Source: Terrabacter aerolatus
GTDB taxonomy: Bacteria > Actinomycetota > Actinomycetes > Actinomycetales > Dermatophilaceae
Reading direction: 5' to 3'
Length of the DNA: 64,000 nucleotides
NCBI RefSeq assembly: GCF_007991735.1
Contig: NZ_BJYX01000008.1
Span: 1-64,000 of the forward strand
Below the pieces are notes generated by a model. The model was not told the DNA's origin. It saw only the letters and a list, made by a program, of their open reading frames with translations, and searched no databases. Each line of letters begins with the position of its first letter. The first letter of the stretch is position 1. Shown one piece after another: positions 1 through 64,000 of the stretch. A program made the translations under genes and the position numbers.

Positions 1-1
1 C

Positions 2-2980
2 CCCGAGCCGCGCGGTGACCTCATGCCGGCGGGGCTCTTCGTCGACACGGTCTACCGCGACCAGCGCGGCCGCCGCGGGGTGCCCGAGCTCAGCTACGGC
101 CTGCGCCCGACCCGCTGGACCCGCGCCGGCACGTGGCACCGCACCCTGTCGTGGCACGACGCCCTGCCGCAGTGGCGGCCGGGCATCCGCTTCCTGCCCG
201 AGCACGAGCGCATCATGGGACGCCTGCACGACGTCGCCCGGCACGGCTCGGGCGGCACGACCTACTTCTCCGCCACGCCGCCACTCTCGCTGGACGCGAG
301 CCCCGACGTGTGGCCGCTGCTGCGCGAGGCCCGCGCGGCCGGCATCGAGGTGCTGCCCGGCGAGGGGGTCACCGGGCCGGTCCACCTCGTCGACGACGCC
401 GCCTCGCTCGTGCTGCTCGTCAAGCGGGCCGCCGACGGCAGCGGTGACCTCGACCTCGACGTCGAGATCGAGGGCCTCCCGGCCGAGGCCACCGGCGAGC
501 GCCTCTACCTCGGCGACCCCGTGCACGCCGTGGCGTTCGAGGGCGACGACGGCTCGCTGACGTTCGTCCCGCTCGACCAGGAGCTGGACCTCAGCCCCGA
601 GGCACTCGCTTCGGCACTCGCCGGGCTCCGCGTCCCCGCCGACGAGCGCGGCCGCTTCCTGCGCTCGGTCGTCCCCGGCCTCCGGCAGCGGCTGCGGGTC
701 CGGTCCGAGGTCCCGCTGCCCGCGCCGGAGCTGCCCGCCGAGGCCGAGCCGGAGGTGGTCACGGTCCACGTCCGGGTCGTCAGCGACGTCCCCGGCGAGC
801 TGCGGCTCGACCTCGGCCACGCCTACGACGGCACGCCGCGCCCGTTCACGACGGCGCGCTTCGGCACGGTCGGTGGCCGTGACCGCGACGCCGAGTCCGC
901 CGCCGTCCAGGCGGCGACGTCGCTCCGGTGGGTGCCGGGAGCCCTCCGCTCCGACCTCGGTGGCCATGCCTACCTCGTGCCGCGAGTCGTGCTCACCGGC
1001 CTCGCAGCCGCGCGCTTCGTCGTCGACACCCTGCCCCTGCTCGAGGCCGACGAGCACGTCACCCTCGAGGTCGACGAGGACCTCCCGGCCTACGAGGAGG
1101 TCACGTCGGCCCCGGTCGTCCGCCTCGGCGCGCGAGAGGCGACGGTCGCCGCCGCAGCTGCCGGTGCGGGCGGCACGCAGGCCGAGCGCCGCGACAGTGA
1201 GCCCGGCGACTGGTTCGACCTGCGCGTCTCCGTCGAGGTCGACGGAGAGGAGGTGCCGTTCGAGCCGCTCTTCGGCGCGCTGGCCCGCGGCGACGACATC
1301 ATGCTGCTCGACTCCGGCGCCTTCTTCCGGCTCGACCGGCCCGAGCTGCACCGGCTGCGCGCGCTCATCGAGGAGGCCCGCGACATCGCCGACCCCGAGA
1401 CCGGCGGCCTGCGCCTCAGCGCCCACCACGCCGACCTCTGGGACGAGCTCGTCGCCCTCGGCGTCGTCGACGAGCAGAGCGCCCGCTGGGCCGCCAACGT
1501 CGAGGCGCTCGGCTCGCTCGAGTCAGGTCCCTTGGCCGAGGTGCCACCCGACCTGCGCGCCACGCTGCGGCCCTACCAGCTCGACGGCTACCGCTGGCTC
1601 GCCCGTCTCTGGGACGCCCGCATCGGCGGGATCCTCGCCGACGACATGGGCCTCGGCAAGACGCTCCAGGTCATCGCGGCCCTCGTCCGCGCGCACGACC
1701 GCGGCGAGCTCGGTGGGGGTGGACCCGACGCCCGCGGGCCGGTCCTCGTCGTCGCGCCGACGAGCGTCGTCGGCACGTGGATGGGCGAGCTCGAGACCTT
1801 CGCGCCGCACCTGCGCGCCGTCGCCGTCACCGCGACGGAGCGCAAGCGTGGCGTCCCGCTCGCCGAGACCGTGGCGGGCGCCGAGGTCGTCATCACCTCG
1901 TATGCCGTCCTGCGCCTCGACGACGCCGCCTTCCACGCCGTGCGGTGGGGTGGCGTCGTCCTCGACGAGGCCCAGTTCGTCAAGAACCGCCAGGCCAAGA
2001 CGCACGTCGCCGTCCGACGGCTCGGAGCGCCGTTCACGGTGGCGGTCACCGGTACCCCGCTCGAGAACTCCCTCATGGACCTGTGGTCGCTGCTGTCGCT
2101 GACGGCGCCCGGGCTCTACCCGCGCCCCGACGTCTTCACGAAGAACTACCGCAAGCCCATCGAGTCGGGCGAGCGGCCCGAGCTGCTCGCCCTGCTGCGC
2201 CGGCGCATCCGGCCCCTGATGCTGCGCCGCACCAAGGAGCAGGTGGCCGTCGACCTGCCGCCCAAGCAGATCCAGGTCATGGCGCTCGACCCGCACCCGG
2301 TCCACCGCCACATCTACGACCAGCACCTCCAGCGCGAGCGGCAGCGCGTCCTCGGCCTGCTCGACGACCCCGAGGCCAACCGGGTCGCGATCCTCGCGTC
2401 GCTGACCCGGCTGCGCCAGCTCGCCCTCGACCCGGTGCTCGTCGACGAGGTCCACGGCGGCAAGGCGACGGCCGCCAAGGTCGACTTCCTCGTCGACCAG
2501 CTGCGCGAGCTCGCCGCCGAGGGCCACCGTGCCCTCGTCTTCAGCCAGTTCACCGGCTTCCTGCGCATCGTCGAGGCCGCGCTGACGCGCGCTGGCCTGC
2601 ACACGGCATACCTCGACGGGTCGACCACCGACCGGCAGTCCGTCGTGCGCGGGTTCCGCGAGGGCGACGCGGTGGCCTTCCTCATCAGTCTCAAGGCCGG
2701 CGGGTTCGGGCTGACCCTCACCGAGGCCGACTACGTTTACGTCCTCGACCCGTGGTGGAACCCCGCCGCCGAGGCGCAGGCGATCGACCGGGCGCACCGC
2801 ATCGGCCAGAGCCGTCCGGTCACCGTCTACCGTCTCGTGTCGGCCGGCACCATCGAGGAGAAGGTCGTGGGGCTCCAGGAGCGCAAGCGCGACCTCTTCC
2901 AGCGGGTCGTCGACGAAGGCGGCTCGCTCTCGGGGGCCATCACGGCCGACGACGTGCGCGACCTGCTCGGCCTGGCGTGA
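2..2980 (+). CDS. SNF2-family DEAD/DEAH-like helicase, 5' end cut by window
   Basis: ATP-dependent DNA translocase/helicase of the Swi2/Snf2 superfamily. The frame is open to the first base of the window and an ATG at 23 sits inside conserved-looking sequence (GLRPTRWTRAGTW), so the true start lies upstream; residue numbers here count from that ATG. Roughly residues 1-500 are the large accessory N-terminal region typical of bacterial SNF2 proteins. The ATPase begins with LRPYQLDGYRW near 512, the Walker A DDMGLGKT near 540 and the DEAQ box near 647. The second RecA-like domain starts near 818 (LVFSQFTGFL) and ends with motif VI (DRAHRIGQSRPVTVYRLV). Substrate and partners cannot be read from sequence. 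A second SNF2 protein of a different subtype lies at 41.6-43.8 kb. Function in DNA repair or chromosome remodelling is inference. Confidence 0.93.
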   Translation, partial: PEPRGDLMPAGLFVDTVYRDQRGRRGVPELSYGLRPTRWTRAGTWHRTLSWHDALPQWRPGIRFLPEHERIMGRLHDVARHGSGGTTYFSATPPLSLDASPDVWPLLREARAAGIEVLPGEGVTGPVHLVDDAASLVLLVKRAADGSGDLDLDVEIEGLPAEATGERLYLGDPVHAVAFEGDDGSLTFVPLDQELDLSPEALASALAGLRVPADERGRFLRSVVPGLRQRLRVRSEVPLPAPELPAEAEPEVVTVHVRVVSDVPGELRLDLGHAYDGTPRPFTTARFGTVGGRDRDAESAAVQAATSLRWVPGALRSDLGGHAYLVPRVVLTGLAAARFVVDTLPLLEADEHVTLEVDEDLPAYEEVTSAPVVRLGAREATVAAAAAGAGGTQAERRDSEPGDWFDLRVSVEVDGEEVPFEPLFGALARGDDIMLLDSGAFFRLDRPELHRLRALIEEARDIADPETGGLRLSAHHADLWDELVALGVVDEQSARWAANVEALGSLESGPLAEVPPDLRATLRPYQLDGYRWLARLWDARIGGILADDMGLGKTLQVIAALVRAHDRGELGGGGPDARGPVLVVAPTSVVGTWMGELETFAPHLRAVAVTATERKRGVPLAETVAGAEVVITSYAVLRLDDAAFHAVRWGGVVLDEAQFVKNRQAKTHVAVRRLGAPFTVAVTGTPLENSLMDLWSLLSLTAPGLYPRPDVFTKNYRKPIESGERPELLALLRRRIRPLMLRRTKEQVAVDLPPKQIQVMALDPHPVHRHIYDQHLQRERQRVLGLLDDPEANRVAILASLTRLRQLALDPVLVDEVHGGKATAAKVDFLVDQLRELAAEGHRALVFSQFTGFLRIVEAALTRAGLHTAYLDGSTTDRQSVVRGFREGDAVAFLISLKAGGFGLTLTEADYVYVLDPWWNPAAEAQAIDRAHRIGQSRPVTVYRLVSAGTIEEKVVGLQERKRDLFQRVVDEGGSLSGAITADDVRDLLGLA

Positions 2981-3023
2981 GCGGCGTGGCGCGCCCGTCG
3001 TCCTGAGGTGGACAATCGGGCGG

Positions 3024-3500
3024 GTGACCGACAACACCACGCTCGACGAGCTCGCCGCCCAGGAGTCCACCCTCGTCTTCGACCGGTTCGACGACGACAC
3101 GGCGTGGGCGGTGGGCGTCGCGCTGCGCGACGAGGCGAGCGCCGCAGGACTGCCCGTGGCGATCTCGATCCGGCGCAACGGCCAGCGGCTCTTCCACGCG
3201 GCGCTGCCCGGTGCCTCCGCCGACAACGACGGCTGGCTCGAGCGCAAGAGCGCCGTCGTCGACCGCTACGGCCACTCCTCGCTCTACGTCGGTGAGGAGT
3301 TCCGGGCCGCCGGCAAGACCTTCGAGGACAGCTCGCGCCTCGACCCGTCCCGCTACGCCGCCCACGGAGGTGCCTTCCCCGTCATCGTCCGCGACGTCGG
3401 CTGCGTCGGGACGATCGCCGTCTCGGGCCTGCCCCAGCGGGAGGACCACCGCCTCGTCGTCGAGACCCTCACGACCTTCCTCGGACGTCACGACGCCTGA
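3024..3500 (+). CDS. UPF0303 / heme-degrading-domain protein
   Basis: A 158-residue protein of the UPF0303 family, related to the GlcG/HbpS fold and often named heme-degrading domain protein. Recognisable features are the SIRRNGQRLFHAALPG stretch, the KSAVVDRYGHSS motif and the C-terminal VGTIAVSGLPQREDH segment, all characteristic of the family. It is soluble, with no signal peptide or membrane segment. Start is GTG, with GAGGTGG about 12 bases upstream; the gene begins 43 bases after the helicase stop, so read-through is possible. Biochemical activity is not established for most members, so the heme link is family-based only. Its neighbour downstream is superoxide dismutase, which makes a stress role plausible but unproven. 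Confidence 0.8.
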   Translation: MTDNTTLDELAAQESTLVFDRFDDDTAWAVGVALRDEASAAGLPVAISIRRNGQRLFHAALPGASADNDGWLERKSAVVDRYGHSSLYVGEEFRAAGKTFEDSSRLDPSRYAAHGGAFPVIVRDVGCVGTIAVSGLPQREDHRLVVETLTTFLGRHDA

Positions 3501-3514
3501 GCCCGAGGCGATTT

Positions 3515-3536
3515 GACCTCAACCAGGGTTGAAGTC
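3515..3536. promoter_or_regulatory. SoxR-box-like palindrome upstream of superoxide dismutase
   Basis: GACCTCAACC-AG-GGTTGAAGTC forms a near-perfect dyad (9 of 11 base pairs) 15 bases after the UPF0303 stop and about 118 bases before the sodA start. A TTGACC hexamer at 3513-3518 overlaps its left arm, as -35 elements do in MerR/SoxR-controlled promoters. I see no convincing -10 at 19 bases, so the regulator assignment is tentative. Confidence 0.45.
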
Positions 3537-3653
3537 GGAGGGTGGTCGAAGTGGGTACGTGACTCACAACCCCGCTCCCGGACACCTTGTCGGCGCCGCA
3601 TCGGTGCGGCATAGAGTGGACGGAGCCGGATGGTCTCCAGAAAGGAACGACAA

Positions 3654-4274
3654 GTGGCTTACACGCTTCCCGAGCTCGACTACGACTACGCCGCCCTCGA
3701 GCCCCACATCAGCGCTCGCATCATGGAGCTGCACCACAGCAAGCACCACAAGGCCTACGTCGACGGCGCCAACGCCGCCGTCGCCAAGCTCGAGGAGCTG
3801 CGCGAGTCGGGCGACTACGCCGCCCTCAACGGTGTGGAGAAGAACCTCGCCTTCCACCTCGGTGGGCACACGAACCACTCCGTCTTCTGGAAGAACATGA
3901 GCCCCGACGGCGGTGGCCAGCCCGAGGGTGAGGTCGCCGCGGCGATCACCGAGTACTTCGGCGGCTTCGAGAAGTTCCAGGCGCACTTCAACGCCAACGC
4001 CAACGCGATCCAGGGCTCCGGCTGGTCGATCCTGGCGTGGGACACCATCGCCGAGCGGCCGCACATCATGCAGCTGTTCGACCAGCAGGGCAACATCCCC
4101 GTGGGTCAGATCCCGCTGCTCCAGCTCGACATGTGGGAGCACGCCTTCTACCTGCAGTACGAGAACGTCAAGGCCGACTACGTCAAGGCCTGGTGGAACG
4201 TCGTCAACTGGGAGGACGTCGCCGCTCGTCTCGAGCGCGCCAAGGCCACCAAGGGACTCATCCTCCCCGCCTGA
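3654..4274 (+). CDS. sodA: Superoxide dismutase, Mn-type (Fe/Mn family)
   Basis: Converts superoxide to oxygen and hydrogen peroxide in the cytosol. The GTG start at 3654 is chosen because GAAAGGA lies 7 bases upstream and gives the canonical N-terminus [17 protein letters not shown]; an upstream ATG would add eight unrelated residues. The 206-residue length is typical. Metal ligands are visible: His27 in [11 protein letters not shown], the His in [10 protein letters not shown], and Asp/His in [13 protein letters not shown] Gln in [11 protein letters not shown] occupies the position that is His in mycobacterial iron SOD, so manganese preference is inferred. A weak promoter (TTGTCG at 3587, TAGAGT at 3612, spacing 19) precedes it. 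A strong hairpin terminates it. Confidence 0.96.
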
Positions 4275-4290
4275 GCACCTGCGACATGCC

Positions 4291-4322
4291 GATGGGCGGG
4301 CACCTCACGGTGCCCGCCCATC
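4291..4322. terminator. Bidirectional terminator hairpin
   Basis: A 14-bp perfect stem (GATGGGCGGGCACC / GGTGCCCGCCCATC) with a TCAC loop lies between the convergent sodA and lipoprotein genes. There is no long T-tract, as is usual in high-GC actinobacteria. Confidence 0.85.
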
Positions 4323-4323
4323 G

Positions 4324-4917
4324 TCATGCGTGGCGCTGTGCGTCGAGGCAGGCGATCGCGCGTTGCGCCGCCCGCTGCCCGGCCGCGAGGGTGTCGCCGG
4401 TCCACGAGACGTGGTCCCACGAGACCGGGGTCCGGTCGGAGACGTCGACGCTCAGCGGGATCATCGCCACGGTCCCGTCCGTCCTGCGGGCCCGGTTGGT
4501 CAACGCCAGCGAGCGCGAGTGGTCCCCGTTGGGCCCCACCGCGGGACTGCCGTCGTCGTGCACGTAGGTGCGGTCGATGCCCAGGACGTACCAGTCGCCC
4601 GTCTCGGTCGTCGCAGCGAAGACGTAGGTCGTCGCGGTGATCGCTCCCGGATGGGCGGCGATCGACATGCCGGCCCGGTCGACGAGGGGCTTCGGGGCGG
4701 TGCCGCAGGCGAGCTCGGGCACCGGCGGGCCAGGCATGGCCGTGGTGCTCCGGGTGGCGTTCGTCGTCGTCGCGGGCGTCGCAGTCGTCGTGGTTGTCGT
4801 CGTCACGGGCGTCGTCGCCGGCGGATCGATGCCCGCCGACGAGGTGCAGCCCGCCAGCACGCCGACGACCAGGACGAGTCCGGCCGCCCGCCCGCCCCTC
4901 CCCTGTGTGTGAGTCAT
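4324..4917 (-). CDS. Putative lipoprotein with Thr-rich linker
   Basis: A 197-residue exported lipoprotein of unknown function. The N-terminus has a positively charged start, a hydrophobic core (AAGLVLVVGVLAG) and a lipobox LAGC, with Cys24 as the predicted lipidated residue. It is followed by a Thr/Pro/Ala-rich linker of about 45 residues (six or more Thr in a row) and a C-terminal globular part with two further cysteines (ELACG, AIACLD) that could form a disulfide. I do not recognise a family for the globular part. It starts 24 bases downstream of the PLP-enzyme gene, so it could be the last gene of the galactoside operon, although nothing in it suggests a sugar role. Confidence 0.75.
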   Translation of the reverse strand: MTHTQGRGGRAAGLVLVVGVLAGCTSSAGIDPPATTPVTTTTTTTATPATTTNATRSTTAMPGPPVPELACGTAPKPLVDRAGMSIAAHPGAITATTYVFAATTETGDWYVLGIDRTYVHDDGSPAVGPNGDHSRSLALTNRARRTDGTVAMIPLSVDVSDRTPVSWDHVSWTGDTLAAGQRAAQRAIACLDAQRHA

Positions 4918-4941
4918 GGGCAGGATGCTAGGTGACGGCGC

Positions 4942-6375
4942 TCACGGGGTGGGCCGGGCGAGCCGGTCGATGACGCCGAGGAGCAGTGCTTCGCGCAGCT
5001 CGGGCGGCAGGGCGTCGAGCAGGGCGTTGACCGGTGCCATCCGCTCGGGGAGCACGAGCTGCCCGTCCCCACCGGCCAGTCCGGCCGCGCCGAGCAGGGC
5101 CGTGAACGTCGACTCGTCGAGGGTGGCCGGGTCGATCGCCGCCGCCATCGCGACGAGCTCGGGCGCCGACCTGGCCGGCCCGGACGCCTGCGCGGTCGCG
5201 GTCGAGGCGGCCAGGTCCGCGGCGATGAGCGCCGACGACGCGGCCGTCGCCGCGCTGAAGGTCAGGTGCAGGGTGGCCGGCAGGTCACGGAGGCGCATCT
5301 GCGGCTGGACGAACCAGCCGCGCTCGAGCATCTCGTCGCTGATGGTGAAGACGTCGCACGAGTCGTCGGCGACGAGCGAGAGCAGGGTCGAGTCGGGTGG
5401 GGCGGCCACGGACAGCCCCGGTATGCCGTCCACTGCGGCCGCGAGGTCGAGCGTCGCCGTGCGCGCGTCCCGGGCGAGCGAGGTGTAGCGGTCGGCGCCG
5501 ATGTGGTGCACGACCGCCCAGGCGGCGGCCACCGGACCGCCCGACTTCGTCGACTGGGCGGTCGTGTTGAGCATCGTGTAGCCCGGCCAGCGGGCCGATG
5601 CGAAGAGGTGCGTGCGTCGCAGGTCGGCGCTGGCGTGCAGCAGCACCGAGACGCCCTTGGGGGTGTAGGCGTACTTGTGCAGGTCGAGCGACAGGCTCGT
5701 CACGCCGTCGACGGCGAAGGTCCACGCCTGCTGTCCCGGTTCGGTCGAGCGCAGGTGGGGCAGCACCCAACCGCCGATGCAGGCGTCGACGTGGCAGCGC
5801 ACGCCTGCAGCCGCGGCCGCCGCGGCGATCGGCTCGACAGGATCGATGACACCGTGGGCGTAGGAGGGGGCCGAGGCGACGACGAGCACGGTGCGCTCGT
5901 CGATCGCGGCGGCCATGGCCTCGGGATCGGCACGCTTCGTCACCGGGTCGACGTCGACGAGGACCGGCTCGACGCGCAGCCAGTGCGCCGCCTTGTGGAA
6001 CGCCGCGTGCGCCGTCGTCGGCAGCACCATCCGGGGAGCGACGACGTCGGGCCGCGCGTCCCGGGCGGCGAGGACCGCCAGCAGGATCGACTCCGTGCCG
6101 CCGGAGCTGACGACTCCCGCGAATCCCGCAGGTGCGTCGACGAGCCGGCCGGCGATGCCGACGAGGTCGTTCTCCATCTGCAGCAGGGACGGGAAGGCCG
6201 TGGGGTCGAGGCCGTTCGTCGAGGCGAACGCCGCCAGGGCCTCGCGGCCGATGGCGTCGGCGGACGCCAGACCCGAGTCGTAGACGTAGGCGAGGGTGCG
6301 CCCGCCGTGGGTCGGCAGGTCGCGGGCGCGCATGGCCGTCAGCGCCTCGCGGATCTCGTCGTGGTCCATCGTCAT
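4942..6375 (-). CDS. PLP-dependent decarboxylase / sphingosine-phosphate-lyase-like enzyme
   Basis: A 477-residue fold-type I pyridoxal-phosphate enzyme of the group II decarboxylase / sphingosine-1-phosphate-lyase-like group. The cofactor-binding motif SSGGTESILLA and the aspartate in HVDACIGGW are present. The Schiff-base lysine is in SLDLHKYAYTPKG, at about residue 234. After it comes the typical RTHLFASARWPGYTMLNT segment. The start ATG overlaps the stop of the transporter gene as ATGA, so translation is coupled and the gene belongs to the six-gene minus-strand run. The substrate is not evident; an aldehyde-lyase or amino-acid decarboxylase reaction is equally compatible. Its place in a galactoside operon is unexplained. 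Confidence 0.85.
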   Translation of the reverse strand: MTMDHDEIREALTAMRARDLPTHGGRTLAYVYDSGLASADAIGREALAAFASTNGLDPTAFPSLLQMENDLVGIAGRLVDAPAGFAGVVSSGGTESILLAVLAARDARPDVVAPRMVLPTTAHAAFHKAAHWLRVEPVLVDVDPVTKRADPEAMAAAIDERTVLVVASAPSYAHGVIDPVEPIAAAAAAAGVRCHVDACIGGWVLPHLRSTEPGQQAWTFAVDGVTSLSLDLHKYAYTPKGVSVLLHASADLRRTHLFASARWPGYTMLNTTAQSTKSGGPVAAAWAVVHHIGADRYTSLARDARTATLDLAAAVDGIPGLSVAAPPDSTLLSLVADDSCDVFTISDEMLERGWFVQPQMRLRDLPATLHLTFSAATAASSALIAADLAASTATAQASGPARSAPELVAMAAAIDPATLDESTFTALLGAAGLAGGDGQLVLPERMAPVNALLDALPPELREALLLGVIDRLARPTP

Positions 6376-7820
6376 CGCTCGTCCTCCTCGTCGTCACTCG
6401 TGCCCGTCGTGCTGCCGCCCTCGGGTCGATGCGCGCGCGCGGTCTCTGGCGTGCGCAAAGACATCGACCGGATGGCAGAGGGGGCGGCAGGGGTCTCGTC
6501 GTGAGGTGGGGCGAGGGTGAAGGTGCGCAGGGCGAGCAGCGAGACGGCGACGAGGACGGCCGGCACGAGCGAGAACCCGAGTCCGATCGCCGTCAGGGCC
6601 GAGCCCGACTGGGCGACAGCACCGTTCGTCGACGACACGTAGCCGCCGAGAGCCAGCACGCCGGCATACGCGGCGGGACCGAGCGCCAGGCCCAGCGTCT
6701 CGCCGGCTGTCCAGACGCCGGTGTAGAGCCCGACGCGCGTGCGGGTCTCGGCCGTCCGGCTCGCGACGTCGGCGAGCATCGCGAGGGGGAACATCTGGGC
6801 CCCGGCGTAGCCGGTGCCCACGACGGCGACGCAGACGTAGACGACGCCCTCGGGCAGCGACCGCAGCAGCACCAGGGCCAGTGCCCCGCCGCCGAGCAGC
6901 AGGGACGCCACGAGGTAGCCGGTCTTCTTGCCCCGTACCGTGCCGAAGCGCTGCCACAACGGCGTCACGACGAGGGCCGGTGCGACGAAGCAGACGAAGA
7001 GCAGGGTGGCCGAGAGGGGGGACCCGATGAGCCATCGCGCGACGTAGTCGACGCCGGCGAGCATCGCGCCCGTCGCGAGGGCCTGGAGCACGAAGGTCGT
7101 CAGCAGCAGCCGGAACGGCCTGTCGGAGCGGATGATCCGCAGCTGGTCACCGAAGGTCGCGCTGGTCGCGACGCCGGCGACGACGCGCGCCGACCGGGTG
7201 CTTCGCCAGGCGCCCCAGGCCCCGATCGCGATGAGCGCCGCGACGAAGAAGCCGACGGCGCGGTAGCCCCAGTCGGGCCCGAGCGCGTCCCGGATGGCTG
7301 GTGAGGCGCCGCCGCTGACGAGGATCGCGAGGGCGAGGATCGCGACGCGCCACGTCATGAGCCGCGTGCGCTCGTCGTAGTCGTCGGTGATCTCGGCCGG
7401 CATCGCGACGTAGGGCACCTGGAAGAAGCTGTAGGCCGTCGCGCAGGCGAGGTAGGCGACGGCGACCCACCCGGCAGCGAGCCACTGCGGGGCGGTCGGT
7501 CCGAGGAAGAGCAGGGCGAAGGCCGCCGCGAGGAGCAGGCCGGCGCGGATGAGGAAGGGTCGTCGCCGGCCCCCCGGGTGCGTCGACCGGTCGCTGATGC
7601 GGCCCGCGACCGGGTTGAGCACGACGTCCCAGGCCTTGGGCGCGAAGACGATGACCCCGGCCACAGCGGCCGTCACCCCGAGGCGGTCGGTGAGGTAGGG
7701 GAGCAGGAGCAGCCCCGGCACCGTGCCGAACGACCCCGTCGCCACCGAGCCCAGGCCGTAGCCGCGGCGCACGGAGGCGGGTAGGGGCGGGCTCGCGGCC
7801 GGCGTCGTCGCCGAGGTCAT
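6372..7820 (-). CDS. GPH-type (MelB-like) sugar:cation symporter, MFS
   Basis: A 482-residue inner-membrane transporter with about 12 hydrophobic segments. The N-terminal GLGSVATGSFGTVPGLLLLPYLTDRLG and the DVVLNPVAGRISDRSTHPGGRRRPF loop are the signature of the glycoside-pentoside-hexuronide:cation symporter group. The highly charged RRRPF loop between helices 2 and 3 is clear. It lies 26 bases downstream of galK and overlaps the PLP-enzyme gene, so it is part of the galactoside operon and is likely to import a galactoside or galactose. The exact sugar and coupling ion cannot be read. It would be a second uptake route beside the ABC importer on the other strand. Confidence 0.88.
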   Translation of the reverse strand: MTSATTPAASPPLPASVRRGYGLGSVATGSFGTVPGLLLLPYLTDRLGVTAAVAGVIVFAPKAWDVVLNPVAGRISDRSTHPGGRRRPFLIRAGLLLAAAFALLFLGPTAPQWLAAGWVAVAYLACATAYSFFQVPYVAMPAEITDDYDERTRLMTWRVAILALAILVSGGASPAIRDALGPDWGYRAVGFFVAALIAIGAWGAWRSTRSARVVAGVATSATFGDQLRIIRSDRPFRLLLTTFVLQALATGAMLAGVDYVARWLIGSPLSATLLFVCFVAPALVVTPLWQRFGTVRGKKTGYLVASLLLGGGALALVLLRSLPEGVVYVCVAVVGTGYAGAQMFPLAMLADVASRTAETRTRVGLYTGVWTAGETLGLALGPAAYAGVLALGGYVSSTNGAVAQSGSALTAIGLGFSLVPAVLVAVSLLALRTFTLAPPHDETPAAPSAIRSMSLRTPETARAHRPEGGSTTGTSDDEEDER

Positions 7821-7846
7821 GCACGCACCCTAGTGAGCGACGGTCC

Positions 7847-9027
<1,181 letters not shown>

Positions 9028-9031
<4 letters not shown>

Positions 9032-10158
9032 GGGGCGACCTCCCGCAGACGGGCGGCTGCCCGCTCCGGAGCGACGTCGTTGACCCAGCCGCCGACACCC
9101 GACTCGGAGCCGGCGAGGAACTTCAGGCGACCCGGCCCACGCAGCACCGACATCAGCTGCAGGTGCAGGCGGGACACGTCGCGACCGGCGCGGGCCGGCG
9201 CCTGCTGCCACGCCGCGATGTAGGGCAGCCGCACGGGCGTCCCGTCCTCCTCGACGTAGTAGCGGTCGAGGCGGCCGAGCAGGTCGCGGTAGATGACGGC
9301 CAGCTCGTCACGCTCGTCGTCGTCGAGCGCCGGGAGGTCGGGCACGTCGCGGTGCGGGGCCAGGTGCACCTCGACCGGCCAGCGCGCAGCGAAGGGGACG
9401 TAGGCCGTCCAGTGCGTCCCGGAGACGACGACCCTCGAGCCGTCGGCCCGCTCGGCGGCGAGGATGTCGGCGCCGAGCAGCCGCCCGGTGCGCTCGTGGT
9501 GGCGGCGGGCCGCCTCGAGCAGGGCCTTGGTGCGGTCCGGCACGTAGGGGTAGGCGTAGATCTGACCGTGGGGGTGGGGCAGCGTGACCCCGATCTCCTT
9601 GCCACGGTTCTCGAACGCGAAGACGTGCTCGACCTCGGGGATCGCCCCCAGGGCCTCGGTGCGCTGCGCCCACGTGTCGATGACGGTGCGCACGCGCTCG
9701 ACCGGAAGGTCCTTGAACGAGGACTCGTGGTCGCTCGTGAAGCAGACGACCTCGCACCGCCCGACGGCCGGACGGGTGCCGAAGATCCCCGTCGGGTCCG
9801 GAGCGTCGGCGCCGACGGAGGTGACGGCATACGAGGGGAAGCGGTTCTCGAAGACGACGACCTGGTAGTCGGGCTCGGGGATCTCGGAGGGCACCGAGCC
9901 GAGCCCGGCCGGGCAGAGCGGGCACTCGTCCTTGGGCGGCATGAAGGTCCGGTGCTGGCGGTGGGCCGCGACGGCCACCCAGTCGTCGACGAGCGCGTCG
10001 TGGCGCAGCTCGCCCGACTGCACCCGCGGCTCGACGGGGCGAGGGTCCTCGGCGGTGCGCTCTGGGGTCCCGGGCTCGTCGACGTAGATGATCTCGCGCC
10101 CGTCGGCGAGGCTCCTCGACGTGAAGCGGATGCTGGTCCGGCTGGGCGTGGACATCAT
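9028..10158 (-). CDS. galT: Galactose-1-phosphate uridylyltransferase
   Basis: Exchanges galactose-1-phosphate with UDP-glucose to give UDP-galactose and glucose-1-phosphate. The active-site motif HPHGQIYAYPY holds the nucleophilic histidine. A CPLCP pair near residue 90 and later histidines fit the structural metal site, and VEVHLAPHRDVP and LHLQLMSVLRGPGRLKFLAG are classic C-terminal family segments. Length is 376 residues. Two ATG codons occur in tandem at the start; the first overlaps the regulator stop as ATGA, and GGAGG lies just upstream and may serve the second better. No galE is present in the window, so epimerisation must be encoded elsewhere. Confidence 0.96.
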
Positions 10159-10931
10159 GCCTCCGCGATCTCGAGGGAGCCGACGGCCTCGCGCACGGCG
10201 GCGCGGGCGCGCTCCGGGAACGCGTCGTCGGTGACGAACAGGTCGATGTCGCCGAGGTCGGCGAACGTGCTCAGGCCGACGGTGCCCCACTTGGAGGAGT
10301 CGGCGAGGAGGCACACGTGCCGGGCGGAGGAGACGAGCGCCCGGTTGGTCTCGGACTCGACGAGGTTGGGCGTCGTCAGGCCCGTGCGGTCGTCGACGCC
10401 GTGCGCGCCGAGGAAGAGCAGGTCGACGTGCAGGGAGCGCAGGGACGAGACGGCCACGGGTCCGACGAGGGCGTCGGACGGGGTGCGCACCCCGCCGGTC
10501 AGCACGACCGTCTGCCCGGGGGCGCCGGACTCGTGGAGCAGCTGCGCGACGGGGACCGAGTTCGTGACGACGGTCAGCTTCGGGATGTCCTTGACGGCAC
10601 GCGCCAGCTCGTAGGTCGTCGTGCCGGCCGAGATGCCGATGGCCGCGCCGACCTCGACGCGCTGCGCGGCGGCCCGCGCGATGGCCTGCTTCTGGGCGCG
10701 CTGGAGCAGCGACTTCGCCGAGAAGCCGGGCTCCTCGCTGCTGCGGGTGTCGCCGAGCGCCAGGGCACCGCCGTGCACGCGCTCGAGCAGCCCGTCGGTC
10801 GAGAGCCGCTCGATGTCGCGGCGGATCGTCATGTCGGACACGCCGAGCCGCTCCACGAGGTCGGAGACCTTGACCGCACCGGACTCCTCGACGAGCTCGA
10901 GGATGACGGAGCGGCGCTGGCTGGCGAGCAT
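10155..10931 (-). CDS. DeoR-family transcriptional regulator of galactose genes
   Basis: A 258-residue DeoR/GlpR-type regulator. The N-terminal helix-turn-helix (SQRRSVILELVEESGAVKVSDLVERLGVSDMTIRRDIERL) is textbook for the family, including the TIRRDIERL recognition helix. The C-terminal sugar-phosphate-isomerase-like domain includes GISAGTTTYELARA, LTGGV and FLGAHGVD. The ATG at 10931 has GGGAGGA upstream and lies 2 bases after the beta-galactosidase stop. It is embedded between the beta-galactosidase and galT genes, so it probably represses this operon in response to a phosphorylated sugar. TGTT-containing direct repeats in the divergent promoter region at 12963-12980 are its best candidate operator. 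Confidence 0.92.
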   Translation of the reverse strand: MLASQRRSVILELVEESGAVKVSDLVERLGVSDMTIRRDIERLSTDGLLERVHGGALALGDTRSSEEPGFSAKSLLQRAQKQAIARAAAQRVEVGAAIGISAGTTTYELARAVKDIPKLTVVTNSVPVAQLLHESGAPGQTVVLTGGVRTPSDALVGPVAVSSLRSLHVDLLFLGAHGVDDRTGLTTPNLVESETNRALVSSARHVCLLADSSKWGTVGLSTFADLGDIDLFVTDDAFPERARAAVREAVGSLEIAEA

Positions 10932-10933
10932 CG

Positions 10934-12931
10934 TCAGTCCTCCCTGAGCACGGCCGCGCCACCGGGGGCGAGGCGGACCTGGCCGTCGACCGGGGTGTCC
11001 GCGACGAGGTCGTACCCGTTCGCGGAGACCGTCTGCTCCTCCGCCGTGTGGTTGAGCAGGAAGAGCCACGACGTCGTGCCGTCGCTGCGCCGCGTCGTCT
11101 CGACGCCGCGGGGGAGGCCGGCCACGACGGGAGCGACACCGGCCGCGGCCAGCACGTCGTCGAGCAGCGTGGCCAGCGTGGCGTCATCCGGGAGCGTGCT
11201 GACGTACCAAGCGGATCCGGCGTCGCCGTCCCCGGCCCGTCGGGTGACCGCGGGCCGGCCGGCCAAGGGGCCTGCGGCATACGTCATGAGCACGTCGGTG
11301 CCGGCCAGTGCGGTCACGTCCTCGCTCCACCACGTGCCGGCGCCGCCCGAGAGGGCGACGGTGCCACCGGGGCCGAGGGGGAAGAACTCCTCGACCCGGA
11401 CCCCGAGGAGGTCGCGGAACGCACCCGGGTAGCCGCCGAGCCGGACGTGGTCGTTCTCGTCGCTGATCCCCGAGAAGTACGTGACGAGCACCTCCGCGCC
11501 CGCCTCGGCCGCCGCGGCGACGGCAGCGGCGTGCTCGTCGGTGACGAGGTAGAGCTGCGGCACGACGACGAGGTCGTATGCCGTGAGGTCGGCCGACGGG
11601 TGGACGACGTCCGCCGTGACGCCGCGGTCGTGCAGCGCCCGGTGGATGGCCTGCGCGGCCGTCAGCGCGTCGAGCTCGGAGCTCGGCATGCACGGACCCT
11701 CGGCGGCCCAGATCGCCTGGTAGTCGTGGAGGATCGCGACGCGCGACTCGACGCGGCTGCCGACGAGCTCGCCGAGACGGCCGGCGATGCGGCCCAGCTC
11801 CTCGACCTCGCGGAAGCGGGCGCTGTCGGCTCCCGCGTGCGGCACGACGGCGCTGTGGAACTTCTCCGAACCCGCGCGGGACTGGCGCCACTGGAACCAG
11901 CCGATGGTGTCGGCGCCGCGGGCCACGTGGGCGAGGGCGTCGCGGATGGTCTGGCCGAAGTCCTTGGCGTGGTTGGTCGGCTGCCAGTTGACGGCGCTCG
12001 TCGAGTGCTCCATGAGCATCCACGGCGCGCCCCCCGCGAGACCGCGCGTCAGGTCACCGCTGTAGGCGAGCTCGGCGCGCGGGTGCTCGAGGGCGTCGAC
12101 GATGTAGTGGTCGGTGCTGACGACGTCGACCGTGGGCGTCCACTGCGTGTAGTCGAGGTGGCGGAAGTGGTCGAGCGTCATGAAGTTCGTCGTCACGGGG
12201 ACGCCGGGGGAGAGCTCGTCGAGGACGGCGCGCTCGGCCCGCAGGTGCTCGAGCAGCGCGTCGGAGCTGAAGCGCTTGTAGTCGAGGACGTGCGTCGGGT
12301 TGTTGAAGGTCGTCGACCGGCGCGGCGGGAGGATCTGCTCCCAGTCGGTGTAGCGCTGGCTCCAGAAGGCCGTGCCCCACGCGTCGTTGAGGACGTCGAG
12401 CCCCGCGTAGCGCCGCTGCAGCCACGTGCGGAAGTGGCGGGCGCACTCGTCGCAGTAGCAGGGCAGGTTGTGGCAGGCGTACTCGTTGGAGACGTGCCAC
12501 ATCGCCAGGGCCGGGTGCTCGTGGTAGCGGGTGGCGAGCTGCCGGGTCAGCGCGACGGCGTACTCGCGGAAGACGGGGGAGGTGGGGCACCACGCCTGCC
12601 GGCTGCCCGGCCACAGCGTGTGGCCGTCGACGTCGACGGGCAGGATCTCGGGGTGCGCGGCCGACAGCCAGGGCGGCGGGGTGGCCGTCGCCGTGGCGAG
12701 GTCGACGGCGATGCCTCCGGCGTGCAGCTTGTCGAGGATCGTGTCGAGCCACTCGAACTCGTACTCGCCCTTGGCCGGCTCGAGCCAGCTCCACGAGAAG
12801 ATCCCGAGGCTGACGAACGAGATGTTGGCGCGCCGCATCAGCTCGACGTCCTCGTCCCAGACAGGGCGAGGCCACTGCTCCGGGTTGTAGTCGCCACCGA
12901 GTGCCAGGGTCTTCGTCGGCCATGAGCGCAT
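10934..12931 (-). CDS. Beta-galactosidase, GH42
   Basis: A 665-residue intracellular glycoside hydrolase family 42 enzyme that releases galactose from beta-galactosides. The N-terminal LGGDYNPEQWP is diagnostic of GH42. The acid/base Glu150 lies in MWHVSNEYACHN and the nucleophile Glu308 in PWMLMEHSTSAVNW. Cysteines in NLPCYCDEC plus Cys115 form the zinc cluster found in many GH42 enzymes. The middle glutamine-amidotransferase-like trimerisation domain and a small C-terminal beta domain follow. There is no signal peptide, so substrate must be imported. It is the first gene of the minus-strand operon and is read divergently from the sugar ABC importer. I see no strong ribosome site upstream of the ATG. 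Confidence 0.95.
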   Translation of the reverse strand: MRSWPTKTLALGGDYNPEQWPRPVWDEDVELMRRANISFVSLGIFSWSWLEPAKGEYEFEWLDTILDKLHAGGIAVDLATATATPPPWLSAAHPEILPVDVDGHTLWPGSRQAWCPTSPVFREYAVALTRQLATRYHEHPALAMWHVSNEYACHNLPCYCDECARHFRTWLQRRYAGLDVLNDAWGTAFWSQRYTDWEQILPPRRSTTFNNPTHVLDYKRFSSDALLEHLRAERAVLDELSPGVPVTTNFMTLDHFRHLDYTQWTPTVDVVSTDHYIVDALEHPRAELAYSGDLTRGLAGGAPWMLMEHSTSAVNWQPTNHAKDFGQTIRDALAHVARGADTIGWFQWRQSRAGSEKFHSAVVPHAGADSARFREVEELGRIAGRLGELVGSRVESRVAILHDYQAIWAAEGPCMPSSELDALTAAQAIHRALHDRGVTADVVHPSADLTAYDLVVVPQLYLVTDEHAAAVAAAAEAGAEVLVTYFSGISDENDHVRLGGYPGAFRDLLGVRVEEFFPLGPGGTVALSGGAGTWWSEDVTALAGTDVLMTYAAGPLAGRPAVTRRAGDGDAGSAWYVSTLPDDATLATLLDDVLAAAGVAPVVAGLPRGVETTRRSDGTTSWLFLLNHTAEEQTVSANGYDLVADTPVDGQVRLAPGGAAVLRED

Positions 12932-12962
12932 GGGAGACAGGGTGTCGCCTCGTTGTGCGCGA

Positions 12963-12980
12963 TGTCAACATTTTCAAACA
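12963..12980. promoter_or_regulatory. Candidate DeoR-type operator with overlapping -35
   Basis: In a locally AT-rich island the minus strand reads TGTTTGAAAATGTTGACA: two TGTT(T)GA units three bases apart, as in DeoR-type operators. TTGACA at its end is a perfect -35 for the beta-galactosidase operon, but the -10 at the right spacing (ACACCC) is poor. A TGTTTGTTGTT run at 13229-13239 on the plus strand is similar and may be a second site in front of the ABC importer. Confidence 0.45.
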
Positions 12981-13116
12981 CATTGGTGGAACGCGGGTCG
13001 AGGATGCCCGAGGAGCCCCCCGGGTCGCGGCGCGCTCGGCCGGGGCGGCGTCGGCCCGTCGCGTGCGAGGGGGTGCCGCAGGCCGGTCATCGGGTCGCTT
13101 CGTGCACGAATTCCGA

Positions 13117-13130
13117 TTACAACGGTGTAA
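13117..13130. promoter_or_regulatory. CG-centred palindrome, LacI-family-like operator
   Basis: TTACAACGGTGTAA is a 14-bp dyad with a central CG and a single mismatched pair, the layout of LacI-family operators. It lies about 190 bases before the binding-protein start and 70 bases before the best plus-strand -35. No LacI-type gene is in the window, so the regulator would be encoded elsewhere. Confidence 0.4.
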
Positions 13131-13198
13131 ATGCACGTATGCGTGCCGCGGGTTGGTCTCGGTTCGGTCTCCGCCGACCATGGGTCTCGACGAATCCC

Positions 13199-13227
13199 TT
13201 GACAGCGGAACCCGGCGCATACATCCT
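13199..13227 (+). promoter_or_regulatory. Candidate promoter of the sugar ABC importer operon
   Basis: A perfect TTGACA at 13199-13204 is followed after 17 bases by CATCCT at 13222-13227, which keeps the key A and T of a -10. Predicted transcription would start about 85 bases before the binding-protein ATG. Confidence 0.45.
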
Positions 13228-13317
13228 CTGTTTGTTGTTGGAGGTTTCTGGTGACGGATGTTCGACTCTGTCGCCTGCGCCCGACAACGAACCCGGCAAG
13301 CGTCAAAGGAGACCGCA

Positions 13318-14670
13318 ATGACCCGCCCCTCGAACGAGGCCGAGTACCTGGCCCGCATGGTTCCCCCCTCCGTCCGCGGCGTCGACCGCCGGACCCTGCT
13401 GCGCGGTGCCCTGGGCGTCGGCGCCCTGCTCGGTGCAGGTGGCCTCGCCGCCTGCAGCTCCGGCAGCACGAGCAGCTCCGGCGTCCCGACCGGCGCCGTC
13501 TCCGGCACCGTCACCGTCGGCTCCAACCAGTCCGACGCCGTGCCGAAGGCCGCCGTCCAGGCCTACATGGACGCCTTCGCCAAGGCGAACCCCGGTACGA
13601 GCGTCAAGATCAACACCGTCGACCACAACTCCTTCCAGGAGAACATCAACAACTACCTGCAGGGCTCGCCCGACGACGTCTTCACGTGGTTCGCCGGCTA
13701 CCGCATGCAGTTCTTCGCCCAGAAGGGTCTCGCCGGGGACATCTCGGACGTCTGGAAGAACATCACCGGCATGAGCGACGCCCTCAAGAAGGCGTCGACC
13801 GGCGCCGACGGCAAGCAGTACTTCGTGCCCATGACGAACTATCCGTGGGCGGTCTTCTACCGCAAGAGCGTCTTCAAGGACAAGGGCTACCAGGTCCCCA
13901 AGACCCTCGACGAGCTCAACGCCCTCGGCGCCCAGATGAAGAAGGACGGCCTCGACCCGATCGCCTTCGGCGACAAGGACGGCTGGCCCGCGATGGGCAC
14001 CTTCGACCAGATCAACCTCCGCGTCAACGGCTACGAGTTCCACGTCAGCCTCATGGCCGGCAAGGAGGACTGGACCGACCCCAAGGTCAAGAAGGTCTTC
14101 GACACCTGGGCCGGCATCCTCCCGCTGCACCAGGCCGACTCGCTCGGTCGCACCTGGCAGGAGGCGGCACAGTCGCTCCAGCAGAAGAAGTCCGGCATGT
14201 ACGTCCTCGGCTCGTTCCTCGCCCAGCAGTTCACCAAGGGCGCCGAGCAGGACGACCTCGACTTCTTCGGCTTCCCCGAGATCGACTCGACGATCGGCAC
14301 CGACGCCGTCGAGGCCCCCATCGACGGCTACATGATGAGCGCGCGGCCCAAGAACGAGGGCGCGGCCAAGAAGCTGCTCCAGTACATCTCGCAGCCCGAG
14401 GCCCAGCTCCTCGCCCTCAAGGCCGACCCCAGCGTCATCGCGACGAACGACCAGGCCGACACGAGCGGCTACACGGCCCTGCAGAAGAAGTCCGCCGAGT
14501 TCGTCAAGTCCGCCAAGTCGATCACCCAGTTCATGGACCGCGACACGCGCCCCGACTTCGCGTCGACGGTGATGATCCCCGCGATCCAGAGCTTCATCAA
14601 GAACCCGAAGGACATCGACGGCCTGTGCACCAGCATCCAGGCCCAGAAGAAGAGCATCTTCGGTTCCTGA
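13318..14670 (+). CDS. Sugar ABC transporter substrate-binding lipoprotein
   Basis: A 450-residue extracytoplasmic solute-binding protein (family 1, carbohydrate). The N-terminus holds a twin arginine (GVDRRTLLRG), a hydrophobic stretch and the lipobox LAAC with Cys46, so it is predicted to be a Tat-exported lipoprotein anchored outside the membrane. The mature part has family signatures such as ITVGSNQSD-like strand 1, DVFTWFAGYRMQFFAQKGL and PMTNYPWAVFYRKSVFKDKG. AAAGGAGA precedes the ATG by 5 bases. It heads an operon with two permeases and the alpha-galactosidase, so alpha- or beta-galactosides (raffinose or melibiose type) are the likely ligands. No ATPase is encoded here; a shared MsiK-like ATPase elsewhere is the usual solution in actinobacteria. 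Confidence 0.92.
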   Translation: MTRPSNEAEYLARMVPPSVRGVDRRTLLRGALGVGALLGAGGLAACSSGSTSSSGVPTGAVSGTVTVGSNQSDAVPKAAVQAYMDAFAKANPGTSVKINTVDHNSFQENINNYLQGSPDDVFTWFAGYRMQFFAQKGLAGDISDVWKNITGMSDALKKASTGADGKQYFVPMTNYPWAVFYRKSVFKDKGYQVPKTLDELNALGAQMKKDGLDPIAFGDKDGWPAMGTFDQINLRVNGYEFHVSLMAGKEDWTDPKVKKVFDTWAGILPLHQADSLGRTWQEAAQSLQQKKSGMYVLGSFLAQQFTKGAEQDDLDFFGFPEIDSTIGTDAVEAPIDGYMMSARPKNEGAAKKLLQYISQPEAQLLALKADPSVIATNDQADTSGYTALQKKSAEFVKSAKSITQFMDRDTRPDFASTVMIPAIQSFIKNPKDIDGLCTSIQAQKKSIFGS

Positions 14671-14686
14671 CGGGAGGCGACTGACC

Positions 14687-15580
14687 ATGGCGAGCAAGCG
14701 CAGGTACAGAGGCATCGACCAGCTCTCCGGACGCGACAAGGTCGTCGTCGGGCTCATGGTGGTCGTGCCGACCCTCTTGGTCCTCTGGCTCGTCTGGATT
14801 CCGGCGATCGGCTCGGTCCTGCTCTCCTTCACCAACTGGGACGGGATCGGGCCGCTCTCCGACATCAAGTCGGTCGGGCTGCAGAACTACCGGGACATCG
14901 CGACGATCTACCCGCCGTTCTGGCCGGCGATCCAGCACAACCTCATCTGGCTGGCCGTGATGTTCTTCATCGCGACGCCGCTCGGCATGCTCTTCGCGAT
15001 CCTCGTGGACCGTGGCGTGGCCGGGACGCGGTTCTACCAGACGAGCATCTACCTGCCGGTCGTGCTGTCCCTGGCGCTGATCGGCTTCATCTGGCAGCTG
15101 ATCTACTCACGTGACCAGGGCCTGCTCAACGCGATCACGGGTGGCACGACCGACTGGTACGGCGACCCGAGCGTCAACCTGTGGGCGGCCCTCGTCGCGG
15201 CGACGTGGCGACACTCCGGCTACATCATGCTGCTCTACCTGGCCGGCCTCAAGGGCGTCGACCCGTCGCTGCGCGAGGCCGCCAGGATCGACGGCGCCAG
15301 CGAGTCGACGACGTTCTTCCGCGTCATCTTCCCGGTCATGCGGCCGATCAACATCATCGTCCTCGTCGTGACCTTCATCGAGTCGCTGCGCGCCTTCGAC
15401 CTCGTGTGGGTCATCAACAAGGGCCGCAACGGGCTCGAGCTCATCTCGACCCTCGTCACCCAGAACGTCGTCGGGGAGGCGAGTCGCATCGGCTTCGGGT
15501 CGGCGCTCGCGACGATCATGCTCGCCATCTCGAGCGTGCTCGTCTTCATCTACCTGCGCATCGCCATGAAGGAGGACTGA
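14687..15580 (+). CDS. Sugar ABC transporter permease (MalF/UgpA type)
   Basis: A 297-residue inner-membrane permease with six predicted helices. The EAA loop that docks the ATPase is seen as SLREAARIDGASESTTFFRVIFPVMRP in the second half. Its short N-terminus lacks the extra domain of enteric MalF, as expected for the UgpA-like group. GGGAGG lies 10 bases upstream of the ATG. It starts 16 bases after the binding-protein gene and forms the heterodimeric channel with the next gene. Confidence 0.93.
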   Translation: MASKRRYRGIDQLSGRDKVVVGLMVVVPTLLVLWLVWIPAIGSVLLSFTNWDGIGPLSDIKSVGLQNYRDIATIYPPFWPAIQHNLIWLAVMFFIATPLGMLFAILVDRGVAGTRFYQTSIYLPVVLSLALIGFIWQLIYSRDQGLLNAITGGTTDWYGDPSVNLWAALVAATWRHSGYIMLLYLAGLKGVDPSLREAARIDGASESTTFFRVIFPVMRPINIIVLVVTFIESLRAFDLVWVINKGRNGLELISTLVTQNVVGEASRIGFGSALATIMLAISSVLVFIYLRIAMKED

Positions 15581-15581
15581 C

Positions 15582-16499
15582 ATGTCCGTCACTGCCGACC
15601 CGGTGCAGGACCGGACACAGGCGCTGCTCAAGCCACGTGAGGGCGGCCCGCAGTCGGGGCGCCGCTGGTTCCTGCCGGTGATCCTCACGGTCATCTCGCT
15701 CATCTGGCTGTTCCCGCTGCTGCTCGCGCTCGTCAACTCCTTCCGCGACTACGCCTACACGGCCAAGAACGGCTACATCTCGTGGGGCGGGTTCACGCTC
15801 GACAACTACAAGAACGCCTGGAGCCAGGGCGACTTCGGCCTGCACTTCTGGAACTCGTTCATCATCACGGTCCCGGCCGTGCTGCTGACGCTCTTCCTCT
15901 CGGCCTGCGTCGCCTTCGTCGTCGCGCGCTTCTCGTGGCGGATCAACCTGGCGCTGCTCGGCTTCTTCATGGCCGCCAACCTGCTGCCGCCGCAGGCGCT
16001 GCTCATCCCGGTCTACCGGATGTTCCGCGCCATCGAGGTGCCGTTCTGGTTCAGCGAGTCGGGCACGCTGCTCAACAGCTTCCAGGGCCTCATCCTCGTC
16101 AACGTCGCCTTCCAGACGGGCTTCTGCGCCTTCGTGCTGAGCAACTACATGAAGGCGCTGCCCAAGGAGCTCTACGAGTCGGCCGTCATCGACGGTGCGA
16201 GCGTGACGCGGCAGTTCTTCCAGATCACGCTGCCCCTGTGCCGCCCCGCCCTCGCCGCGCTCGCGGTGCTCCAGACGACGTGGATCTACAACGAGTTCTT
16301 CTGGGCCACGGTGCTGCTCCAGCAGGGCGACAAGTACCCCGTGACGAGCTCGCTCAACAACCTGCGGGGCCAGTTCTTCACCGACAACAACCTCGTGGCC
16401 GCCGGGTCGATGATCATCGCGATCCCGACCCTGGTGATCTTCTTCGTGCTCCAACGACACTTCGTGGCGGGCCTGACGCTCGGCGCGACCAAGGGATGA
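15582..16499 (+). CDS. Sugar ABC transporter permease (MalG/UgpE type)
   Basis: A 305-residue inner-membrane permease, partner of the preceding gene and separated from it by one base. Six hydrophobic helices are visible, with the EAA-type loop LPKELYESAVIDGASVTRQFFQITLPLCRP. The N-terminal tail (residues 1-30) is cytosolic and carries no motif. It is followed one base later by the alpha-galactosidase start, so all four plus-strand genes are one transcription unit. Confidence 0.93.
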   Translation: MSVTADPVQDRTQALLKPREGGPQSGRRWFLPVILTVISLIWLFPLLLALVNSFRDYAYTAKNGYISWGGFTLDNYKNAWSQGDFGLHFWNSFIITVPAVLLTLFLSACVAFVVARFSWRINLALLGFFMAANLLPPQALLIPVYRMFRAIEVPFWFSESGTLLNSFQGLILVNVAFQTGFCAFVLSNYMKALPKELYESAVIDGASVTRQFFQITLPLCRPALAALAVLQTTWIYNEFFWATVLLQQGDKYPVTSSLNNLRGQFFTDNNLVAAGSMIIAIPTLVIFFVLQRHFVAGLTLGATKG

Positions 16500-16500
16500 C

Positions 16501-18702
16501 GTGACCGACCAGGCTGACCTGTCCGCCCGCACCACCGTCCACCTGGAGTCCGCCGGGACCGCGCTCGTGCTCGAGCCGCGCCCCGGCGGCTCGGGGCTGC
16601 CGGAGGTGATCCACTGGGGGCCGGCGCTCGAGGGCGGGGCGAGCACGTATGCCGCCCTCCCGGCGCTCACGCTGGCGCCCGTCGGCCACAGCGCGCTCGA
16701 CGTGCCGTGGCCGCTCACCGTGCTGCCCGGCGAGGCCGACGGCTGGTCGGGCACGCCCGGCTGGGCCGGTCACCGGGCCGGTGGCGCCGGGGCCGTCCGC
16801 TGGCACGAGGTGACCTGCGAGCGGGAGGGCGAGACGCTCGTGACGCGGGCGACCTCTCCGGACGGCATACGTCTCGAGCTGCGGCACGCGCTCGACGAGC
16901 ACGGTGTGCTCCGCGTCGACGCGACGGTCACGAACACGGGCGAGGACCCGGCTCCGCTCGACGTCTCGGCGCTGCGCGCGATCCTGCCGCTGCCCGTGCG
17001 CGCCGACGAGGTGCTCGACCTCACCGGCCGCTGGTGCCGCGAGCGCTCACCGCAGCGCAGCCACCTCGACCACGGGACGCACCTCCGGGCGAGCCGCCGC
17101 GGTCGCGCCGGCCACGACGCGACGCTGCTCATGATGGCCGGCACCCGCGGGTTCGACTGGCGCACGGGCGAGGTCTGGGCCGTGCACACCGCGTGGAGCG
17201 GCAACCACGAGCACCTCGTCGAGGCCCTCCCCGAGGGCGCGGGACGCCACCACGCCGTCATCGGCGGCGGCGAGCTGCTCGCCCCCGGCGAGGTCCGCCT
17301 CGCGCCGGGGGAGTCGTATGCCGCCCCGACGGTCGTCTTCGTCCACTCGACCGAGGGACTCGACGGCCTCTCGCGCCGCCTGCACCGGAGCCTCCGTTCC
17401 CGTGCCGGCCACCCGTCGCGGCCGCGTCCCGTCGTGCTCAACACGTGGGAGGCCGTCTACTTCGAGACCGACCTCGAGCACCTGAAAGCCTTGGCGGACA
17501 CGGCATCCCGCATCGGCGTCGAGCGTTTCGTCCTCGACGACGGCTGGTTCGGCAGCCGCCGCCACGACCGCGCCGGCCTCGGCGACTGGGTGGTCTCGAC
17601 CGACGTGTGGCCCGAAGGCATGGGCCCGCTCGTCGACCACGTCAAGGGCCTCGGCCTCGAGTTCGGGCTGTGGTTCGAGCCCGAGATGGTCAACGAGGAC
17701 AGCGACCTCGTGCGCGCGCACCCCGAGTGGGTGCTGCGACCGGCCGCCGGCTCCCCGCGCGAGTGGCGCTGGCAGCAGCTGCTCGACCTGACCCACGACG
17801 ACGCCCGCGAGCAGCTGCTCGAGCGGATCAGCGGGCTCGTGACCGAGTACGGCATCGACTACATCAAGTGGGACCACAACCGCGACCTGCTCGAGGCGGT
17901 GCACACGGTCGACGGGCCCGGTGGTCGGCGCGTCGACGCGCCCGCGGTCCACGCCCACACGCTCGCCTTCTACCGCCTGCTCGACGACCTCCGGGCGCGC
18001 CACCCGCGCCTCGAGATCGAGTCGTGCAGCAGCGGCGGGGCGCGCGTCGACCTCGCGGTGCTCGACCGGACCGACCGGATCTGGACGAGCGACTGCAACG
18101 ACGCGCTCGAGCGGGCGAACATCCAGCGCTGGACGAGCCTGCTCGTGCCGGCCGAGCTCATGGGCACGCACATCGGCCCGGCCACGGCCCACACGACGCA
18201 CCGGACGCTGGACCTCGGCTTCCGCATGCTCATGGCGCTCCAGGGTCACCCGGGTCTCGAGTGGGACATCACGACGTGCTCCGCCGGGGAGCTCGAGGCC
18301 CTCACCGCGTGGACGTCGCTCGCTCGGGAGCTACGACCGCTGCTCCACAGTGGTGACCTCGTGCGCTCGGAGAGCCCGGACGGCACCGTGACCGTCACCG
18401 GCACCGTCGAGGCGGACCGCGGCCGGGCGGCCTACACCGTCGCCCGTCTCGTGACCGGTCGTGACGCCGCCACGGGCGCGTTGCCGCTGCCGGGTCTCGA
18501 CCCCAGCCGGTCCTACGCCGTGCGGGTCCGTCCCGAGGCGGGGTTGCCCGCCGTCGTGCAGAACACCCCGCCCGCCTGGTGGGAGCCCGCTCTCGGCGAG
18601 GACGGCGTCGTCGTCCCGGGGTCGGTGCTGACCACGGTCGGCCTGCCGGTCCCGATCATGGGCCCCGCCCAGGGCTACCTCCTCGACCTCCGCGCCGTCT
18701 GA
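16501..18702 (+). CDS. Alpha-galactosidase, GH36
   Basis: A 733-residue intracellular glycoside hydrolase family 36 enzyme that removes terminal alpha-galactosyl units, for example from melibiose or raffinose. The N-terminal beta-supersandwich covers about residues 1-310. The TIM barrel starts at PVVLNTWEAVYF and includes FVLDDGWFG, the nucleophile Asp458 in YIKWDHNRD, the substrate motif IESCSSGGARVDL and the acid/base Asp531 in WTSDCNDALER. A C-terminal beta domain ends the protein. The GTG start follows the permease stop immediately. It has no signal peptide, so imported oligosaccharide is cut in the cytosol. The released galactose would be used by galK and galT across the divergent promoter. 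Confidence 0.95.
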   Translation: MTDQADLSARTTVHLESAGTALVLEPRPGGSGLPEVIHWGPALEGGASTYAALPALTLAPVGHSALDVPWPLTVLPGEADGWSGTPGWAGHRAGGAGAVRWHEVTCEREGETLVTRATSPDGIRLELRHALDEHGVLRVDATVTNTGEDPAPLDVSALRAILPLPVRADEVLDLTGRWCRERSPQRSHLDHGTHLRASRRGRAGHDATLLMMAGTRGFDWRTGEVWAVHTAWSGNHEHLVEALPEGAGRHHAVIGGGELLAPGEVRLAPGESYAAPTVVFVHSTEGLDGLSRRLHRSLRSRAGHPSRPRPVVLNTWEAVYFETDLEHLKALADTASRIGVERFVLDDGWFGSRRHDRAGLGDWVVSTDVWPEGMGPLVDHVKGLGLEFGLWFEPEMVNEDSDLVRAHPEWVLRPAAGSPREWRWQQLLDLTHDDAREQLLERISGLVTEYGIDYIKWDHNRDLLEAVHTVDGPGGRRVDAPAVHAHTLAFYRLLDDLRARHPRLEIESCSSGGARVDLAVLDRTDRIWTSDCNDALERANIQRWTSLLVPAELMGTHIGPATAHTTHRTLDLGFRMLMALQGHPGLEWDITTCSAGELEALTAWTSLARELRPLLHSGDLVRSESPDGTVTVTGTVEADRGRAAYTVARLVTGRDAATGALPLPGLDPSRSYAVRVRPEAGLPAVVQNTPPAWWEPALGEDGVVVPGSVLTTVGLPVPIMGPAQGYLLDLRAV

Positions 18703-18711
18703 CCCGCCCCT

Positions 18712-18750
18712 CCGTCCCCACCCACCCCCGTCGGGGGTGGGTGGGGACGG
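18712..18750. terminator. Strong bidirectional terminator hairpin
   Basis: An 18-bp perfect inverted repeat with a 3-base loop (stem starts CCGTCCCCACCC) sits between the convergent alpha-galactosidase and Fur-family genes. It closes both transcripts. Confidence 0.9.
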
Positions 18751-18759
18751 GTGTGAGCG

Positions 18760-19299
18760 TCAGGTGGGGGACGGGGCGCAGTCGCGGCACGTGCCCAGGA
18801 GGGCGGCGTGCCCGGTGTCGAGGGTGAACCCGAGGTCGGCGCGCAGCCGCGCGGCCGCCTCGTCGAACACGTCCGGTGCCACGTCGAGCACACGCCCGCA
18901 GACGTGGCACTGGACGTGGGCGTGGCCGTGCTCGTGCCGGTGGTGGGGCGCCGGCGCGTCCACCTCGGTGGCCACGGAAGCCGCTGACCGCGCCACGCCG
19001 CCCACGGTGAGGTGGTAAACCGTCGCCGACCCGCCGAGGTGGACGTGCGAGAGCACGCCGGTCTCGACGAGCGCCGTGAGCGTCCGGTAGACGGTGGCCC
19101 GGTGCACGGCCGGCTCGACCTCGGCGACGCGCGCCCCGATCTGCTCGGCCGTGAGGTGCTCGTCGCCGAGGTCGGCGGCGTCGACGACGCGCAGCACGGC
19201 ATACCTCGCCGGCGTGACCCGCTCACCCGCGGACCGCAGCCGCGACACGGCGTCGGCCACGCGGACACTCGGGTGCGTGCTCTCGGGTGACGTGGACAC
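18760..19299 (-). CDS. Fur-family metal/peroxide-responsive regulator
   Basis: A 179-residue winged-helix repressor of the Fur/Zur/PerR family. Residues about 10-95 form the DNA-binding domain ([15 protein letters not shown] and [18 protein letters not shown]). A histidine-rich hinge ([18 protein letters not shown]) carries regulatory metal ligands and the first CxxC, and a second pair CRDC lies near the C-terminus, together a structural zinc site. The His-rich hinge fits a zinc sensor, but Zur versus Fur versus PerR cannot be settled from sequence. The GTG at 19299 gives the best-supported N-terminus; it is divergent from tdh with only 32 bases between starts, so it could also affect tdh. 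Confidence 0.9.
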
Positions 19300-19331
19300 C
19301 CGCCCATTATCGGCAGTGGCAGACTCTCCCC

Positions 19332-20369
19332 GTGCGCGCACTCACCAAGCTGACCGCAGGCCCCGGCCTCTCCCTCGTCGACCGCCCCGAGCCCGAGTGC
19401 GGGCCCGCGGACGTCAAGATCCGCGTCCTGCGCGCGGGTCTGTGCGGCACCGACCTGCACCTCGCGGGCTGGGACGACTGGGCGCAGTCGACCGTCACGC
19501 CGCCCCTCGTCATCGGGCACGAGTTCTACGGCGAGGTCGTCGAGATCGGCGAGGACGTCACGGGGGTCTCGATCGGTGACCGCGCCTCGGGCGAGGGCCA
19601 CATCGTGTGCGGCCGCTGCCGCAACTGCCGGGCCGGCCGTCGTCACCTCTGCATCCGCACCGAAGGCATCGGCGTCAACCGCGACGGCGCGTTCGCCGAC
19701 TACGTCGTCATCCCCGCCAGCAACGCCTGGATCCAGCCGGCGGACCTCGACCCCGACCTCGGCGCCGTCTTCGACCCGCTCGGCAACGCGACCCACACCG
19801 CCCTCCAGTGGCCGATGGTCGGTGAGGACGTCGTCATCACCGGCGCCGGCCCGATCGGTGTCATGGCCGCCGCGATCGCGCGCCACGCGGGCGCCCGCTA
19901 CGTCGTCGTCACCGACGCGAGCGACTACCGCCTCGCGCTCGCCGAGCACGCCGGCGCCGACCTGACGATCAACGTGACGCGCGAGACCCTCGCCGACGCC
20001 CAGGCCCACCTCGGCATGAAGGAGGGCTTCGACATCGGCCTCGAGATGTCGGGTGCGGCGCCGGCCGTCACCGACATGATCACCAACATGAACCACGGCG
20101 GCCGCATCGCGCTCCTCGGACTGCCGCACCAGTCCTACGAGCTCGACTGGGGCAAGGTCATCACCCACATGATCACGCTCAAGGGCATCTACGGCCGCGA
20201 GATGTACGACACGTGGTACGCCATGTCGCAGATGATCGCGACGTCCGAGCGGTTCCGGTCGGCCGTCGCCCAGGTCATCACGCACCGCTTCCCCGCCGAG
20301 CAGTGGGAGGAGGCCTTCGAGACCGCCCGGTCCGGCCAGTGCGGCAAGGTCGTCCTCGACTGGAGCTGA
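19332..20369 (+). CDS. tdh: L-threonine 3-dehydrogenase
   Basis: Oxidises L-threonine with NAD+ to 2-amino-3-ketobutyrate. A zinc-dependent medium-chain dehydrogenase of 345 residues with catalytic-zinc Cys in [13 protein letters not shown], the family signature [12 protein letters not shown], the structural-zinc cysteines in [15 protein letters not shown] and the Rossmann motif [29 protein letters not shown] is specific to Tdh. GTG at 19332 is preferred because upstream residues overlap the Fur promoter and do not match the family. Its partner enzyme Kbl is 7.3 kb away at 27694, which is unusual because the two are often adjacent. Confidence 0.94.
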
Positions 20370-20380
20370 GAGGCTTTCGT

Positions 20381-21052
20381 ATGCCGTCTGCTCCCGATCC
20401 GGTCGCCCGTCCCCGTCCGCTCGTCCTCCTGCACGGTCTCGGCCAGTCCCCGATCGCGTGGCAGGACTTCGTGTCGGCCTACGGCGCCGGCCGCCCGATG
20501 ACGGCCCCGTGGATGAAGGGACTCAAGCCCAAGGACCCTGTCGGCTTCGACCTCGGAGCGGCGGCCTCCGGGATCGCCGACGAGCTGGAGCTGCAGGGCG
20601 TGCGGCAGGCGGACTTCGTCGGGGTCTCCGTGGGTGCGAGCGTGGCCCTGCGCCTCGCGGTCGAGCGACCCGAGCTCGTCGGCCGTCTGGTGCTCGCCGG
20701 TGCGCTCGTGCGCCCGAGCAGGGGAGCCCTGCGGATGCAGCGCCTCGCGATGCGTCTCGTGCCGGAGGGCAAGCTCGTCGATGCCGGGGTCTCGCGCCCG
20801 CGCATGCTCGCCGTCCTCGACGCGCTCAAGGGCTTCGACGGCACCGAGTCGCTGCGGACCGTGACCGCTCCGACGCTCCTCGTCGCCGGGTCGAAGGACA
20901 AGGCCGGCGTCACTGCGGCACAGGAGCTCTCGCAGCAGCTGACCGGTTCGAGCGTGCAGGTCATCGACGGGGCCGGGCCCCTCGTCAACACCGAGTCGGC
21001 CCGTGAGCTCGCCGACCTGACGCACGCCTTCCTCGACGAGCCGGCCACCTGA
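20381..21052 (+). CDS. Alpha/beta-hydrolase
   Basis: A 223-residue alpha/beta-hydrolase-fold protein, 11 bases downstream of tdh. PLVLLHGLGQSPIAWQDF is the oxyanion-hole region, FVGVSVGASVALRLA is the nucleophile elbow (G-V-S-V-G, Ser nucleophile), and APTLLVAGSKDKAGV is the strand that normally carries the acid. The C-terminal histidine position is not obvious: the segment VIDGAGPLVNTES has no His where one is expected, so the catalytic triad may be incomplete. Substrate unknown. The ATG sits inside a GTATGCCG octamer. Likely co-transcribed with tdh and the next gene. Confidence 0.78.
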   Translation: MPSAPDPVARPRPLVLLHGLGQSPIAWQDFVSAYGAGRPMTAPWMKGLKPKDPVGFDLGAAASGIADELELQGVRQADFVGVSVGASVALRLAVERPELVGRLVLAGALVRPSRGALRMQRLAMRLVPEGKLVDAGVSRPRMLAVLDALKGFDGTESLRTVTAPTLLVAGSKDKAGVTAAQELSQQLTGSSVQVIDGAGPLVNTESARELADLTHAFLDEPAT

Positions 21053-21423
21053 TGGACCGACCGGCCGAACGAGCCGGGGTCAACGCCAACGACGTCGTGG
21101 CGTTCTTCGTCGAGGTGCTGGCCGTCGTGCTGCTCGCGGTCCGGGGTGCCCGCCTCGGCGACACGTCCGTCGTCCACGTGCTCGGCGGCGTCCTCGTGCC
21201 GGCGGTGGCGGTGGTGCTCTGGGGCCTCTTCGCGGCGCCGCGGGCGCGGTTCGCCGTGCCGTCGCTCGCGGTGGCCACCAAGGTCCTCGTGCTCGGCGCC
21301 GCCGTGCTCGCTGCGTGGTCGCTGCTGCCGGCGGCGTGGGCGGTCACCGTGACGGTGGTCGTCGTCGTCAACACGCTGCTCACCCGGTTCGGGCCGTTCG
21401 CCCGCCCGCTCAGCAGAGGTTGA
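21052..21423 (+). CDS. DUF2568 (YrdB-like) membrane protein
   Basis: A 123-residue membrane protein with four hydrophobic segments, matching the small YrdB/DUF2568 group: NANDVVAFFVEVLAVVLLAV in helix 1 and the conserved VLWGLFAAPRARF loop. Its ATG overlaps the stop of the hydrolase gene (TGATG), so it is translationally coupled. The 3' end overlaps the convergent lipoprotein gene by 14 bases. Function is unknown for the family. Confidence 0.75.
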   Translation: MDRPAERAGVNANDVVAFFVEVLAVVLLAVRGARLGDTSVVHVLGGVLVPAVAVVLWGLFAAPRARFAVPSLAVATKVLVLGAAVLAAWSLLPAAWAVTVTVVVVVNTLLTRFGPFARPLSRG

Positions 21424-21790
21424 TGCCGCCGGCGTCGAGCAGCCGGGCGACGACCTTCTCGTCGGTGACGGCCGGCACCATCCAGTCCTTGCCCACCACC
21501 GACTTCGTGCCGCTCGTGCACTCGAACGTGTGCACCCGGCGGTCGAGCTCGACGGGCTGGTCGTAGAAGGACGCCTCGAGCGGCTTGCCCGCGGCACTCG
21601 TGCACGTGACCCGGTGCTCGGCCAGCGAGCCCTGGTGGTCGCCGCTCGACGGGCACACGGTCTCGGCCACGACGGCCCAGCTCGGGTGTGCAGCGGCCTC
21701 GGGAGAGGAGTCCGGGTTCGAGCCGCTGCAGGCGGCGAGCGGTAGCGCCAGGGCGACCGCGGCGCTGGCGAGGGTCAGGCGTCGGAGCAC
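21410..21790 (-). CDS. Small putative lipoprotein
   Basis: A 126-residue exported lipoprotein of unknown function. Signal: MLRRLTLASAAVALALPLAAC with lipobox LAAC at Cys21, followed by a short Ser/Pro/Glu-rich spacer. Four further cysteines (TVCPSS, VTCTS, FECTS and the last residue) could form two disulfides outside the cell. I recognise no family. It overlaps the DUF2568 gene tail to tail. Confidence 0.7.
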   Translation of the reverse strand: MLRRLTLASAAVALALPLAACSGSNPDSSPEAAAHPSWAVVAETVCPSSGDHQGSLAEHRVTCTSAAGKPLEASFYDQPVELDRRVHTFECTSGTKSVVGKDWMVPAVTDEKVVARLLDAGGINLC

Positions 21791-21994
21791 GAGAGGGTTC
21801 CCTGAGGGTGGGGGACGGAGGGGTGGCGCGTCGGCGGTGGCGCGCGGGCGCCGTCAACTCTAGAGGGCGATCCGGCCGGTCCCCACTCGAGACGAGGGCC
21901 CTGAGCGTGCGGGAGTGACCGAGTCGACACCGGCCCGGCTCGTGCGCACGAGGCCTGCCGCGCGCGGCGGGTCATGCGCGGCGATGATCGAGGC
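21791..21994. other. Intergenic region, no feature seen
   Basis: This stretch contains the promoter side of the small lipoprotein gene (GAGGGTTCCC-type purine/pyrimidine-rich sequence) and the 3' flank of the CHAT gene. I see no convincing hairpin, operator or small gene here. Confidence 0.5.
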
Positions 21995-24900
21995 TCAGGG
22001 GTCGGTCGGCTCGGCGGCTTCTCCGGTGTCTCCCGTGTCGGCGGTCGCCGTGTCGCCCGTGTCGCCCGTGTCGCCCGTCGCGGCGGACCGCGGCGCGTCG
22101 AGGGCGACGAGCCCGTCGTGGAGGGTGCGCAGGAAGTCGACGCGCCGGTGGGCGTCGGTGCCGGCCATGACGAGGAGGAAGTCGACCTGGTCACGGACCT
22201 GGCGCAGCTGCTCCTCGCTGCCGAGCTCGCTGGCGCGCCGGTAGAGGTCCAGGGCGTGGTGCGCCTCGTCGGCGGTGGCCCGCGGGCTCCAGAGCGCGTC
22301 GAGCACGAGCAGGTCGCCGTAGACCGCGACCGTCCAGAAGGTCGGCGCCAGGTAGGCCTCCTCCCGGGCGGCCTCGAGGGCGTCGTCGATGAGCCGGCGT
22401 GCCTCGGACCGGTCGAGCGGCTCCCGGTCCGGAGCAGGACGCCAGCGCAGGGCCAGCTCGGCGGCGAGCCAGTTGGCGAGGGCGCCGTGCCGCCGCCGGT
22501 CGGTGGCTCCGGACGCCGTGCGGGCGGCCGCGTACCAGTCCGACATGTTGGCGAGGGCCTCGTGGGTCCGGGACCAGTCGCCGGTGTGCGTGGCCCCCGG
22601 CCGCTCGGGACACGTGACGAGGGCGAGCCGCTTGTAGGCACTCGCCACCCGCCAGAGCCGGTCGATGCCGACGGCGACCGGTGCCGCGTGGGCGTCACCC
22701 GGCAGGAAGGACGCCCGCTCCGGCGCGTGCGCACCGAGGACGAGGGCCGCCGGGTTGTCGAGCAGGGCGCGGAGCCGGTCGATGGCCGACTCGATGGTGG
22801 CCACCGCGTCGTCGACGGCGTCGTCGCCGCTCGCGGCCGCGCGCACCACCTGGTCGATCCAGACCTCGAAGTCGCGCACCGTCAGGGCGGTCCCACCCCG
22901 CTCCAGGGTCTGCTCGAAGTACTGGGTGGCGTGGGTGAAGTCGCCGAACTTGTTGTAGGTGCGGGCGATGAGCACCTGCAGCGCGTCGTCCTCGCGGTCC
23001 TCGGGCGTCAGGGCCTCGTAGAGCTCACGCAGGCGGTCGAGGCCGAAGCGGGTGTTGCGGCTGACGTCGACGGACTGGCTGAGGTTCTCGATCTCGACCC
23101 GGGCCTGCTCGGCGCTCGCCGGAGCCCGTTGGGTCGTGGTGGCGCGGTGCACCGCGGCATCAGGGGCGAGCCGGTAGTCCGGGTCGCCGTAGCACTGGTA
23201 GGCGCCCCATGTGTTGACCGCCGGGTAGTCGTTCCACGTCTGCCAGCGGGCCGCGCTCAGCGCCTCGCCGAAGGTCAGGCCCGACAGCATCCGGTCGTAG
23301 AGCGTCGTCGCGAACGTGGCCGCGGCCCCGTCGTCGACGGCCCAGCCGCAGGCCACGACGGCCCGCACCCCGATGTCGATGAGCTCGGTGGCGAAGCTCG
23401 CGGCGAGGCGGTGGTAGTTGCCGCTGCGAGGCACGCCGGGGGTGGACGACGCCGGTGCGGAGGAGCCGCCGAATCCCGAGGTTCCTGCGCCAGCCGCTGC
23501 TGACCCGGCCCCGGCCGGGCCGGTGGAGGTCACGGGCGGGACCGGGCCGACCGAGCCCATCGAGCCGAGGTGACAGCAGTTGACGACGACGAGCTCGGGC
23601 ACCTGGCGCATCTGGCCCACCTCACCCGCCGTGAGGTACATCCCGTTGCCGAGCACCATGCCGGTGACCGTGGCGTCGGTGCCGTCGCCCAGGGGCCACT
23701 CGTAGACCCCGTGACCGGCCAGGTGGATGACGCGGTAGGACGTCGCGAAGAGCGCCTGCACGATCTTGGTGCCGCTCTCGGCGATGAGCGGATCGGCCTC
23801 GAAACCGTTGGCGCGCAGGGCATCGGCGACGCTGCGAGCCTCGCGCTGCGCAGCCGGGAGGGCGGCGAGCCCACTGGCGGTGTCACCGACGACGAGCGCC
23901 CTGCTGCTCGTCGCGGAGAGCACGTGGCTGCGCATCGAGGACCCCTCGAGCTGCCGCACGAGGCCGCGCCGCACCCCGAGCGGCTCGCGGTCCTCCTGCG
24001 TGCCCTGGTCGTCGAGCAGCTCCCACGGGTAGTGCGCCGAACCGCGGTCGACGAGGAGCACGAGGTTGTCGGTGTCGGGGGCCTGGGCCTTGAGGTCGTT
24101 GGGGAAGAGCAGCTCGAAGAGCGTCCGGGCGGCGGAGGGGTCCGGTGACGGCGAGTCGACGAGCGACTCGACGAGACGGTCCACGAGCGCGCGTTGGGTC
24201 GGGACGGTCCGGGTGGGGGTGCCGGCCCGGCGCGTCGAGGCCTCGAAGGTGAGCCCGCCGTCGTCCTCGCTGCGCACCCGCACCTGCTGCCACCATCCCG
24301 AGGGTTCGGAGAAGAGCAGCCGCCGCTGGCGTCCCGGGCGCTCCGCGAGCCGGAGGTCGGCCGTGAACGAGTCGGCGAGCTCGCCGCTCGTCAGGGACGA
24401 ACCGAGCGCCTCGACGGCCTGCAGGGCGCGGTCCTGCCACAGCTCGATGACCTCGATCTCGGCGATGTGCACCGCGAGCTCGGTGTCCGCGAGGCGGTCG
24501 TTGGCCCGTTGCACGCCGGTGAGCAGGGCCTGCACGCTGTCGCGCACGGACAGGCCGCCCTGGCCCGTGCCGATGAGGAGGCTGGAGAGGCTGAGCTGGA
24601 GCACGTCCGTGCTCGCGTCCGAGGTCCCTCCCGTCAGGTGGCCGAGCGCAGCCGTCAGGGCCGCGTGCGCGATGGCGCGCGCGAGCGTCGCGGCGCTGAG
24701 GCCGCCGATCGGGCCGAGGCCCGCGACGATCGCGCCCGGCGGCCGCGTCCACTCCTCCGGATCGGTGAAGACCTGGCACGTCTCGATGGGGCCGGGGTAG
24801 ATGCCGAGCATCGCGGCCCGGGACAGCCGTCCGTCGAGCAGCTCGTCCAGGGCACCCTCCCCGCCGACGAGGGTGCTGCCGGGGTAGTGGCCGACGACGA

Positions 24901-25393
24901 CGTGGTGCCGGGCGAACCGCAGGTCGCCGTGCGAGATGCGCACGCGCGTCAGGGGCCGCGACGGGTCGGCGTCCGGGTCGGTCCCCGGGTCTGTCCCCGG
25001 GTCGGGCTTCGCCGCGGTCTGGAGGCCGGCGTCGCCCGGACGAGGGGCGGCCGGGGCCGGCAGCGTGGACGACACGGTCGTCACGGGAGGGACGGCCGGC
25101 GCGGACGGCGACGAGGGCAGCGCGTCCCCCCGCGCGATCGGCGCTCCGCCCTCGGGCGTGGCCTCCCTGGCTTCCGCGGGCTGCGGCGGTGCCTGCTCGC
25201 GGGCCTGCTCGCGGGCCTGCTCGAGGGACTGCTCCGGGTCGATCGGGTCGGGGAGGGGCTGCTCGTGCAGGACCTGAGGGGGAGGGACCTGCTCGGGAGG
25301 GACCTGCCCGGGAGGCGCGGCCGCCCCGTCGACGGGCGGGACGGCATACGGCTCCGGCGGAGTCGGGGACCCGTCGCCCACGAGGGCCGACAC
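21995..25393 (-). CDS. Large CHAT-domain (caspase-clan) protease with C-terminal solenoid
   Basis: A 1132-residue cytosolic protein built around a CHAT protease domain of peptidase clan CD. Residues 1-145 are Pro/Gln/Glu/Asp-rich and look disordered, with short repeats (REQAREQA, GTDPGTDP). About 148-310 is a compact conserved-looking region (VRISHGDLRFARH, VVVGHYPGSTLVG, LGIYPGPIETCQVF, AIVAGLGPIGGLS) that I cannot name. About 440-735 is CHAT: YPWELLDD, ALVVGDT, the catalytic His561 in VIHLAGHGVYEW and Cys607 in VVVNCCHLGSMG, then the TELIDIGVRAVVACGWAV block. About 750-1110 is a helical TPR-like solenoid. The C-terminus carries GDT repeats. GTG start lies 3 bases after the caspase gene stop, so the two form one operon. 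Role in regulated proteolysis, cell death or defence is inference. Confidence 0.88.
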   Translation of the reverse strand: MSALVGDGSPTPPEPYAVPPVDGAAAPPGQVPPEQVPPPQVLHEQPLPDPIDPEQSLEQAREQAREQAPPQPAEAREATPEGGAPIARGDALPSSPSAPAVPPVTTVSSTLPAPAAPRPGDAGLQTAAKPDPGTDPGTDPDADPSRPLTRVRISHGDLRFARHHVVVGHYPGSTLVGGEGALDELLDGRLSRAAMLGIYPGPIETCQVFTDPEEWTRPPGAIVAGLGPIGGLSAATLARAIAHAALTAALGHLTGGTSDASTDVLQLSLSSLLIGTGQGGLSVRDSVQALLTGVQRANDRLADTELAVHIAEIEVIELWQDRALQAVEALGSSLTSGELADSFTADLRLAERPGRQRRLLFSEPSGWWQQVRVRSEDDGGLTFEASTRRAGTPTRTVPTQRALVDRLVESLVDSPSPDPSAARTLFELLFPNDLKAQAPDTDNLVLLVDRGSAHYPWELLDDQGTQEDREPLGVRRGLVRQLEGSSMRSHVLSATSSRALVVGDTASGLAALPAAQREARSVADALRANGFEADPLIAESGTKIVQALFATSYRVIHLAGHGVYEWPLGDGTDATVTGMVLGNGMYLTAGEVGQMRQVPELVVVNCCHLGSMGSVGPVPPVTSTGPAGAGSAAAGAGTSGFGGSSAPASSTPGVPRSGNYHRLAASFATELIDIGVRAVVACGWAVDDGAAATFATTLYDRMLSGLTFGEALSAARWQTWNDYPAVNTWGAYQCYGDPDYRLAPDAAVHRATTTQRAPASAEQARVEIENLSQSVDVSRNTRFGLDRLRELYEALTPEDREDDALQVLIARTYNKFGDFTHATQYFEQTLERGGTALTVRDFEVWIDQVVRAAASGDDAVDDAVATIESAIDRLRALLDNPAALVLGAHAPERASFLPGDAHAAPVAVGIDRLWRVASAYKRLALVTCPERPGATHTGDWSRTHEALANMSDWYAAARTASGATDRRRHGALANWLAAELALRWRPAPDREPLDRSEARRLIDDALEAAREEAYLAPTFWTVAVYGDLLVLDALWSPRATADEAHHALDLYRRASELGSEEQLRQVRDQVDFLLVMAGTDAHRRVDFLRTLHDGLVALDAPRSAATGDTGDTGDTATADTGDTGEAAEPTDP

Positions 25394-25396
25394 GGC

Positions 25397-26224
25397 TCAG
25401 CCCGTCCCGGAGAGGAAGAGCTGGTCGAGACGCGCGGCGCGCCCCTCGAGCTGGGGCACCTGGTCGTAGTTGCCGGTCAGGCCCGCGAGCGTGCGGGCGT
25501 GCAGCTGCCGGTACGTCACGTTCGGGTCCTCGCGCATCGCCTGCACGAGGTAGTAGGTCAGGGCGCCGTGGTAGGTGCCGCCGATGTCGGCGTCGGCCGA
25601 GGTCTGGTCGTCGCGGCAGCCGCTGAGCAGGGTCTCGGTGATGTCGACGACGTGGACGTCCTGCTGGGGGCGCCGGCGGCGGGACCGGTTCGGTGTGCCG
25701 GTGAACTCACCCCCGGCTGCCTCGTCGTCCGGGTTGGGCAGGTAGCGCGAGAGGACCTCGGGCGGGGGCGCGTCCGGTCGAGGGGGTTCGCGGGTGTTGC
25801 TGCCGGAGTGGCAGCAGTCCATGACGACGGTCAGGGTGGCGCCCGGGTCGAGCCGGTCGAACGTCGTGCGCAGCCAGTCGTCGAGCAGGGGGTCGTGGAA
25901 GTCCAGGTCGTGCGGGCAGAGGATCTCGTCGCGGTGGTCGGTCGTCTCGTCACCGCTCGTGTCCGGGACGTTGGACCCGTGGCCCGAGTAGTGCAGGTAG
26001 AGCACGTCGCCCGGGCGCGCGGAGTCGACGAGGTCGCTCATGGCCCGGGTCATGGCGGCCTTCGTCGCATCGCCGTCGACGAGCATCGTGATGTCGGGGT
26101 CGGCGAAACCGTAGAGGTCCTTCAGGGCGTCGGCGATGTCGTGCACGTCGTTGACGCACCCGCGAAGGTCCGCGCCCGGGATCGCGTACTCGTTGACCCC
26201 GATGAGCAGTGCACGCTTGGACAT
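25397..26224 (-). CDS. Caspase-like (metacaspase-type) peptidase C14
   Basis: A 275-residue cysteine protease of the caspase/metacaspase group. The N-terminal strand ALLIGVNEYAIPGADLRGCVND is typical of bacterial orthocaspases. The catalytic dyad is complete: His82 in YLHYSGHGSNVPD and Cys138 in VVMDCCHSGSNTRE. Acidic residues around DGDETTDHRDE and the His-Asp-rich DLDFHDPLLDDWL could bind calcium and basic P1 residues, as in metacaspases (inference). A basic cluster (RSRRRRP) at about 190 lies in the region where such enzymes self-cleave. There is no signal peptide. AAGGAG lies 8 bases upstream of the ATG. It is the first gene of the operon with the CHAT protein and might activate it by cleavage. 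Confidence 0.92.
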   Translation of the reverse strand: MSKRALLIGVNEYAIPGADLRGCVNDVHDIADALKDLYGFADPDITMLVDGDATKAAMTRAMSDLVDSARPGDVLYLHYSGHGSNVPDTSGDETTDHRDEILCPHDLDFHDPLLDDWLRTTFDRLDPGATLTVVMDCCHSGSNTREPPRPDAPPPEVLSRYLPNPDDEAAGGEFTGTPNRSRRRRPQQDVHVVDITETLLSGCRDDQTSADADIGGTYHGALTYYLVQAMREDPNVTYRQLHARTLAGLTGNYDQVPQLEGRAARLDQLFLSGTG

Positions 26225-26286
26225 GGGGAGCTCCTTCGACCCACGGCCGTGCGGCAGGCGCAGCGGCCCCTGCAGTTCAGTGGTGT

Positions 26287-26319
26287 CCTCGAGGGCGGGT
26301 GATACACCCGTCCTCGAGG
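26287..26319 (-). terminator. Hairpin between DUF4242 and caspase genes
   Basis: Two 15-base arms (CCTCGAGGGCGGGTG and its near complement, one mismatch) around an ATA loop. It would terminate the DUF4242 transcript before the caspase gene and separates the two units, unless it acts as an attenuator. Confidence 0.75.
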
Positions 26320-26341
26320 GGCGGCGCGTGGGTCGGGGCCC

Positions 26342-26590
26342 TCAGGCCGTGACCGTGATCTCGTGGATCTCGTCGGCCGGGTGCCCCGCGCGCTCGTGGA
26401 TGCGCTGGACGGCATCCGCGCTCGGTCCCTCCGACAGGCAGAAGACGTGCCCGGTGTTCGGGTCGGCCCACGCGTGCTTGAAGCTCACGCCCTCGTCGTC
26501 CTGGATGTCGAGGTCGGCCTGGTGGGCCGCCATCAACGCCTCTGTCGTCACGCCCGCCATGCTGGTGTGGACGTCCATGAACTCTGGCAT
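26342..26590 (-). CDS. DUF4242 / SCO4226-like small protein
   Basis: An 82-residue protein of the DUF4242 family (includes the nickel-binding SCO4226 of Streptomyces), recognisable from MPEFMDVHTSMAGVT at the start, KHAWADPNTGHVFCLSEGPSADAVQRIHERAGHPADEI and a ferredoxin-like alpha/beta size. His and Cys in these segments are candidate metal ligands. ATG at 26590 has GGAGGCGAGAC directly upstream. It lies on the same strand as and upstream of the caspase-CHAT genes, with a hairpin in between. Confidence 0.8.
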   Translation of the reverse strand: MPEFMDVHTSMAGVTTEALMAAHQADLDIQDDEGVSFKHAWADPNTGHVFCLSEGPSADAVQRIHERAGHPADEIHEITVTA

Positions 26591-26686
26591 GTCTCGCCTC
26601 CATCGCTGCTCGGTCCCCTGACGGAAGGATGCGGACTCAACGCTACGCCCGAGGCGGTCGGCTCGGCGGCTGTTCCGGCATACCCG

Positions 26687-26703
26687 TGCCGGCCCGGCCG
26701 GCA
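26687..26703. promoter_or_regulatory. 17-bp perfect palindrome in divergent promoter region
   Basis: TGCCGGCC-C-GGCCGGCA lies 15 bases before the ATG of the plus-strand hydrolase and about 97 bases before the divergent DUF4242 start. It could be an operator or simply GC-rich self-complementarity; low confidence. Confidence 0.3.
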
Positions 26704-26718
26704 TGGTTGCATGAGGGC

Positions 26719-27618
26719 ATGCCGACCCACGACACGCACCTCGTCCGCACCCCCGACGGCCGCGACCTCGAGGTCCTCGTCACGGGGCCCGCCGACGGGC
26801 TCCCCTTCGTCTTCCACCACGGCACGCCCCAGGCGGCGGTGCCCTTCGGCATCCTCGAGCGACCGGCGACCGAGCGGGGGCTGCGCACCATCAGCTACTC
26901 CCGGCCCGGCTACGGTCGGTCGACCCCGCGGACCGATGCCGACAGCACGGCCAGGGTCGCCGACGACGCCGCCGACACGGCCGTCGTGCTCGACGCCCTC
27001 GGACACGACACGTTCGTGACCCTCGGCTGGTCGGGCGGTGGCCCTCGCGCCCTCGCGTGCGCGGCCCTGCTGCCCGGTCGCTGCCTCGCCGCGACGTCGG
27101 GCGTCGGCATCGCACCGCCCGACGCCGACGGGCTCGACCAGACCGCCGGCATGGGGCCCGAGAACGTCGCCGAGTATGCCGCGGTGGCCGCCGGGCGGGA
27201 CGCGCTGACGGCCTTCCTCGAGGAGCACGGTGCTCCCGTGCTGCGTGCCACGGCCGACGACATCGTCGGCGAGCTGAGCGGACTGCTGCCCCCGGTCGAC
27301 CGCGCCGCCATGACCGGCGAGCTCGGCGAGTACCTCGCCGCCGCCTCGCGTCACGCCGGGGCGCAGGGGATCGTCGGCTGGCGCGACGACGACCTCACCC
27401 ACACCCGGCCCTGGGGGTTCGACCTCGGTGCCGTCACCGTACCGACCGCCGTCTGGCAGGGCACCGAGGACCTCATGGTGCCCTTCGCCCACGCCCAGTG
27501 GCTCGCGGCCCACGTCGCGGGCACCCGGGCGCACCTCGTGGAGGGGGAGGGCCACGTGTCGCTCCTCATGCGGATGGGCGACATCCTCGACGACCTGCTG
27601 GCGCTGGCGGGCCGCTGA
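26719..27618 (+). CDS. Alpha/beta-hydrolase
   Basis: A 299-residue alpha/beta-hydrolase with a full catalytic layout: VFHHGTPQAAVP (oxyanion region), the nucleophile elbow LGWSGGGPRALACA, the acid region AVWQGTEDLMVPFAHA and the histidine in VEGEGHVSLL. The HHGTPQ and SRPGYGRS segments match the widespread epoxide-hydrolase/esterase-like subgroup. Substrate unknown. ATG at 26719 is chosen because upstream codons lie in the divergent promoter region. It is followed after 75 bases by kbl, which has its own candidate promoter. Confidence 0.85.
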   Translation: MPTHDTHLVRTPDGRDLEVLVTGPADGLPFVFHHGTPQAAVPFGILERPATERGLRTISYSRPGYGRSTPRTDADSTARVADDAADTAVVLDALGHDTFVTLGWSGGGPRALACAALLPGRCLAATSGVGIAPPDADGLDQTAGMGPENVAEYAAVAAGRDALTAFLEEHGAPVLRATADDIVGELSGLLPPVDRAAMTGELGEYLAAASRHAGAQGIVGWRDDDLTHTRPWGFDLGAVTVPTAVWQGTEDLMVPFAHAQWLAAHVAGTRAHLVEGEGHVSLLMRMGDILDDLLALAGR

Positions 27619-27642
27619 CGCCCGTCGCGGACGGCCTACGCT
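27615..27642 (+). promoter_or_regulatory. Candidate promoter of kbl
   Basis: CTGACG (overlapping the hydrolase stop codon), 16 bases, then TACGCT. The implied start is about 45 bases before the kbl ATG, which has GAAGGA 7 bases upstream. Confidence 0.35.
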
Positions 27643-27693
27643 GGAGGGCGCCACCCTCCCCGCCACACCGGCACGACCCCACGAAGGACACCG

Positions 27694-28887
<1,194 letters not shown>

Positions 28888-28909
28888 CCGACCTGGGTTC
28901 TGGTCCGCT

Positions 28910-28979
28910 CCGGAGGTGCGGGCCGGCGCGAGGAGTGCGCGCTGCACCGCGCACTCCTGCGGCCGGCGCGCACCTCCGG
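28910..28979. terminator. Large 32-base-arm hairpin between convergent genes
   Basis: Arms of 32 bases (beginning CCGGAGGTGCG) with about four mismatched positions and a 6-base loop CTGCAC. It lies between the convergent kbl and PepSY genes and can terminate both. The stem is far longer than termination needs. Confidence 0.75.
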
Positions 28980-29005
28980 TGAGACCGCGCACCGCTCTCG
29001 CAGAC

Positions 29006-30433
29006 CTACCGGTCGGCGGTGTCGAACGCCCGTCGCAGCCGCGGCACGCGTCGGATGACGTAGCGGTCGAGCAGCAGCACGAGGACGAATGACGCGCCGA
29101 ACACCGGCAGCAGCAGCGCCAGCCCGACGACGAGGACGGCGAGCAGCGGCGACGCGGCGAACGGCATACGCCCACGGGGTGCGCCGACGGCGCCGGCGCC
29201 GCGCGGCCGCCGACGCCACCACATGAGAGGGCCGGTCACGCACGACGCGACGACGGCCACGCAGAAGAGTGCCGTCAGCCAGAAGTTCACCGTGCCGAAG
29301 CGGCGACCCTCGTGCACGGCGATGCCCTGGCTGACGACCTTGGCGAGGGCCGGGTAGTCGTCGTAGCCGTAGGTGCTGACGACCTGGCCGCCGAAGCGGT
29401 CGACGTGCACGGTGCGCTCGGCTCCCGGGTCGTCGAACGCGTAGCCGATGACCGAGTAGACGCCACGCTCGTCCGTCGGGAGTGCCACCGTCATGGGGTG
29501 CGCGAGCCCGGCCCGCGCCCCCACCTCGACAGCCGTGTCGAGGTTGGCGACGCTGACGTCGTCCGTCGTGGACGCCGGGTTCGACTGCGGCACAGGGCTC
29601 TTGCCCTGCGCCCACGGAACCGCATGGTGGCTGTGCGGCAGCGACTCGTCCAACGTCGACGTCGGGTTCGACAAGGCTCCCGGGTCGTCGGCCCACAGGG
29701 ACGTGCCGCCGCCGGTGGCGAGGTGCTGCACCTGCTCGCCCCAGATGCCGGTCCACGGCAGGCCGGAGACGACGAGCAGCAGCAGTCCGGCACCGACGAA
29801 CGCGCCGGTGCGCGCATGGCGGCTGCGCAGGCGCGCGTTCGTGGCTCCGGCCAGCCGCCCGCGACGACGCGCCCGTCGGCCCCGGACGAAGAGGTAGTAG
29901 CCGGTGACCGACATGACGATCGCCCAGCACGCCCCGAGCTCGATGACGGTGTCGCCGACGCGGCCGGCCATGAGGTCGGCGTGCAGTCGCACGGCCGTGC
30001 CGCTGATCGTCGAGTCCGGGTCGAGGGACCCGAGCACCCGCACGGAGTAGGGGTCGACGAAGACGTCGCGCGTCAGCCCGTCGGCCGTCGAGACGGTGAA
30101 ACGGGCGCTGTCGTCGACGCCGGCCGGCTCGGTGAACGACACGACGGTCCCGCCGGGTTCGGCCTTCTGGACGGTCTCGAGCTGGGTCTGCCACGGCTGG
30201 GTCAGCTGTCCCTGCGCGTGCTCGACGCGCATGAGGTCGGGGTGGAGCACGGGCTCGATCTGGAAGCGGAAGAGGTAGACGAGGCCGGTGACGGCCAGGA
30301 CGAGCAGCACCGGCACGACGACGACGGAGGCGTAGAGGTGCCAGCGCCAGAAGGCGCGGAAGAGGCCGGACGTGGGGCGGGGAGCGTTGCGGTGCGGTGG
30401 TTTCGGGCGTGCGGGGTCGTCGACGACGGACAT
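29006..30433 (-). CDS. PepSY-domain transmembrane protein
   Basis: A 475-residue PepSY-associated membrane protein. The first helix (FWRWHLYASVVVVPVLLVLAVTGLVYLFR) is the typical start of the family. Two PepSY-like extracytoplasmic regions follow: VVSFTEPAG...ADGLTRDVFVDPYSVRVLG and MTVALPTDERGVYSVIGYAF...VHVDRFGGQVVSTYGYDDYP. Four main hydrophobic helices are visible, with the RLHADLMAGRVGD and AVHEGRRFGTVNFW motifs near the membrane. Such proteins are linked to iron/copper uptake or reductase activity, but the role here is unknown. It is followed downstream only by the hairpin, and preceded by the membrane gene at 30503-31201, 69 bases away. Confidence 0.85.
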   Translation of the reverse strand: MSVVDDPARPKPPHRNAPRPTSGLFRAFWRWHLYASVVVVPVLLVLAVTGLVYLFRFQIEPVLHPDLMRVEHAQGQLTQPWQTQLETVQKAEPGGTVVSFTEPAGVDDSARFTVSTADGLTRDVFVDPYSVRVLGSLDPDSTISGTAVRLHADLMAGRVGDTVIELGACWAIVMSVTGYYLFVRGRRARRRGRLAGATNARLRSRHARTGAFVGAGLLLLVVSGLPWTGIWGEQVQHLATGGGTSLWADDPGALSNPTSTLDESLPHSHHAVPWAQGKSPVPQSNPASTTDDVSVANLDTAVEVGARAGLAHPMTVALPTDERGVYSVIGYAFDDPGAERTVHVDRFGGQVVSTYGYDDYPALAKVVSQGIAVHEGRRFGTVNFWLTALFCVAVVASCVTGPLMWWRRRPRGAGAVGAPRGRMPFAASPLLAVLVVGLALLLPVFGASFVLVLLLDRYVIRRVPRLRRAFDTADR

Positions 30434-30502
30434 GCGTGGATCTCCTCGGGCATGACGATAGGGGGCAGCGCCCGGTCGGTCGCCGGCGCCGCAGGGGTGG
30501 TG

Positions 30503-31201
30503 TCAGGTGAGGAGGAGAGCGGGTGGGCCGCGCCGCACCGGGGTGCGGGCGCGCCACACGTCGGAGGGCACGCGCCCGTCGGAGCGTTGGGGGAGCGGGC
30601 CGGGCAGGCCGACCCGGGCCAGGACGAGCGCGCGCCACAGGGCGACGGCGCCGCAGGTCAGGAGGCGGACGACCCGGCTCGTGGCCGCGCCGAGGAGCGC
30701 GAGCAGGAGGCACGCCACCCACCACGACCGCTCGCCGCGGGTCAGGACCAGGCCGAGGGCCACCGCGGCGACCGCGTGGGCGAGCAGCATCGCCGGGCTC
30801 GGCAGCAGGTCGGTCAGGGCGCTCGACATCGCCGCGTCCGTCGCGCCGGCGGCGTCCGTCTCGATGCGACCGAGAGGACGTATGCCGTGTGCCGCGTGCA
30901 CGGGATCCGTGGCCCGACCGTGGCCGGCCGGTCCTCCGGCCAACGCCGCGAGACCGTGCACGAGGTGCGCCACGACCTGGAGCGCGACGAGCAGCGCTGC
31001 GGCGCGGGGCACCGACAGGCGGTCGCGGACGAAGGGCAGGGTCGCGCCGGTCAGCACGGCGGTGGCGACGACGACGCCCGTCCCGGAGACGAGGTGCCCG
31101 CCCCCGACGGCGTGGGCGATCGTGGCGCCGCCCGACGCTGTCGCGGCGAGCACGAGCGCGCGCGAGGTCTGCGCGTGCGGGCTCGGGGCGGCGGGTGGCA
31201 C
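30503..31201 (-). CDS. Hypothetical multi-pass membrane protein
   Basis: A 232-residue protein with about five hydrophobic segments (for example ALVLAATASGGATIAHAVGGGHLVSGTGVVVATAVLTG split by Gly/His, AAALLVALQVVAHLVHGLAAL, and MLLAHAVAAVALGLVLTRGER). Histidines within or next to the helices (IAHAVGGGH, VAHLVHG, LLAHAV) suggest a metal or heme interaction (inference). It ends with a basic cytosolic tail. It precedes the PepSY gene on the same strand and may form an operon with it. No named family recognised. Confidence 0.65.
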   Translation of the reverse strand: MPPAAPSPHAQTSRALVLAATASGGATIAHAVGGGHLVSGTGVVVATAVLTGATLPFVRDRLSVPRAAALLVALQVVAHLVHGLAALAGGPAGHGRATDPVHAAHGIRPLGRIETDAAGATDAAMSSALTDLLPSPAMLLAHAVAAVALGLVLTRGERSWWVACLLLALLGAATSRVVRLLTCGAVALWRALVLARVGLPGPLPQRSDGRVPSDVWRARTPVRRGPPALLLT

Positions 31202-31265
31202 CCGCCAAGGCTAGACGACGCCGTCCGGCACGCCGCCGTCCCGCCGCCCGCCGGTCAGCCGGTGG

Positions 31266-31694
31266 TCAGCCGGTGGGCAGGTCGCGCAGCCAGGGCCGGG
31301 TCAGGTCGAAGCGGCGCCCCGAGATCTCGTCGACCTCGATGGCGACGACGACGGACTTCGGGGTGTCGACCCACGGGCGCACCGGCAGGCGCTCGACGAC
31401 GTAGGCGGCCTGCCCCTCGAGGGTGCGGGCGCGTCCACGGCAGATGACGCTCGTGGCCCGCTCGCCGACGATCTCGTCGACCTCGAAGGCGACGTCGGTG
31501 TTGGCGGTGACGCCGAAGAGCTTGCTGCCCTCGGCCGTCATGAAGACGAGGCGCTCGCCGTCCACGGCGTAGTTGATGGGCGTGATGTGCACCTCCCCGA
31601 CGAGGTGGAAGGCGAGCCGGCCGAACTCGTGGCTGCGGAGGAAGCCCCAGGCCTCCTCGGGGTGAAGGACGTGGACCGGGTCGTGGTCGGACAT
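31266..31694 (-). CDS. Pyridoxamine 5'-phosphate oxidase-family (FMN-type) protein
   Basis: A 142-residue split-barrel flavoprotein of the pyridoxamine-phosphate-oxidase-like / Nim-like group. The WGFLRSHEFGRLAFHLVGEVHITPINYAVDGERLVFMTAEGSKLFG core is typical, with the FMN-contact strand PINYAVDG and the later VAFEVDEIVGERATSVICRGRA segment. ATG at 31694 is chosen for a near-perfect AAGGAGGT 6-7 bases upstream. Family members reduce or bind F420/FMN substrates and are frequent in DosR-type hypoxia regulons; the DosR link here is inference. A palindrome at 31733-31749 lies upstream. Confidence 0.85.
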   Translation of the reverse strand: MSDHDPVHVLHPEEAWGFLRSHEFGRLAFHLVGEVHITPINYAVDGERLVFMTAEGSKLFGVTANTDVAFEVDEIVGERATSVICRGRARTLEGQAAYVVERLPVRPWVDTPKSVVVAIEVDEISGRRFDLTRPWLRDLPTG

Positions 31695-31732
31695 GGCTAC
31701 CTCCTTGGTGTGCCGTACGGCGACTGCCTGGC

Positions 31733-31749
31733 TACTACTCATGGTAGTA
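31733..31749. promoter_or_regulatory. Palindromic operator TACTAC-n5-GTAGTA
   Basis: TACTAC-TCATG-GTAGTA, a 6-bp perfect dyad in an AT-rich patch, lies 39 bases upstream of the flavoprotein start and 72 bases before nadE. The layout resembles BlaI/MecI/CopY-type operators, but no such regulator gene is in the window. Confidence 0.4.
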
Positions 31750-31820
31750 AGAACTGGACCCGGCGCGCTGGGCGAGTGACGAGTCCCCGGTCACACGGGC
31801 CGTTGCGATTGACTGTGTCC

Positions 31821-33863
<2,043 letters not shown>

Positions 33864-33873
33864 GGCGATCGAG

Positions 33874-34374
33874 GTGGCACCCACATTCATCGTCCGCGAC
33901 TACGACGACGCCGACTGGCCGCAGGTGTGGTCCGTCGTCGAGGAGGTCGTCCGGGCCGGTGACACGTTCCCCTTCCCGACCGACCTCACCGAGCAGGAGG
34001 CGCGCGGGATCTGGCTCGAGAACGGTCCGGGCGGTCGGGTGACCGTCGCCGTCGACGGGGGGCGGGTGGTCGGAACGGCGAAGATGGGCCGCAACCGGCC
34101 GGGTCCCGGCTCCCACGTCGCGACCGCGAGCTACATGGTCTCGGCGCAGGCGCGCGGCGAGGGCGTCGGCCGCGCGCTCGTCGTCGACTCGCTCGACTGG
34201 GCACGCGCGTCCGGCTACGCCGCCATGCAGTTCAACGCCGTGGTCGCGACGAACACCGGCGCGGTCAGGCTCTACGAGAGCCTCGGCTTCACGGTCGTCG
34301 GCACGGTGCCGCGGGCCCACGAGCTCCCGTCCGGAGAGCGCGTGGGCCTGCGCATCATGCACGTCGACCTCTGA
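33874..34374 (+). CDS. GNAT-family N-acetyltransferase
   Basis: A 166-residue GNAT acetyltransferase. The acetyl-CoA-binding motif is MVSAQARGEGVGRALVVDSLDWA (motif A, Q/R-x-x-G-x-G/A), followed by AMQFNAVVATNTGAVRLYESLGFTVVG (motif B), as in RimL/phosphinothricin-acetyltransferase-like proteins. Start is GTG at 33874, 10 bases after nadE, so the two are probably co-transcribed. Acceptor substrate unknown. Confidence 0.85.
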   Translation: MAPTFIVRDYDDADWPQVWSVVEEVVRAGDTFPFPTDLTEQEARGIWLENGPGGRVTVAVDGGRVVGTAKMGRNRPGPGSHVATASYMVSAQARGEGVGRALVVDSLDWARASGYAAMQFNAVVATNTGAVRLYESLGFTVVGTVPRAHELPSGERVGLRIMHVDL

Positions 34375-34387
34375 ACGGCCGCGGCGC

Positions 34388-35449
34388 TCAGCTCGTCAGC
34401 ACGACCTTGAGCGCGCCGGTGTCCGCCGCTCGGGCGAAGGTGTCGTAGGCGTCGATGAACTCACCCATCGCGAAGCGGTGCGTGACGAACCGCGCCAGGT
34501 CGATGTGGTGGGTGGCCAGCAGCCGCAGCAGGGTCGGCGTCGAGTACGTGTCGACGAGCCCCGTCGTGATCGTGACGTTCTTGATCCAGAGCTCCTCCAG
34601 GTGCAGGGTGGCCGGGCCGCCGTGGACCCCCACGTTGGCGACAGTGCCACCCGGACGGACCAGGGCGGCGCACTGCTCGAACGTCGGCGCGACCCCCACC
34701 GCCTCGATGGCGACGTCGGCGCCGAGACCCTGCGTCAGGTCCCGGACGATCGCGACGGCGTCCTCGCGGGAGGGGTTCACCGTGATGTCGGCCCCGAACT
34801 GCTTGGCCGCCTCGAGTCGGGCATCGGCCAGGTCGATGGCCACGACGTGCGCCGGACTGAAGAGCTTCGCACCCATGATGGCGGAGAGCCCGACCGGGCC
34901 GGCGCCCACCACCGCTACGACGTCACCGGGACGGACCCGGCCGTTCAGCACACCGACCTCGTAGCCCGTGGGCCCGATGTCGGCGAGCATGAGTACTTCC
35001 TCGTCAGTCACTCCTTCGGGGACGGCATACGTCGACGTGTCCGCGAAGGGGACGCGGACGTACTCCGCCTGTGTTCCGTCGATCTTGTGGCCGAGGATCC
35101 AGCCGCCACCGCCGATGCACTGGCCGTAGCTGCCCTCGCGGCAGTAGCGGCACGCACCGCACGCGGTGATGCACGAGACGAGCACCCGGTCGCCGACCTT
35201 GACGTTCTTGACGCCCGAGCCGACGGTCTCGACGGTCCCGACCGCCTCGTGGCCGAGGATGCGGCCGTCGGTGACGGCGGCGACGTCGCCCTTGAGGATG
35301 TGCAGGTCCGTGCCGCAGATCGTCACGGTGTCGACCTTGACGACGGCGTCGGTGTCGTGCTCGACGATGGGCTTCGGCACCGTCTCCCAGGCCTTCCGGC
35401 CCGGGCCGTGGTAGACGAGCGCCTGCATGAGGGATCCGTTGGCGGCCAT
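34388..35449 (-). CDS. Zinc-dependent alcohol dehydrogenase
   Basis: A 353-residue medium-chain NAD(P)-dependent alcohol dehydrogenase. Catalytic zinc: Cys in VTICGTDLHILKGD and the GHEAVGTVETVG motif. Structural zinc cysteines: CGACRYCREGSYGQC. Rossmann motif GAGPVGLSAIMGA and an Asp (AIDLADARLEAA) favour NAD+ over NADP+. It starts 5 bases after hsp20 on the same strand, so the two form an operon. With the DosR-like boxes upstream of hsp20, a role in fermentative or hypoxic redox balance is likely but inferred. Confidence 0.92.
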   Translation of the reverse strand: MAANGSLMQALVYHGPGRKAWETVPKPIVEHDTDAVVKVDTVTICGTDLHILKGDVAAVTDGRILGHEAVGTVETVGSGVKNVKVGDRVLVSCITACGACRYCREGSYGQCIGGGGWILGHKIDGTQAEYVRVPFADTSTYAVPEGVTDEEVLMLADIGPTGYEVGVLNGRVRPGDVVAVVGAGPVGLSAIMGAKLFSPAHVVAIDLADARLEAAKQFGADITVNPSREDAVAIVRDLTQGLGADVAIEAVGVAPTFEQCAALVRPGGTVANVGVHGGPATLHLEELWIKNVTITTGLVDTYSTPTLLRLLATHHIDLARFVTHRFAMGEFIDAYDTFARAADTGALKVVLTS

Positions 35450-35454
35450 GGCGG

Positions 35455-35922
35455 TCAGCTGATCTCGACGTGCGTCGTCTTGGCCTCGGTGGCCTTGGGC
35501 ATCGTCACGAGCAGCACCCCGTCGGCGAGCGACGCCGAGACGGCCTTCTCGTCGACCGAGACCGGAAGCACCGCCTCGTAGGTGAAGCTGCCCGAGGTGC
35601 GGGTCGTGTGGCGCAACGTGCCCTGGCCCTGCTTCTCGGTCGTCTTCGTGCCGCGCACGCTGAGCCGGCGGCCGGAGAAGTCGATCTCGATGTCCTTCTT
35701 GTCGACCCCGGGCAGGTCGAGCTCGAGCGTGAAGGCGTCGTCGGTCTCGCGCAGCTCACCACCGGGGGCGAAGTCACCGACGCCCAGCGCCGGCGACCAC
35801 ATCTGCTCCATGAGGTCCTGCATCCGGCCGGCCCACGGTCCGAGCTCTCCCCACGAGAACGGGTCGGGCCTCGTCTGGACGGCGCGACGCTCTGGGGCCT
35901 TGGACCCGCTGTTGGTGCTCAT
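35455..35922 (-). CDS. Small heat shock protein, Hsp20/alpha-crystallin
   Basis: A 155-residue ATP-independent holdase chaperone. The alpha-crystallin domain covers about residues 45-150: LRETDDAFTLELDLPGVDKKDIEIDFSGRRLSVRG, FTYEAVLPVSVDEKAVSASLADGVLLVTMPKA. The A-x-x-x-n-GVL core motif is present as SLADGVLLV. ATG at 35922 is set by GAGGAGGAGAG directly upstream. It heads the hsp20-adh operon. Two DosR-like boxes lie 81-129 bases upstream; Hsp20 (HspX) is a classic DosR target in mycobacteria. Confidence 0.94.
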   Translation of the reverse strand: MSTNSGSKAPERRAVQTRPDPFSWGELGPWAGRMQDLMEQMWSPALGVGDFAPGGELRETDDAFTLELDLPGVDKKDIEIDFSGRRLSVRGTKTTEKQGQGTLRHTTRTSGSFTYEAVLPVSVDEKAVSASLADGVLLVTMPKATEAKTTHVEIS

Positions 35923-36002
35923 CTCTCCTCCTCGACCTCGCGCCGCGCGGCATCGGCGGCGCCTCTCGTGCCAGTTCACGTCGCGGAAGGTCCTGCCAAA
36001 CA

Positions 36003-36016
36003 GGGCCGTTGGTCCC
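36003..36016. promoter_or_regulatory. DosR-like box 1
   Basis: GGGCCGTTGGTCCC, flanked by A and TA, matches the DosR/DevR dyad (GGGAC-n4-GTCCC type) with one degenerate half. It sits 81 bases upstream of the hsp20 ATG in the divergent region with the acyl-CoA synthetase operon. Confidence 0.65.
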
Positions 36017-36037
36017 TACCTGCCCGTGGGACGGCGC

Positions 36038-36051
36038 GGGACCGTGGTCCC
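36038..36051. promoter_or_regulatory. DosR-like box 2, perfect dyad
   Basis: GGGACC-GT-GGTCCC is a perfect 14-bp palindrome whose last base touches the ATG of the synthetase gene. Its centre is 35 bases from that of box 1. Position fits activation of hsp20 leftwards; for the rightward operon it would imply a downstream promoter/start or repression. Confidence 0.65.
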
Positions 36052-37859
<1,808 letters not shown>

Positions 37860-37863
<4 letters not shown>

Positions 37864-38873
37864 CCGAGGAGCTGTTCGTCGAGCTGTTCACCGGGCTGCT
37901 GCGCGAGATGATCCGCATCCGCCGGTTCGAGGAGACGTGCGCCGAGCTCTACAGCGCGACGAGGATCCGCGGCTTCCTGCACCTGTGCATCGGCGAGGAG
38001 GCCGTCGCGGTCGGCGTCGTCGGCGCGCTCTCCGATGTCGACGCCGTCGTGTCCACGTACCGCGAGCACGGCCACGCGCTGGCCCGCGGCGTGCCGATGG
38101 AGGCGGTCATGGCCGAGATGTTCGGCCGGTCCACCGGCTGCAGCGGCGGCCGAGGCGGGTCGATGCACCTCTTCGACGCCACCCGCCGCTTCTACGGCGG
38201 CAACGCCATCGTCGCCGGCGGCCTGCCCGTCGCCGTCGGGCTCGCGCTCGCCGACCACCTGACCTCCGACCCGGCCGTCACCGTCTGCCTCTTCGGTGAC
38301 GGCGCCTTCGCCGAGGGCGAGTTCCACGAGAGCGCCAACCTCGCCGCACTCTGGCACCTGCCGGTCCTCTTCTGCTGCGAGAACAACCGCTACGCGATGG
38401 GCACGGCGCTGGCCCGGGAGCACGCCGCCACCGACCTCGCGACCCGGGCGGCCGGCTACGGCATGGTGGCCTGGGCCGTGGACGGCATGGACGTCCTCGC
38501 GGTGCGCGAGGCGACCGAGCGCGCCCTGGCCTACGTGCGCGACAGCGGTCAGCCATGCTTCCTCGAGCTGCGCACGTACCGGTTCCGTGCCCACTCGATG
38601 TACGACCCGGACCGCTACCGCTCCAAGGACGAGATCAACCGGTGGAAGGAGCTCGACCCGATCCCGGCCCTCGCGGCGCGCCTCGTCGACCAGGAGCTCA
38701 TGCCCGCCCATGACGTCGAGCAGTGGATGGCGGGGGTCGAGGGCGAGGTCGACGCCGAGATCGCGGCCGCCGTCGCTGCCGCGGACGCCGCACCGCTCGA
38801 GCCGGTCGAGCACCTCACGCGGTTCGTGACGACGGAGCCGGGCGACGCGCGCCCCGGGGTGAGGGCGTCATGA
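37860..38873 (+). CDS. 2-oxoacid dehydrogenase E1 alpha subunit (TPP-dependent)
   Basis: A 337-residue E1-alpha of the pyruvate/acetoin/branched-chain dehydrogenase type. Family segments: [59 protein letters not shown]. The thiamine-diphosphate motif is [31 protein letters not shown]. The phosphorylation-loop-like [16 protein letters not shown] segment resembles pyruvate or acetoin E1. ATGA overlaps with the genes on both sides show tight coupling. The oxoacid substrate is not determined. Confidence 0.92.
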
Positions 38874-39895
38874 GCAGGCACCCGGTGACGACGGCCGCCC
38901 GGACCGAGGCGCCGGTCACCACGACGTACCGGGAGGCGTTGCGCGAGGCGCACCGCGACGCGCTGAGGAGCGACCCGCGGGTCTTCCTGCTGGGTGAGGA
39001 CGTCGGGCGCTACGGCGGCTCCTTCGCGGTGAGCCTCGGGCTGCTCGAGGAGTTCGGCGAGGAGCGCGTCCGGGACACGCCCCTGTCGGAGTCGGCCTTC
39101 ACCGGCGCCGGCATCGGAGCGGCGCTGCGGGGCCTGCGACCGATCGTCGAGATCATGACGGTCAACTTCAGCCTGCTGGCGCTCGACCAGATCGTCAACA
39201 ACGCGGCGACGCTGCGGCACATGTCCGGAGGGCAGCTGTCGGTGCCGCTCGTCATCCGCATGACGACGGGCGCGGGCCGGCAGCTCGCCGCCCAGCACTC
39301 GCACAGCCTCGAGGGCTGGTACGCCTCGATCCCGGGCATCCGCGTCCTCGCGCCCGCCACGCTCGAGGACGCCCGCGGCATGCTGGCGCCGGCCCTCGCG
39401 GACCCCGACCCCGTCGTGATCTTCGAGCACGGCTCGCTCTACAACCTCTCGGGCACGCTGCCCGTCGACCCCGTGGCCGTCGACATCTCGACCGCCGCGG
39501 TGCGTCGCAGTGGCACCGACGTCACCCTCATCGCGTATGCCGGGGGGCTCGGCAAGGCGCTCGAGGCCGCCGATGCGCTTGCGACGGAAGGGATCTCGGC
39601 CGAGGTCATCGACCTCCGCGTGCTCCGCCCCCTGGACGACGCGACGATCACGGCATCCGTGTCGCGGACCCACCGGGCCGTCGTCGTCGACGAGGCCTGG
39701 CGGACGGGGAGCCTCGCCGCCGAGGTGGTCGCGCGGATCGTGGAGCAGGCGTTCTACGAGCTCGACGCCCCGGTCGAGCGCGTCTGCGGTGCCGAGGTGC
39801 CCGTGCCCTACCCGCACCACCTGGAGGAGGCGGCCCTCCCCCAGGTGGTCGACGTCGTCGCGGCCGCGCACCGGGCGGTGGGCGCCCGTGCCTGA
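38870..39895 (+). CDS. 2-oxoacid dehydrogenase E1 beta subunit
   Basis: A 341-residue E1-beta partner of the preceding gene. Recognisable blocks are [64 protein letters not shown], the [30 protein letters not shown] region and [14 protein letters not shown]. The start overlaps the E1-alpha stop (ATGA). The E1 tetramer decarboxylates a 2-oxoacid and transfers the acyl group to the lipoyl arm of the next gene product. Confidence 0.92.
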
Positions 39896-41231
39896 CTTCC
39901 GCATGCCCTCGCTCGGCGCCGACATGGAGCAGGGCGTCCTCGTCGAGTGGCTCGTCAAGGTCGGCGACCCGGTGCACCGCGGTGACGTCGTCGCAGTCGT
40001 CGAGACGCCGAAGTCGACGGTCGAGGTCGAGTGCTTCGAGACGGGCACCGTCGAGGAGCTCCTCGTCTCGGAGGGGGAGAGGGTGCCGGTGGGTCAGGCC
40101 CTGGCCCGGCTCGGTGACGGCGCTGTCGCCGCGGCCCCGCCGCCCGACGCGAGCGGGTCGCCCGACGCGAGCGGGTCGCCCGAGGCCGCCCGGTCGACCA
40201 CGGCGGGAGCGCCGCCGCCGACGACGGCTCCTGCGCCCCGGCCACGCCCGCTGTCACCGGTCCTGCGCCACCGGGCCCGCGAGCTCGGCGTGGACCCGGT
40301 GACCGTCCACGGGACCGGGCGCGACGGGGCGCTGACCCGGCACGACGTCGAAGCAGCCGCGAGCAGACCGCGGCACCGTCTTCGGGTGTCACCCCTGGCA
40401 CGCCGCCTCGCCGCGCAGGAGGGTGTCGACCTCGACACCCTGACCGGCACGGGGGCGGAGGGCAGCATCCGTGCCGACGACGTGCGGCGTGCCGGACGGC
40501 ACACGACCCCCTCGGGCCGTGTGCACCCACCGGTCAGCACGGCCCCTCGGCCTGCGGCGGCGGCGCCGACGAGCGACATGCGGCGCAGCATCGCCGCGCT
40601 CATGACGGTCTCGAACCGCGACATCCCGCACTACCACCTGACGCTCACCGTCGACCTCCAAAGGGGCCTGGTGTGGATGAGGGAGCGCAACCGCGAGCTC
40701 GACATGGCCGAGCGGCTCGTGCCCGCGGCCCTGCTGCTCGCAGCCACGGCCCGGGCGGTCCGGAGCGTGCCGGAGCTCAACGGCCACTGGGTCGACGACG
40801 GCTTCCGACCCGCCGCGGACGTCGACCTCGGGCTCATCCTGTCGCTGCGCAGCGGGGGCCTGCTCGTCCCGGCGATCGCGGGTGCCGACCGGCTCACCGT
40901 CGACGAGACCATGGCACGCATCCGCGAGCTGACCCGACGGGCGCGGGCCGGGAGGCTGCGCGGGTCCGACCTCGTCCAGCCGAGCATCACCGTGTCGAAC
41001 CTCGGCGACCAGGGCGTCGACAGCGTCCTCGGCGTCATCTACCCGCCACAGGTCGCCCTCGTCGGCTTCGGGGCCGTGGGGGACCGGCCTTGGGCGGTCG
41101 ACGGGATGCTCGGCGTGCGGCCGCTCGTCACGGTCAGCCTGGCCGGCGACCACCGGGCGAGCGACGGCGCGACGGGCTCGCGGCTGCTCAGGACCATCGA
41201 CCGACTGCTGCAGACACCCGAGGAGCTCTGA
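39888..41231 (+). CDS. Lipoyl acyltransferase (E2) with two E3-binding domains
   Basis: A 447-residue dihydrolipoamide acyltransferase. Residues 1-78 form one lipoyl domain with lipoylated Lys42 in [12 protein letters not shown]. An Ala/Pro-rich linker contains DASGSP twice. Two peripheral-subunit-binding domains follow, at about 122-157 ([14 protein letters not shown]...[11 protein letters not shown]) and 167-202 ([14 protein letters not shown]...[11 protein letters not shown]); one is usual. The catalytic core (about 225-447) has the acyltransferase motif [10 protein letters not shown] near the end. GTG start overlaps the E1-beta gene by 8 bases. No lipoamide dehydrogenase (E3) gene is in the operon, so E3 must come from elsewhere. 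Confidence 0.92.
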
Positions 41232-41236
41232 TCGCT

Positions 41237-41491
41237 GTGACCGACGACCCGAGGACGATGCTGGAGACGGCCCTGCGCGAGATCGTGCCCGATGCGAGCC
41301 TCGACGGCCTCGACGGGGGCGCTGACCTGCGCGAGACCTTCGAGCTCGACTCGCTCGACGTCGTCGAGCTCGTCGAGCGCCTGGGCAAGCGGGCCGGCTT
41401 CCGCATCGAGGACGACGACGCCGACCAGCTGCGCACGGTCGACTCCGCCACCGCCTTCCTGGCCCGGCGGGCGAGGGCCGCTCGGCACTGA
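41237..41491 (+). CDS. Acyl-carrier-protein-like phosphopantetheine carrier
   Basis: An 84-residue carrier protein. FELDSLDVVELV carries the phosphopantetheine-attachment Ser39 in the D-S-L context, with acidic helix II and III residues (RIEDDDADQLRTVDSATAFL) as in acyl carrier proteins. GTG start lies 5 bases after the E2 stop, so it is the last gene of the operon. A dedicated carrier in a 2-oxoacid-dehydrogenase operon is unusual: it may accept acyl groups from the synthetase or the E2 protein. That function is inference. Confidence 0.8.
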   Translation: MTDDPRTMLETALREIVPDASLDGLDGGADLRETFELDSLDVVELVERLGKRAGFRIEDDDADQLRTVDSATAFLARRARAARH

Positions 41492-41519
41492 CTCGTTGCC
41501 GGGCGGCGCGTCGCGGGAC

Positions 41520-41551
41520 GACGAGGCCCCGGGGCGACGAGGCCCCGGGGC
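41520..41551. repeat. Two tandem 16-bp GC-rich repeats
   Basis: GACGAGGCCCCGGGGC occurs twice head to tail, with a partial third unit. Each unit has an internal GCCCCGGGGC palindrome. It lies between the convergent carrier-protein and helicase genes and may act as terminator. Confidence 0.7.
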
Positions 41552-41560
41552 GACGGGCGC

Positions 41561-43768
41561 TCAGGCGGCGCCGGGCTCCACGAGGGCGTCGTGCAGCAGG
41601 GCGACGAGGGCGTCGACCTGCAGGGTGTCGCCCGAGGTGATGTCCTCGTCGCTGCCGTCGAGGGCGCGCGCGGCGAGCCCCTGCTTGGCGTCGATGAGCT
41701 CGGCGATCTTCGAGTCGATGGTGCCGGAGGCGAGGATGCGCCACGCGGTGACCGGCTCGTCCTGGCCGATGCGGTGCACGCGGTCGATGGCCTGCTGCTG
41801 CTCGGCCGCGGTCCACGACAGCTCGGCGAGCACGACGTTGGAGGCGGCGTGCAGGTTGAGCCCCACCCCGGCGGCGGTCAGCGAGCAGACGGCCACGGCG
41901 ACCTCGGGGTCCTTCTGGAACGCGTCGATGGCCTCCTGCCGCTGCTTCGAGGTCTGCTCACCCCGCACCGACACCGTGCGCAGGCCGGCCGAGGCCAGCA
42001 CCCGCTCGGCCGCGTCCATGACGTCGATGTGCTTGGCGAAGAAGACGACCTTGCCGACCGAGTGCGACAGCTGCACGGCGTAGTCCGCGGCGAGCGTCGA
42101 CTTGGCCTGGCCGATCCGGCGCACGAGCGAGAAGACGTTGTCGCTGCCCTTCTCGGCCGACGTCGACCGCAGCTCCGCGGCGGCGACCCGGCGCATGAGG
42201 GCGGTGTCGGGCTCGTCGTCCTCCTCGCGCCCCTCGCCCTGGGCGAGCAGGGCCCGGTAGCGCTGGGCGAGACGTCGCCCGAGCGCGCGCTCCGCCTCCC
42301 GGACCGAGCGGCCGAGCTCGTCGTCGAGCTCGACGGTGATGTCGGCGATCCGCTTGTCGGGCAGGTCCTTGGCCACGTCGACCTTGCGGCGGCGCACGAT
42401 GCCCATGTCGACGACGGCGCGACGGGCCTCGGGGTAGAAGGCGCGGTCGGCCGGCGTGTGGCCGGTGTCGTCGAGGCGTCGCACGATCTCGGCGGTCGGT
42501 TTGCCGTCCTTGATCCAGCCGAGGAAGCGCCAGATCGCGTCGAAGTCCTTGACGTCGTTGATGAGCGGCGTGCCGGTGAGGGCGATGAGGAGCGGGTTGC
42601 CGCCGGGCGTCGTGGCCCGCAACCGGTCGCCGAGCGCTAGCACCTGCTGCGAGCGCTGCGACTGGAGGTTCTTGATGAAGTGCGCCTCGTCGACGACCAT
42701 CGAGCGGAAGCCGAAGTTCGAGAGCCACCCGAAGTGCCGGTCGAGGATCTCGTAGTTGACGACGAAGACGTCGGCGAAGGCGTCGACGTCGTTGCCGTCA
42801 CCGTGGATGACGGTGACGCGGCGCTGCGGGGTCCAGCGCTCGACCTCGCGGGCCCAGTTGATCTTCACGACGTTGGGCACGACGGCGAGCATCGGGTAGG
42901 TGCCCGCGATGGAGGCGGCCATGACCGACTGCGCCGTCTTGCCCAGGCCCGGCTCGTCCGCGAGCAGGAAGGTGCGGTGCCCCTCCTGGACGCTCTGGAG
43001 GAAGCGCGACTGGTGGACCATGAGCTGCGAGCCGGGCGGGGAGAAGCGGTCGATCTGCGGCGTGGGCGGCAGGTCCATCGAGGCGGCCTCGCCCCCGGCG
43101 CCCTGCTCGAACGCGCGGTAGAGCGGGCTCAGCAGGTCCCAGCCGGCGAGCCGGTTGGGCAGGTAGTCGTTCTGGACGCGGCCGAGGTCCGGCGTGAGGA
43201 ACGGGTTGGCGAGCGCCCGCGACGGGACCGACTGCGGCATGACCTGGCGGGCGGCGATCTGGGGCGGGACGACGGGCCGCGGCGGTTCGGGGGCCGTGAT
43301 GACGAGGTCCTCCTCGGCGAGCTCGGCGCCCGACTCGAGGAGCCAGTCGCGGCGCATCTGCTGCGCGGCGGGACCGGGCTTGGCGTCGGCGTCGAGGAGG
43401 GTCAGCAGGCTCGTGTCGCGAGCCGCCACCTGCGCGAGGATCGTCGCGATGCCGTCGAGGCGCTTGAGCAGGTCGGCGCGCGTGGCCGACGGGATCGAGG
43501 TGTCCTCGCGCACGCGGGAGCGCTCCGATCGCATGAGCAGGGCCACGACGAGGAACTTGGTCCGGTTCGTCGGGCTGGCCTTGCCCTTGCTCGAGACCCG
43601 GGCCTCCACCTCGCGGACCCGGCGGGCGAGCACGGGGATGAGTGGCGCCGGTTCGTCACGGCGCTGGACCGTCTTGCGCTGGGCGTGCTGGTTCTGCTTC
43701 GAGCCCTGGTTGGCGCTCTGGGTGGAGCCCTGGCCGTCGGTCGGACGGCGGCGGACGCGCGTTGCCAT
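41561..43768 (-). CDS. SNF2/SMARCAL1-like DEAH helicase
   Basis: A 735-residue Swi2/Snf2-type ATPase, different in architecture from the helicase at the window start. The N-terminal 210 residues are charged and low-complexity (GSTQSANQGSKQNQHAQRKTVQRRDEP) and probably bind DNA or partners. The motor begins at QLMVHQSRFLQSVQEGHRTFLLADEPGLGKTAQSVM (Walker A) with DEAH in VVDEAHFIKN. The C-terminal lobe has VVFFAKHIDVMDAAERVL and motif VI DRVHRIGQDEPVTAWRIL. ATG at 43768 has AGGAGGAAC immediately upstream. No nuclease or methylase neighbour suggests a defence system; role in fork repair is inference. Confidence 0.92.
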   Translation of the reverse strand: MATRVRRRPTDGQGSTQSANQGSKQNQHAQRKTVQRRDEPAPLIPVLARRVREVEARVSSKGKASPTNRTKFLVVALLMRSERSRVREDTSIPSATRADLLKRLDGIATILAQVAARDTSLLTLLDADAKPGPAAQQMRRDWLLESGAELAEEDLVITAPEPPRPVVPPQIAARQVMPQSVPSRALANPFLTPDLGRVQNDYLPNRLAGWDLLSPLYRAFEQGAGGEAASMDLPPTPQIDRFSPPGSQLMVHQSRFLQSVQEGHRTFLLADEPGLGKTAQSVMAASIAGTYPMLAVVPNVVKINWAREVERWTPQRRVTVIHGDGNDVDAFADVFVVNYEILDRHFGWLSNFGFRSMVVDEAHFIKNLQSQRSQQVLALGDRLRATTPGGNPLLIALTGTPLINDVKDFDAIWRFLGWIKDGKPTAEIVRRLDDTGHTPADRAFYPEARRAVVDMGIVRRRKVDVAKDLPDKRIADITVELDDELGRSVREAERALGRRLAQRYRALLAQGEGREEDDEPDTALMRRVAAAELRSTSAEKGSDNVFSLVRRIGQAKSTLAADYAVQLSHSVGKVVFFAKHIDVMDAAERVLASAGLRTVSVRGEQTSKQRQEAIDAFQKDPEVAVAVCSLTAAGVGLNLHAASNVVLAELSWTAAEQQQAIDRVHRIGQDEPVTAWRILASGTIDSKIAELIDAKQGLAARALDGSDEDITSGDTLQVDALVALLHDALVEPGAA

Positions 43769-44045
43769 GTTCCTCCTGATGACACGGAGGACGTCGAGCG
43801 GGCTGGCCCCCGGACGACACCATGACTGTCTGGATCGGTGTCGGCGGCGGACTCGGCTCGAGTCCCGGTGGACGCACCGTCGCGCGCCCGACGTCCCGTA
43901 GCGCCTGACCGGCGACCGCGCCACGACGGGCGCTGGGACACCTCGACTCTACAGCCCCCTCGGGGGCTCATGGTCCGAACCGCCCGGCGATCGCCCGTGC
44001 GTCGCGCCGGGGACGGGGTCGTATGCCGTGTCGCCAGGGGGGCGC
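43769..44045. other. Intergenic region upstream of helicase, little seen
   Basis: The region carries the helicase ribosome site at its left edge and one GTATGCCG octamer at 44021. I see no clear promoter, hairpin or small gene in it. Confidence 0.5.
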
Positions 44046-44807
44046 TCAGCCCAGCTTGACCCCGACGAGCGCACCGATGGCATACGTCACGCCCATGGCG
44101 AGCAGGCCGCCACCGACGTTGCGCACGATCGCCCGGGCGGCCGGGCTGCGACCCAGGCGGGCGCTCGCCGACCCGGTGAGAGCGAGGGCAGCGGCGACGC
44201 TGAGCACGGTGACGACGATGCGGATCGAGGCCGGGCTGAAGGTGATGGTCAGCATCGGCAGGATGGCGCCGACGACGAAGGCCAGCATCGAGGCGCCGGC
44301 TGCGTGCCACGGGTTGGTCAGGTCGTCGGGGTCGATGCCGAGCTCGGCCTCGGCGTGCGCCGCGAGCGCGTCGTGGGCGGTGAGCTCACGGGCGACCTCG
44401 GCCGCGAGCTCCCGGCGCATCCCCTTGGCCTCGTAGATCTGGGTCAGCTCCTCGAGCTCGCCCTCGGGGTCCTCGCGCAGCTCCCGCGTCTCGAGCTCGA
44501 TGAGGGCGCGCTCGGAGTCGCGCTGGGTGCTGACCGAGACGTACTCGCCGGCAGCCATCGACATGGCGCCGGCCGACAGTGCCGCGATGCCGGCGAGCAC
44601 GATGGCGGCCTTGTCGGCCGTGGCGCCGGCGACGCCGACGACGACGCCCGCGGTCGAGACGATGCCGTCGTTGGCCCCGAGGACACCGGCGCGCAGCCAG
44701 TTGAGGCGGCTGCCGACGTTGGCGTCGTGCGGCTCCTCGCGGTCGTGGTTGGACTCGGCGTCGGGCCCGACCGGAGTCGGCTCTTCGGAGGCGCGGACCT
44801 CGGACAT
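44046..44807 (-). CDS. VIT1/CCC1-family iron/manganese transporter
   Basis: A 253-residue membrane protein of the VIT1/CCC1 family, exporters or sequesterers of Fe2+/Mn2+. Signature helix 1 is RAGVLGANDGIVSTAGVVVGVAGA, followed by AALSAGAMSMAAGEYVSVSTQRDSERALI. The glutamate-rich metal-binding loop (ELETRELREDPEGELEELTQIYEAKGMRRELAAEVARELT) is well formed. Two more helices precede the C-terminus. A perfect IdeR/DtxR-type iron box lies 113 bases upstream, so iron-dependent control is well supported. Whether this raises or lowers expression is unknown. Confidence 0.93.
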   Translation of the reverse strand: MSEVRASEEPTPVGPDAESNHDREEPHDANVGSRLNWLRAGVLGANDGIVSTAGVVVGVAGATADKAAIVLAGIAALSAGAMSMAAGEYVSVSTQRDSERALIELETRELREDPEGELEELTQIYEAKGMRRELAAEVARELTAHDALAAHAEAELGIDPDDLTNPWHAAGASMLAFVVGAILPMLTITFSPASIRIVVTVLSVAAALALTGSASARLGRSPAARAIVRNVGGGLLAMGVTYAIGALVGVKLG

Positions 44808-44837
44808 GCGTGGTGCTCCGATCAGTGTGTCGCGGAG

Positions 44838-44876
44838 TGTTGCCGCTCAGTGCTGCCGCCCAGTGCTGCCGCTCGG
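44838..44876. repeat. Three tandem 13-bp repeats
   Basis: TGTTGCCGCTCAG, TGCTGCCGCCCAG and TGCTGCCGCTCGG follow each other directly in the leader between the VIT start and the iron box. They may be a second protein-binding array or replication slippage. Confidence 0.65.
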
Positions 44877-44919
44877 ACGTGCTCAGTGTCGATCGTCGCA
44901 CTCGGCCCGTGGGCTGTCA

Positions 44920-44942
44920 CGCTAGGTGAGGCTCACCTAGCG
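44920..44942. promoter_or_regulatory. Perfect IdeR/DtxR-type iron box
   Basis: A 23-bp perfect palindrome whose 19-bp core CTAGGTGAGGCTCACCTAG closely matches the DtxR/IdeR consensus TTAGGTTAGSCTAACCTAA. It lies in the divergent region between the VIT transporter (113 bases) and the hybrid kinase (64 bases to its ATG), so iron may control both. Confidence 0.9.
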
Positions 44943-45005
44943 TTCCCGTACCCGACATCCGTCAGGTTCCAGCGCGACCGGCCCCCGATGCGCAAGGATC
45001 GGGAC

Positions 45006-48000
45006 ATGTCGGGCACTCGGGGGCAGGACGGGGCGGTGGAGGCCGACCTCTATCGCTGGATGGTCGCTGCCTCTCCCGACGGCCTGTGGGTCTTCGACGA
45101 GTCGGGACGCACGGTCTTCGCGAACGCCCGGATGGCCGAGATGCTCGGTCGGGACCCCGACGACATGGTCGGCTTCCCGGTCTTCGACGCCGTCGACGAC
45201 ACCGGCAAGGAGCAGTTCCGCCACCACCTCGAGGAGCTCGCGACCCACGGCGTGCCCGGAGACAACCTCGAGTGCAGCCTGCTCGACGCGCAGGGCAACC
45301 GTTTCTGGGCCCTCGTCTCGCACACCCCGCTCGTCGACGAGGCCGGTGTCCACCGTGGCTGGATGCACCGGGTCAGCGAGTACAGCGCCCAGCGCAAGCT
45401 GCTCGACCAGCTCGCCGAGGCCCAGTCGATCGCCAAGATCGGCAGCTGGGAGTGGGACGTCACCGCCGACCGGGTGTCGTGGTCCGACGAGCTCTTCCGC
45501 ATCTACGGCCTCGACCGTTCCGACCTGACGCCGACCTACGAGGGCTTCCTGTCGCGCATCCACCCGGACGACCGCCAGCACGTCGCGGAGTCGGTCGGGG
45601 CGGCCGTGGCGTCGGAGGACTCGTTCGAGTTCGACGCGCGCGTCGTCCGGAGCAACGGCGAGATCGCGTGGATCCGTGGTCGTGGTCTCGTCACCCGCGA
45701 CCCCGAGGGTCGCGCCGTCCGGATGGGTGGCACGACGCAGGACATCACGGAGAAGAAGGACGCCGAGCAGGCGCTCGGCCTCGTGACGGCCATGGCGACG
45801 GCGGCCAACGAGTCCGCGACGCTCGACGAGGCGCTCCCCGCGGTCCTGGCCGAGGTGGCCCGTCACACGACGTGGCGACCCGTGCTCGCCTCGGTCGTCG
45901 ACTCGGCGGGCTCTCTCGGGATGCCGATCCGCGCGCCGGAGGGCACCGAGTCGAGCACCCTGCCCGTCGAGGTCGGGCTGGACTTCGCGGCTCGCGCCGC
46001 ACAGCGCCTCGCGGTCGTGGCCGAGCTCTCGGCGCAGGGGTCGACGATCGTCGCCGTGCCGATCATCCACGAGGGACGGGTGGCCGCCGTCGTCGTGCTC
46101 GACATGCGCACCGCCGCACCACCGGTCGAGTCCGACGCGGCGACGATCACGCAGATCACGGCCCTGTTCGCCCGGGTCGCCGACCGCGAGTGGACCGCTG
46201 AGCACCTGGCCGCGGCCCGCGACGCCGCCATGGAGGCCTCGCGCGCCAAGTCGGAGTTCCTCGCGACGATGAGCCACGAGATCCGGACGCCGCTCAACGG
46301 TGTCATCGGCCTCGCCGAGCTGCTCGGACGCACCGAGCTGACGCCCTACCAGCGACGGCTCTCCGACGGCATCGACCAGGCGGGCCGGGTGCTCCTCGGC
46401 CTCGTCAACGACATCCTCGACCTGTCGAAGATCGAGGCCGGTCGTCTCGAGCTGGAGTCGCTCGACTTCGACCCCGCGGCCGTGCTCGAGCGGAGCGTCG
46501 CGCTGCTCGCCGAGCGCGCCCGGGCCAAGTCGCTCGACCTGTCCGTCACTCACGGGGTGGACGTGCCGTTCCTCGTGTCGGGTGACCCCGTGCGCTTCGG
46601 CCAGGTCGTCGCCAACCTCACGACGAACGCCGTGAAGTTCACCGATGCCGGGAGCGTCGTCGTCCACCTGGGCCTCGAGCGGATGACCGAGACCGGCCCG
46701 GTGCTGCGCATCGAGGTCACCGACACCGGCGCGGGGATCGCGCCGAAGGTCCGCTCCCGCCTCTTCGAGTCGTTCTCCCAGGGGGACTCCTCGACGACGC
46801 GTCAGTACGGCGGGACCGGCCTCGGCCTCGCGATCAGCCGGCAGATCGTCACGGCGTTCGGCGGTGAGATCGGTGTCGACAGCGAGCCGGGCCGCGGCAG
46901 CACCTTCTGGTTCACCGCCGCCTTCGGGACCGCCTCGGCGCGCAGCGTCGGGCGGTCGGCCTCGCAGGAGGCAGCGGTGTCGGGCCTGCGCGTCCTCGTC
47001 GTCGGCGCCGACACGGCGCACCGGCTGCGCGTCGAGGAGCAGCTGCGGACGTGGTCGATGACGGTGGCGTCGGCCGACTCGGGCGTCGACGGCCTCACCC
47101 AGCTGGACCGGTCCGACCGCGGCGGCAGCCCGGTCGACGTCGTCGTGCTCGACGACCCCGCCTCCGGGGCCGCCGGCCTGCAGGTCGCGCGGACCATCCG
47201 TGCGGACGAGCGCTTCGCGGGCGTACGCCTCGTGCTCGTGTGCGCGCACGTACCGCCCCCCGACGCGGCGAGCTCGAAGCAGGCCGGTGTCGACACGGTC
47301 CTGACGGCGCCGGTCATGCCCTCATCGCTCTTCGACGCGATGGCCGACGTCGCCGGTCGTCGGCTGGCGACCGAGTCCTCGCGGACGATGCGGCCGACGC
47401 TCGTGTCGCCGGGGTCCGACGGACGGCTCGGCACGGTCCTCGTCGTCGAGGACAACGAGGTCAACCAGCTCGTCGCCCAAGGGGTCCTCGAGAGCCTCGG
47501 CTACGCCGTCGTGCTGGCCGACAACGGGGTGGAGGGCGTCGAGGCCCACCGCACGCGCGGCGACGAGTTCGTCGCCGTGCTCATGGACTGCCAGATGCCG
47601 CAGATGGACGGCTACGCCGCGACGCGGGCCATCAGGAGCCGTGAGCAGCCCGGGCGCCGTGTGCCGGTCATCGCGATGACGGCCTCGGCCATCGCGGGCG
47701 AGCGCGAGCGTTGCCTGCAGGCGGGCATGGACGACTTCCTGACCAAACCCATCGACGTCGGGCTGCTCGCGTCGACGCTGCGGCGGTGGACCGGTGGCGA
47801 GGGCGCGCCTCGGCCGCCGGCCGTGTCGTCCGTCGGCGCGGCCCACTCGACGAGCGGGGGCGCCGGCGGTTCCGACGCATCGGACGAGTCCGACGCATCC
47901 GACGCGTCCGACGGGTCCGACGGGTCCGACGAAGGCGGAGACGCCCAGGTGCTCGACCACTCGCGCCTCGAGGAGCTGCTCGACATCGACCCCGGTGACC

Positions 48001-48302
48001 CGTCGATGCTGCTGCGCTTCATCGACCGCTTCGGCGCCGGAGCCCGCCAGCGCCTCGCGGAGCTCCGTGATGCGCACGCCGCCGGCGACGCGCAGACCCA
48101 GGGACGGATCGCTCACGGCCTCAAGGGAACTGCCGCGAACCTCGGGGCCGTCGCCCTGGCCGGCGTCTGTCGTCAGGTCGAGGACCTCGGGTCGGACGGG
48201 CGGCTCGCCGACGATGCTCTCGTCGCCCGGCTCGGTGACGCGGTCGACGACGCCGTCGGGGCGCTCGAGGGCTACGCCGCCGAGCTTCGGTCCTCCCGCT
48301 GA
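45006..48302 (+). CDS. Hybrid sensor histidine kinase (PAS-PAS-GAF-HK-REC-REC-HPt)
   Basis: A 1098-residue cytosolic hybrid kinase with no membrane helix. Order: PAS about 10-130 (DGLWVFDESGRTVFANARM), PAS about 140-265 (IGSWEWDVTADRVSWSDEL, ending in a PAC-like WIRGRG...TTQDITEKK), GAF about 270-390, HisKA with His424 in ATMSHEIRTPLNGV, HATPase (N box NLTTNAVKFT, DTGAGIAP, GGTGLGLAIS). The first REC has Asp716 but lacks the usual acidic pair (VLVVGADT), so it may be degenerate. The second has VLVVEDNEVNQ and Asp861 in LMDCQMPQMDGY. A SDASDESDASDASDG linker precedes an HPt with His1037 in RIAHGLKGTAANLG. ATG at 45006 has AAGGA 8 bases upstream. Iron control is likely from the adjacent iron box. 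Output regulator unknown. Confidence 0.93.
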   Translation: MSGTRGQDGAVEADLYRWMVAASPDGLWVFDESGRTVFANARMAEMLGRDPDDMVGFPVFDAVDDTGKEQFRHHLEELATHGVPGDNLECSLLDAQGNRFWALVSHTPLVDEAGVHRGWMHRVSEYSAQRKLLDQLAEAQSIAKIGSWEWDVTADRVSWSDELFRIYGLDRSDLTPTYEGFLSRIHPDDRQHVAESVGAAVASEDSFEFDARVVRSNGEIAWIRGRGLVTRDPEGRAVRMGGTTQDITEKKDAEQALGLVTAMATAANESATLDEALPAVLAEVARHTTWRPVLASVVDSAGSLGMPIRAPEGTESSTLPVEVGLDFAARAAQRLAVVAELSAQGSTIVAVPIIHEGRVAAVVVLDMRTAAPPVESDAATITQITALFARVADREWTAEHLAAARDAAMEASRAKSEFLATMSHEIRTPLNGVIGLAELLGRTELTPYQRRLSDGIDQAGRVLLGLVNDILDLSKIEAGRLELESLDFDPAAVLERSVALLAERARAKSLDLSVTHGVDVPFLVSGDPVRFGQVVANLTTNAVKFTDAGSVVVHLGLERMTETGPVLRIEVTDTGAGIAPKVRSRLFESFSQGDSSTTRQYGGTGLGLAISRQIVTAFGGEIGVDSEPGRGSTFWFTAAFGTASARSVGRSASQEAAVSGLRVLVVGADTAHRLRVEEQLRTWSMTVASADSGVDGLTQLDRSDRGGSPVDVVVLDDPASGAAGLQVARTIRADERFAGVRLVLVCAHVPPPDAASSKQAGVDTVLTAPVMPSSLFDAMADVAGRRLATESSRTMRPTLVSPGSDGRLGTVLVVEDNEVNQLVAQGVLESLGYAVVLADNGVEGVEAHRTRGDEFVAVLMDCQMPQMDGYAATRAIRSREQPGRRVPVIAMTASAIAGERERCLQAGMDDFLTKPIDVGLLASTLRRWTGGEGAPRPPAVSSVGAAHSTSGGAGGSDASDESDASDASDGSDGSDEGGDAQVLDHSRLEELLDIDPGDPSMLLRFIDRFGAGARQRLAELRDAHAAGDAQTQGRIAHGLKGTAANLGAVALAGVCRQVEDLGSDGRLADDALVARLGDAVDDAVGALEGYAAELRSSR

Positions 48303-48430
48303 CCGAGTGCGTCCTCGTGCAGGAGGTGCGCGCTGTCCCCACGCGTGCAGGCTGCAGCCGTCACCTCTGGCCCTCACGCGCACCGATGACGGCGAGCTGC
48401 CCCAGGTGGCCGTGGGGTCAGATCGGCCCG

Positions 48431-49123
48431 TCAGGTCGTCCGGGTGGTGCCGGTGGTGCTCGTGCCCTGGTCGTCCTGGCCCTGCCCCTGGTCGTCGGAG
48501 AAGGGGTCGGTGCCGGGAGCGAGCTGTCCGCTCTGACCCAGCAGCTGCAGGAGGTCCTGCGGGTCGAGCTGGCTCAGCTGGTTCGGGTCGAGGTTGCCCA
48601 GTCCGCCGGACGTGCCGTTCTGGAGGTTGGGCAGCTGCTGGGGAGTCGTGCCCTGCTGGTTCTGCAGGCCCTGCTGGTTCTGGAGACCCTGCTGGCCCCG
48701 CGGGAACGGGAAGGTGCGGCCGCCACCCGGTCCACGGAAGCCACCGTCGCCGCCGGTCGAGCCGGACGGCAGGGCCGCCGCCGCACCGATGGCGCCGGCC
48801 GAGGTGAGCAGGAGCGCGAGGCCCGCGGTCACGGCCGTCTTCTTCGCGTTCCAGCGGGATCCGCCGCCACCGGGAGCTGCCGTCTCCCGGGTCGGGAGGC
48901 CAGTGGGTGAGAGGGGGACACCGGGGCCGGCGAGCGGGGTCGCGGCACTCGGCGACGCGGCATACGCGTACGGCGTCGACGGAGGGGTCACGGGGATCTC
49001 GCTCGTCGCGGCGGCCGGGAGCTGCTGCGTGTCGTCGGCGGCTGTGGGACGGCGGGGGTCGAACTGGGGGAGCACCGACGTGGGCTGCTCACCCGGAACC
49101 TGCGGCGTGGACTCGTTGCTCAT
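48431..49123 (-). CDS. Single-pass membrane protein with Gln/Asn-rich exterior
   Basis: A 230-residue protein of unknown function. Residues 1-85 are Pro/Thr/Ser-rich and cytosolic-looking; KKTAVTAGLALLLTSAGAIGAAAALP is one membrane helix; the exterior contains GGFRGPGGGRTFPFPRG and a repeated QQGLQNQQGLQNQQG segment, then QLSQLDPQDLLQLL. It is divergent from the response-regulator gene with 148 bases between starts and may share its control. The exterior composition (Gln, Asn, Gly, Pro) resembles that of secreted low-complexity proteins. No family recognised. Confidence 0.7.
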   Translation of the reverse strand: MSNESTPQVPGEQPTSVLPQFDPRRPTAADDTQQLPAAATSEIPVTPPSTPYAYAASPSAATPLAGPGVPLSPTGLPTRETAAPGGGGSRWNAKKTAVTAGLALLLTSAGAIGAAAALPSGSTGGDGGFRGPGGGRTFPFPRGQQGLQNQQGLQNQQGTTPQQLPNLQNGTSGGLGNLDPNQLSQLDPQDLLQLLGQSGQLAPGTDPFSDDQGQGQDDQGTSTTGTTRTT

Positions 49124-49210
49124 GGGCCTCACGGTCCGGCGGCACCCTGTGCGAGCGCTGTGGCGAAGCCATCGGGTGGCTGGGACTTGCCGCAGCCGGG
49201 ACAGAGCGTC

Positions 49211-49249
49211 CACAGGAATCACACAGGGAGGTACTGGTCATCGCACAGT
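49211..49249. promoter_or_regulatory. Phased direct repeats, candidate OmpR-type operator
   Basis: CACAGG at 49211 and 49222 (11-bp spacing) and CACAGT at 49244 (22 further) lie just upstream of the response-regulator gene. OmpR/PhoB-type regulators bind direct repeats spaced by 11 bp, so autoregulation is likely. Confidence 0.5.
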
Positions 49250-49271
49250 CCCGCGGGTTTCACTGGATGAC

Positions 49272-50009
49272 ATGAGCGAGAAGACCAAGCCCGCAGCGGC
49301 GCGACTCCAGCGACTCGACGGCTCCCCGGTGCGGGTGCTCGTCGTGGACGACGAGGCCAACCTCACCGAGCTGCTCGGGATGGCGCTGCGCTACGAGGGC
49401 TGGGAGGTGCGCGCCGCCGGCACCGGCATGGAGGCCGTGCGCGCGGCCCGCGAGTTCGACCCCGACGCGGTGGTGCTCGACATGATGCTCCCCGACTTCG
49501 ACGGACTCGAGGTGCTGCGCCGCATGCGCGCCGACAACAGCAACGTGCCCGTCCTGTTCCTCACCGCCAAGGACGCGGTCGAGGACCGCGTCTCGGGCCT
49601 GACCGCCGGTGGCGACGACTACGTGACGAAGCCGTTCTCGCTCGAGGAGGTCGTGGCCCGCGTCCGTGCCCTCATGCGCCGCACGACCATCGCCGTGTCG
49701 TCGTCGGACTCGATGCTCGTCGTCGGCGACCTCACCCTCGACGAGGACAGCCACGAGGTCATGCGCGGCAGCGAGGAGATCCACCTGACCGCAACGGAGT
49801 TCGAGCTGCTCCGCTACCTCATGCGCAACCCGAAGCGGGTGCTGTCCAAGGCCCAGATCCTCGACCGCGTCTGGAACTACGACTTCGGCGGTCAGGCCAA
49901 CGTCGTCGAGCTCTACATCTCCTACCTGCGCAAGAAGATCGACGCGGGACGGGACCCCATGATCCACACCATGCGAGGAGCTGGGTATGTCCTCAAGCCG
50001 GCCGTCTGA
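49272..50009 (+). CDS. OmpR-family response regulator
   Basis: A 245-residue two-component regulator. Receiver domain about 20-135: acidic pair in RVLVVDDEANLTE, phosphorylated Asp70 in AVVLDMMLPDFDGLE, Thr and Lys switch residues in FLTAKDA and YVTKPFSLEE. The winged-helix effector (about 150-245) ends in ILDRVWNYDFGGQANVVELYISYLRKKID and the wing MIHTMRGAGYVLKP. The gene overlaps the kinase gene by 23 bases. Direct repeats upstream and similar ones before the glycosyltransferase gene at 51899 suggest the regulon includes both. Confidence 0.94.
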   Translation: MSEKTKPAAARLQRLDGSPVRVLVVDDEANLTELLGMALRYEGWEVRAAGTGMEAVRAAREFDPDAVVLDMMLPDFDGLEVLRRMRADNSNVPVLFLTAKDAVEDRVSGLTAGGDDYVTKPFSLEEVVARVRALMRRTTIAVSSSDSMLVVGDLTLDEDSHEVMRGSEEIHLTATEFELLRYLMRNPKRVLSKAQILDRVWNYDFGGQANVVELYISYLRKKIDAGRDPMIHTMRGAGYVLKPAV

Positions 50010-51690
50010 CACCGGCCACGTCGACACCGACCTGCCCGACCCGGCCGACCTCCCCGAGGACGACGGCTCCAGCGGCGCCGACCTCTTCCCCGAGGGCGTC
50101 GGCTTCCGCGACGAGGACGACGACCCGACGGCGTATGCCGTGCCAGCCGCGACCGGGGCCGCCTCGGCCGCGGACCCGGCCGGGGTCGACGACCCGGCGG
50201 GCCCGGCGTCGCTGCGCGAGCGGTGGGTCGCCGTGCGCGAGCGGGTGCGGCCGTGGTCGGCCTGGACGCTGCGCGCCAAGCTCGTCGCGTCGATGCTCGC
50301 CCTGTTCACCGTGCTCAGCATGATGACCGCGGTCTTCTCCGTGACGGCGCTCAACCAGTCGCTCATCGGGCAGGTCGACCAGCAGCTGTCCGACGCGCTG
50401 AACCGGCCGAGCCGGGGCGGCCCGGACGACGGCGGTGACGGCGGTGCGGGAGGCGGCCCCGGCGCCGACCGGATGGAGGTCTTCCTCACGACGAACGGCA
50501 ACGCGGGCTACGTCTACCGCGCGGGTGCGCGAACCAGCCTGAGCGCCAACCAGATCGCCATCGTCAAGGCGGCCGGCCTCGGGTCGGTCCCCAAGACCCT
50601 CGACCTCGGCGGTGACACGGGCCGGTACCGCATGGTCGCGGCGACCCGCCAGATCCGGAACCTCCAGACGGGCGACCAGGTCACGGGTACCTACGTCGCC
50701 GGCATCTCGACCGGGCCGACCGACGTCATCGTCGGACGCATGATCGTCATCGCGATCGCGACGGTGGGCGCCGGCATCATCCTCGTCGCGCTCATCGGGA
50801 CCTGGCTCGTGCGCCGCAACCTCGAACCCCTGCGGCGGGTGGCCGCCACGGCCACCAAGGTGTCGCAGACGCCGCTCGCGTCGGGGCGGGTGGCGCTCGC
50901 CGAGCGCGTCGATCCCGCCGACACCGACACCCGCACCGAGGTCGGTCAGGTGGGTGCGGCCTTCAACGAGATGCTCGACCACGTCGACGAGGCCCTGAAC
51001 TCCCGGCACCAGAGCGAGCAGCGGGTGCGGCAGTTCGTCGCCGACGCCTCGCACGAGCTGCGCACCCCGCTCGCCTCGATCAAGGGGTACGCCGAGCTGT
51101 CCCGGCGCGAGCCCGAGGCCGTCCCTCAGACGGTCACCCACGCGATGGGTCGCATCGAGTCCGAGGCCAACCGGATGAGCTCGCTCGTCGAGGACCTGCT
51201 CCTGCTCGCGCGGCTCGACGCCGGGCGCCCCCTCGAGGAGGCCCCGGTCGACATGTCGATGCTCGTCATCAACGCCGTCAGCGACGCCCACGCGGCCTCG
51301 CCCGGACACCGGTGGGACCTCGACCTGCCGCCGGAGCCCGTCGAGGTCACCGGGGACGGCGCACGGCTGCACCAGGTCGTGGCCAACCTGCTCGCCAACG
51401 CGCGCACGCACACCCCCGACGGCACCCGGGTCACGACCTCGGTGCGGCCCGAGGGCGAATGGGTGCGGGTCGCCGTCCACGACGACGGGCCGGGCGTGCC
51501 GGACTCGTTGCAGCCCAACGTCTTCGAGCGCTTCGCCCGAGGTGACGACGCCCGGGTCCGTGCCGGTGGCAGCACCGGGCTGGGCCTGTCGATCGTCGCG
51601 GCGGTGAGCAAGGCGCACGGCGGACGCGTCGAGCTCGACAGCAGACCCGGCGACACGACGTTCAGCCTCCTCCTGCCGGCCGCCCCCTGA
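49987..51690 (+). CDS. Sensor histidine kinase, HAMP type
   Basis: A 567-residue membrane kinase, partner of the preceding regulator. Residues 1-95 are an acidic, disordered cytosolic extension. Helix 1 is LVASMLALFTVLSMMTAVFSV; a sensor region of about 120 residues outside contains a Gly/Asp-rich insert (GGPDDGGDGGAGGGPGADR); helix 2 is MIVIAIATVGAGIILVALIGTWLV. A HAMP linker (RRNLEPLRRVAATATKV) leads to HisKA with His356 in DASHELRTPLASIKGY and an ATPase with NLLANARTHT, DDGPGVP and GSTGLGLSIVAAV. The start overlaps the regulator gene, giving coupled translation. The signal is unknown. Confidence 0.94.
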   Translation: MSSSRPSDTGHVDTDLPDPADLPEDDGSSGADLFPEGVGFRDEDDDPTAYAVPAATGAASAADPAGVDDPAGPASLRERWVAVRERVRPWSAWTLRAKLVASMLALFTVLSMMTAVFSVTALNQSLIGQVDQQLSDALNRPSRGGPDDGGDGGAGGGPGADRMEVFLTTNGNAGYVYRAGARTSLSANQIAIVKAAGLGSVPKTLDLGGDTGRYRMVAATRQIRNLQTGDQVTGTYVAGISTGPTDVIVGRMIVIAIATVGAGIILVALIGTWLVRRNLEPLRRVAATATKVSQTPLASGRVALAERVDPADTDTRTEVGQVGAAFNEMLDHVDEALNSRHQSEQRVRQFVADASHELRTPLASIKGYAELSRREPEAVPQTVTHAMGRIESEANRMSSLVEDLLLLARLDAGRPLEEAPVDMSMLVINAVSDAHAASPGHRWDLDLPPEPVEVTGDGARLHQVVANLLANARTHTPDGTRVTTSVRPEGEWVRVAVHDDGPGVPDSLQPNVFERFARGDDARVRAGGSTGLGLSIVAAVSKAHGGRVELDSRPGDTTFSLLLPAAP

Positions 51691-51717
51691 GCCGTTCCGT
51701 CGCGGCCGGCCGACTCC

Positions 51718-51757
51718 GGACCGCACCAGCTCCGCCCCCGTGGAGCTGGTGCGGTCC
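51718..51757 (+). terminator. Terminator hairpin after the two-component operon
   Basis: A 16-bp perfect stem (GGACCGCACCAGCTCC / GGAGCTGGTGCGGTCC) with an 8-base loop, 28 bases after the kinase stop. Confidence 0.85.
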
Positions 51758-51807
51758 GTCGTCGTCCCGGGGCGCGACAGCTCCGCCCCGGTGGAGCCGG
51801 TGCGGTC
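51727..51807. repeat. Duplicated 30-bp unit containing the terminator stem
   Basis: The 30 bases at 51727-51756 recur at 51778-51807 with two differences. The second copy has a damaged stem partner and lacks the outer arm. A local duplication seems likely. Confidence 0.7.
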
Positions 51808-51849
51808 GGGAGCCGGGGTGGGCGCGGGGCCTGCCACTCATCAGCGCGC

Positions 51850-51877
51850 CAAAGTCATGTCATAGGAAGGGCACAGT
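51850..51877. promoter_or_regulatory. Three 11-bp-phased direct repeats before the glycosyltransferase gene
   Basis: CAAAGT (51850), CATAGG (51861) and CACAGT (51872) are spaced exactly 11 bp. The last lies in GCACAGTCCCG, an 11-mer also found before the response-regulator gene at 49243, at almost the same distance from the start codon (17 versus 18 bases). Confidence 0.55.
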
Positions 51878-51898
51878 CCCGACCTCGACGGTGGGGAC

Positions 51899-53974
51899 AT
51901 GGACACGATGACCCTCACCACCACGGGCGGGACCGGCACCGCGTCGGCGCCCGCCGGACCGGCAGACGCCCGGCCCCAGACCTCCCGGCCCATCGCCCGT
52001 GCGGGTCGTCCGTCTCGGTGGCGGCGCCTCTGGCGCGGCACCGACACCGACCCGTCCTGGGCCCGACCCGCCCTGTTCGGGCTCCTCCTGCTGACGCTCG
52101 TGCTCTACACGTGGAACCTCACGGCGAGCGGCTACGCCAACTCCTTCTACTCCGCGGCGGTCCAGGCCGGCAGCGACAGCTGGAAGGCGTTCTTCTTCGG
52201 CAGCTCCGACGCCGCCAACTCGATCACCGTCGACAAGCCGCCGGCCTCCCTCTGGGTCATGGCCCTGTCGGTGCGGCTGCTCGGTCTCAGCTCGTTCGCG
52301 ATCCTCCTCCCGCAGGCGCTCATGGGCGTCGCGACCGTCGGTGTCGTCTACGCGACGGTCCGGCGCCAGTTCGGCGCGGCGGCGGGCCTCGTCGCCGGCG
52401 TCGTCCTCGCCCTGACCCCGGTCGCGGCGCTGATGTTCACCTTCAACAACCCCGACGCCCTCCTGACGCTGCTCATGGCCCTCGGCGCGTGGGCCACGAT
52501 CAAGGCCATCGAGCAGGCCTCCCCGAAGTGGATGATGATCGTCGGCGTCTTCATCGGGCTCGGCTTCCTCACCAAGACCCTGCAGGTCCTGCTCGTCGTG
52601 CCCTTCTTCGGCCTCGCCTACCTCGTCGCGGCGCCGACGACCCTGCGCAAGCGGATCGTCCACTCCCTCCTGGCCGTGGGCACGATGGTGCTGTCGGCCG
52701 GCTGGTGGGTCGCGATCGTCGAGCTCGTGCCGGCCTCGGCCCGTCCGTACATCGGTGGCAGCCAGACGAACTCGTTCCTCGAGCTCACCTTCGGCTACAA
52801 CGGGCTCGGCCGCCTGAGCGGCAACGAGACCGGCTCGGTCGGCGGTGGCGGAGGTGGCGCGACCGGGGGCGGCATGTGGGGCTCGACCGGCCTGTTCCGG
52901 ATGTTCTCCACGAGCGTCGGGGACCAGATCTCCTGGCTCATCCCGAGCGCGCTCATCCTGCTCGTCACCGGCCTGTGGCTGCGGGGACGCCGCCCGCGCA
53001 CCGACCTGCGCCGTGCCGCCTACCTCGTCTGGGGCGGCTGGCTCGTCGTGACGATGCTCGTCTTCTCGTTCATGGCCGGCATCTTCCACGAGTACTACAC
53101 CGTGGCCCTCGCCCCGGCGATCGCCGCCCTCGTGGGCATGGGCGCCGTGGAGGCCTGGCAACGCCGCTCCAGCGCGGTCGCGACCATCGCCCTCGCCGCT
53201 GCGACGGCCGCGGCCGCGACGTGGAGCTTCATCCTCCTCTCGCGCACCACGGCCTACGGTGACTGGCTGCGCGTCTCCGTCCTCGCGGTCGGCATGGCTG
53301 CCGCGCTCCTCATCCTCGCGACGCGATGGATGCACGCCCGCGCCGTGCCCCTCGTCCTGGCGGCAGCACTCGTCGCCGGCCTCGCCGGCCCGGGGGCGTA
53401 TGCCGTGTCGACCACCTCCCAGGGCCACAGCGGCTCGATCGTCACGGCCGGTCCCGCCGGATCGAGCCGAGGCCCCGGCGGCTTCGGCGGCGGGGGTGGC
53501 ACGCCGCCCCAGCTGCCCGGCCAGACCGGCCAGACCGGACAGGCCGGTGGCACCGGGACGGCCCAGCAGGGCGGCCCGCAGGGTGGCGCGGGGGGCGGCA
53601 TGGGTGGCCTGCTCGACGCCTCGACCCCGAGCACCGCTGTCGTCTCGGCCCTGTCGGCCAACGCCGACACGTACACGTGGGTGGCGGCGGCCGTCGGTTC
53701 GCAGACGGCGGCCGGGCTCCAGCTCGGCACACAGCTGCCGGTCATGGCCATCGGCGGCTTCAACGGGTCGGACCCGAGCCCGACGCTCGCGCAGTTCAAG
53801 CAGTACGTCGCGAACGGCAAGATCCACTACTTCGCCTCCGGCGGACGCGGGTTCGGCAACCAGAACGGCGGCAGCAGCGCCTCGAGCGAGATCAGCACGT
53901 GGGTGGAGGAGAACTTCACCTCGGTGACGATCGACGGCTCGACGTTCTACGACCTCACGCAGCCCCTCAAGTGA
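51899..53974 (+). CDS. Glycosyltransferase family 39 (PMT/ArnT-like, YkcB-type)
   Basis: A 691-residue polytopic membrane glycosyltransferase that would use a polyprenyl-phosphate sugar donor. Helix 1 (ALFGLLLLTLVLYTWNL) is followed by the catalytic-loop region NSFYSAAVQAGSDSWKAFFFGSSDAANSITVDKPPASLWVMALS, where the conserved acidic residue and the VDKPP motif are typical. About ten further helices follow. A glycine-rich loop (GSVGGGGGGATGGGMWGS) and a long Gly/Gln/Thr-rich segment precede a C-terminal extracellular domain (about 590-691: TYTWVAAAVGSQTAAGLQL, MAIGGFNGSDPSPTLAQFKQYVANGKIHYFASGG). Acceptor unknown: cell-wall polymer or protein. The GTG of the next gene overlaps its stop. Confidence 0.9.
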   Translation: MDTMTLTTTGGTGTASAPAGPADARPQTSRPIARAGRPSRWRRLWRGTDTDPSWARPALFGLLLLTLVLYTWNLTASGYANSFYSAAVQAGSDSWKAFFFGSSDAANSITVDKPPASLWVMALSVRLLGLSSFAILLPQALMGVATVGVVYATVRRQFGAAAGLVAGVVLALTPVAALMFTFNNPDALLTLLMALGAWATIKAIEQASPKWMMIVGVFIGLGFLTKTLQVLLVVPFFGLAYLVAAPTTLRKRIVHSLLAVGTMVLSAGWWVAIVELVPASARPYIGGSQTNSFLELTFGYNGLGRLSGNETGSVGGGGGGATGGGMWGSTGLFRMFSTSVGDQISWLIPSALILLVTGLWLRGRRPRTDLRRAAYLVWGGWLVVTMLVFSFMAGIFHEYYTVALAPAIAALVGMGAVEAWQRRSSAVATIALAAATAAAATWSFILLSRTTAYGDWLRVSVLAVGMAAALLILATRWMHARAVPLVLAAALVAGLAGPGAYAVSTTSQGHSGSIVTAGPAGSSRGPGGFGGGGGTPPQLPGQTGQTGQAGGTGTAQQGGPQGGAGGGMGGLLDASTPSTAVVSALSANADTYTWVAAAVGSQTAAGLQLGTQLPVMAIGGFNGSDPSPTLAQFKQYVANGKIHYFASGGRGFGNQNGGSSASSEISTWVEENFTSVTIDGSTFYDLTQPLK

Positions 53975-54531
53975 CGACGATGTCCGCCACGACGAACAAA
54001 CCCCTGTCGTTCCGACGGGTCCGGCTGTCGCAGCAGATCATCCGGTTCGCGGGGGTGGGCGTGCTGTCCACCGTCCTGCACCTCGGCCTCTTCGCGGCCC
54101 TGGTGCGGGGCGGTGCACCCTCGCAGCTGGCCAACGGTGCGGCGCTCGTGCTGGCGACGCTCTTCAACACCGCCCTCAACCGGGCGTGGACCTTCGGGGT
54201 GTCGGGCCGGCGCAAGCTCGTCTCCCACCACGGCCAGGCCCTCGTGATCTTCGCGATCACGTATGCGGCCACGACTGCGGCGCTCGCCCTGCTCGGTGCG
54301 GTCGCCCCCGATGCCGGCACCGTCGTGCAGACCGCGGTCGTGGCGGCGGCCAACGTCCTGTCGACGGCGGCACGGTTCGTGGCCATGCAGCGGTGGATCT
54401 TCCGCCCCTCGGCGGAGGCCACCGCCGAGGCCGTGGACGTCGCCACCCGCTCGGCCGACGGGGCCACGGACCGCGACGACCCGGCATACGCCAGCGGTGC
54501 CGTGGTCGAGGGACCGCGGCGGCGGGGCTGA
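53971..54531 (+). CDS. GtrA-family membrane protein
   Basis: A 186-residue GtrA-like protein with four helices (QIIRFAGVGVLSTVLHLGLFAALV ... LANGAALVLATLFNTALNRAWTFG ... FAITYAATTAALALLGAV). The NRAWTF motif is typical. GtrA proteins flip or shuttle polyprenyl-phosphate sugars for partner glycosyltransferases, which fits its coupling to the GT39 gene. The GTG at 53971 overlaps the upstream stop (GTGA); an ATG at 53980 is the alternative start. The C-terminal 40 residues are acidic and cytosolic. Confidence 0.88.
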   Translation: MTTMSATTNKPLSFRRVRLSQQIIRFAGVGVLSTVLHLGLFAALVRGGAPSQLANGAALVLATLFNTALNRAWTFGVSGRRKLVSHHGQALVIFAITYAATTAALALLGAVAPDAGTVVQTAVVAAANVLSTAARFVAMQRWIFRPSAEATAEAVDVATRSADGATDRDDPAYASGAVVEGPRRRG

Positions 54532-54550
54532 GGGCGCCCTGGCGGCCCCC

Positions 54551-55654
54551 TCAGCTCTGGTCGCGGTCCTCGGGGGCGGCGCACGCCTCCCACCAGGGAT
54601 CCTGGTGGGAGGCGACGACCTCGTCGATGTCGTTGTCGCTCAGCTGGATCCGCGTCCCGACCCTGGGGGCGACCAGGCGCACGCCGCGCTCGGCGGCGAC
54701 CCGGCGGGCCCAGCGGATCGGCTCGCTCCACCAGTGCGTGGCCAGGTTGAAGGTGGCCCAGTGGATGGGCAGCAGCACCGAGTCCGTGCCGCCCCGGTTG
54801 ACCTCGAGGTGGGCGTCGACGGCCTGCTCGGGGTTGAGGTGGATGTCGGGCCAGTGCGCGCTGTAGGCCCCGATGGGGATGATGGTCAGGTCGAACGGCC
54901 CGAGGTCGGCACCGATGTCGGTGTAGCGGTGCGTCGGTCCCGAGTCGCCGCCGAAGAAGACGGAGTGCCGTGGCCCGTGCAGCGACCAGGCCGCCCAGAG
55001 CGTCTGGTTGCGCACGAAGCCGCGCCCCGAGAAGTGCCGGGCCTCGGTGCACGTGAGGCGGATGCCGGCGATCTCGGTCTCCTCGCGCCAGTCGAGGCTC
55101 GTGATGCGACCGGTCGGCACGCCCCACTCCCGCAGGTGCGCGTCGACCCCGATCGGCACGACGTAGTGCGGCTGGTGGGTGCGCTCGAGCTGGCGGATCG
55201 ACGGCTCGTCGAGGTGGTCGTAGTGGTCGTGGCTGATGACGACGGCGTCGAGGCGCGGGATCTCGGCGATGCGACCGGGGGTGGGGTGCAGCCGCTTGGG
55301 TCCGGCGATGACGGACGGGGAGGCGCGCTTGCCGAAGACCGGGTCGAGCAGGAAGCGCCGGCCGTCGAGCTCGACGACGCTCGTCGCGTGGCCGTACCAC
55401 GTGACGGCGAGGTCCGCGGGCTCGTGCGGGTGACGTGGCGTCACGAGGGGCACGGTGCCCCGGGGCCGGCCGCGGCCGAACTCGCGCACCATCGTGGCCA
55501 GCATGCTTCCGGGGCCCTCAGCCTCGGACGTCGCGACGACGTGGGTCGGCTCGTGCGAGCGGAACTCGCCGTCGCGGTAGTGCGGTGACGCGGCGACACG
55601 CTGTCGCTGCGACGCGGTCGACGCACCCATCCGTCGGAGGATCGGGAGCTGCAC
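54551..55654 (-). CDS. Metallo-beta-lactamase-fold hydrolase (NAPE-PLD/UlaG-like), copy 1
   Basis: A 367-residue metal-dependent hydrolase. The metal site motif is VVISHDHYDHLDEPSI; further ligands lie in FFGGDSGPTHRY and in the late IHWATFNL segment. AVTWYGHATSVVELDGRRFLLDPVFGKRASPS and GPKRLHPTP are diagnostic of the N-acyl-phosphatidylethanolamine-phospholipase-D-like group. GTG at 55654 has AGGAG 6 bases upstream. It is a paralogue of the next gene on the same strand (133 bases apart), arisen by tandem duplication. Substrate unknown; a phospholipid or related phosphodiester is plausible. Confidence 0.88.
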   Translation of the reverse strand: MQLPILRRMGASTASQRQRVAASPHYRDGEFRSHEPTHVVATSEAEGPGSMLATMVREFGRGRPRGTVPLVTPRHPHEPADLAVTWYGHATSVVELDGRRFLLDPVFGKRASPSVIAGPKRLHPTPGRIAEIPRLDAVVISHDHYDHLDEPSIRQLERTHQPHYVVPIGVDAHLREWGVPTGRITSLDWREETEIAGIRLTCTEARHFSGRGFVRNQTLWAAWSLHGPRHSVFFGGDSGPTHRYTDIGADLGPFDLTIIPIGAYSAHWPDIHLNPEQAVDAHLEVNRGGTDSVLLPIHWATFNLATHWWSEPIRWARRVAAERGVRLVAPRVGTRIQLSDNDIDEVVASHQDPWWEACAAPEDRDQS

Positions 55655-55787
55655 GGGCTTCTCCTGCCTGTCGTGCCTCACGGCGCGGGCGGCCACGCGG
55701 GCGCGGGCTGCCGTCATTCTCGTCCAGCGACGGGGCGCCCGCCCGAGTTCCCGGGGGTCGTATGCCGTGTGGCGCGGGGCCTGCTCG

Positions 55788-57104
55788 TCAGTCGTGGTCC
55801 TCGGGGGCGGCGCACTGCTCCCACCACGGCTCCGAGTGGGCTGCCGCGACGGTGGTCGCGTCGCCGGACGTGAGGTCGATGCGCTCGCCCACCCGGGGGA
55901 AGGCGACCGGGACGCGCGCCTCGACGGCGGCCCGGCGGATCCGGCGGACCGGCTCGGCCCACCAGTGCATCGAGAGGTTGAAGGTCGCCCAGTGGACGGG
56001 CACGAGCAGCGACGCGTGGGCGGCGGTCTGCACGGTGCGGGTCGTCTCGGTGCGGTCGCCCTCCTCGTGGGTGCCGCCCGGGGTGTCGATGCGCTGGTCG
56101 CCCTCGAGGAAGTCGTCGGCGACACCGGCGGCGTCCGCGGTGAGGGCGTGCGCCTCGTCGCCGATGCGGTTGACGTCCCGGTGGGCGGCCAGGGCCTGCT
56201 CGGGGTCCATGTGGATGTCGGGCCAGAAGGAGTCGTAGGCCCCGACGGGCATCAGCGTCACGTCGAACGGACCGAGGTCGGCGCCGATGGCGGCGAACCG
56301 CTTGGAGGTGCCGGAGTCGCCGGCGAAGTAGGCCGTGTGACGCGGGCCGTGCAGGGCCCAGCCGGCCCAGAGGGTCTGGCTGTCGACGAGCCCGCGTCCG
56401 GAGTTGTGCCTCGCCTCGGTGCAGGTCAGGCGGATGCCGGCCACCTCGTTCTCGCCGCGCCAGTCGAGGGCGGTGATGCGGGACTCGGGCACGCCCCAGG
56501 CGAGCAGGTGCGCGTTGACGCCGAGCGGCACGACGTAGTGCGGCCGGTGCGTCTCCTCGAGGCGGACGATCGACGGCTGGTCGAGGTGGTCGTAGTGGTC
56601 GTGGCTGAGCAGCACCGCGTCGATGCTGGGGATGTCGGCGATGGAGCCCGGGACGGGGTGCATGCGCTTGGGACCCGAGTGCCGGATGGGCGAGACGCGC
56701 TCGCTGAAGACGGGGTCGATGAGGAAGCGCGCGCCGTCGATCTCGAGCACGCTCGTCGCGTGGCCGTACCACGTCACGGCGAGCTCGCCCGGCTGCTGGG
56801 GCGGCTCGGCCGGGACGATCGGCACCGTCCCGACGGGCTGCCCGTGGCCGCTGACCCGGATCGCGGCGATGAGGGCGCTCGTCTGGGCCCGCACCCGCGG
56901 GCGCAGCGACGGCTCCTCACCCTCGAAGCGGCGGTTCGTGAAGTTCGGGGAGTCCTGCACGAAGGGCAGGATCGCCGCCGGTGAGGCGCCCATCCGGTTC
57001 ATGACCCGGACGAACTGGCGCGCGCGGGTGCGTGAGGAGACCTTCTCGATCGCGGTCGAGAGGGCTCGGACGGCGGGACGGTCGGAGGTTCCGAGGCTGC
57101 GCAT
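55788..57104 (-). CDS. Metallo-beta-lactamase-fold hydrolase (NAPE-PLD/UlaG-like), copy 2 with insertion
   Basis: A 438-residue paralogue of the preceding gene with the same motifs: LLSHDHYDHLDQPSI, YFAGDSGTSKRF, VHWATFNLSMHWW and WGVPESRITALDWR. Compared with copy 1 it has an N-terminal extension of about 30 residues and an insertion of about 60 residues (starting NRIGDEAHALTADAAGVADDFLEG and ending near TVQTAAHASL) just before the last metal-ligand strand. The final residues of both (CAAPEDxD) are the same. The insertion is Asp/Glu/Thr-rich and probably a surface loop or lid. Two genes in tandem suggest diverged specificity. Confidence 0.88.
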   Translation of the reverse strand: MRSLGTSDRPAVRALSTAIEKVSSRTRARQFVRVMNRMGASPAAILPFVQDSPNFTNRRFEGEEPSLRPRVRAQTSALIAAIRVSGHGQPVGTVPIVPAEPPQQPGELAVTWYGHATSVLEIDGARFLIDPVFSERVSPIRHSGPKRMHPVPGSIADIPSIDAVLLSHDHYDHLDQPSIVRLEETHRPHYVVPLGVNAHLLAWGVPESRITALDWRGENEVAGIRLTCTEARHNSGRGLVDSQTLWAGWALHGPRHTAYFAGDSGTSKRFAAIGADLGPFDVTLMPVGAYDSFWPDIHMDPEQALAAHRDVNRIGDEAHALTADAAGVADDFLEGDQRIDTPGGTHEEGDRTETTRTVQTAAHASLLVPVHWATFNLSMHWWAEPVRRIRRAAVEARVPVAFPRVGERIDLTSGDATTVAAAHSEPWWEQCAAPEDHD

Positions 57105-57172
57105 CGGTGACCTTTCGCGAGGGGGAGGGGTGCGCTGAACGTACCCGGCGACCAGCGTGCGTCATCATGGTG

Positions 57173-57201
57173 TTGACGTGACACCACAGTGGTGTCATAG
57201 T
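57173..57201 (+). promoter_or_regulatory. Promoter of the ribbon-helix-helix gene
   Basis: TTGACG (57173-57178), 17-base spacer, CATAGT (57196-57201). Predicted transcription starts at about 57208-57209, which is the ATG itself, so the mRNA is probably leaderless. Confidence 0.7.
57179..57197. promoter_or_regulatory. Operator O1, perfect 19-bp palindrome in promoter spacer
   Basis: TGACACCAC-A-GTGGTGTCA fills the spacer between -35 and -10. A protein bound here would block transcription; the downstream ribbon-helix-helix protein is the obvious candidate (autorepression, inference). Confidence 0.8.
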
Positions 57202-57208
57202 GATGCGC

Positions 57209-57769
57209 ATGGACATCACCGAGTACGTCGACGCACTGCGTCGGGATCTCGCCCAGGCGGCCAGGGCGATGGGTCCGGAGACCGAGCAGGCCGCCGAGCG
57301 CATCGGTTTCGCTCTCGACTCCTCGGCCCGCCTCGCGCTGATGGATGCGCTCTCGCACGCCGCAGCCGAGATCACGAACGAGCTCGAGGGCACCTCCGTC
57401 GAGGTCCGCCTCCAGGGCCGCGAGCCGGTCTTCGTCGTCGTCGGGGCCGGTCCCTCGGCCGTCGCCGACGACACCCGGGCCATCACGACCGATGACACCA
57501 GCGTGGTGTCACCGGACGACGAGGGGGCCGAGACCTCGCGCATCACGCTCCGGCTGCCCGAGGCCCTCAAGGTCCGCGCCGAGGAGCTCGCGACGGGCCG
57601 CGGCCAGTCGCTCAACACGTGGATCGTCAACGCGGTCCGCGCCGCCACCGGCTCGGGCGTCCCGCCGGTGCCCGGCTTCCCGCCGGCGCCTCCCGGACCG
57701 CAGTTCGGGCCCGGTGCCCCCGGCCGCAACCGCTCCTCCAACAAGCGGGTCCAGGGCTGGGTCCGCTGA
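57209..57769 (+). CDS. Ribbon-helix-helix (HicB/Arc-like) regulator
   Basis: A 186-residue protein. The N-terminal half (about 1-80: DITEYVDALRRDLAQAARAM...ALDSSARLALMDALSHAAAEITNELEG) is helical and unnamed. SRITLRLPEALKVRAEELATGRGQSLNTWIVNAVRAAT at about 110-148 is a ribbon-helix-helix DNA-binding domain. A Pro/Gly-rich tail ends in a basic NKRVQGWVR. ATG at 57209 fits a leaderless start; a GTG nine bases earlier is the alternative. Two near-identical 19-bp operators (promoter spacer and inside the gene) suggest autoregulation. No toxin gene is next to it; the neighbour is DUF4097. Confidence 0.85.
   Translation: MDITEYVDALRRDLAQAARAMGPETEQAAERIGFALDSSARLALMDALSHAAAEITNELEGTSVEVRLQGREPVFVVVGAGPSAVADDTRAITTDDTSVVSPDDEGAETSRITLRLPEALKVRAEELATGRGQSLNTWIVNAVRAATGSGVPPVPGFPPAPPGPQFGPGAPGRNRSSNKRVQGWVR
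57493..57511. promoter_or_regulatory. Operator O2, second palindrome inside the coding region
   Basis: TGACACCAGCGTGGTGTCA differs from O1 at two central positions only and lies 314 bp downstream. In the reading frame it encodes part of a low-constraint linker (DDTSVVSPD), leaving room for a DNA-level role. Confidence 0.7.
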
Positions 57770-57848
57770 CCTTCCCGGCACACCTCCCAGCATGCGCACG
57801 AAGCACGACACACGGCATACGACCACCACCGAGCAAAGGGGACATCCC

Positions 57849-58718
57849 ATGGGCACCACCCTCGAGACCCGCTTCGACACGACGGGTCCCATCAACCTCA
57901 AGGCCGAGCTCCTCGTCGGCGACCTGACCCTCACGGTCGGCGCCGGCACCACGACGACCGTCCGGCTGCACCCGCACGGCAAGTCCGGCGCCGAGATGGC
58001 CGAGAAGTTCACCGTCGAGGCGCGCGGCAACGACGTCGTCGTCATCGCCCCCAAGCTGCGCGACAGCTTCTTCTCCCTCGGCAGCAAGGGCTCGGTCGAC
58101 GTCGAGGTCGAGCTCCCCGCAGCCAGCGCGGTCGACGCCAAGACGGGCGCCGGCGACGTCACCGCGGCCGGCCTGCTCGGCGACGTCCGGGCCGTCACCG
58201 GCGCCGGCGACCTCACCTTCCACGAGGTGGGCGCCGCGCAGCTGAAGTCCGGCTCCGGTGACCTCACGCTCCAGGCCGCGAGGGGCGACGTCGACGCCAA
58301 GACCGGCTCGGGAGACATCACCGTCGGCGCGGGGGGCGGCCGGCTCGACCTCGTCTCGGGCAGTGGCGACATCGAGCTGCGCCGCTCCGACGCGGCGGTC
58401 AAGGCCCGCACCGGTTCGGGTGACCTGCGCATCGGTGCCTCGACGGGCGACCTCGAGCTGACCACCGGCACGGGTGACGTCGACCTCGGCGCGGTCCATG
58501 GTGGCGACGTGCGCGCCCGCACCGGCACCGGCGACGTCACCATCGCGGTCGCCCACGGCGTCGCGGCCTACCTCGACCTCAACACCGTGACCGGCGACGT
58601 CGACATCGACCTCGACGGCACCTCCGGTCCCGGCGACGCCGAGGCCCAGGCCCGCCTGACGGTCCACTCGGGCAGCGGTGACATCCGGGTCAAGCGGGCG
58701 CAGGTGAGCCTCGCATGA
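57849..58718 (+). CDS. DUF4097 beta-solenoid protein
   Basis: A 289-residue DUF4097-family protein. It is made of about nine repeats of roughly 20 residues with G-(S/T)-G-D-(I/L/V) turns (GAGDVTAAGL, GSGDLTLQAA, GSGDITVGAG, GTGDVDLGAV, GSGDIRVKRA), which form a right-handed beta-helix in the family. There is no signal peptide or membrane helix, so it is predicted to be cytosolic. AAAGGGGAC precedes the ATG. The ATGA overlap with the next small gene and the ribbon-helix-helix gene 79 bases upstream indicate one operon. Function unknown. Confidence 0.85.
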   Translation: MGTTLETRFDTTGPINLKAELLVGDLTLTVGAGTTTTVRLHPHGKSGAEMAEKFTVEARGNDVVVIAPKLRDSFFSLGSKGSVDVEVELPAASAVDAKTGAGDVTAAGLLGDVRAVTGAGDLTFHEVGAAQLKSGSGDLTLQAARGDVDAKTGSGDITVGAGGGRLDLVSGSGDIELRRSDAAVKARTGSGDLRIGASTGDLELTTGTGDVDLGAVHGGDVRARTGTGDVTIAVAHGVAAYLDLNTVTGDVDIDLDGTSGPGDAEAQARLTVHSGSGDIRVKRAQVSLA

Positions 58719-58999
58719 GCGCCGAGAGCCTCAGCCTCACGCCTCAGGAGGCGATCGCCCGCGACCGCATCGTCGAGCGCGTGGCCGCAGCCCACCGCTC
58801 GGAGCGCGCCCCGCGGCACAGCACCCGCACCCGCCGGCACGTCCGCGCCGCGCTCCTGCTGCGCAGTCTCGCGCAGCGGCTCGACCCGGTGGCCGACCGT
58901 CCCGAGAAGGCCGCTCTGCACGCCGTGCCGGCGCCGCACGCGGGCAGCCCCCGCCCCTGGACGGCCGCACCCCGCCGGGCCCCGCACCGGCACAGCTGA
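58715..58999 (+). CDS. Small basic hypothetical protein
   Basis: A 94-residue Arg/Ala/His-rich protein (SERAPRHSTRTRRHVRAALLLRSLAQRLDPVADRPEK) with no membrane segment. It overlaps the DUF4097 stop as ATGA, which argues that it is translated. No family recognised; the sequence could bind nucleic acid. The overlap is the main support. Confidence 0.55.
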   Translation: MSAESLSLTPQEAIARDRIVERVAAAHRSERAPRHSTRTRRHVRAALLLRSLAQRLDPVADRPEKAALHAVPAPHAGSPRPWTAAPRRAPHRHS

Positions 59000-59016
59000 A
59001 CCCCGCCCCACCCTCC

Positions 59017-59090
59017 CCGCAACACACCGAGAACCCGTCAGCTCCTGCGGTTGCAACCGTCAGGTCCGGCCGGTGCTCGGTGTGTTGCGG
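59017..59090. other. Nested inverted repeats, possible structured RNA
   Basis: Outer arms of 15 bp (CCGCAACACACCGAG / CTCGGTGTGTTGCGG) are perfect and separated by 44 bases, which themselves contain CGGTTGCAACCG extended by CCTG/CAGG. The structure lies between the small gene and the PaiB-like gene. It is too open for a simple terminator; it could be a leader RNA, a small RNA or a cruciform. Confidence 0.6.
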
Positions 59091-59117
59091 TGTGAGGGGC
59101 CGTGGCACGATCGGGGG

Positions 59118-59741
59118 ATGTACGTGCCGAGGGCCAACGCCATGGCCGATCCGGAGGTCGCGGTCTTCCTCGAGGCCCACGCCGCGGCGCACCTCGTGAC
59201 GGTCGGGCCGGATGGGCGGCCGGACTCGACCCTGCTGCCGGTCATCGTCGACGGCGACCGGGTCGTCGGGCACCTCGCCCGGGCCAACGAGCACTGGACC
59301 CGCATCGAGCCGGGGTCGCCGGGACTCGTCGTCGTCAGCGGTCCCGACGCCTACGTCTCGCCGGGGTGGTACGCGTCCAAGGCGGAGCACGGACGGGTCG
59401 TGCCCACGTGGAACTACAGCGAGGTTCAGCTGCGTGGCTCGGTGACCGTCCACGACGACCCCGACTGGGTCCTCGACGTCGTCACCCGGCTCACCGTCCG
59501 GCACGAGGCCGACCGCGAACGACCTTGGGCCGTCAGCGATGCACCGCCGAAGTACGTCCGCGGCAGGCTCCGCGCCATCGTCGGCATCGAGGTCCTCGTC
59601 GAGTCGGTCGAGGGCAAGGCCAAGCTGAGCCAGAACCGGTCCGATGCCGACCGGGAGGGTGCGATCACGGGTCTGCGCTCGAGCGGCGACCCCGCCTCGG
59701 CCCTCGTCGCCGACGAGATGGACCGCGCGCTGCGGGCCTGA
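59118..59741 (+). CDS. PaiB-like FMN-binding negative transcriptional regulator
   Basis: A 207-residue PaiB-family split-barrel protein. MYVPRANAMADPEVAVFLEAHAAAHLVTVGPDGRPDSTLLPVIV is the family N-terminus; GHLARANEHW, YVSPGWYASKAEHGRVVPTWNYSEVQLRG and the C-terminal KAKLSQNRSDADREGAITGL are conserved blocks. Family members bind FMN or heme-like cofactors and are annotated as repressors in Bacillus; the true role in actinobacteria is unclear. The ATG at 59118 follows GGGGG directly, and the nested repeat lies in its leader. Confidence 0.88.
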   Translation: MYVPRANAMADPEVAVFLEAHAAAHLVTVGPDGRPDSTLLPVIVDGDRVVGHLARANEHWTRIEPGSPGLVVVSGPDAYVSPGWYASKAEHGRVVPTWNYSEVQLRGSVTVHDDPDWVLDVVTRLTVRHEADRERPWAVSDAPPKYVRGRLRAIVGIEVLVESVEGKAKLSQNRSDADREGAITGLRSSGDPASALVADEMDRALRA

Positions 59742-59865
59742 GCCCCGCTGCCGTGCAAGGCAGCTCGAGCAGGCACCACCAGGTCCTCGAACCCGCGACC
59801 CCACCCATGCCCCACGCATCCCTCAGGCACAGACGCTCCACAGGCGCCGGCCCGACGGTGGAGCC

Positions 59866-60159
59866 ATGGACACGACACCTCGCCCCGGAACCGCTCCCTC
59901 GACCTTCCGCTCCACGTTGCGTCGTGGCCTCGGTGCCGCCGGTGCCGCCGTCGCCGTCGCGTTCGTCGGCACTGCCGCGCTGGGTGCCGGGCAGGCCCAC
60001 GCTGCAGGCGTCGCCGGCGGTCTGACCCCCGTGCGCACGACACCCGAGCCGGCGCCGCACCCGCACCGCAACCACGCCGCGCACCCGGCCAACCTGCCGG
60101 CGGTCACGACGACGGCCTACCGCTACTCGTTCCGTGACGGCCAGCTCATCCGCCTCTGA
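59866..60159 (+). CDS. Small secreted protein
   Basis: A 97-residue protein with an N-terminal signal peptide: charged STLRRGL, hydrophobic GAAGAAVAVAFVGTAALGAG, signal-peptidase site near AHA/AGV (residue about 47). The mature part is about 50 residues, His/Pro-rich (PAPHPHRNHAAHPANLP), ending in TTTAYRYSFRDGQLIRL. GGTGGAGCC precedes the ATG. Function unknown; the histidines could bind metal. Confidence 0.65.
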   Translation: MDTTPRPGTAPSTFRSTLRRGLGAAGAAVAVAFVGTAALGAGQAHAAGVAGGLTPVRTTPEPAPHPHRNHAAHPANLPAVTTTAYRYSFRDGQLIRL

Positions 60160-60215
60160 CCCCGTCGAGAGGCCACGTCCGGCCCTCCCACCCGACCCGT
60201 GACGGCCAGGGCGAG

Positions 60216-61913
60216 TCAGCGCGTGGGGTCGAGCCAGGCGTGCACGAGCGGGACGACCGAGGCGCCCTCACCGCTGGCCGCGGCGACGCGCTTCATCGAT
60301 CCGGCGCGGATGTCGCCGGCCGCGAAGATGCCCGGCACCGTCGTCTCGAGGCTCTCGGGCGGCAGGCCCCCGTGCCACCGGTCGAGCGGCACGTCGCGAC
60401 CGGTGAGGACGAAGCCCCGCGCGTCGCGGGCCACCTCGTCGGGCAGCCACTCGCAGTGCGGCTCCGCGCCGATGAGCAGGAAGAGCCCCCGGCACTCGCG
60501 CCGCTCCTCGGAGCCGTCGGTGGTGTCGCGCACCCTGACCCAGCCGAGGCGTCCGTCGTCGCCGGCGCCGCCCCCGACGACCTCCGAGCAGCCCTGCACC
60601 GTGATCCGCGGGTTGTACTCGATCTCGCCGACGAGGTAGCTCGACATCGTCTCGGCCAGCGTCTCGCGCCGCACGAGGATGGTCACCGAGCCGGCGAAGC
60701 GGGCGAGGTGGATCGCGGCCTGCCCCGCCGAGTTGCCGCCGCCGACGACCATGACGTCGGCGCCCTCCATCTCGCGGGCCGCGGTCATGGCGCTGCCGTA
60801 GTGGACGCCGAGTCCGACGAGCCGCTCGATGCCCGGCGCGTCGAGGCGGCGGTACTTCACGCCGGGCGACACGACGACCGCGCGGGCGAGCAGGTCACCG
60901 CCCTCGGTGCAGAGCCGGTGCGGCGCGGGCCGTCCGTCGGCACCGACCTCGCCCGGCACGAGGGACGTCACGGGCCAGCCCGAGAAGAACTGGGTGCCGA
61001 AGCGGACCGCCTGGTTGCGCGCCCGCTGGGCCAGACGCATACCGCTGATGCCGCGGGGGAAGCCGAGGTAGTTGCGGATCATCGACGACGTGCCGGCCTG
61101 CCCTCCGACGGCCTCCGCCTCGAGGACCACCGTCGAGAGCCCCTCGGACGACGCGTAGACCGCCGCCGCGAGCCCTGCCGGTCCGGCGCCCACGATGGCG
61201 ACGTCGACGACGCGGTCGACGGCGATGTCGGCGGGCCTGCCGTAGATGGCGGAGGCGACGTCACGCACGCTCCGGGCGCTGCCGACGCGCTGGTTGAGGT
61301 CCATGAAGAGGGGGAACTCGGGCTCGCCGCCCTCGTCGCCGCCCTCGTCGGCGACCCGCTGCAGGACGTGGCGACCCTTCTCGCTGTCCGGCGGGTAGAC
61401 GCGGTTGGGCAGGCCCATCCGGTCGAGGTAGTCGCGGATGCTCAGGGTCAGGGCGTCCTCGACGGGTGAGACGATGGCCACCGCGACCACCTCGGGCTCG
61501 GCCACCGTGGAGCCCCAGTCGGACAGCAGCTCGCAGATGGCGGTGTGGAACTCCTCGTCGCGGGCACCGCGCGGGGCGAGGAGGTAGGCGTCGTACTTGC
61601 CCTTGGCCATCCCACCGCGCAGCCGCTCGGCGTCCTCGCGGAAGCTCGAGACGTGCGCGGCGATGACCCGTCGGGCGGTGGGCACCGTCGCACGCCACCA
61701 GTGGAAGGCCTGGAGCACCTCGGCGTCGGGCAGTCGCGACTCGGTGACGAACATCGCGACCTGGCCACCCTCGGCGACGACGCGCTTCGCCGCCAGCTTG
61801 GCGTCGTGCGCCGACGTCGCCGTGGGCAGCTCGTAGTCTCGCGAGTAGCGCCCGAACTCGTCGAGCAGCTCCTCGCAGCGGGTCTCGGACACGAGGATGA
61901 TCGCCGGCTTCAC
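60216..61913 (-). CDS. Thioredoxin-reductase-like flavoprotein with receiver-like N-terminus
   Basis: A 565-residue cytosolic flavoprotein. Residues 1-125 resemble a response-regulator fold (AIILVSETRCEELLDEFGRY...AAHVSSFREDAERLRGGMAKGKYDAYLLAP) without a clear phosphorylation site. About 140-215 is thioredoxin/glutaredoxin-like without a CxxC. About 235-560 is a thioredoxin-reductase-type FAD/NADPH domain: VAIVGAGPAGLAAAVYASSEGL, VVGGGNSAGQAAIHLARF (NADPH), FAAGDIRAGSMKRVAAASGEGA (FAD). The active-site CxxC of thioredoxin reductase is missing (the equivalent region is EAVGGQAGTSSMIRNYLGFPRG), so the electron acceptor differs. It starts 10 bases after the PAP2 gene. Confidence 0.88.
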   Translation of the reverse strand: MKPAIILVSETRCEELLDEFGRYSRDYELPTATSAHDAKLAAKRVVAEGGQVAMFVTESRLPDAEVLQAFHWWRATVPTARRVIAAHVSSFREDAERLRGGMAKGKYDAYLLAPRGARDEEFHTAICELLSDWGSTVAEPEVVAVAIVSPVEDALTLSIRDYLDRMGLPNRVYPPDSEKGRHVLQRVADEGGDEGGEPEFPLFMDLNQRVGSARSVRDVASAIYGRPADIAVDRVVDVAIVGAGPAGLAAAVYASSEGLSTVVLEAEAVGGQAGTSSMIRNYLGFPRGISGMRLAQRARNQAVRFGTQFFSGWPVTSLVPGEVGADGRPAPHRLCTEGGDLLARAVVVSPGVKYRRLDAPGIERLVGLGVHYGSAMTAAREMEGADVMVVGGGNSAGQAAIHLARFAGSVTILVRRETLAETMSSYLVGEIEYNPRITVQGCSEVVGGGAGDDGRLGWVRVRDTTDGSEERRECRGLFLLIGAEPHCEWLPDEVARDARGFVLTGRDVPLDRWHGGLPPESLETTVPGIFAAGDIRAGSMKRVAAASGEGASVVPLVHAWLDPTR

Positions 61914-61923
61914 CCGGTCGATC

Positions 61924-62790
61924 CTAGGAGGCCGGGCCCTGCTGGGGTATGCCGTCGGGCGAGTCCGCGGACCCCGGCCGTTCGCGCAGGGTGAGCCACA
62001 GGCGGTGCGCGGTGATGACGGCCAGGGCCCAGGCGAGCCCGATGAGCCAGCCGGCGAGCACGTCGGTGAGCCAGTGGTGCCCGAGGAAGACCCGGGAGAG
62101 TCCCATGGTGACGACGAAGACCGTGCCGAGGGTGATCGCGAGGGTGCGCTGCCAGGCTGCCGTCGACTCGATGAGGACGAGGTAGACGACGATCGTCGTG
62201 AGGACCGTCGCGTTGAGCGTGTGGCCGCTGGGGAACGACGGCGACACCTCGAGGGGCGGCACGGCGAGGGACGCCGGCGGTCGGGCCCGGTCGACGACGT
62301 TCTTGCCGACGACCGTCATGGCGAGCGACCCGGCAGCGGCGATGAGGGTCAGCACGATCGGGGTCCACCGGCGCCGGCGCCACGTGATGACCGCGACGGC
62401 CACGAGCGCGAGGATCGGCATGCCGACCGGTCCACCGACGTCGGTGAAGGCCGTGACCGCGGAGTCGAGTCCGGGGGAGCGCAGCGAGATCGCGGCGTCG
62501 AGGACGGGCTGGTCGACGGCGGTCGGGCCGTTCCGTCCGACGACGCCCTCGTAGACGGTCTCGATGCCCTCGACGAGGGCGATCAGGACGACGAGGGCGA
62601 CGACGGCGAAGACGACGAACGCCAGGTGGGCCGAGGACCACGACGCGACCCGGCGCGCGGCCGGTCGCGAGGCTCGGGCCAGTCCGGCGAAGACGCCGAC
62701 GAGCCACCGCCCGAAGCGCGAGCGCCAGGCCGTGAGGTCCCGGTCGCCGATCGTGTCGTCCGGGGCCTGCGGGCGGGTGAGGTCTGGCAT
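61924..62790 (-). CDS. PAP2-family membrane phosphatase
   Basis: A 288-residue integral membrane phosphatase (phosphatidate or polyprenyl-pyrophosphate type). The three signature motifs are clear: KNVVDRARP, PSFPSGHT and SRVFLGHHWLTDVLAGW. Six hydrophobic helices are visible. The two genes read leftward with a 10-base gap to the flavoprotein, so they are probably one operon. Substrate not determinable from sequence. Confidence 0.93.
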   Translation of the reverse strand: MPDLTRPQAPDDTIGDRDLTAWRSRFGRWLVGVFAGLARASRPAARRVASWSSAHLAFVVFAVVALVVLIALVEGIETVYEGVVGRNGPTAVDQPVLDAAISLRSPGLDSAVTAFTDVGGPVGMPILALVAVAVITWRRRRWTPIVLTLIAAAGSLAMTVVGKNVVDRARPPASLAVPPLEVSPSFPSGHTLNATVLTTIVVYLVLIESTAAWQRTLAITLGTVFVVTMGLSRVFLGHHWLTDVLAGWLIGLAWALAVITAHRLWLTLRERPGSADSPDGIPQQGPAS

Positions 62791-62908
62791 GACCCATCCT
62801 TACCCGCCGGGGACGTGCCCGGGGCCGCTCGGGTCGTGCGGGTCCGACCCCGCAACCGCGCACCCGCCCCCACGCCCGGCACACGGCATACGGGATCGGG
62901 TCGCCGCG

Positions 62909-62965
62909 GGGCAGCACAGAGCCCCCGCTCAGGTGGGCGAGCGGGGGCTCTGTTCGGTGCTGCCC
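62909..62965 (-). terminator. Long bulged terminator hairpin of the desaturase transcript
   Basis: Stem of 8 bp (GGGCAGCA / TGCTGCCC) and, beyond a 5-base bulge, 14 bp (CAGAGCCCCCGCTC / GAGCGGGGGCTCTG), 8-base loop. It lies 157 bases downstream of the desaturase stop. Two weaker 7-bp hairpins lie at 63021-63038 and 63073-63093; otherwise the 331-base gap 62791-63121 holds only a GTATGCCG octamer at 62885. Confidence 0.8.
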
Positions 62966-63121
62966 GTCCCCGACGGGCCAGCCCGGGGCGCCCCTCCACG
63001 AACACCCGGGGCTGTTGCCAGGACGCCCGGAGGCGTCCCTTCACCTGTAAGACGGACGGCTCCTCGTTTCATGACACGGTTTTCGGCCGTGTCGGCGCGA
63101 GGTCCCGGGAGGGTGGTCGGC

Positions 63122-64000
63122 TCAGGCCGCGGCGTGCTCGCGCGCGGGCGCGGTCGGCAGGTCGGTGACCGTGGCACCGCGACCGCGCCGCAGGGCGCCG
63201 TTGGGCAGCGACAGGCGGAAGACCTTCTTCCACGCCGAGGCGACCTGCCGGGGCAGCGAGCCGGTCGTGTAGGTCAGGCCGTAGCGGCGGAAGAGGTCCT
63301 GCACCTGCGGGGCGATCTCCTGGTAGCGGTTGCTCGGCAGGTCGGGGAAGAGGTGGTGCTCGATCTGGAAGCTGAGGTTGCCGGTCATGAAGTGCATGGC
63401 CTTGCTGCCGCTGATGTTGGCCGAGCCGAGCATCTGGCGCAGGTACCACTCGCCGCGGGTCTCGCCGACGATCGAGCGGCGCTCGAAGGTCTCGACGCCC
63501 TCGGGGAAGTGGCCGCACATGATGACCGAGTGGGTCCAGAGGTTGCGGATGAGGTTGGCCGTGGCGTTGGCGCCGAGGGTGCTGAGGAACGACGGGCCCG
63601 ACAGCAGCGGGTGGATGACGTAGTCCTTCGTCATCTGGTTGCGGATCTTCTTGAGCGTCACCGTGGCCCGCGCCCGGAAGTCGGGGTCCTGGCGGCGCTC
63701 CTTGGTGGCGAGGTTCTTGCCGAGCTCGAGGTCGTAGGCGGCGATGCCGTACTCGAAGAAGCAGGCGTTGACGAAGTTCCACAGCGGCTGCGCGGCGTAG
63801 AGCGGCACCCAGCGCTGGTCTTCGTCGACGCGCATGATGCCGTAGCCGAGGTCGTTGTCCTTGCCGATGACGTTGGTGTACGTGTGGTGCAGCTCGTTGT
63901 GCGAGTGCTTCCACTGCTCCGACGGGCTGGCGTTGTCCCACTCCCACGTCGTCGAGTGGATCTTCGGGTCGCGCATCCAGTCCCACTGGCCGTGCATGAC
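63122..64000 (-). CDS. Fatty-acid desaturase, N-terminus cut by window
   Basis: The C-terminal 290 or so residues of a membrane di-iron fatty-acid desaturase. Histidine box HSHNELHHTYTN and the third box NLSFQIEHHLFPDLPSNRY are visible; the first box would lie upstream, outside the window. MHGQWDWMRDP at the right edge is internal sequence, not a start. It catalyses oxygen- and electron-dependent introduction of a double bond into acyl chains, using a ferredoxin or similar partner. Position of the double bond cannot be read. Confidence 0.92.
   Translation of the reverse strand, partial: VMHGQWDWMRDPKIHSTTWEWDNASPSEQWKHSHNELHHTYTNVIGKDNDLGYGIMRVDEDQRWVPLYAAQPLWNFVNACFFEYGIAAYDLELGKNLATKERRQDPDFRARATVTLKKIRNQMTKDYVIHPLLSGPSFLSTLGANATANLIRNLWTHSVIMCGHFPEGVETFERRSIVGETRGEWYLRQMLGSANISGSKAMHFMTGNLSFQIEHHLFPDLPSNRYQEIAPQVQDLFRRYGLTYTTGSLPRQVASAWKKVFRLSLPNGALRRGRGATVTDLPTAPAREHAAA

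What the first reader, a model, noticed from the sequence alone, without database searches (positions are those of the whole stretch)
1900..62891. Over-represented octamer GTATGCCG with no codon explanation
About 34 copies of the 7-mer core occur, roughly one per 1.9 kb; a composition estimate for a genome this GC-rich predicts only a handful. The copies are balanced between strands (16 versus 18) and occur between genes. In genes they fall in all frames: Tyr-Ala/Ala-Tyr, Met-Pro and Gly-Ile (5421, 16864, 30880, 61947 use the very rare ATA codon). They therefore force disfavoured codons. A protein-binding, methylation, uptake or chromosome-organising sequence is possible; so is a mutational signature such as deamination at a methylated GTACGCC.
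Basis: partly seen in the sequence, partly recalled or inferred. Interest (0 to 1): 0.75.

Follow-up and report, generated by a model that had tools for sequence, protein, structure and literature searches.

The report
Self-DNA tag in an actinobacterial family
A family of actinobacteria carries thousands of scattered copies of one eight-letter DNA word, kept in place, worded differently in some relatives and spaced strand by strand, which looks like a 'this is our own DNA' tag of a sort I found described only for two Gram-negative families.

Summary
GTATGCCG occurs 33 times in the window (about 1 expected) and 2163 times in the 4.42-Mb genome; in 435 kb it is about 160-fold over a motif-masked Markov background. 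Codons do not explain it (14 of 15 ATA codons there lie inside copies), and GTACGCCG is not depleted, so deamination fails.
It is confined to one family near Terrabacter/Knoellia: 110 of 186 family genomes have at least 300 copies; none of 273 genomes elsewhere in the order exceeds 177. Seven family genomes hold 2099-4480 copies of GGATGCCG, and some species lack the word although congeners are rich. Copies are mostly kept in close relatives, three times denser between genes, and show no replication-strand bias.
New here: same-strand copies repel each other over 1-3 kb while opposite strands do not; rough samples of neisserial DUS and pasteurellacean USS lack a clear strand difference.
Best reading (0.6): a DNA-uptake, self-recognition sequence serving Tad/ComEA/ComEC transformation, acting directionally. 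Main rival: a non-RecBCD, Chi-like signal. Function and receptor are untested.

The parts
1900..1907 (+). GTATGCCG copy, in gene, Tyr-Ala frame
2604..2611 (-). GTATGCCG copy, antisense in gene, Ala-Tyr frame
5421..5428 (+). GTATGCCG copy, antisense in gene, Gly-Ile (ATA) frame
6662..6669 (-). GTATGCCG copy, in gene, Tyr-Ala frame
8851..8858 (-). GTATGCCG copy, in gene, Tyr-Ala frame
9825..9832 (-). GTATGCCG copy, in gene, Tyr-Ala frame
11275..11282 (-). GTATGCCG copy, in gene, Tyr-Ala frame
11576..11583 (+). GTATGCCG copy, antisense in gene, Ala-Tyr frame
16647..16654 (+). GTATGCCG copy, in gene (GH36-type), Tyr-Ala frame
16863..16870 (-). GTATGCCG copy, antisense in gene, Gly-Ile (ATA) frame
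17316..17323 (+). GTATGCCG copy, in gene, Tyr-Ala frame
19197..19204 (-). GTATGCCG copy, in gene, Tyr-Ala frame
20379..20386 (+). GTATGCCG copy, intergenic
25342..25349 (-). GTATGCCG copy, in gene, Tyr-Ala frame
26676..26683 (-). GTATGCCG copy, intergenic
27174..27181 (+). GTATGCCG copy, in gene, Tyr-Ala frame
29162..29169 (-). GTATGCCG copy, in gene, Met-Pro frame
30880..30887 (+). GTATGCCG copy, antisense in gene, Gly-Ile (ATA) frame
33655..33662 (-). GTATGCCG copy, antisense in NAD synthase gene, Ala-Tyr frame
33796..33803 (+). GTATGCCG copy, in NAD synthase gene, Met-Pro frame
35023..35030 (-). GTATGCCG copy, in gene, Tyr-Ala frame
36683..36690 (-). GTATGCCG copy, antisense in gene, Ala-Tyr frame
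37223..37230 (+). GTATGCCG copy, in gene, Met-Pro frame
39535..39542 (+). GTATGCCG copy, in gene, Tyr-Ala frame
44021..44028 (+). GTATGCCG copy, intergenic
44079..44085 (-). 7-mer core GTATGCC only (the one core copy without the final G)
48958..48965 (-). GTATGCCG copy, in gene, Tyr-Ala frame
50133..50140 (+). GTATGCCG copy, in gene (histidine kinase), Tyr-Ala frame
53398..53405 (+). GTATGCCG copy, in gene, Tyr-Ala frame
54482..54489 (-). GTATGCCG copy, antisense in gene, Ala-Tyr frame
55760..55767 (+). GTATGCCG copy, intergenic
57813..57820 (-). GTATGCCG copy, intergenic
61947..61954 (+). GTATGCCG copy, antisense in gene, Gly-Ile (ATA) frame
62884..62891 (-). GTATGCCG copy, intergenic

Best explanation
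GTATGCCG (weak extension C before, T after) is the DNA-uptake, self-recognition sequence of this actinobacterium. A receptor on the cell surface, perhaps a minor pilin of the conserved Tad/Flp pilus or a DNA-binding partner of ComEA, prefers DNA carrying the word; ComEC brings one strand in and recombination installs it. Because imported alleles carry the word more often than chance, copies accumulate and are kept by biased import, as proposed for DUS/USS. Related genera have changed the word (dialects) or lost it. The strand-by-strand spacing implies that binding is directional, so each copy serves its own strand over about 1-3 kb. SHOWN: enrichment, family restriction within the order sample, a second word with the same spatial pattern in one genome, retention of sites between close relatives, absence from three large gaps of one relative, close inverted pairs, strand-specific spacing, presence of ComEA, ComEC and Tad genes. 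INFERRED: that the word is recognised in DNA uptake, the receptor, directional import, and drive as the cause of accumulation.
For: 2163 copies at about 0.5 per kb, balanced strands; 243 seen versus 1.5 expected in 435 kb. Family-only and patchy: 110 of 186 at >=300 copies, 76 below, 62 of them under 100; 0 of 273 genomes outside the family above 177. Dialect: GGATGCCG 2099-4480 in 7 of 186 genomes, two of which (G070, G071) also hold about 1200 GTATGCCG; GTATGACG beside GTATGCCG in samples of 3 genomes. No strand bias in the first 400 kb from dnaA of G110: 132/145. Copies kept 25 of 30 versus 0.38-0.41 for all 8-mers at 86-87% identity. 63 of 243 copies intergenic or at gene edges in 9.8% of the DNA, a threefold higher density between genes; densest between convergent genes, 2.63 per kb versus 1.46 tandem and 0.71 divergent. 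Convergent copies under 60 bp apart: 8 versus 2.1 expected in the window's genome sample, 6 of the 8 between genes, and 10 versus 2.8 in G110. The largest motif-free gap in G110 holds an integrase and a serine recombinase, the second McrBC and an MmeI-like protein. ComEC, ComEA (HHH_3 + SLBB) and a Tad locus are present in the window's genome; a Flp/Tad pilus with ComEA and ComEC is the transformation apparatus described for the actinobacterium Micrococcus luteus (PMC6370729, passages). Published DUS show dialects, family members without any, and inverted pairs at terminators (PMC3630211, passages), and DUS/USS show no orientation bias round the chromosome (PMC1939737, passages).
Against: The strand-specific repulsion has no clear counterpart in the samples of known uptake sequences: at 60-1000 bp Neisseria-type DUS give 0.84 (same strand) and 0.89 (opposite) of expectation and Pasteurellaceae USS 0.63 and 0.58, against 0.35 and 0.85 for the window's genome (sums); under 500 bp the DUS sample leans weakly the same way (0.66, 0.82), with adjacent same-strand pairs 149 of 334, p = 0.055. 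In print the orientation of a DUS/USS had no effect on uptake (PMC1939737, passages), and that author finds them less even than chromosome-compacting sites would be. A recombination signal predicts same-strand-only repulsion more simply. ComEC (180 of 186) and Tad-type genes (49 of 50) are equally present in genomes without the word, so no competence gene tested tracks it, and no receptor was identified. No PilM match in the window's genome, so the known DUS receptor type is not expected. At greater distance copies are not clearly kept: 1 of 5 aligned between word-rich genomes at 73-79% identity; GGATGCCG 6 of 17 between G068 and G070 against 0.23. No transformation data for these species turned up in the searches made.
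Confidence: 0.6

Rival explanations
1. A Chi-like signal: a strand-directional stop/load site for an end-resecting helicase-nuclease (most likely AdnAB), selected so that every break meets a correctly oriented copy within a few kb on each strand.
For: Same-strand repulsion with independent opposite strands is what such a signal predicts. Paired PDDEXK_1 hits about 3.4 kb apart, as expected of AdnA/AdnB, occur in the window's genome and in many others listed. Large gaps of a relative, two with mobile or defence genes, lack the word.
Against: RecC has no match in the window's genome and 7 of its 8 congeners, all word-rich, but is present in word-poor G045, G140 (partial match) and 15 of the 16 g51 genomes. 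No leading-strand bias (132/145), whereas Chi of E. coli is polarised; the paper that says so also allows that other lineages may use non-polarised motifs (PMC8022716, passages). The nuclease family is present in 50 of 50 genomes with and without the word, and I saw no replacement word in 100-120 kb of four word-poor genomes. Enrichment is far above that recalled for Chi.
Confidence: 0.2
2. Another strand-directional DNA-transaction signal of unknown kind, for example a translocase or conjugation/packaging loading site or a nucleoid protein site, spread and kept by selection.
For: Strand-specific spacing, even distribution (variance/mean 0.51 per 5 kb) and retention in close relatives do not by themselves point to uptake. 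An FHA-FtsK/SpoIIIE protein lies next to the Tad genes, but no link to the word was tested.
Against: Translocase guides of the KOPS type are replication-polar (recalled); this word is not. Near-absence in single species of word-rich genera suits a dispensable function better than chromosome maintenance (inference).
Confidence: 0.13
3. A mutational or methylation signature (deamination at a methylated GTACGCC, or a repair bias), with no function.
For: The word differs from GTACGCC by one C-to-T change; some relatives are richer in GTACGCCG (G120: 77 versus 17 expected in 100 kb).
Against: GTACGCCG is not depleted (17 versus 18.3); copies are kept between close species, replaced by another word elsewhere, and regularly spaced by strand, which a mutational bias does not predict.
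Confidence: 0.03
4. An HIP1-like iterated sequence of unknown role, as in cyanobacteria.
For: Hyper-abundant octamer spread over a genome.
Against: HIP1 is a palindrome linked to methyltransferases (PMC4390886, start of abstract in the listing); this word is not palindromic and shows strand-specific spacing.
Confidence: 0.04

Closest known systems
Neisseriaceae DNA uptake sequence (DUS) and its dialects
   Same: Short, non-palindromic, thousands of copies, dialects between genera, some family members without any, inverted pairs at terminators, no orientation bias round the chromosome.
   Different: Host is an actinobacterium without a PilM match; the octamer lacks the CTG core common to all eight published dialects; spacing is strand-specific here, at most weakly so in the DUS sample.
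Pasteurellaceae uptake signal sequence (USS)
   Same: Similar density, short core, more than one family variant, reported even spacing.
   Different: Different sequence and machinery; USS repulsion does not depend on orientation in the sample tested.
Chi sites of RecBCD/AddAB
   Same: Non-palindromic octamer (in E. coli), directional action.
   Different: No RecC match; no replication-strand polarity in G110; dialects and losses within a family.
HIP1 (GCGATCGC) of cyanobacteria
   Same: Hyper-abundant octamer across a genome.
   Different: Palindrome linked to methyltransferases.
Tad/Flp-dependent transformation of Micrococcus luteus
   Same: Same phylum and apparatus: ComEA, ComEC, Flp/Tad pilus.
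   Different: The terms 'uptake sequence' and 'uptake signal' do not occur in the one M. luteus paper I searched for them (PMC4322843).

Membership tests
DNA uptake sequence (functional class) | Strongly over-represented short motif dispersed on both strands, not explained by codons | tested here: met
DNA uptake sequence (functional class) | Dialects or losses among related species | tested here: met
DNA uptake sequence (functional class) | Some copies as inverted pairs at gene ends, and excess in intergenic DNA | tested here: met
   (8 and 10 close convergent pairs, a minority of copies; 6 of the 8 between genes)
DNA uptake sequence (functional class) | No orientation bias along a replichore | tested here: met
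   132/145 in 400 kb from dnaA of relative G110; the window's own genome is in contigs and could not be tested by replichore
DNA uptake sequence (functional class) | Competence machinery present | tested here: met
   but equally present in genomes without the word
DNA uptake sequence (functional class) | Raises DNA binding, uptake or transformation | not testable with these tools
   needs an experiment
Neisserial DUS | CTG core found in all dialects | tested here: not met
   GTATGCCG and GGATGCCG lack CTG (sequence; core from PMC3630211, passages)
Neisserial DUS | ComP minor pilin on a type IV pilus | tested here: inconclusive
   no PilM match in the window's genome, which argues against; ComP itself was not searched
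DUS/USS as sampled | Repulsion independent of orientation | tested here: not met
   (rough yardstick; DUS lean weakly to same-strand repulsion)
Chi of RecBCD | RecBCD encoded | tested here: not met
   no RecC match in the window's genome
Chi of RecBCD | Leading-strand polarity | tested here: not met
   in G110
Chi-like signal of AdnAB | Nuclease present where the motif is, changed or absent where it is not | tested here: inconclusive
   PDDEXK_1 in 50 of 50 genomes, with and without the word; sequences not compared
HIP1 | Palindrome | tested here: not met
   sequence

The most novel reading that the evidence does not exclude
A DNA self-recognition system in Tad-pilus actinobacteria, evolved apart from the neisserial and pasteurellacean ones, with its own dialects and with directional (strand-specific) action that leaves a measurable same-strand exclusion zone of 1-3 kb in the genome.
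Probability: 0.5. Interest if true: 0.92.

Novelty: new variant of a known kind. Interest (0 to 1): 0.85.

Why it matters
Sequence-selective DNA uptake is described in the papers I saw only for Pasteurellaceae and Neisseriaceae, where it rides on type IV pili. A third, independent case in high-GC Gram-positives would show that self-tagging can arise with Tad/Flp pili too, give a genomic sign of frequent genetic exchange in these actinobacteria, mark foreign islands by its absence, and make the old question of selection versus molecular drive testable with dozens of species, natural losses and mixed dialects within one genus. The same-strand exclusion zone would be a way to read the direction and reach of the process from sequence alone. 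If it is instead a Chi-like signal, it would be an unusual non-polar one in organisms without RecC.

Tried and rejected
Deamination and codon causes: rejected. RecBCD-Chi: rejected. Type IV pilus (PilM) as correlate: 7 of 186 only. ComEC and Tad-type genes as correlates: not discriminating; the Tad locus found near prfB looks complete in word-rich G000 and in word-poor G045 and G140 (gene names by eye). GC content of 5-kb bins does not predict copy number (Spearman 0.04). Candidate further dialects GTACGCCG (G120, G050, G051), GTACGGCG (G114), CGATGCGG (G113): enriched in samples but without significant strand alternation where tested (G120 41/43, G114 22/37, G113 32/47 same/opposite), so not claimed. 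GGATGCCG in 56 kb of G068 likewise did not alternate significantly (24/35) and was not even (variance/mean 1.32). Direct dialect switching at matching sites between G068 and G070: none seen in one 13-kb region; GGATGCCG kept 6 of 17 (6 of 11 in the other direction) versus 0.23 background; 0 of 4 GTATGCCG of G070 are GGATGCCG in G068. Site-by-site comparison of word-rich with word-poor genomes in one or two loci: 0-2 alignable copies per pair, none kept; between word-rich genomes at 73-79% identity 1 of 5 kept. Cross-dialect repulsion in G063, G011, G070: too few sites. In G110 overall spacing is not even (variance/mean 1.16), although same-strand repulsion is clear; 18 stretches of other word-rich genomes also give 1.15. 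In 12-kb chunks of 96 kb G194's adjacent-strand alternation is not significant (43 of 97), while 216 kb give 83 of 219, p = 4e-4. The third virus-collection scan was unspecific and not analysed. The protein used was, by mistake, a wrong frame of the NAD synthase gene; the 18 hits still gave named organisms with homologous DNA. An octamer search of the paper library returned 643 papers; the 25 listed show no sign of concern with this motif.


Full report
CHECK. Under an order-2 model of the window it is second among 8-mers only to an overlapping word; under a motif-masked order-3 model of 435 kb it is first, 243 against 1.5, about 160-fold. Of its 24 single-base neighbours the largest excesses there are GGATGCCG (89 against 41.8), GTAGGCCG (44 against 27.9) and a few rare words such as CTATGCCG (9 against 1.6) and GTATGCCA (5 against 0.4). 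GTACGCCG, the proposed unmutated form, is at 17 against 18.3.

CODONS. With a simple gene caller (window plus 371 kb of contig 1) 180 copies are inside genes, 59 between, 4 at edges, while 9.8% of the DNA is intergenic; shuffling synonymous codons leaves 16. Frames are Tyr-Ala 110, Ala-Tyr 39, Met-Pro 15, Gly-Ile 14, Val-Cys 2. Since predicted genes hold only 169 TAT and 15 ATA codons, 65% of the TAT and 14 of 15 ATA codons exist inside the word (ratios).

GENOME AND RELATIVES. The window lies in a 4.42-Mb, 62-contig genome with 2163 copies. Named relatives of one window region are Terrabacter, Terracoccus, Pedococcus, Knoellia, Phycicoccus and Nostocoides and several bins of Dermatophilaceae/Intrasporangiaceae or less defined rank. 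Of those 18 named loci 13 have the word and 5 have none. In the family search (186 genomes including the window's) 110 have at least 300 copies, 76 fewer, 62 fewer than 100 (recounted). The 9 genomes of the window's genus have 1423-2358. Within three genera one species is almost empty: G045 37 against 1251-1660 in four congeners, G114 19 against 1062 and 3681, G140 50 against 394-1901 in thirty. In the order search 273 of 297 genomes were outside the family; the highest had 177 with a control of 135.

DIALECTS. k-mer counts in 20-120 kb samples of 22 word-poor genomes and 17 further, mostly word-rich ones showed other enriched octamers. The clear one is GGATGCCG: G194 3949, G068 4480, G069 3619, G053 3816, G054 3838, G070 2195 and G071 2099, while the other 179 family genomes hold 241-1336. 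G070 and G071 also hold 1217 and 1189 GTATGCCG, as if caught between dialects. GTATGACG accompanies GTATGCCG in samples of G063, G011 and G046. Other candidates are weaker and not claimed.

SPACING. In the window, 371 kb of contig 1 and 20 kb of contig 2, variance/mean per 5 kb is 0.51; four control octamers (window and contig 1) give 1.02-1.15. Neighbouring copies lie on opposite strands 177 times and on the same strand 72 times (p = 2e-11). Pair counts explain it: same-strand pairs closer than 1 kb are 21 against 69.8 expected and recover by about 3 kb, while opposite-strand pairs are 67 against 69.6 (sums). It repeats in 18 stretches of other word-rich genomes (67 same, 108 opposite) and in 13 named loci (38, 109), in 400 kb of G110 (89 of 276 same, p = 4e-9, repulsion under 1 kb), and with the other word in 216 kb of G194 (83 of 219 same, p = 4e-4, variance/mean 0.49, repulsion under 1 kb). 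So two different octamers obey one spatial rule, which is the best evidence that they are the same kind of thing. Against this, G110 and the 18 stretches are not evenly spaced overall (1.16, 1.15), GGATGCCG in 56 kb of G068 does neither (24 same, 35 opposite; 1.32), and the weak candidate dialects do not alternate significantly.

YARDSTICK. I applied the same counts to Neisseria-type DUS (118 pieces, 64 non-redundant, 54 with at least 4 sites used: 471 sites) and Pasteurellaceae USS (120, 53, 29: 192 sites) from the virus collection. At 60-1000 bp DUS gives 0.84 (same) and 0.89 (opposite) of expectation, USS 0.63 and 0.58; chunks of the window's genome give 0.35 and 0.85, G110 0.54 and 1.20, G194 0.54 and 0.93 (sums). 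Under 500 bp the DUS sample leans weakly to same-strand repulsion (0.66 against 0.82), and its neighbours are 149 same of 334 (p = 0.055). These pieces were selected for holding an inverted pair, come from viral contigs whose hosts are not named, and are short, so this is a rough yardstick: known uptake sequences show at most a weak strand effect there.

POLARITY, ISLANDS, CONSERVATION. The contig of G110 begins with dnaA (recognised by eye from the translation), and its first 400 kb has 132 + and 145 - copies: no replication bias. Its three largest word-free gaps (17.3, 11.8, 10.3 kb) have lower GC (0.644, 0.618, 0.633 against 0.679). Of 39 frames called in them I scanned 10: the first gap carries a phage integrase, a serine recombinase and a GmrSD-type protein, the second McrBC, an MmeI-like protein and a T5orf172 protein; of two frames from the third, one matched AAA-type models and one nothing. 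The largest gaps of the window's contig 1 (10.5 and 9.3 kb) are near chance (9.4 kb expected), and their genes were not examined. Between the window and four relatives at 86-87% identity (L022-L025), 25 of 30 aligned copies are intact, against 0.38-0.41 of all 8-mers; the 30 are repeated looks at the same window sites, and four of the five misses are alignment gaps. Six loci from more distant genera keep 10 of 12, two sites per locus (10 of the 18 named loci compared). At 73-79% identity, in other loci, 1 of 5 copies shared by alignment between word-rich genomes is kept, against 0.12-0.24: retention is shown only for close relatives.

MACHINERY. The window's genome has ComEC and, beside it, ComEA with SLBB and helix-hairpin-helix domains, and a Tad locus (T2SSE, two T2SSF, a 71-residue Flp-like frame with no Pfam match, TadE, a 165-residue frame with no match, Tad) next to an FHA-FtsK/SpoIIIE protein. 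ComEC is in 180 of 186 family genomes, T2SSF in 49 of 50, PilM in 7 of 186 and not in the window's, RecC in 89 of 186 and not in the window's, PDDEXK_1 nucleases in 50 of 50. None of these tracks the word.

MECHANISM. The list of traits (scatter, strand balance, dialects, losses, inverted pairs, intergenic excess, gaps at islands, retention) is that of DUS and USS as I read it in passages of PMC1939737 and PMC3630211. The strong strand-specific exclusion is extra, and the first of those papers reports no effect of orientation on uptake. In Neisseria and Haemophilus double-stranded DNA is first drawn through an outer membrane; in a single-membrane cell the surface step may be coupled directly to single-strand import by ComEC, so an oriented receptor could fix which strand enters. 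That is inference. A Chi-like signal explains the exclusion more simply but not the lack of polarity, the absence of RecC, the dialects, or the lack of an evident replacement in genomes with the same nuclease family and no word.

PRINT. Searches for uptake sequences with Actinobacteria, Actinomycetota or Intrasporangiaceae, for the octamer (25 of 643 papers listed), for iterated octamers (15 of 2342 listed) and for the genera with motif terms (12 of 127 listed) showed no report of such a sequence in this group; the seven papers were seen as a listing only, except PMC6370729 (passages). The library lacks most subscription papers and preprints, so this is not proof of absence.

Noticed in passing
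G084 loci L057-L061 and G123 locus L072: GAAGGGGG / CCCCCTTC is enriched (41 against 6.1 in 100 kb of G084; 13 against 1.1 in 20 kb of G123) in two genera that lack GTATGCCG and have RecC; it resembles the Staphylococcus Chi GAAGCGG (recalled) and may be their Chi.
   Followed up: partly
G113 loci L071, L091-L094: CGATGCGG is enriched (82 against 17 in 100 kb) but clustered (variance/mean 2.14); possible further dialect or repeat family.
   Followed up: partly
G045 loci L067, L083: A repeat around TGAATCCGCGCA occurs 8 times in 40 kb but did not reappear among the top words of the 120-kb sample.
   Followed up: no
L138:1080-10725 and the matching places in L141, L142: A Tad pilus locus with a divergent FHA-FtsK/SpoIIIE gene sits a few kb from prfB- and ftsE/ftsX-like genes (named by eye) in word-rich and word-poor genomes alike; in L142 the FHA-FtsK gene was not called beside it.
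   Followed up: partly
window 11576-16647: The longest word-free stretch of the window (5.1 kb) covers its lowest-GC 4-kb bin (66.7%) with a solute-binding protein gene.
   Followed up: no
window's genome, extended motif: The common extension GTATGCCGTC overlaps in ATGCCGTC the start of the neisserial AT-DUS (recalled); probably chance, since the neisserial CTG core is missing.
   Followed up: no
G001 within the window's genus; G045 within g33: RecC is present in one of the nine genomes of the window's genus and in G045 but not in its four congeners, so RecBCD seems gained or lost repeatedly in this family.
   Followed up: no
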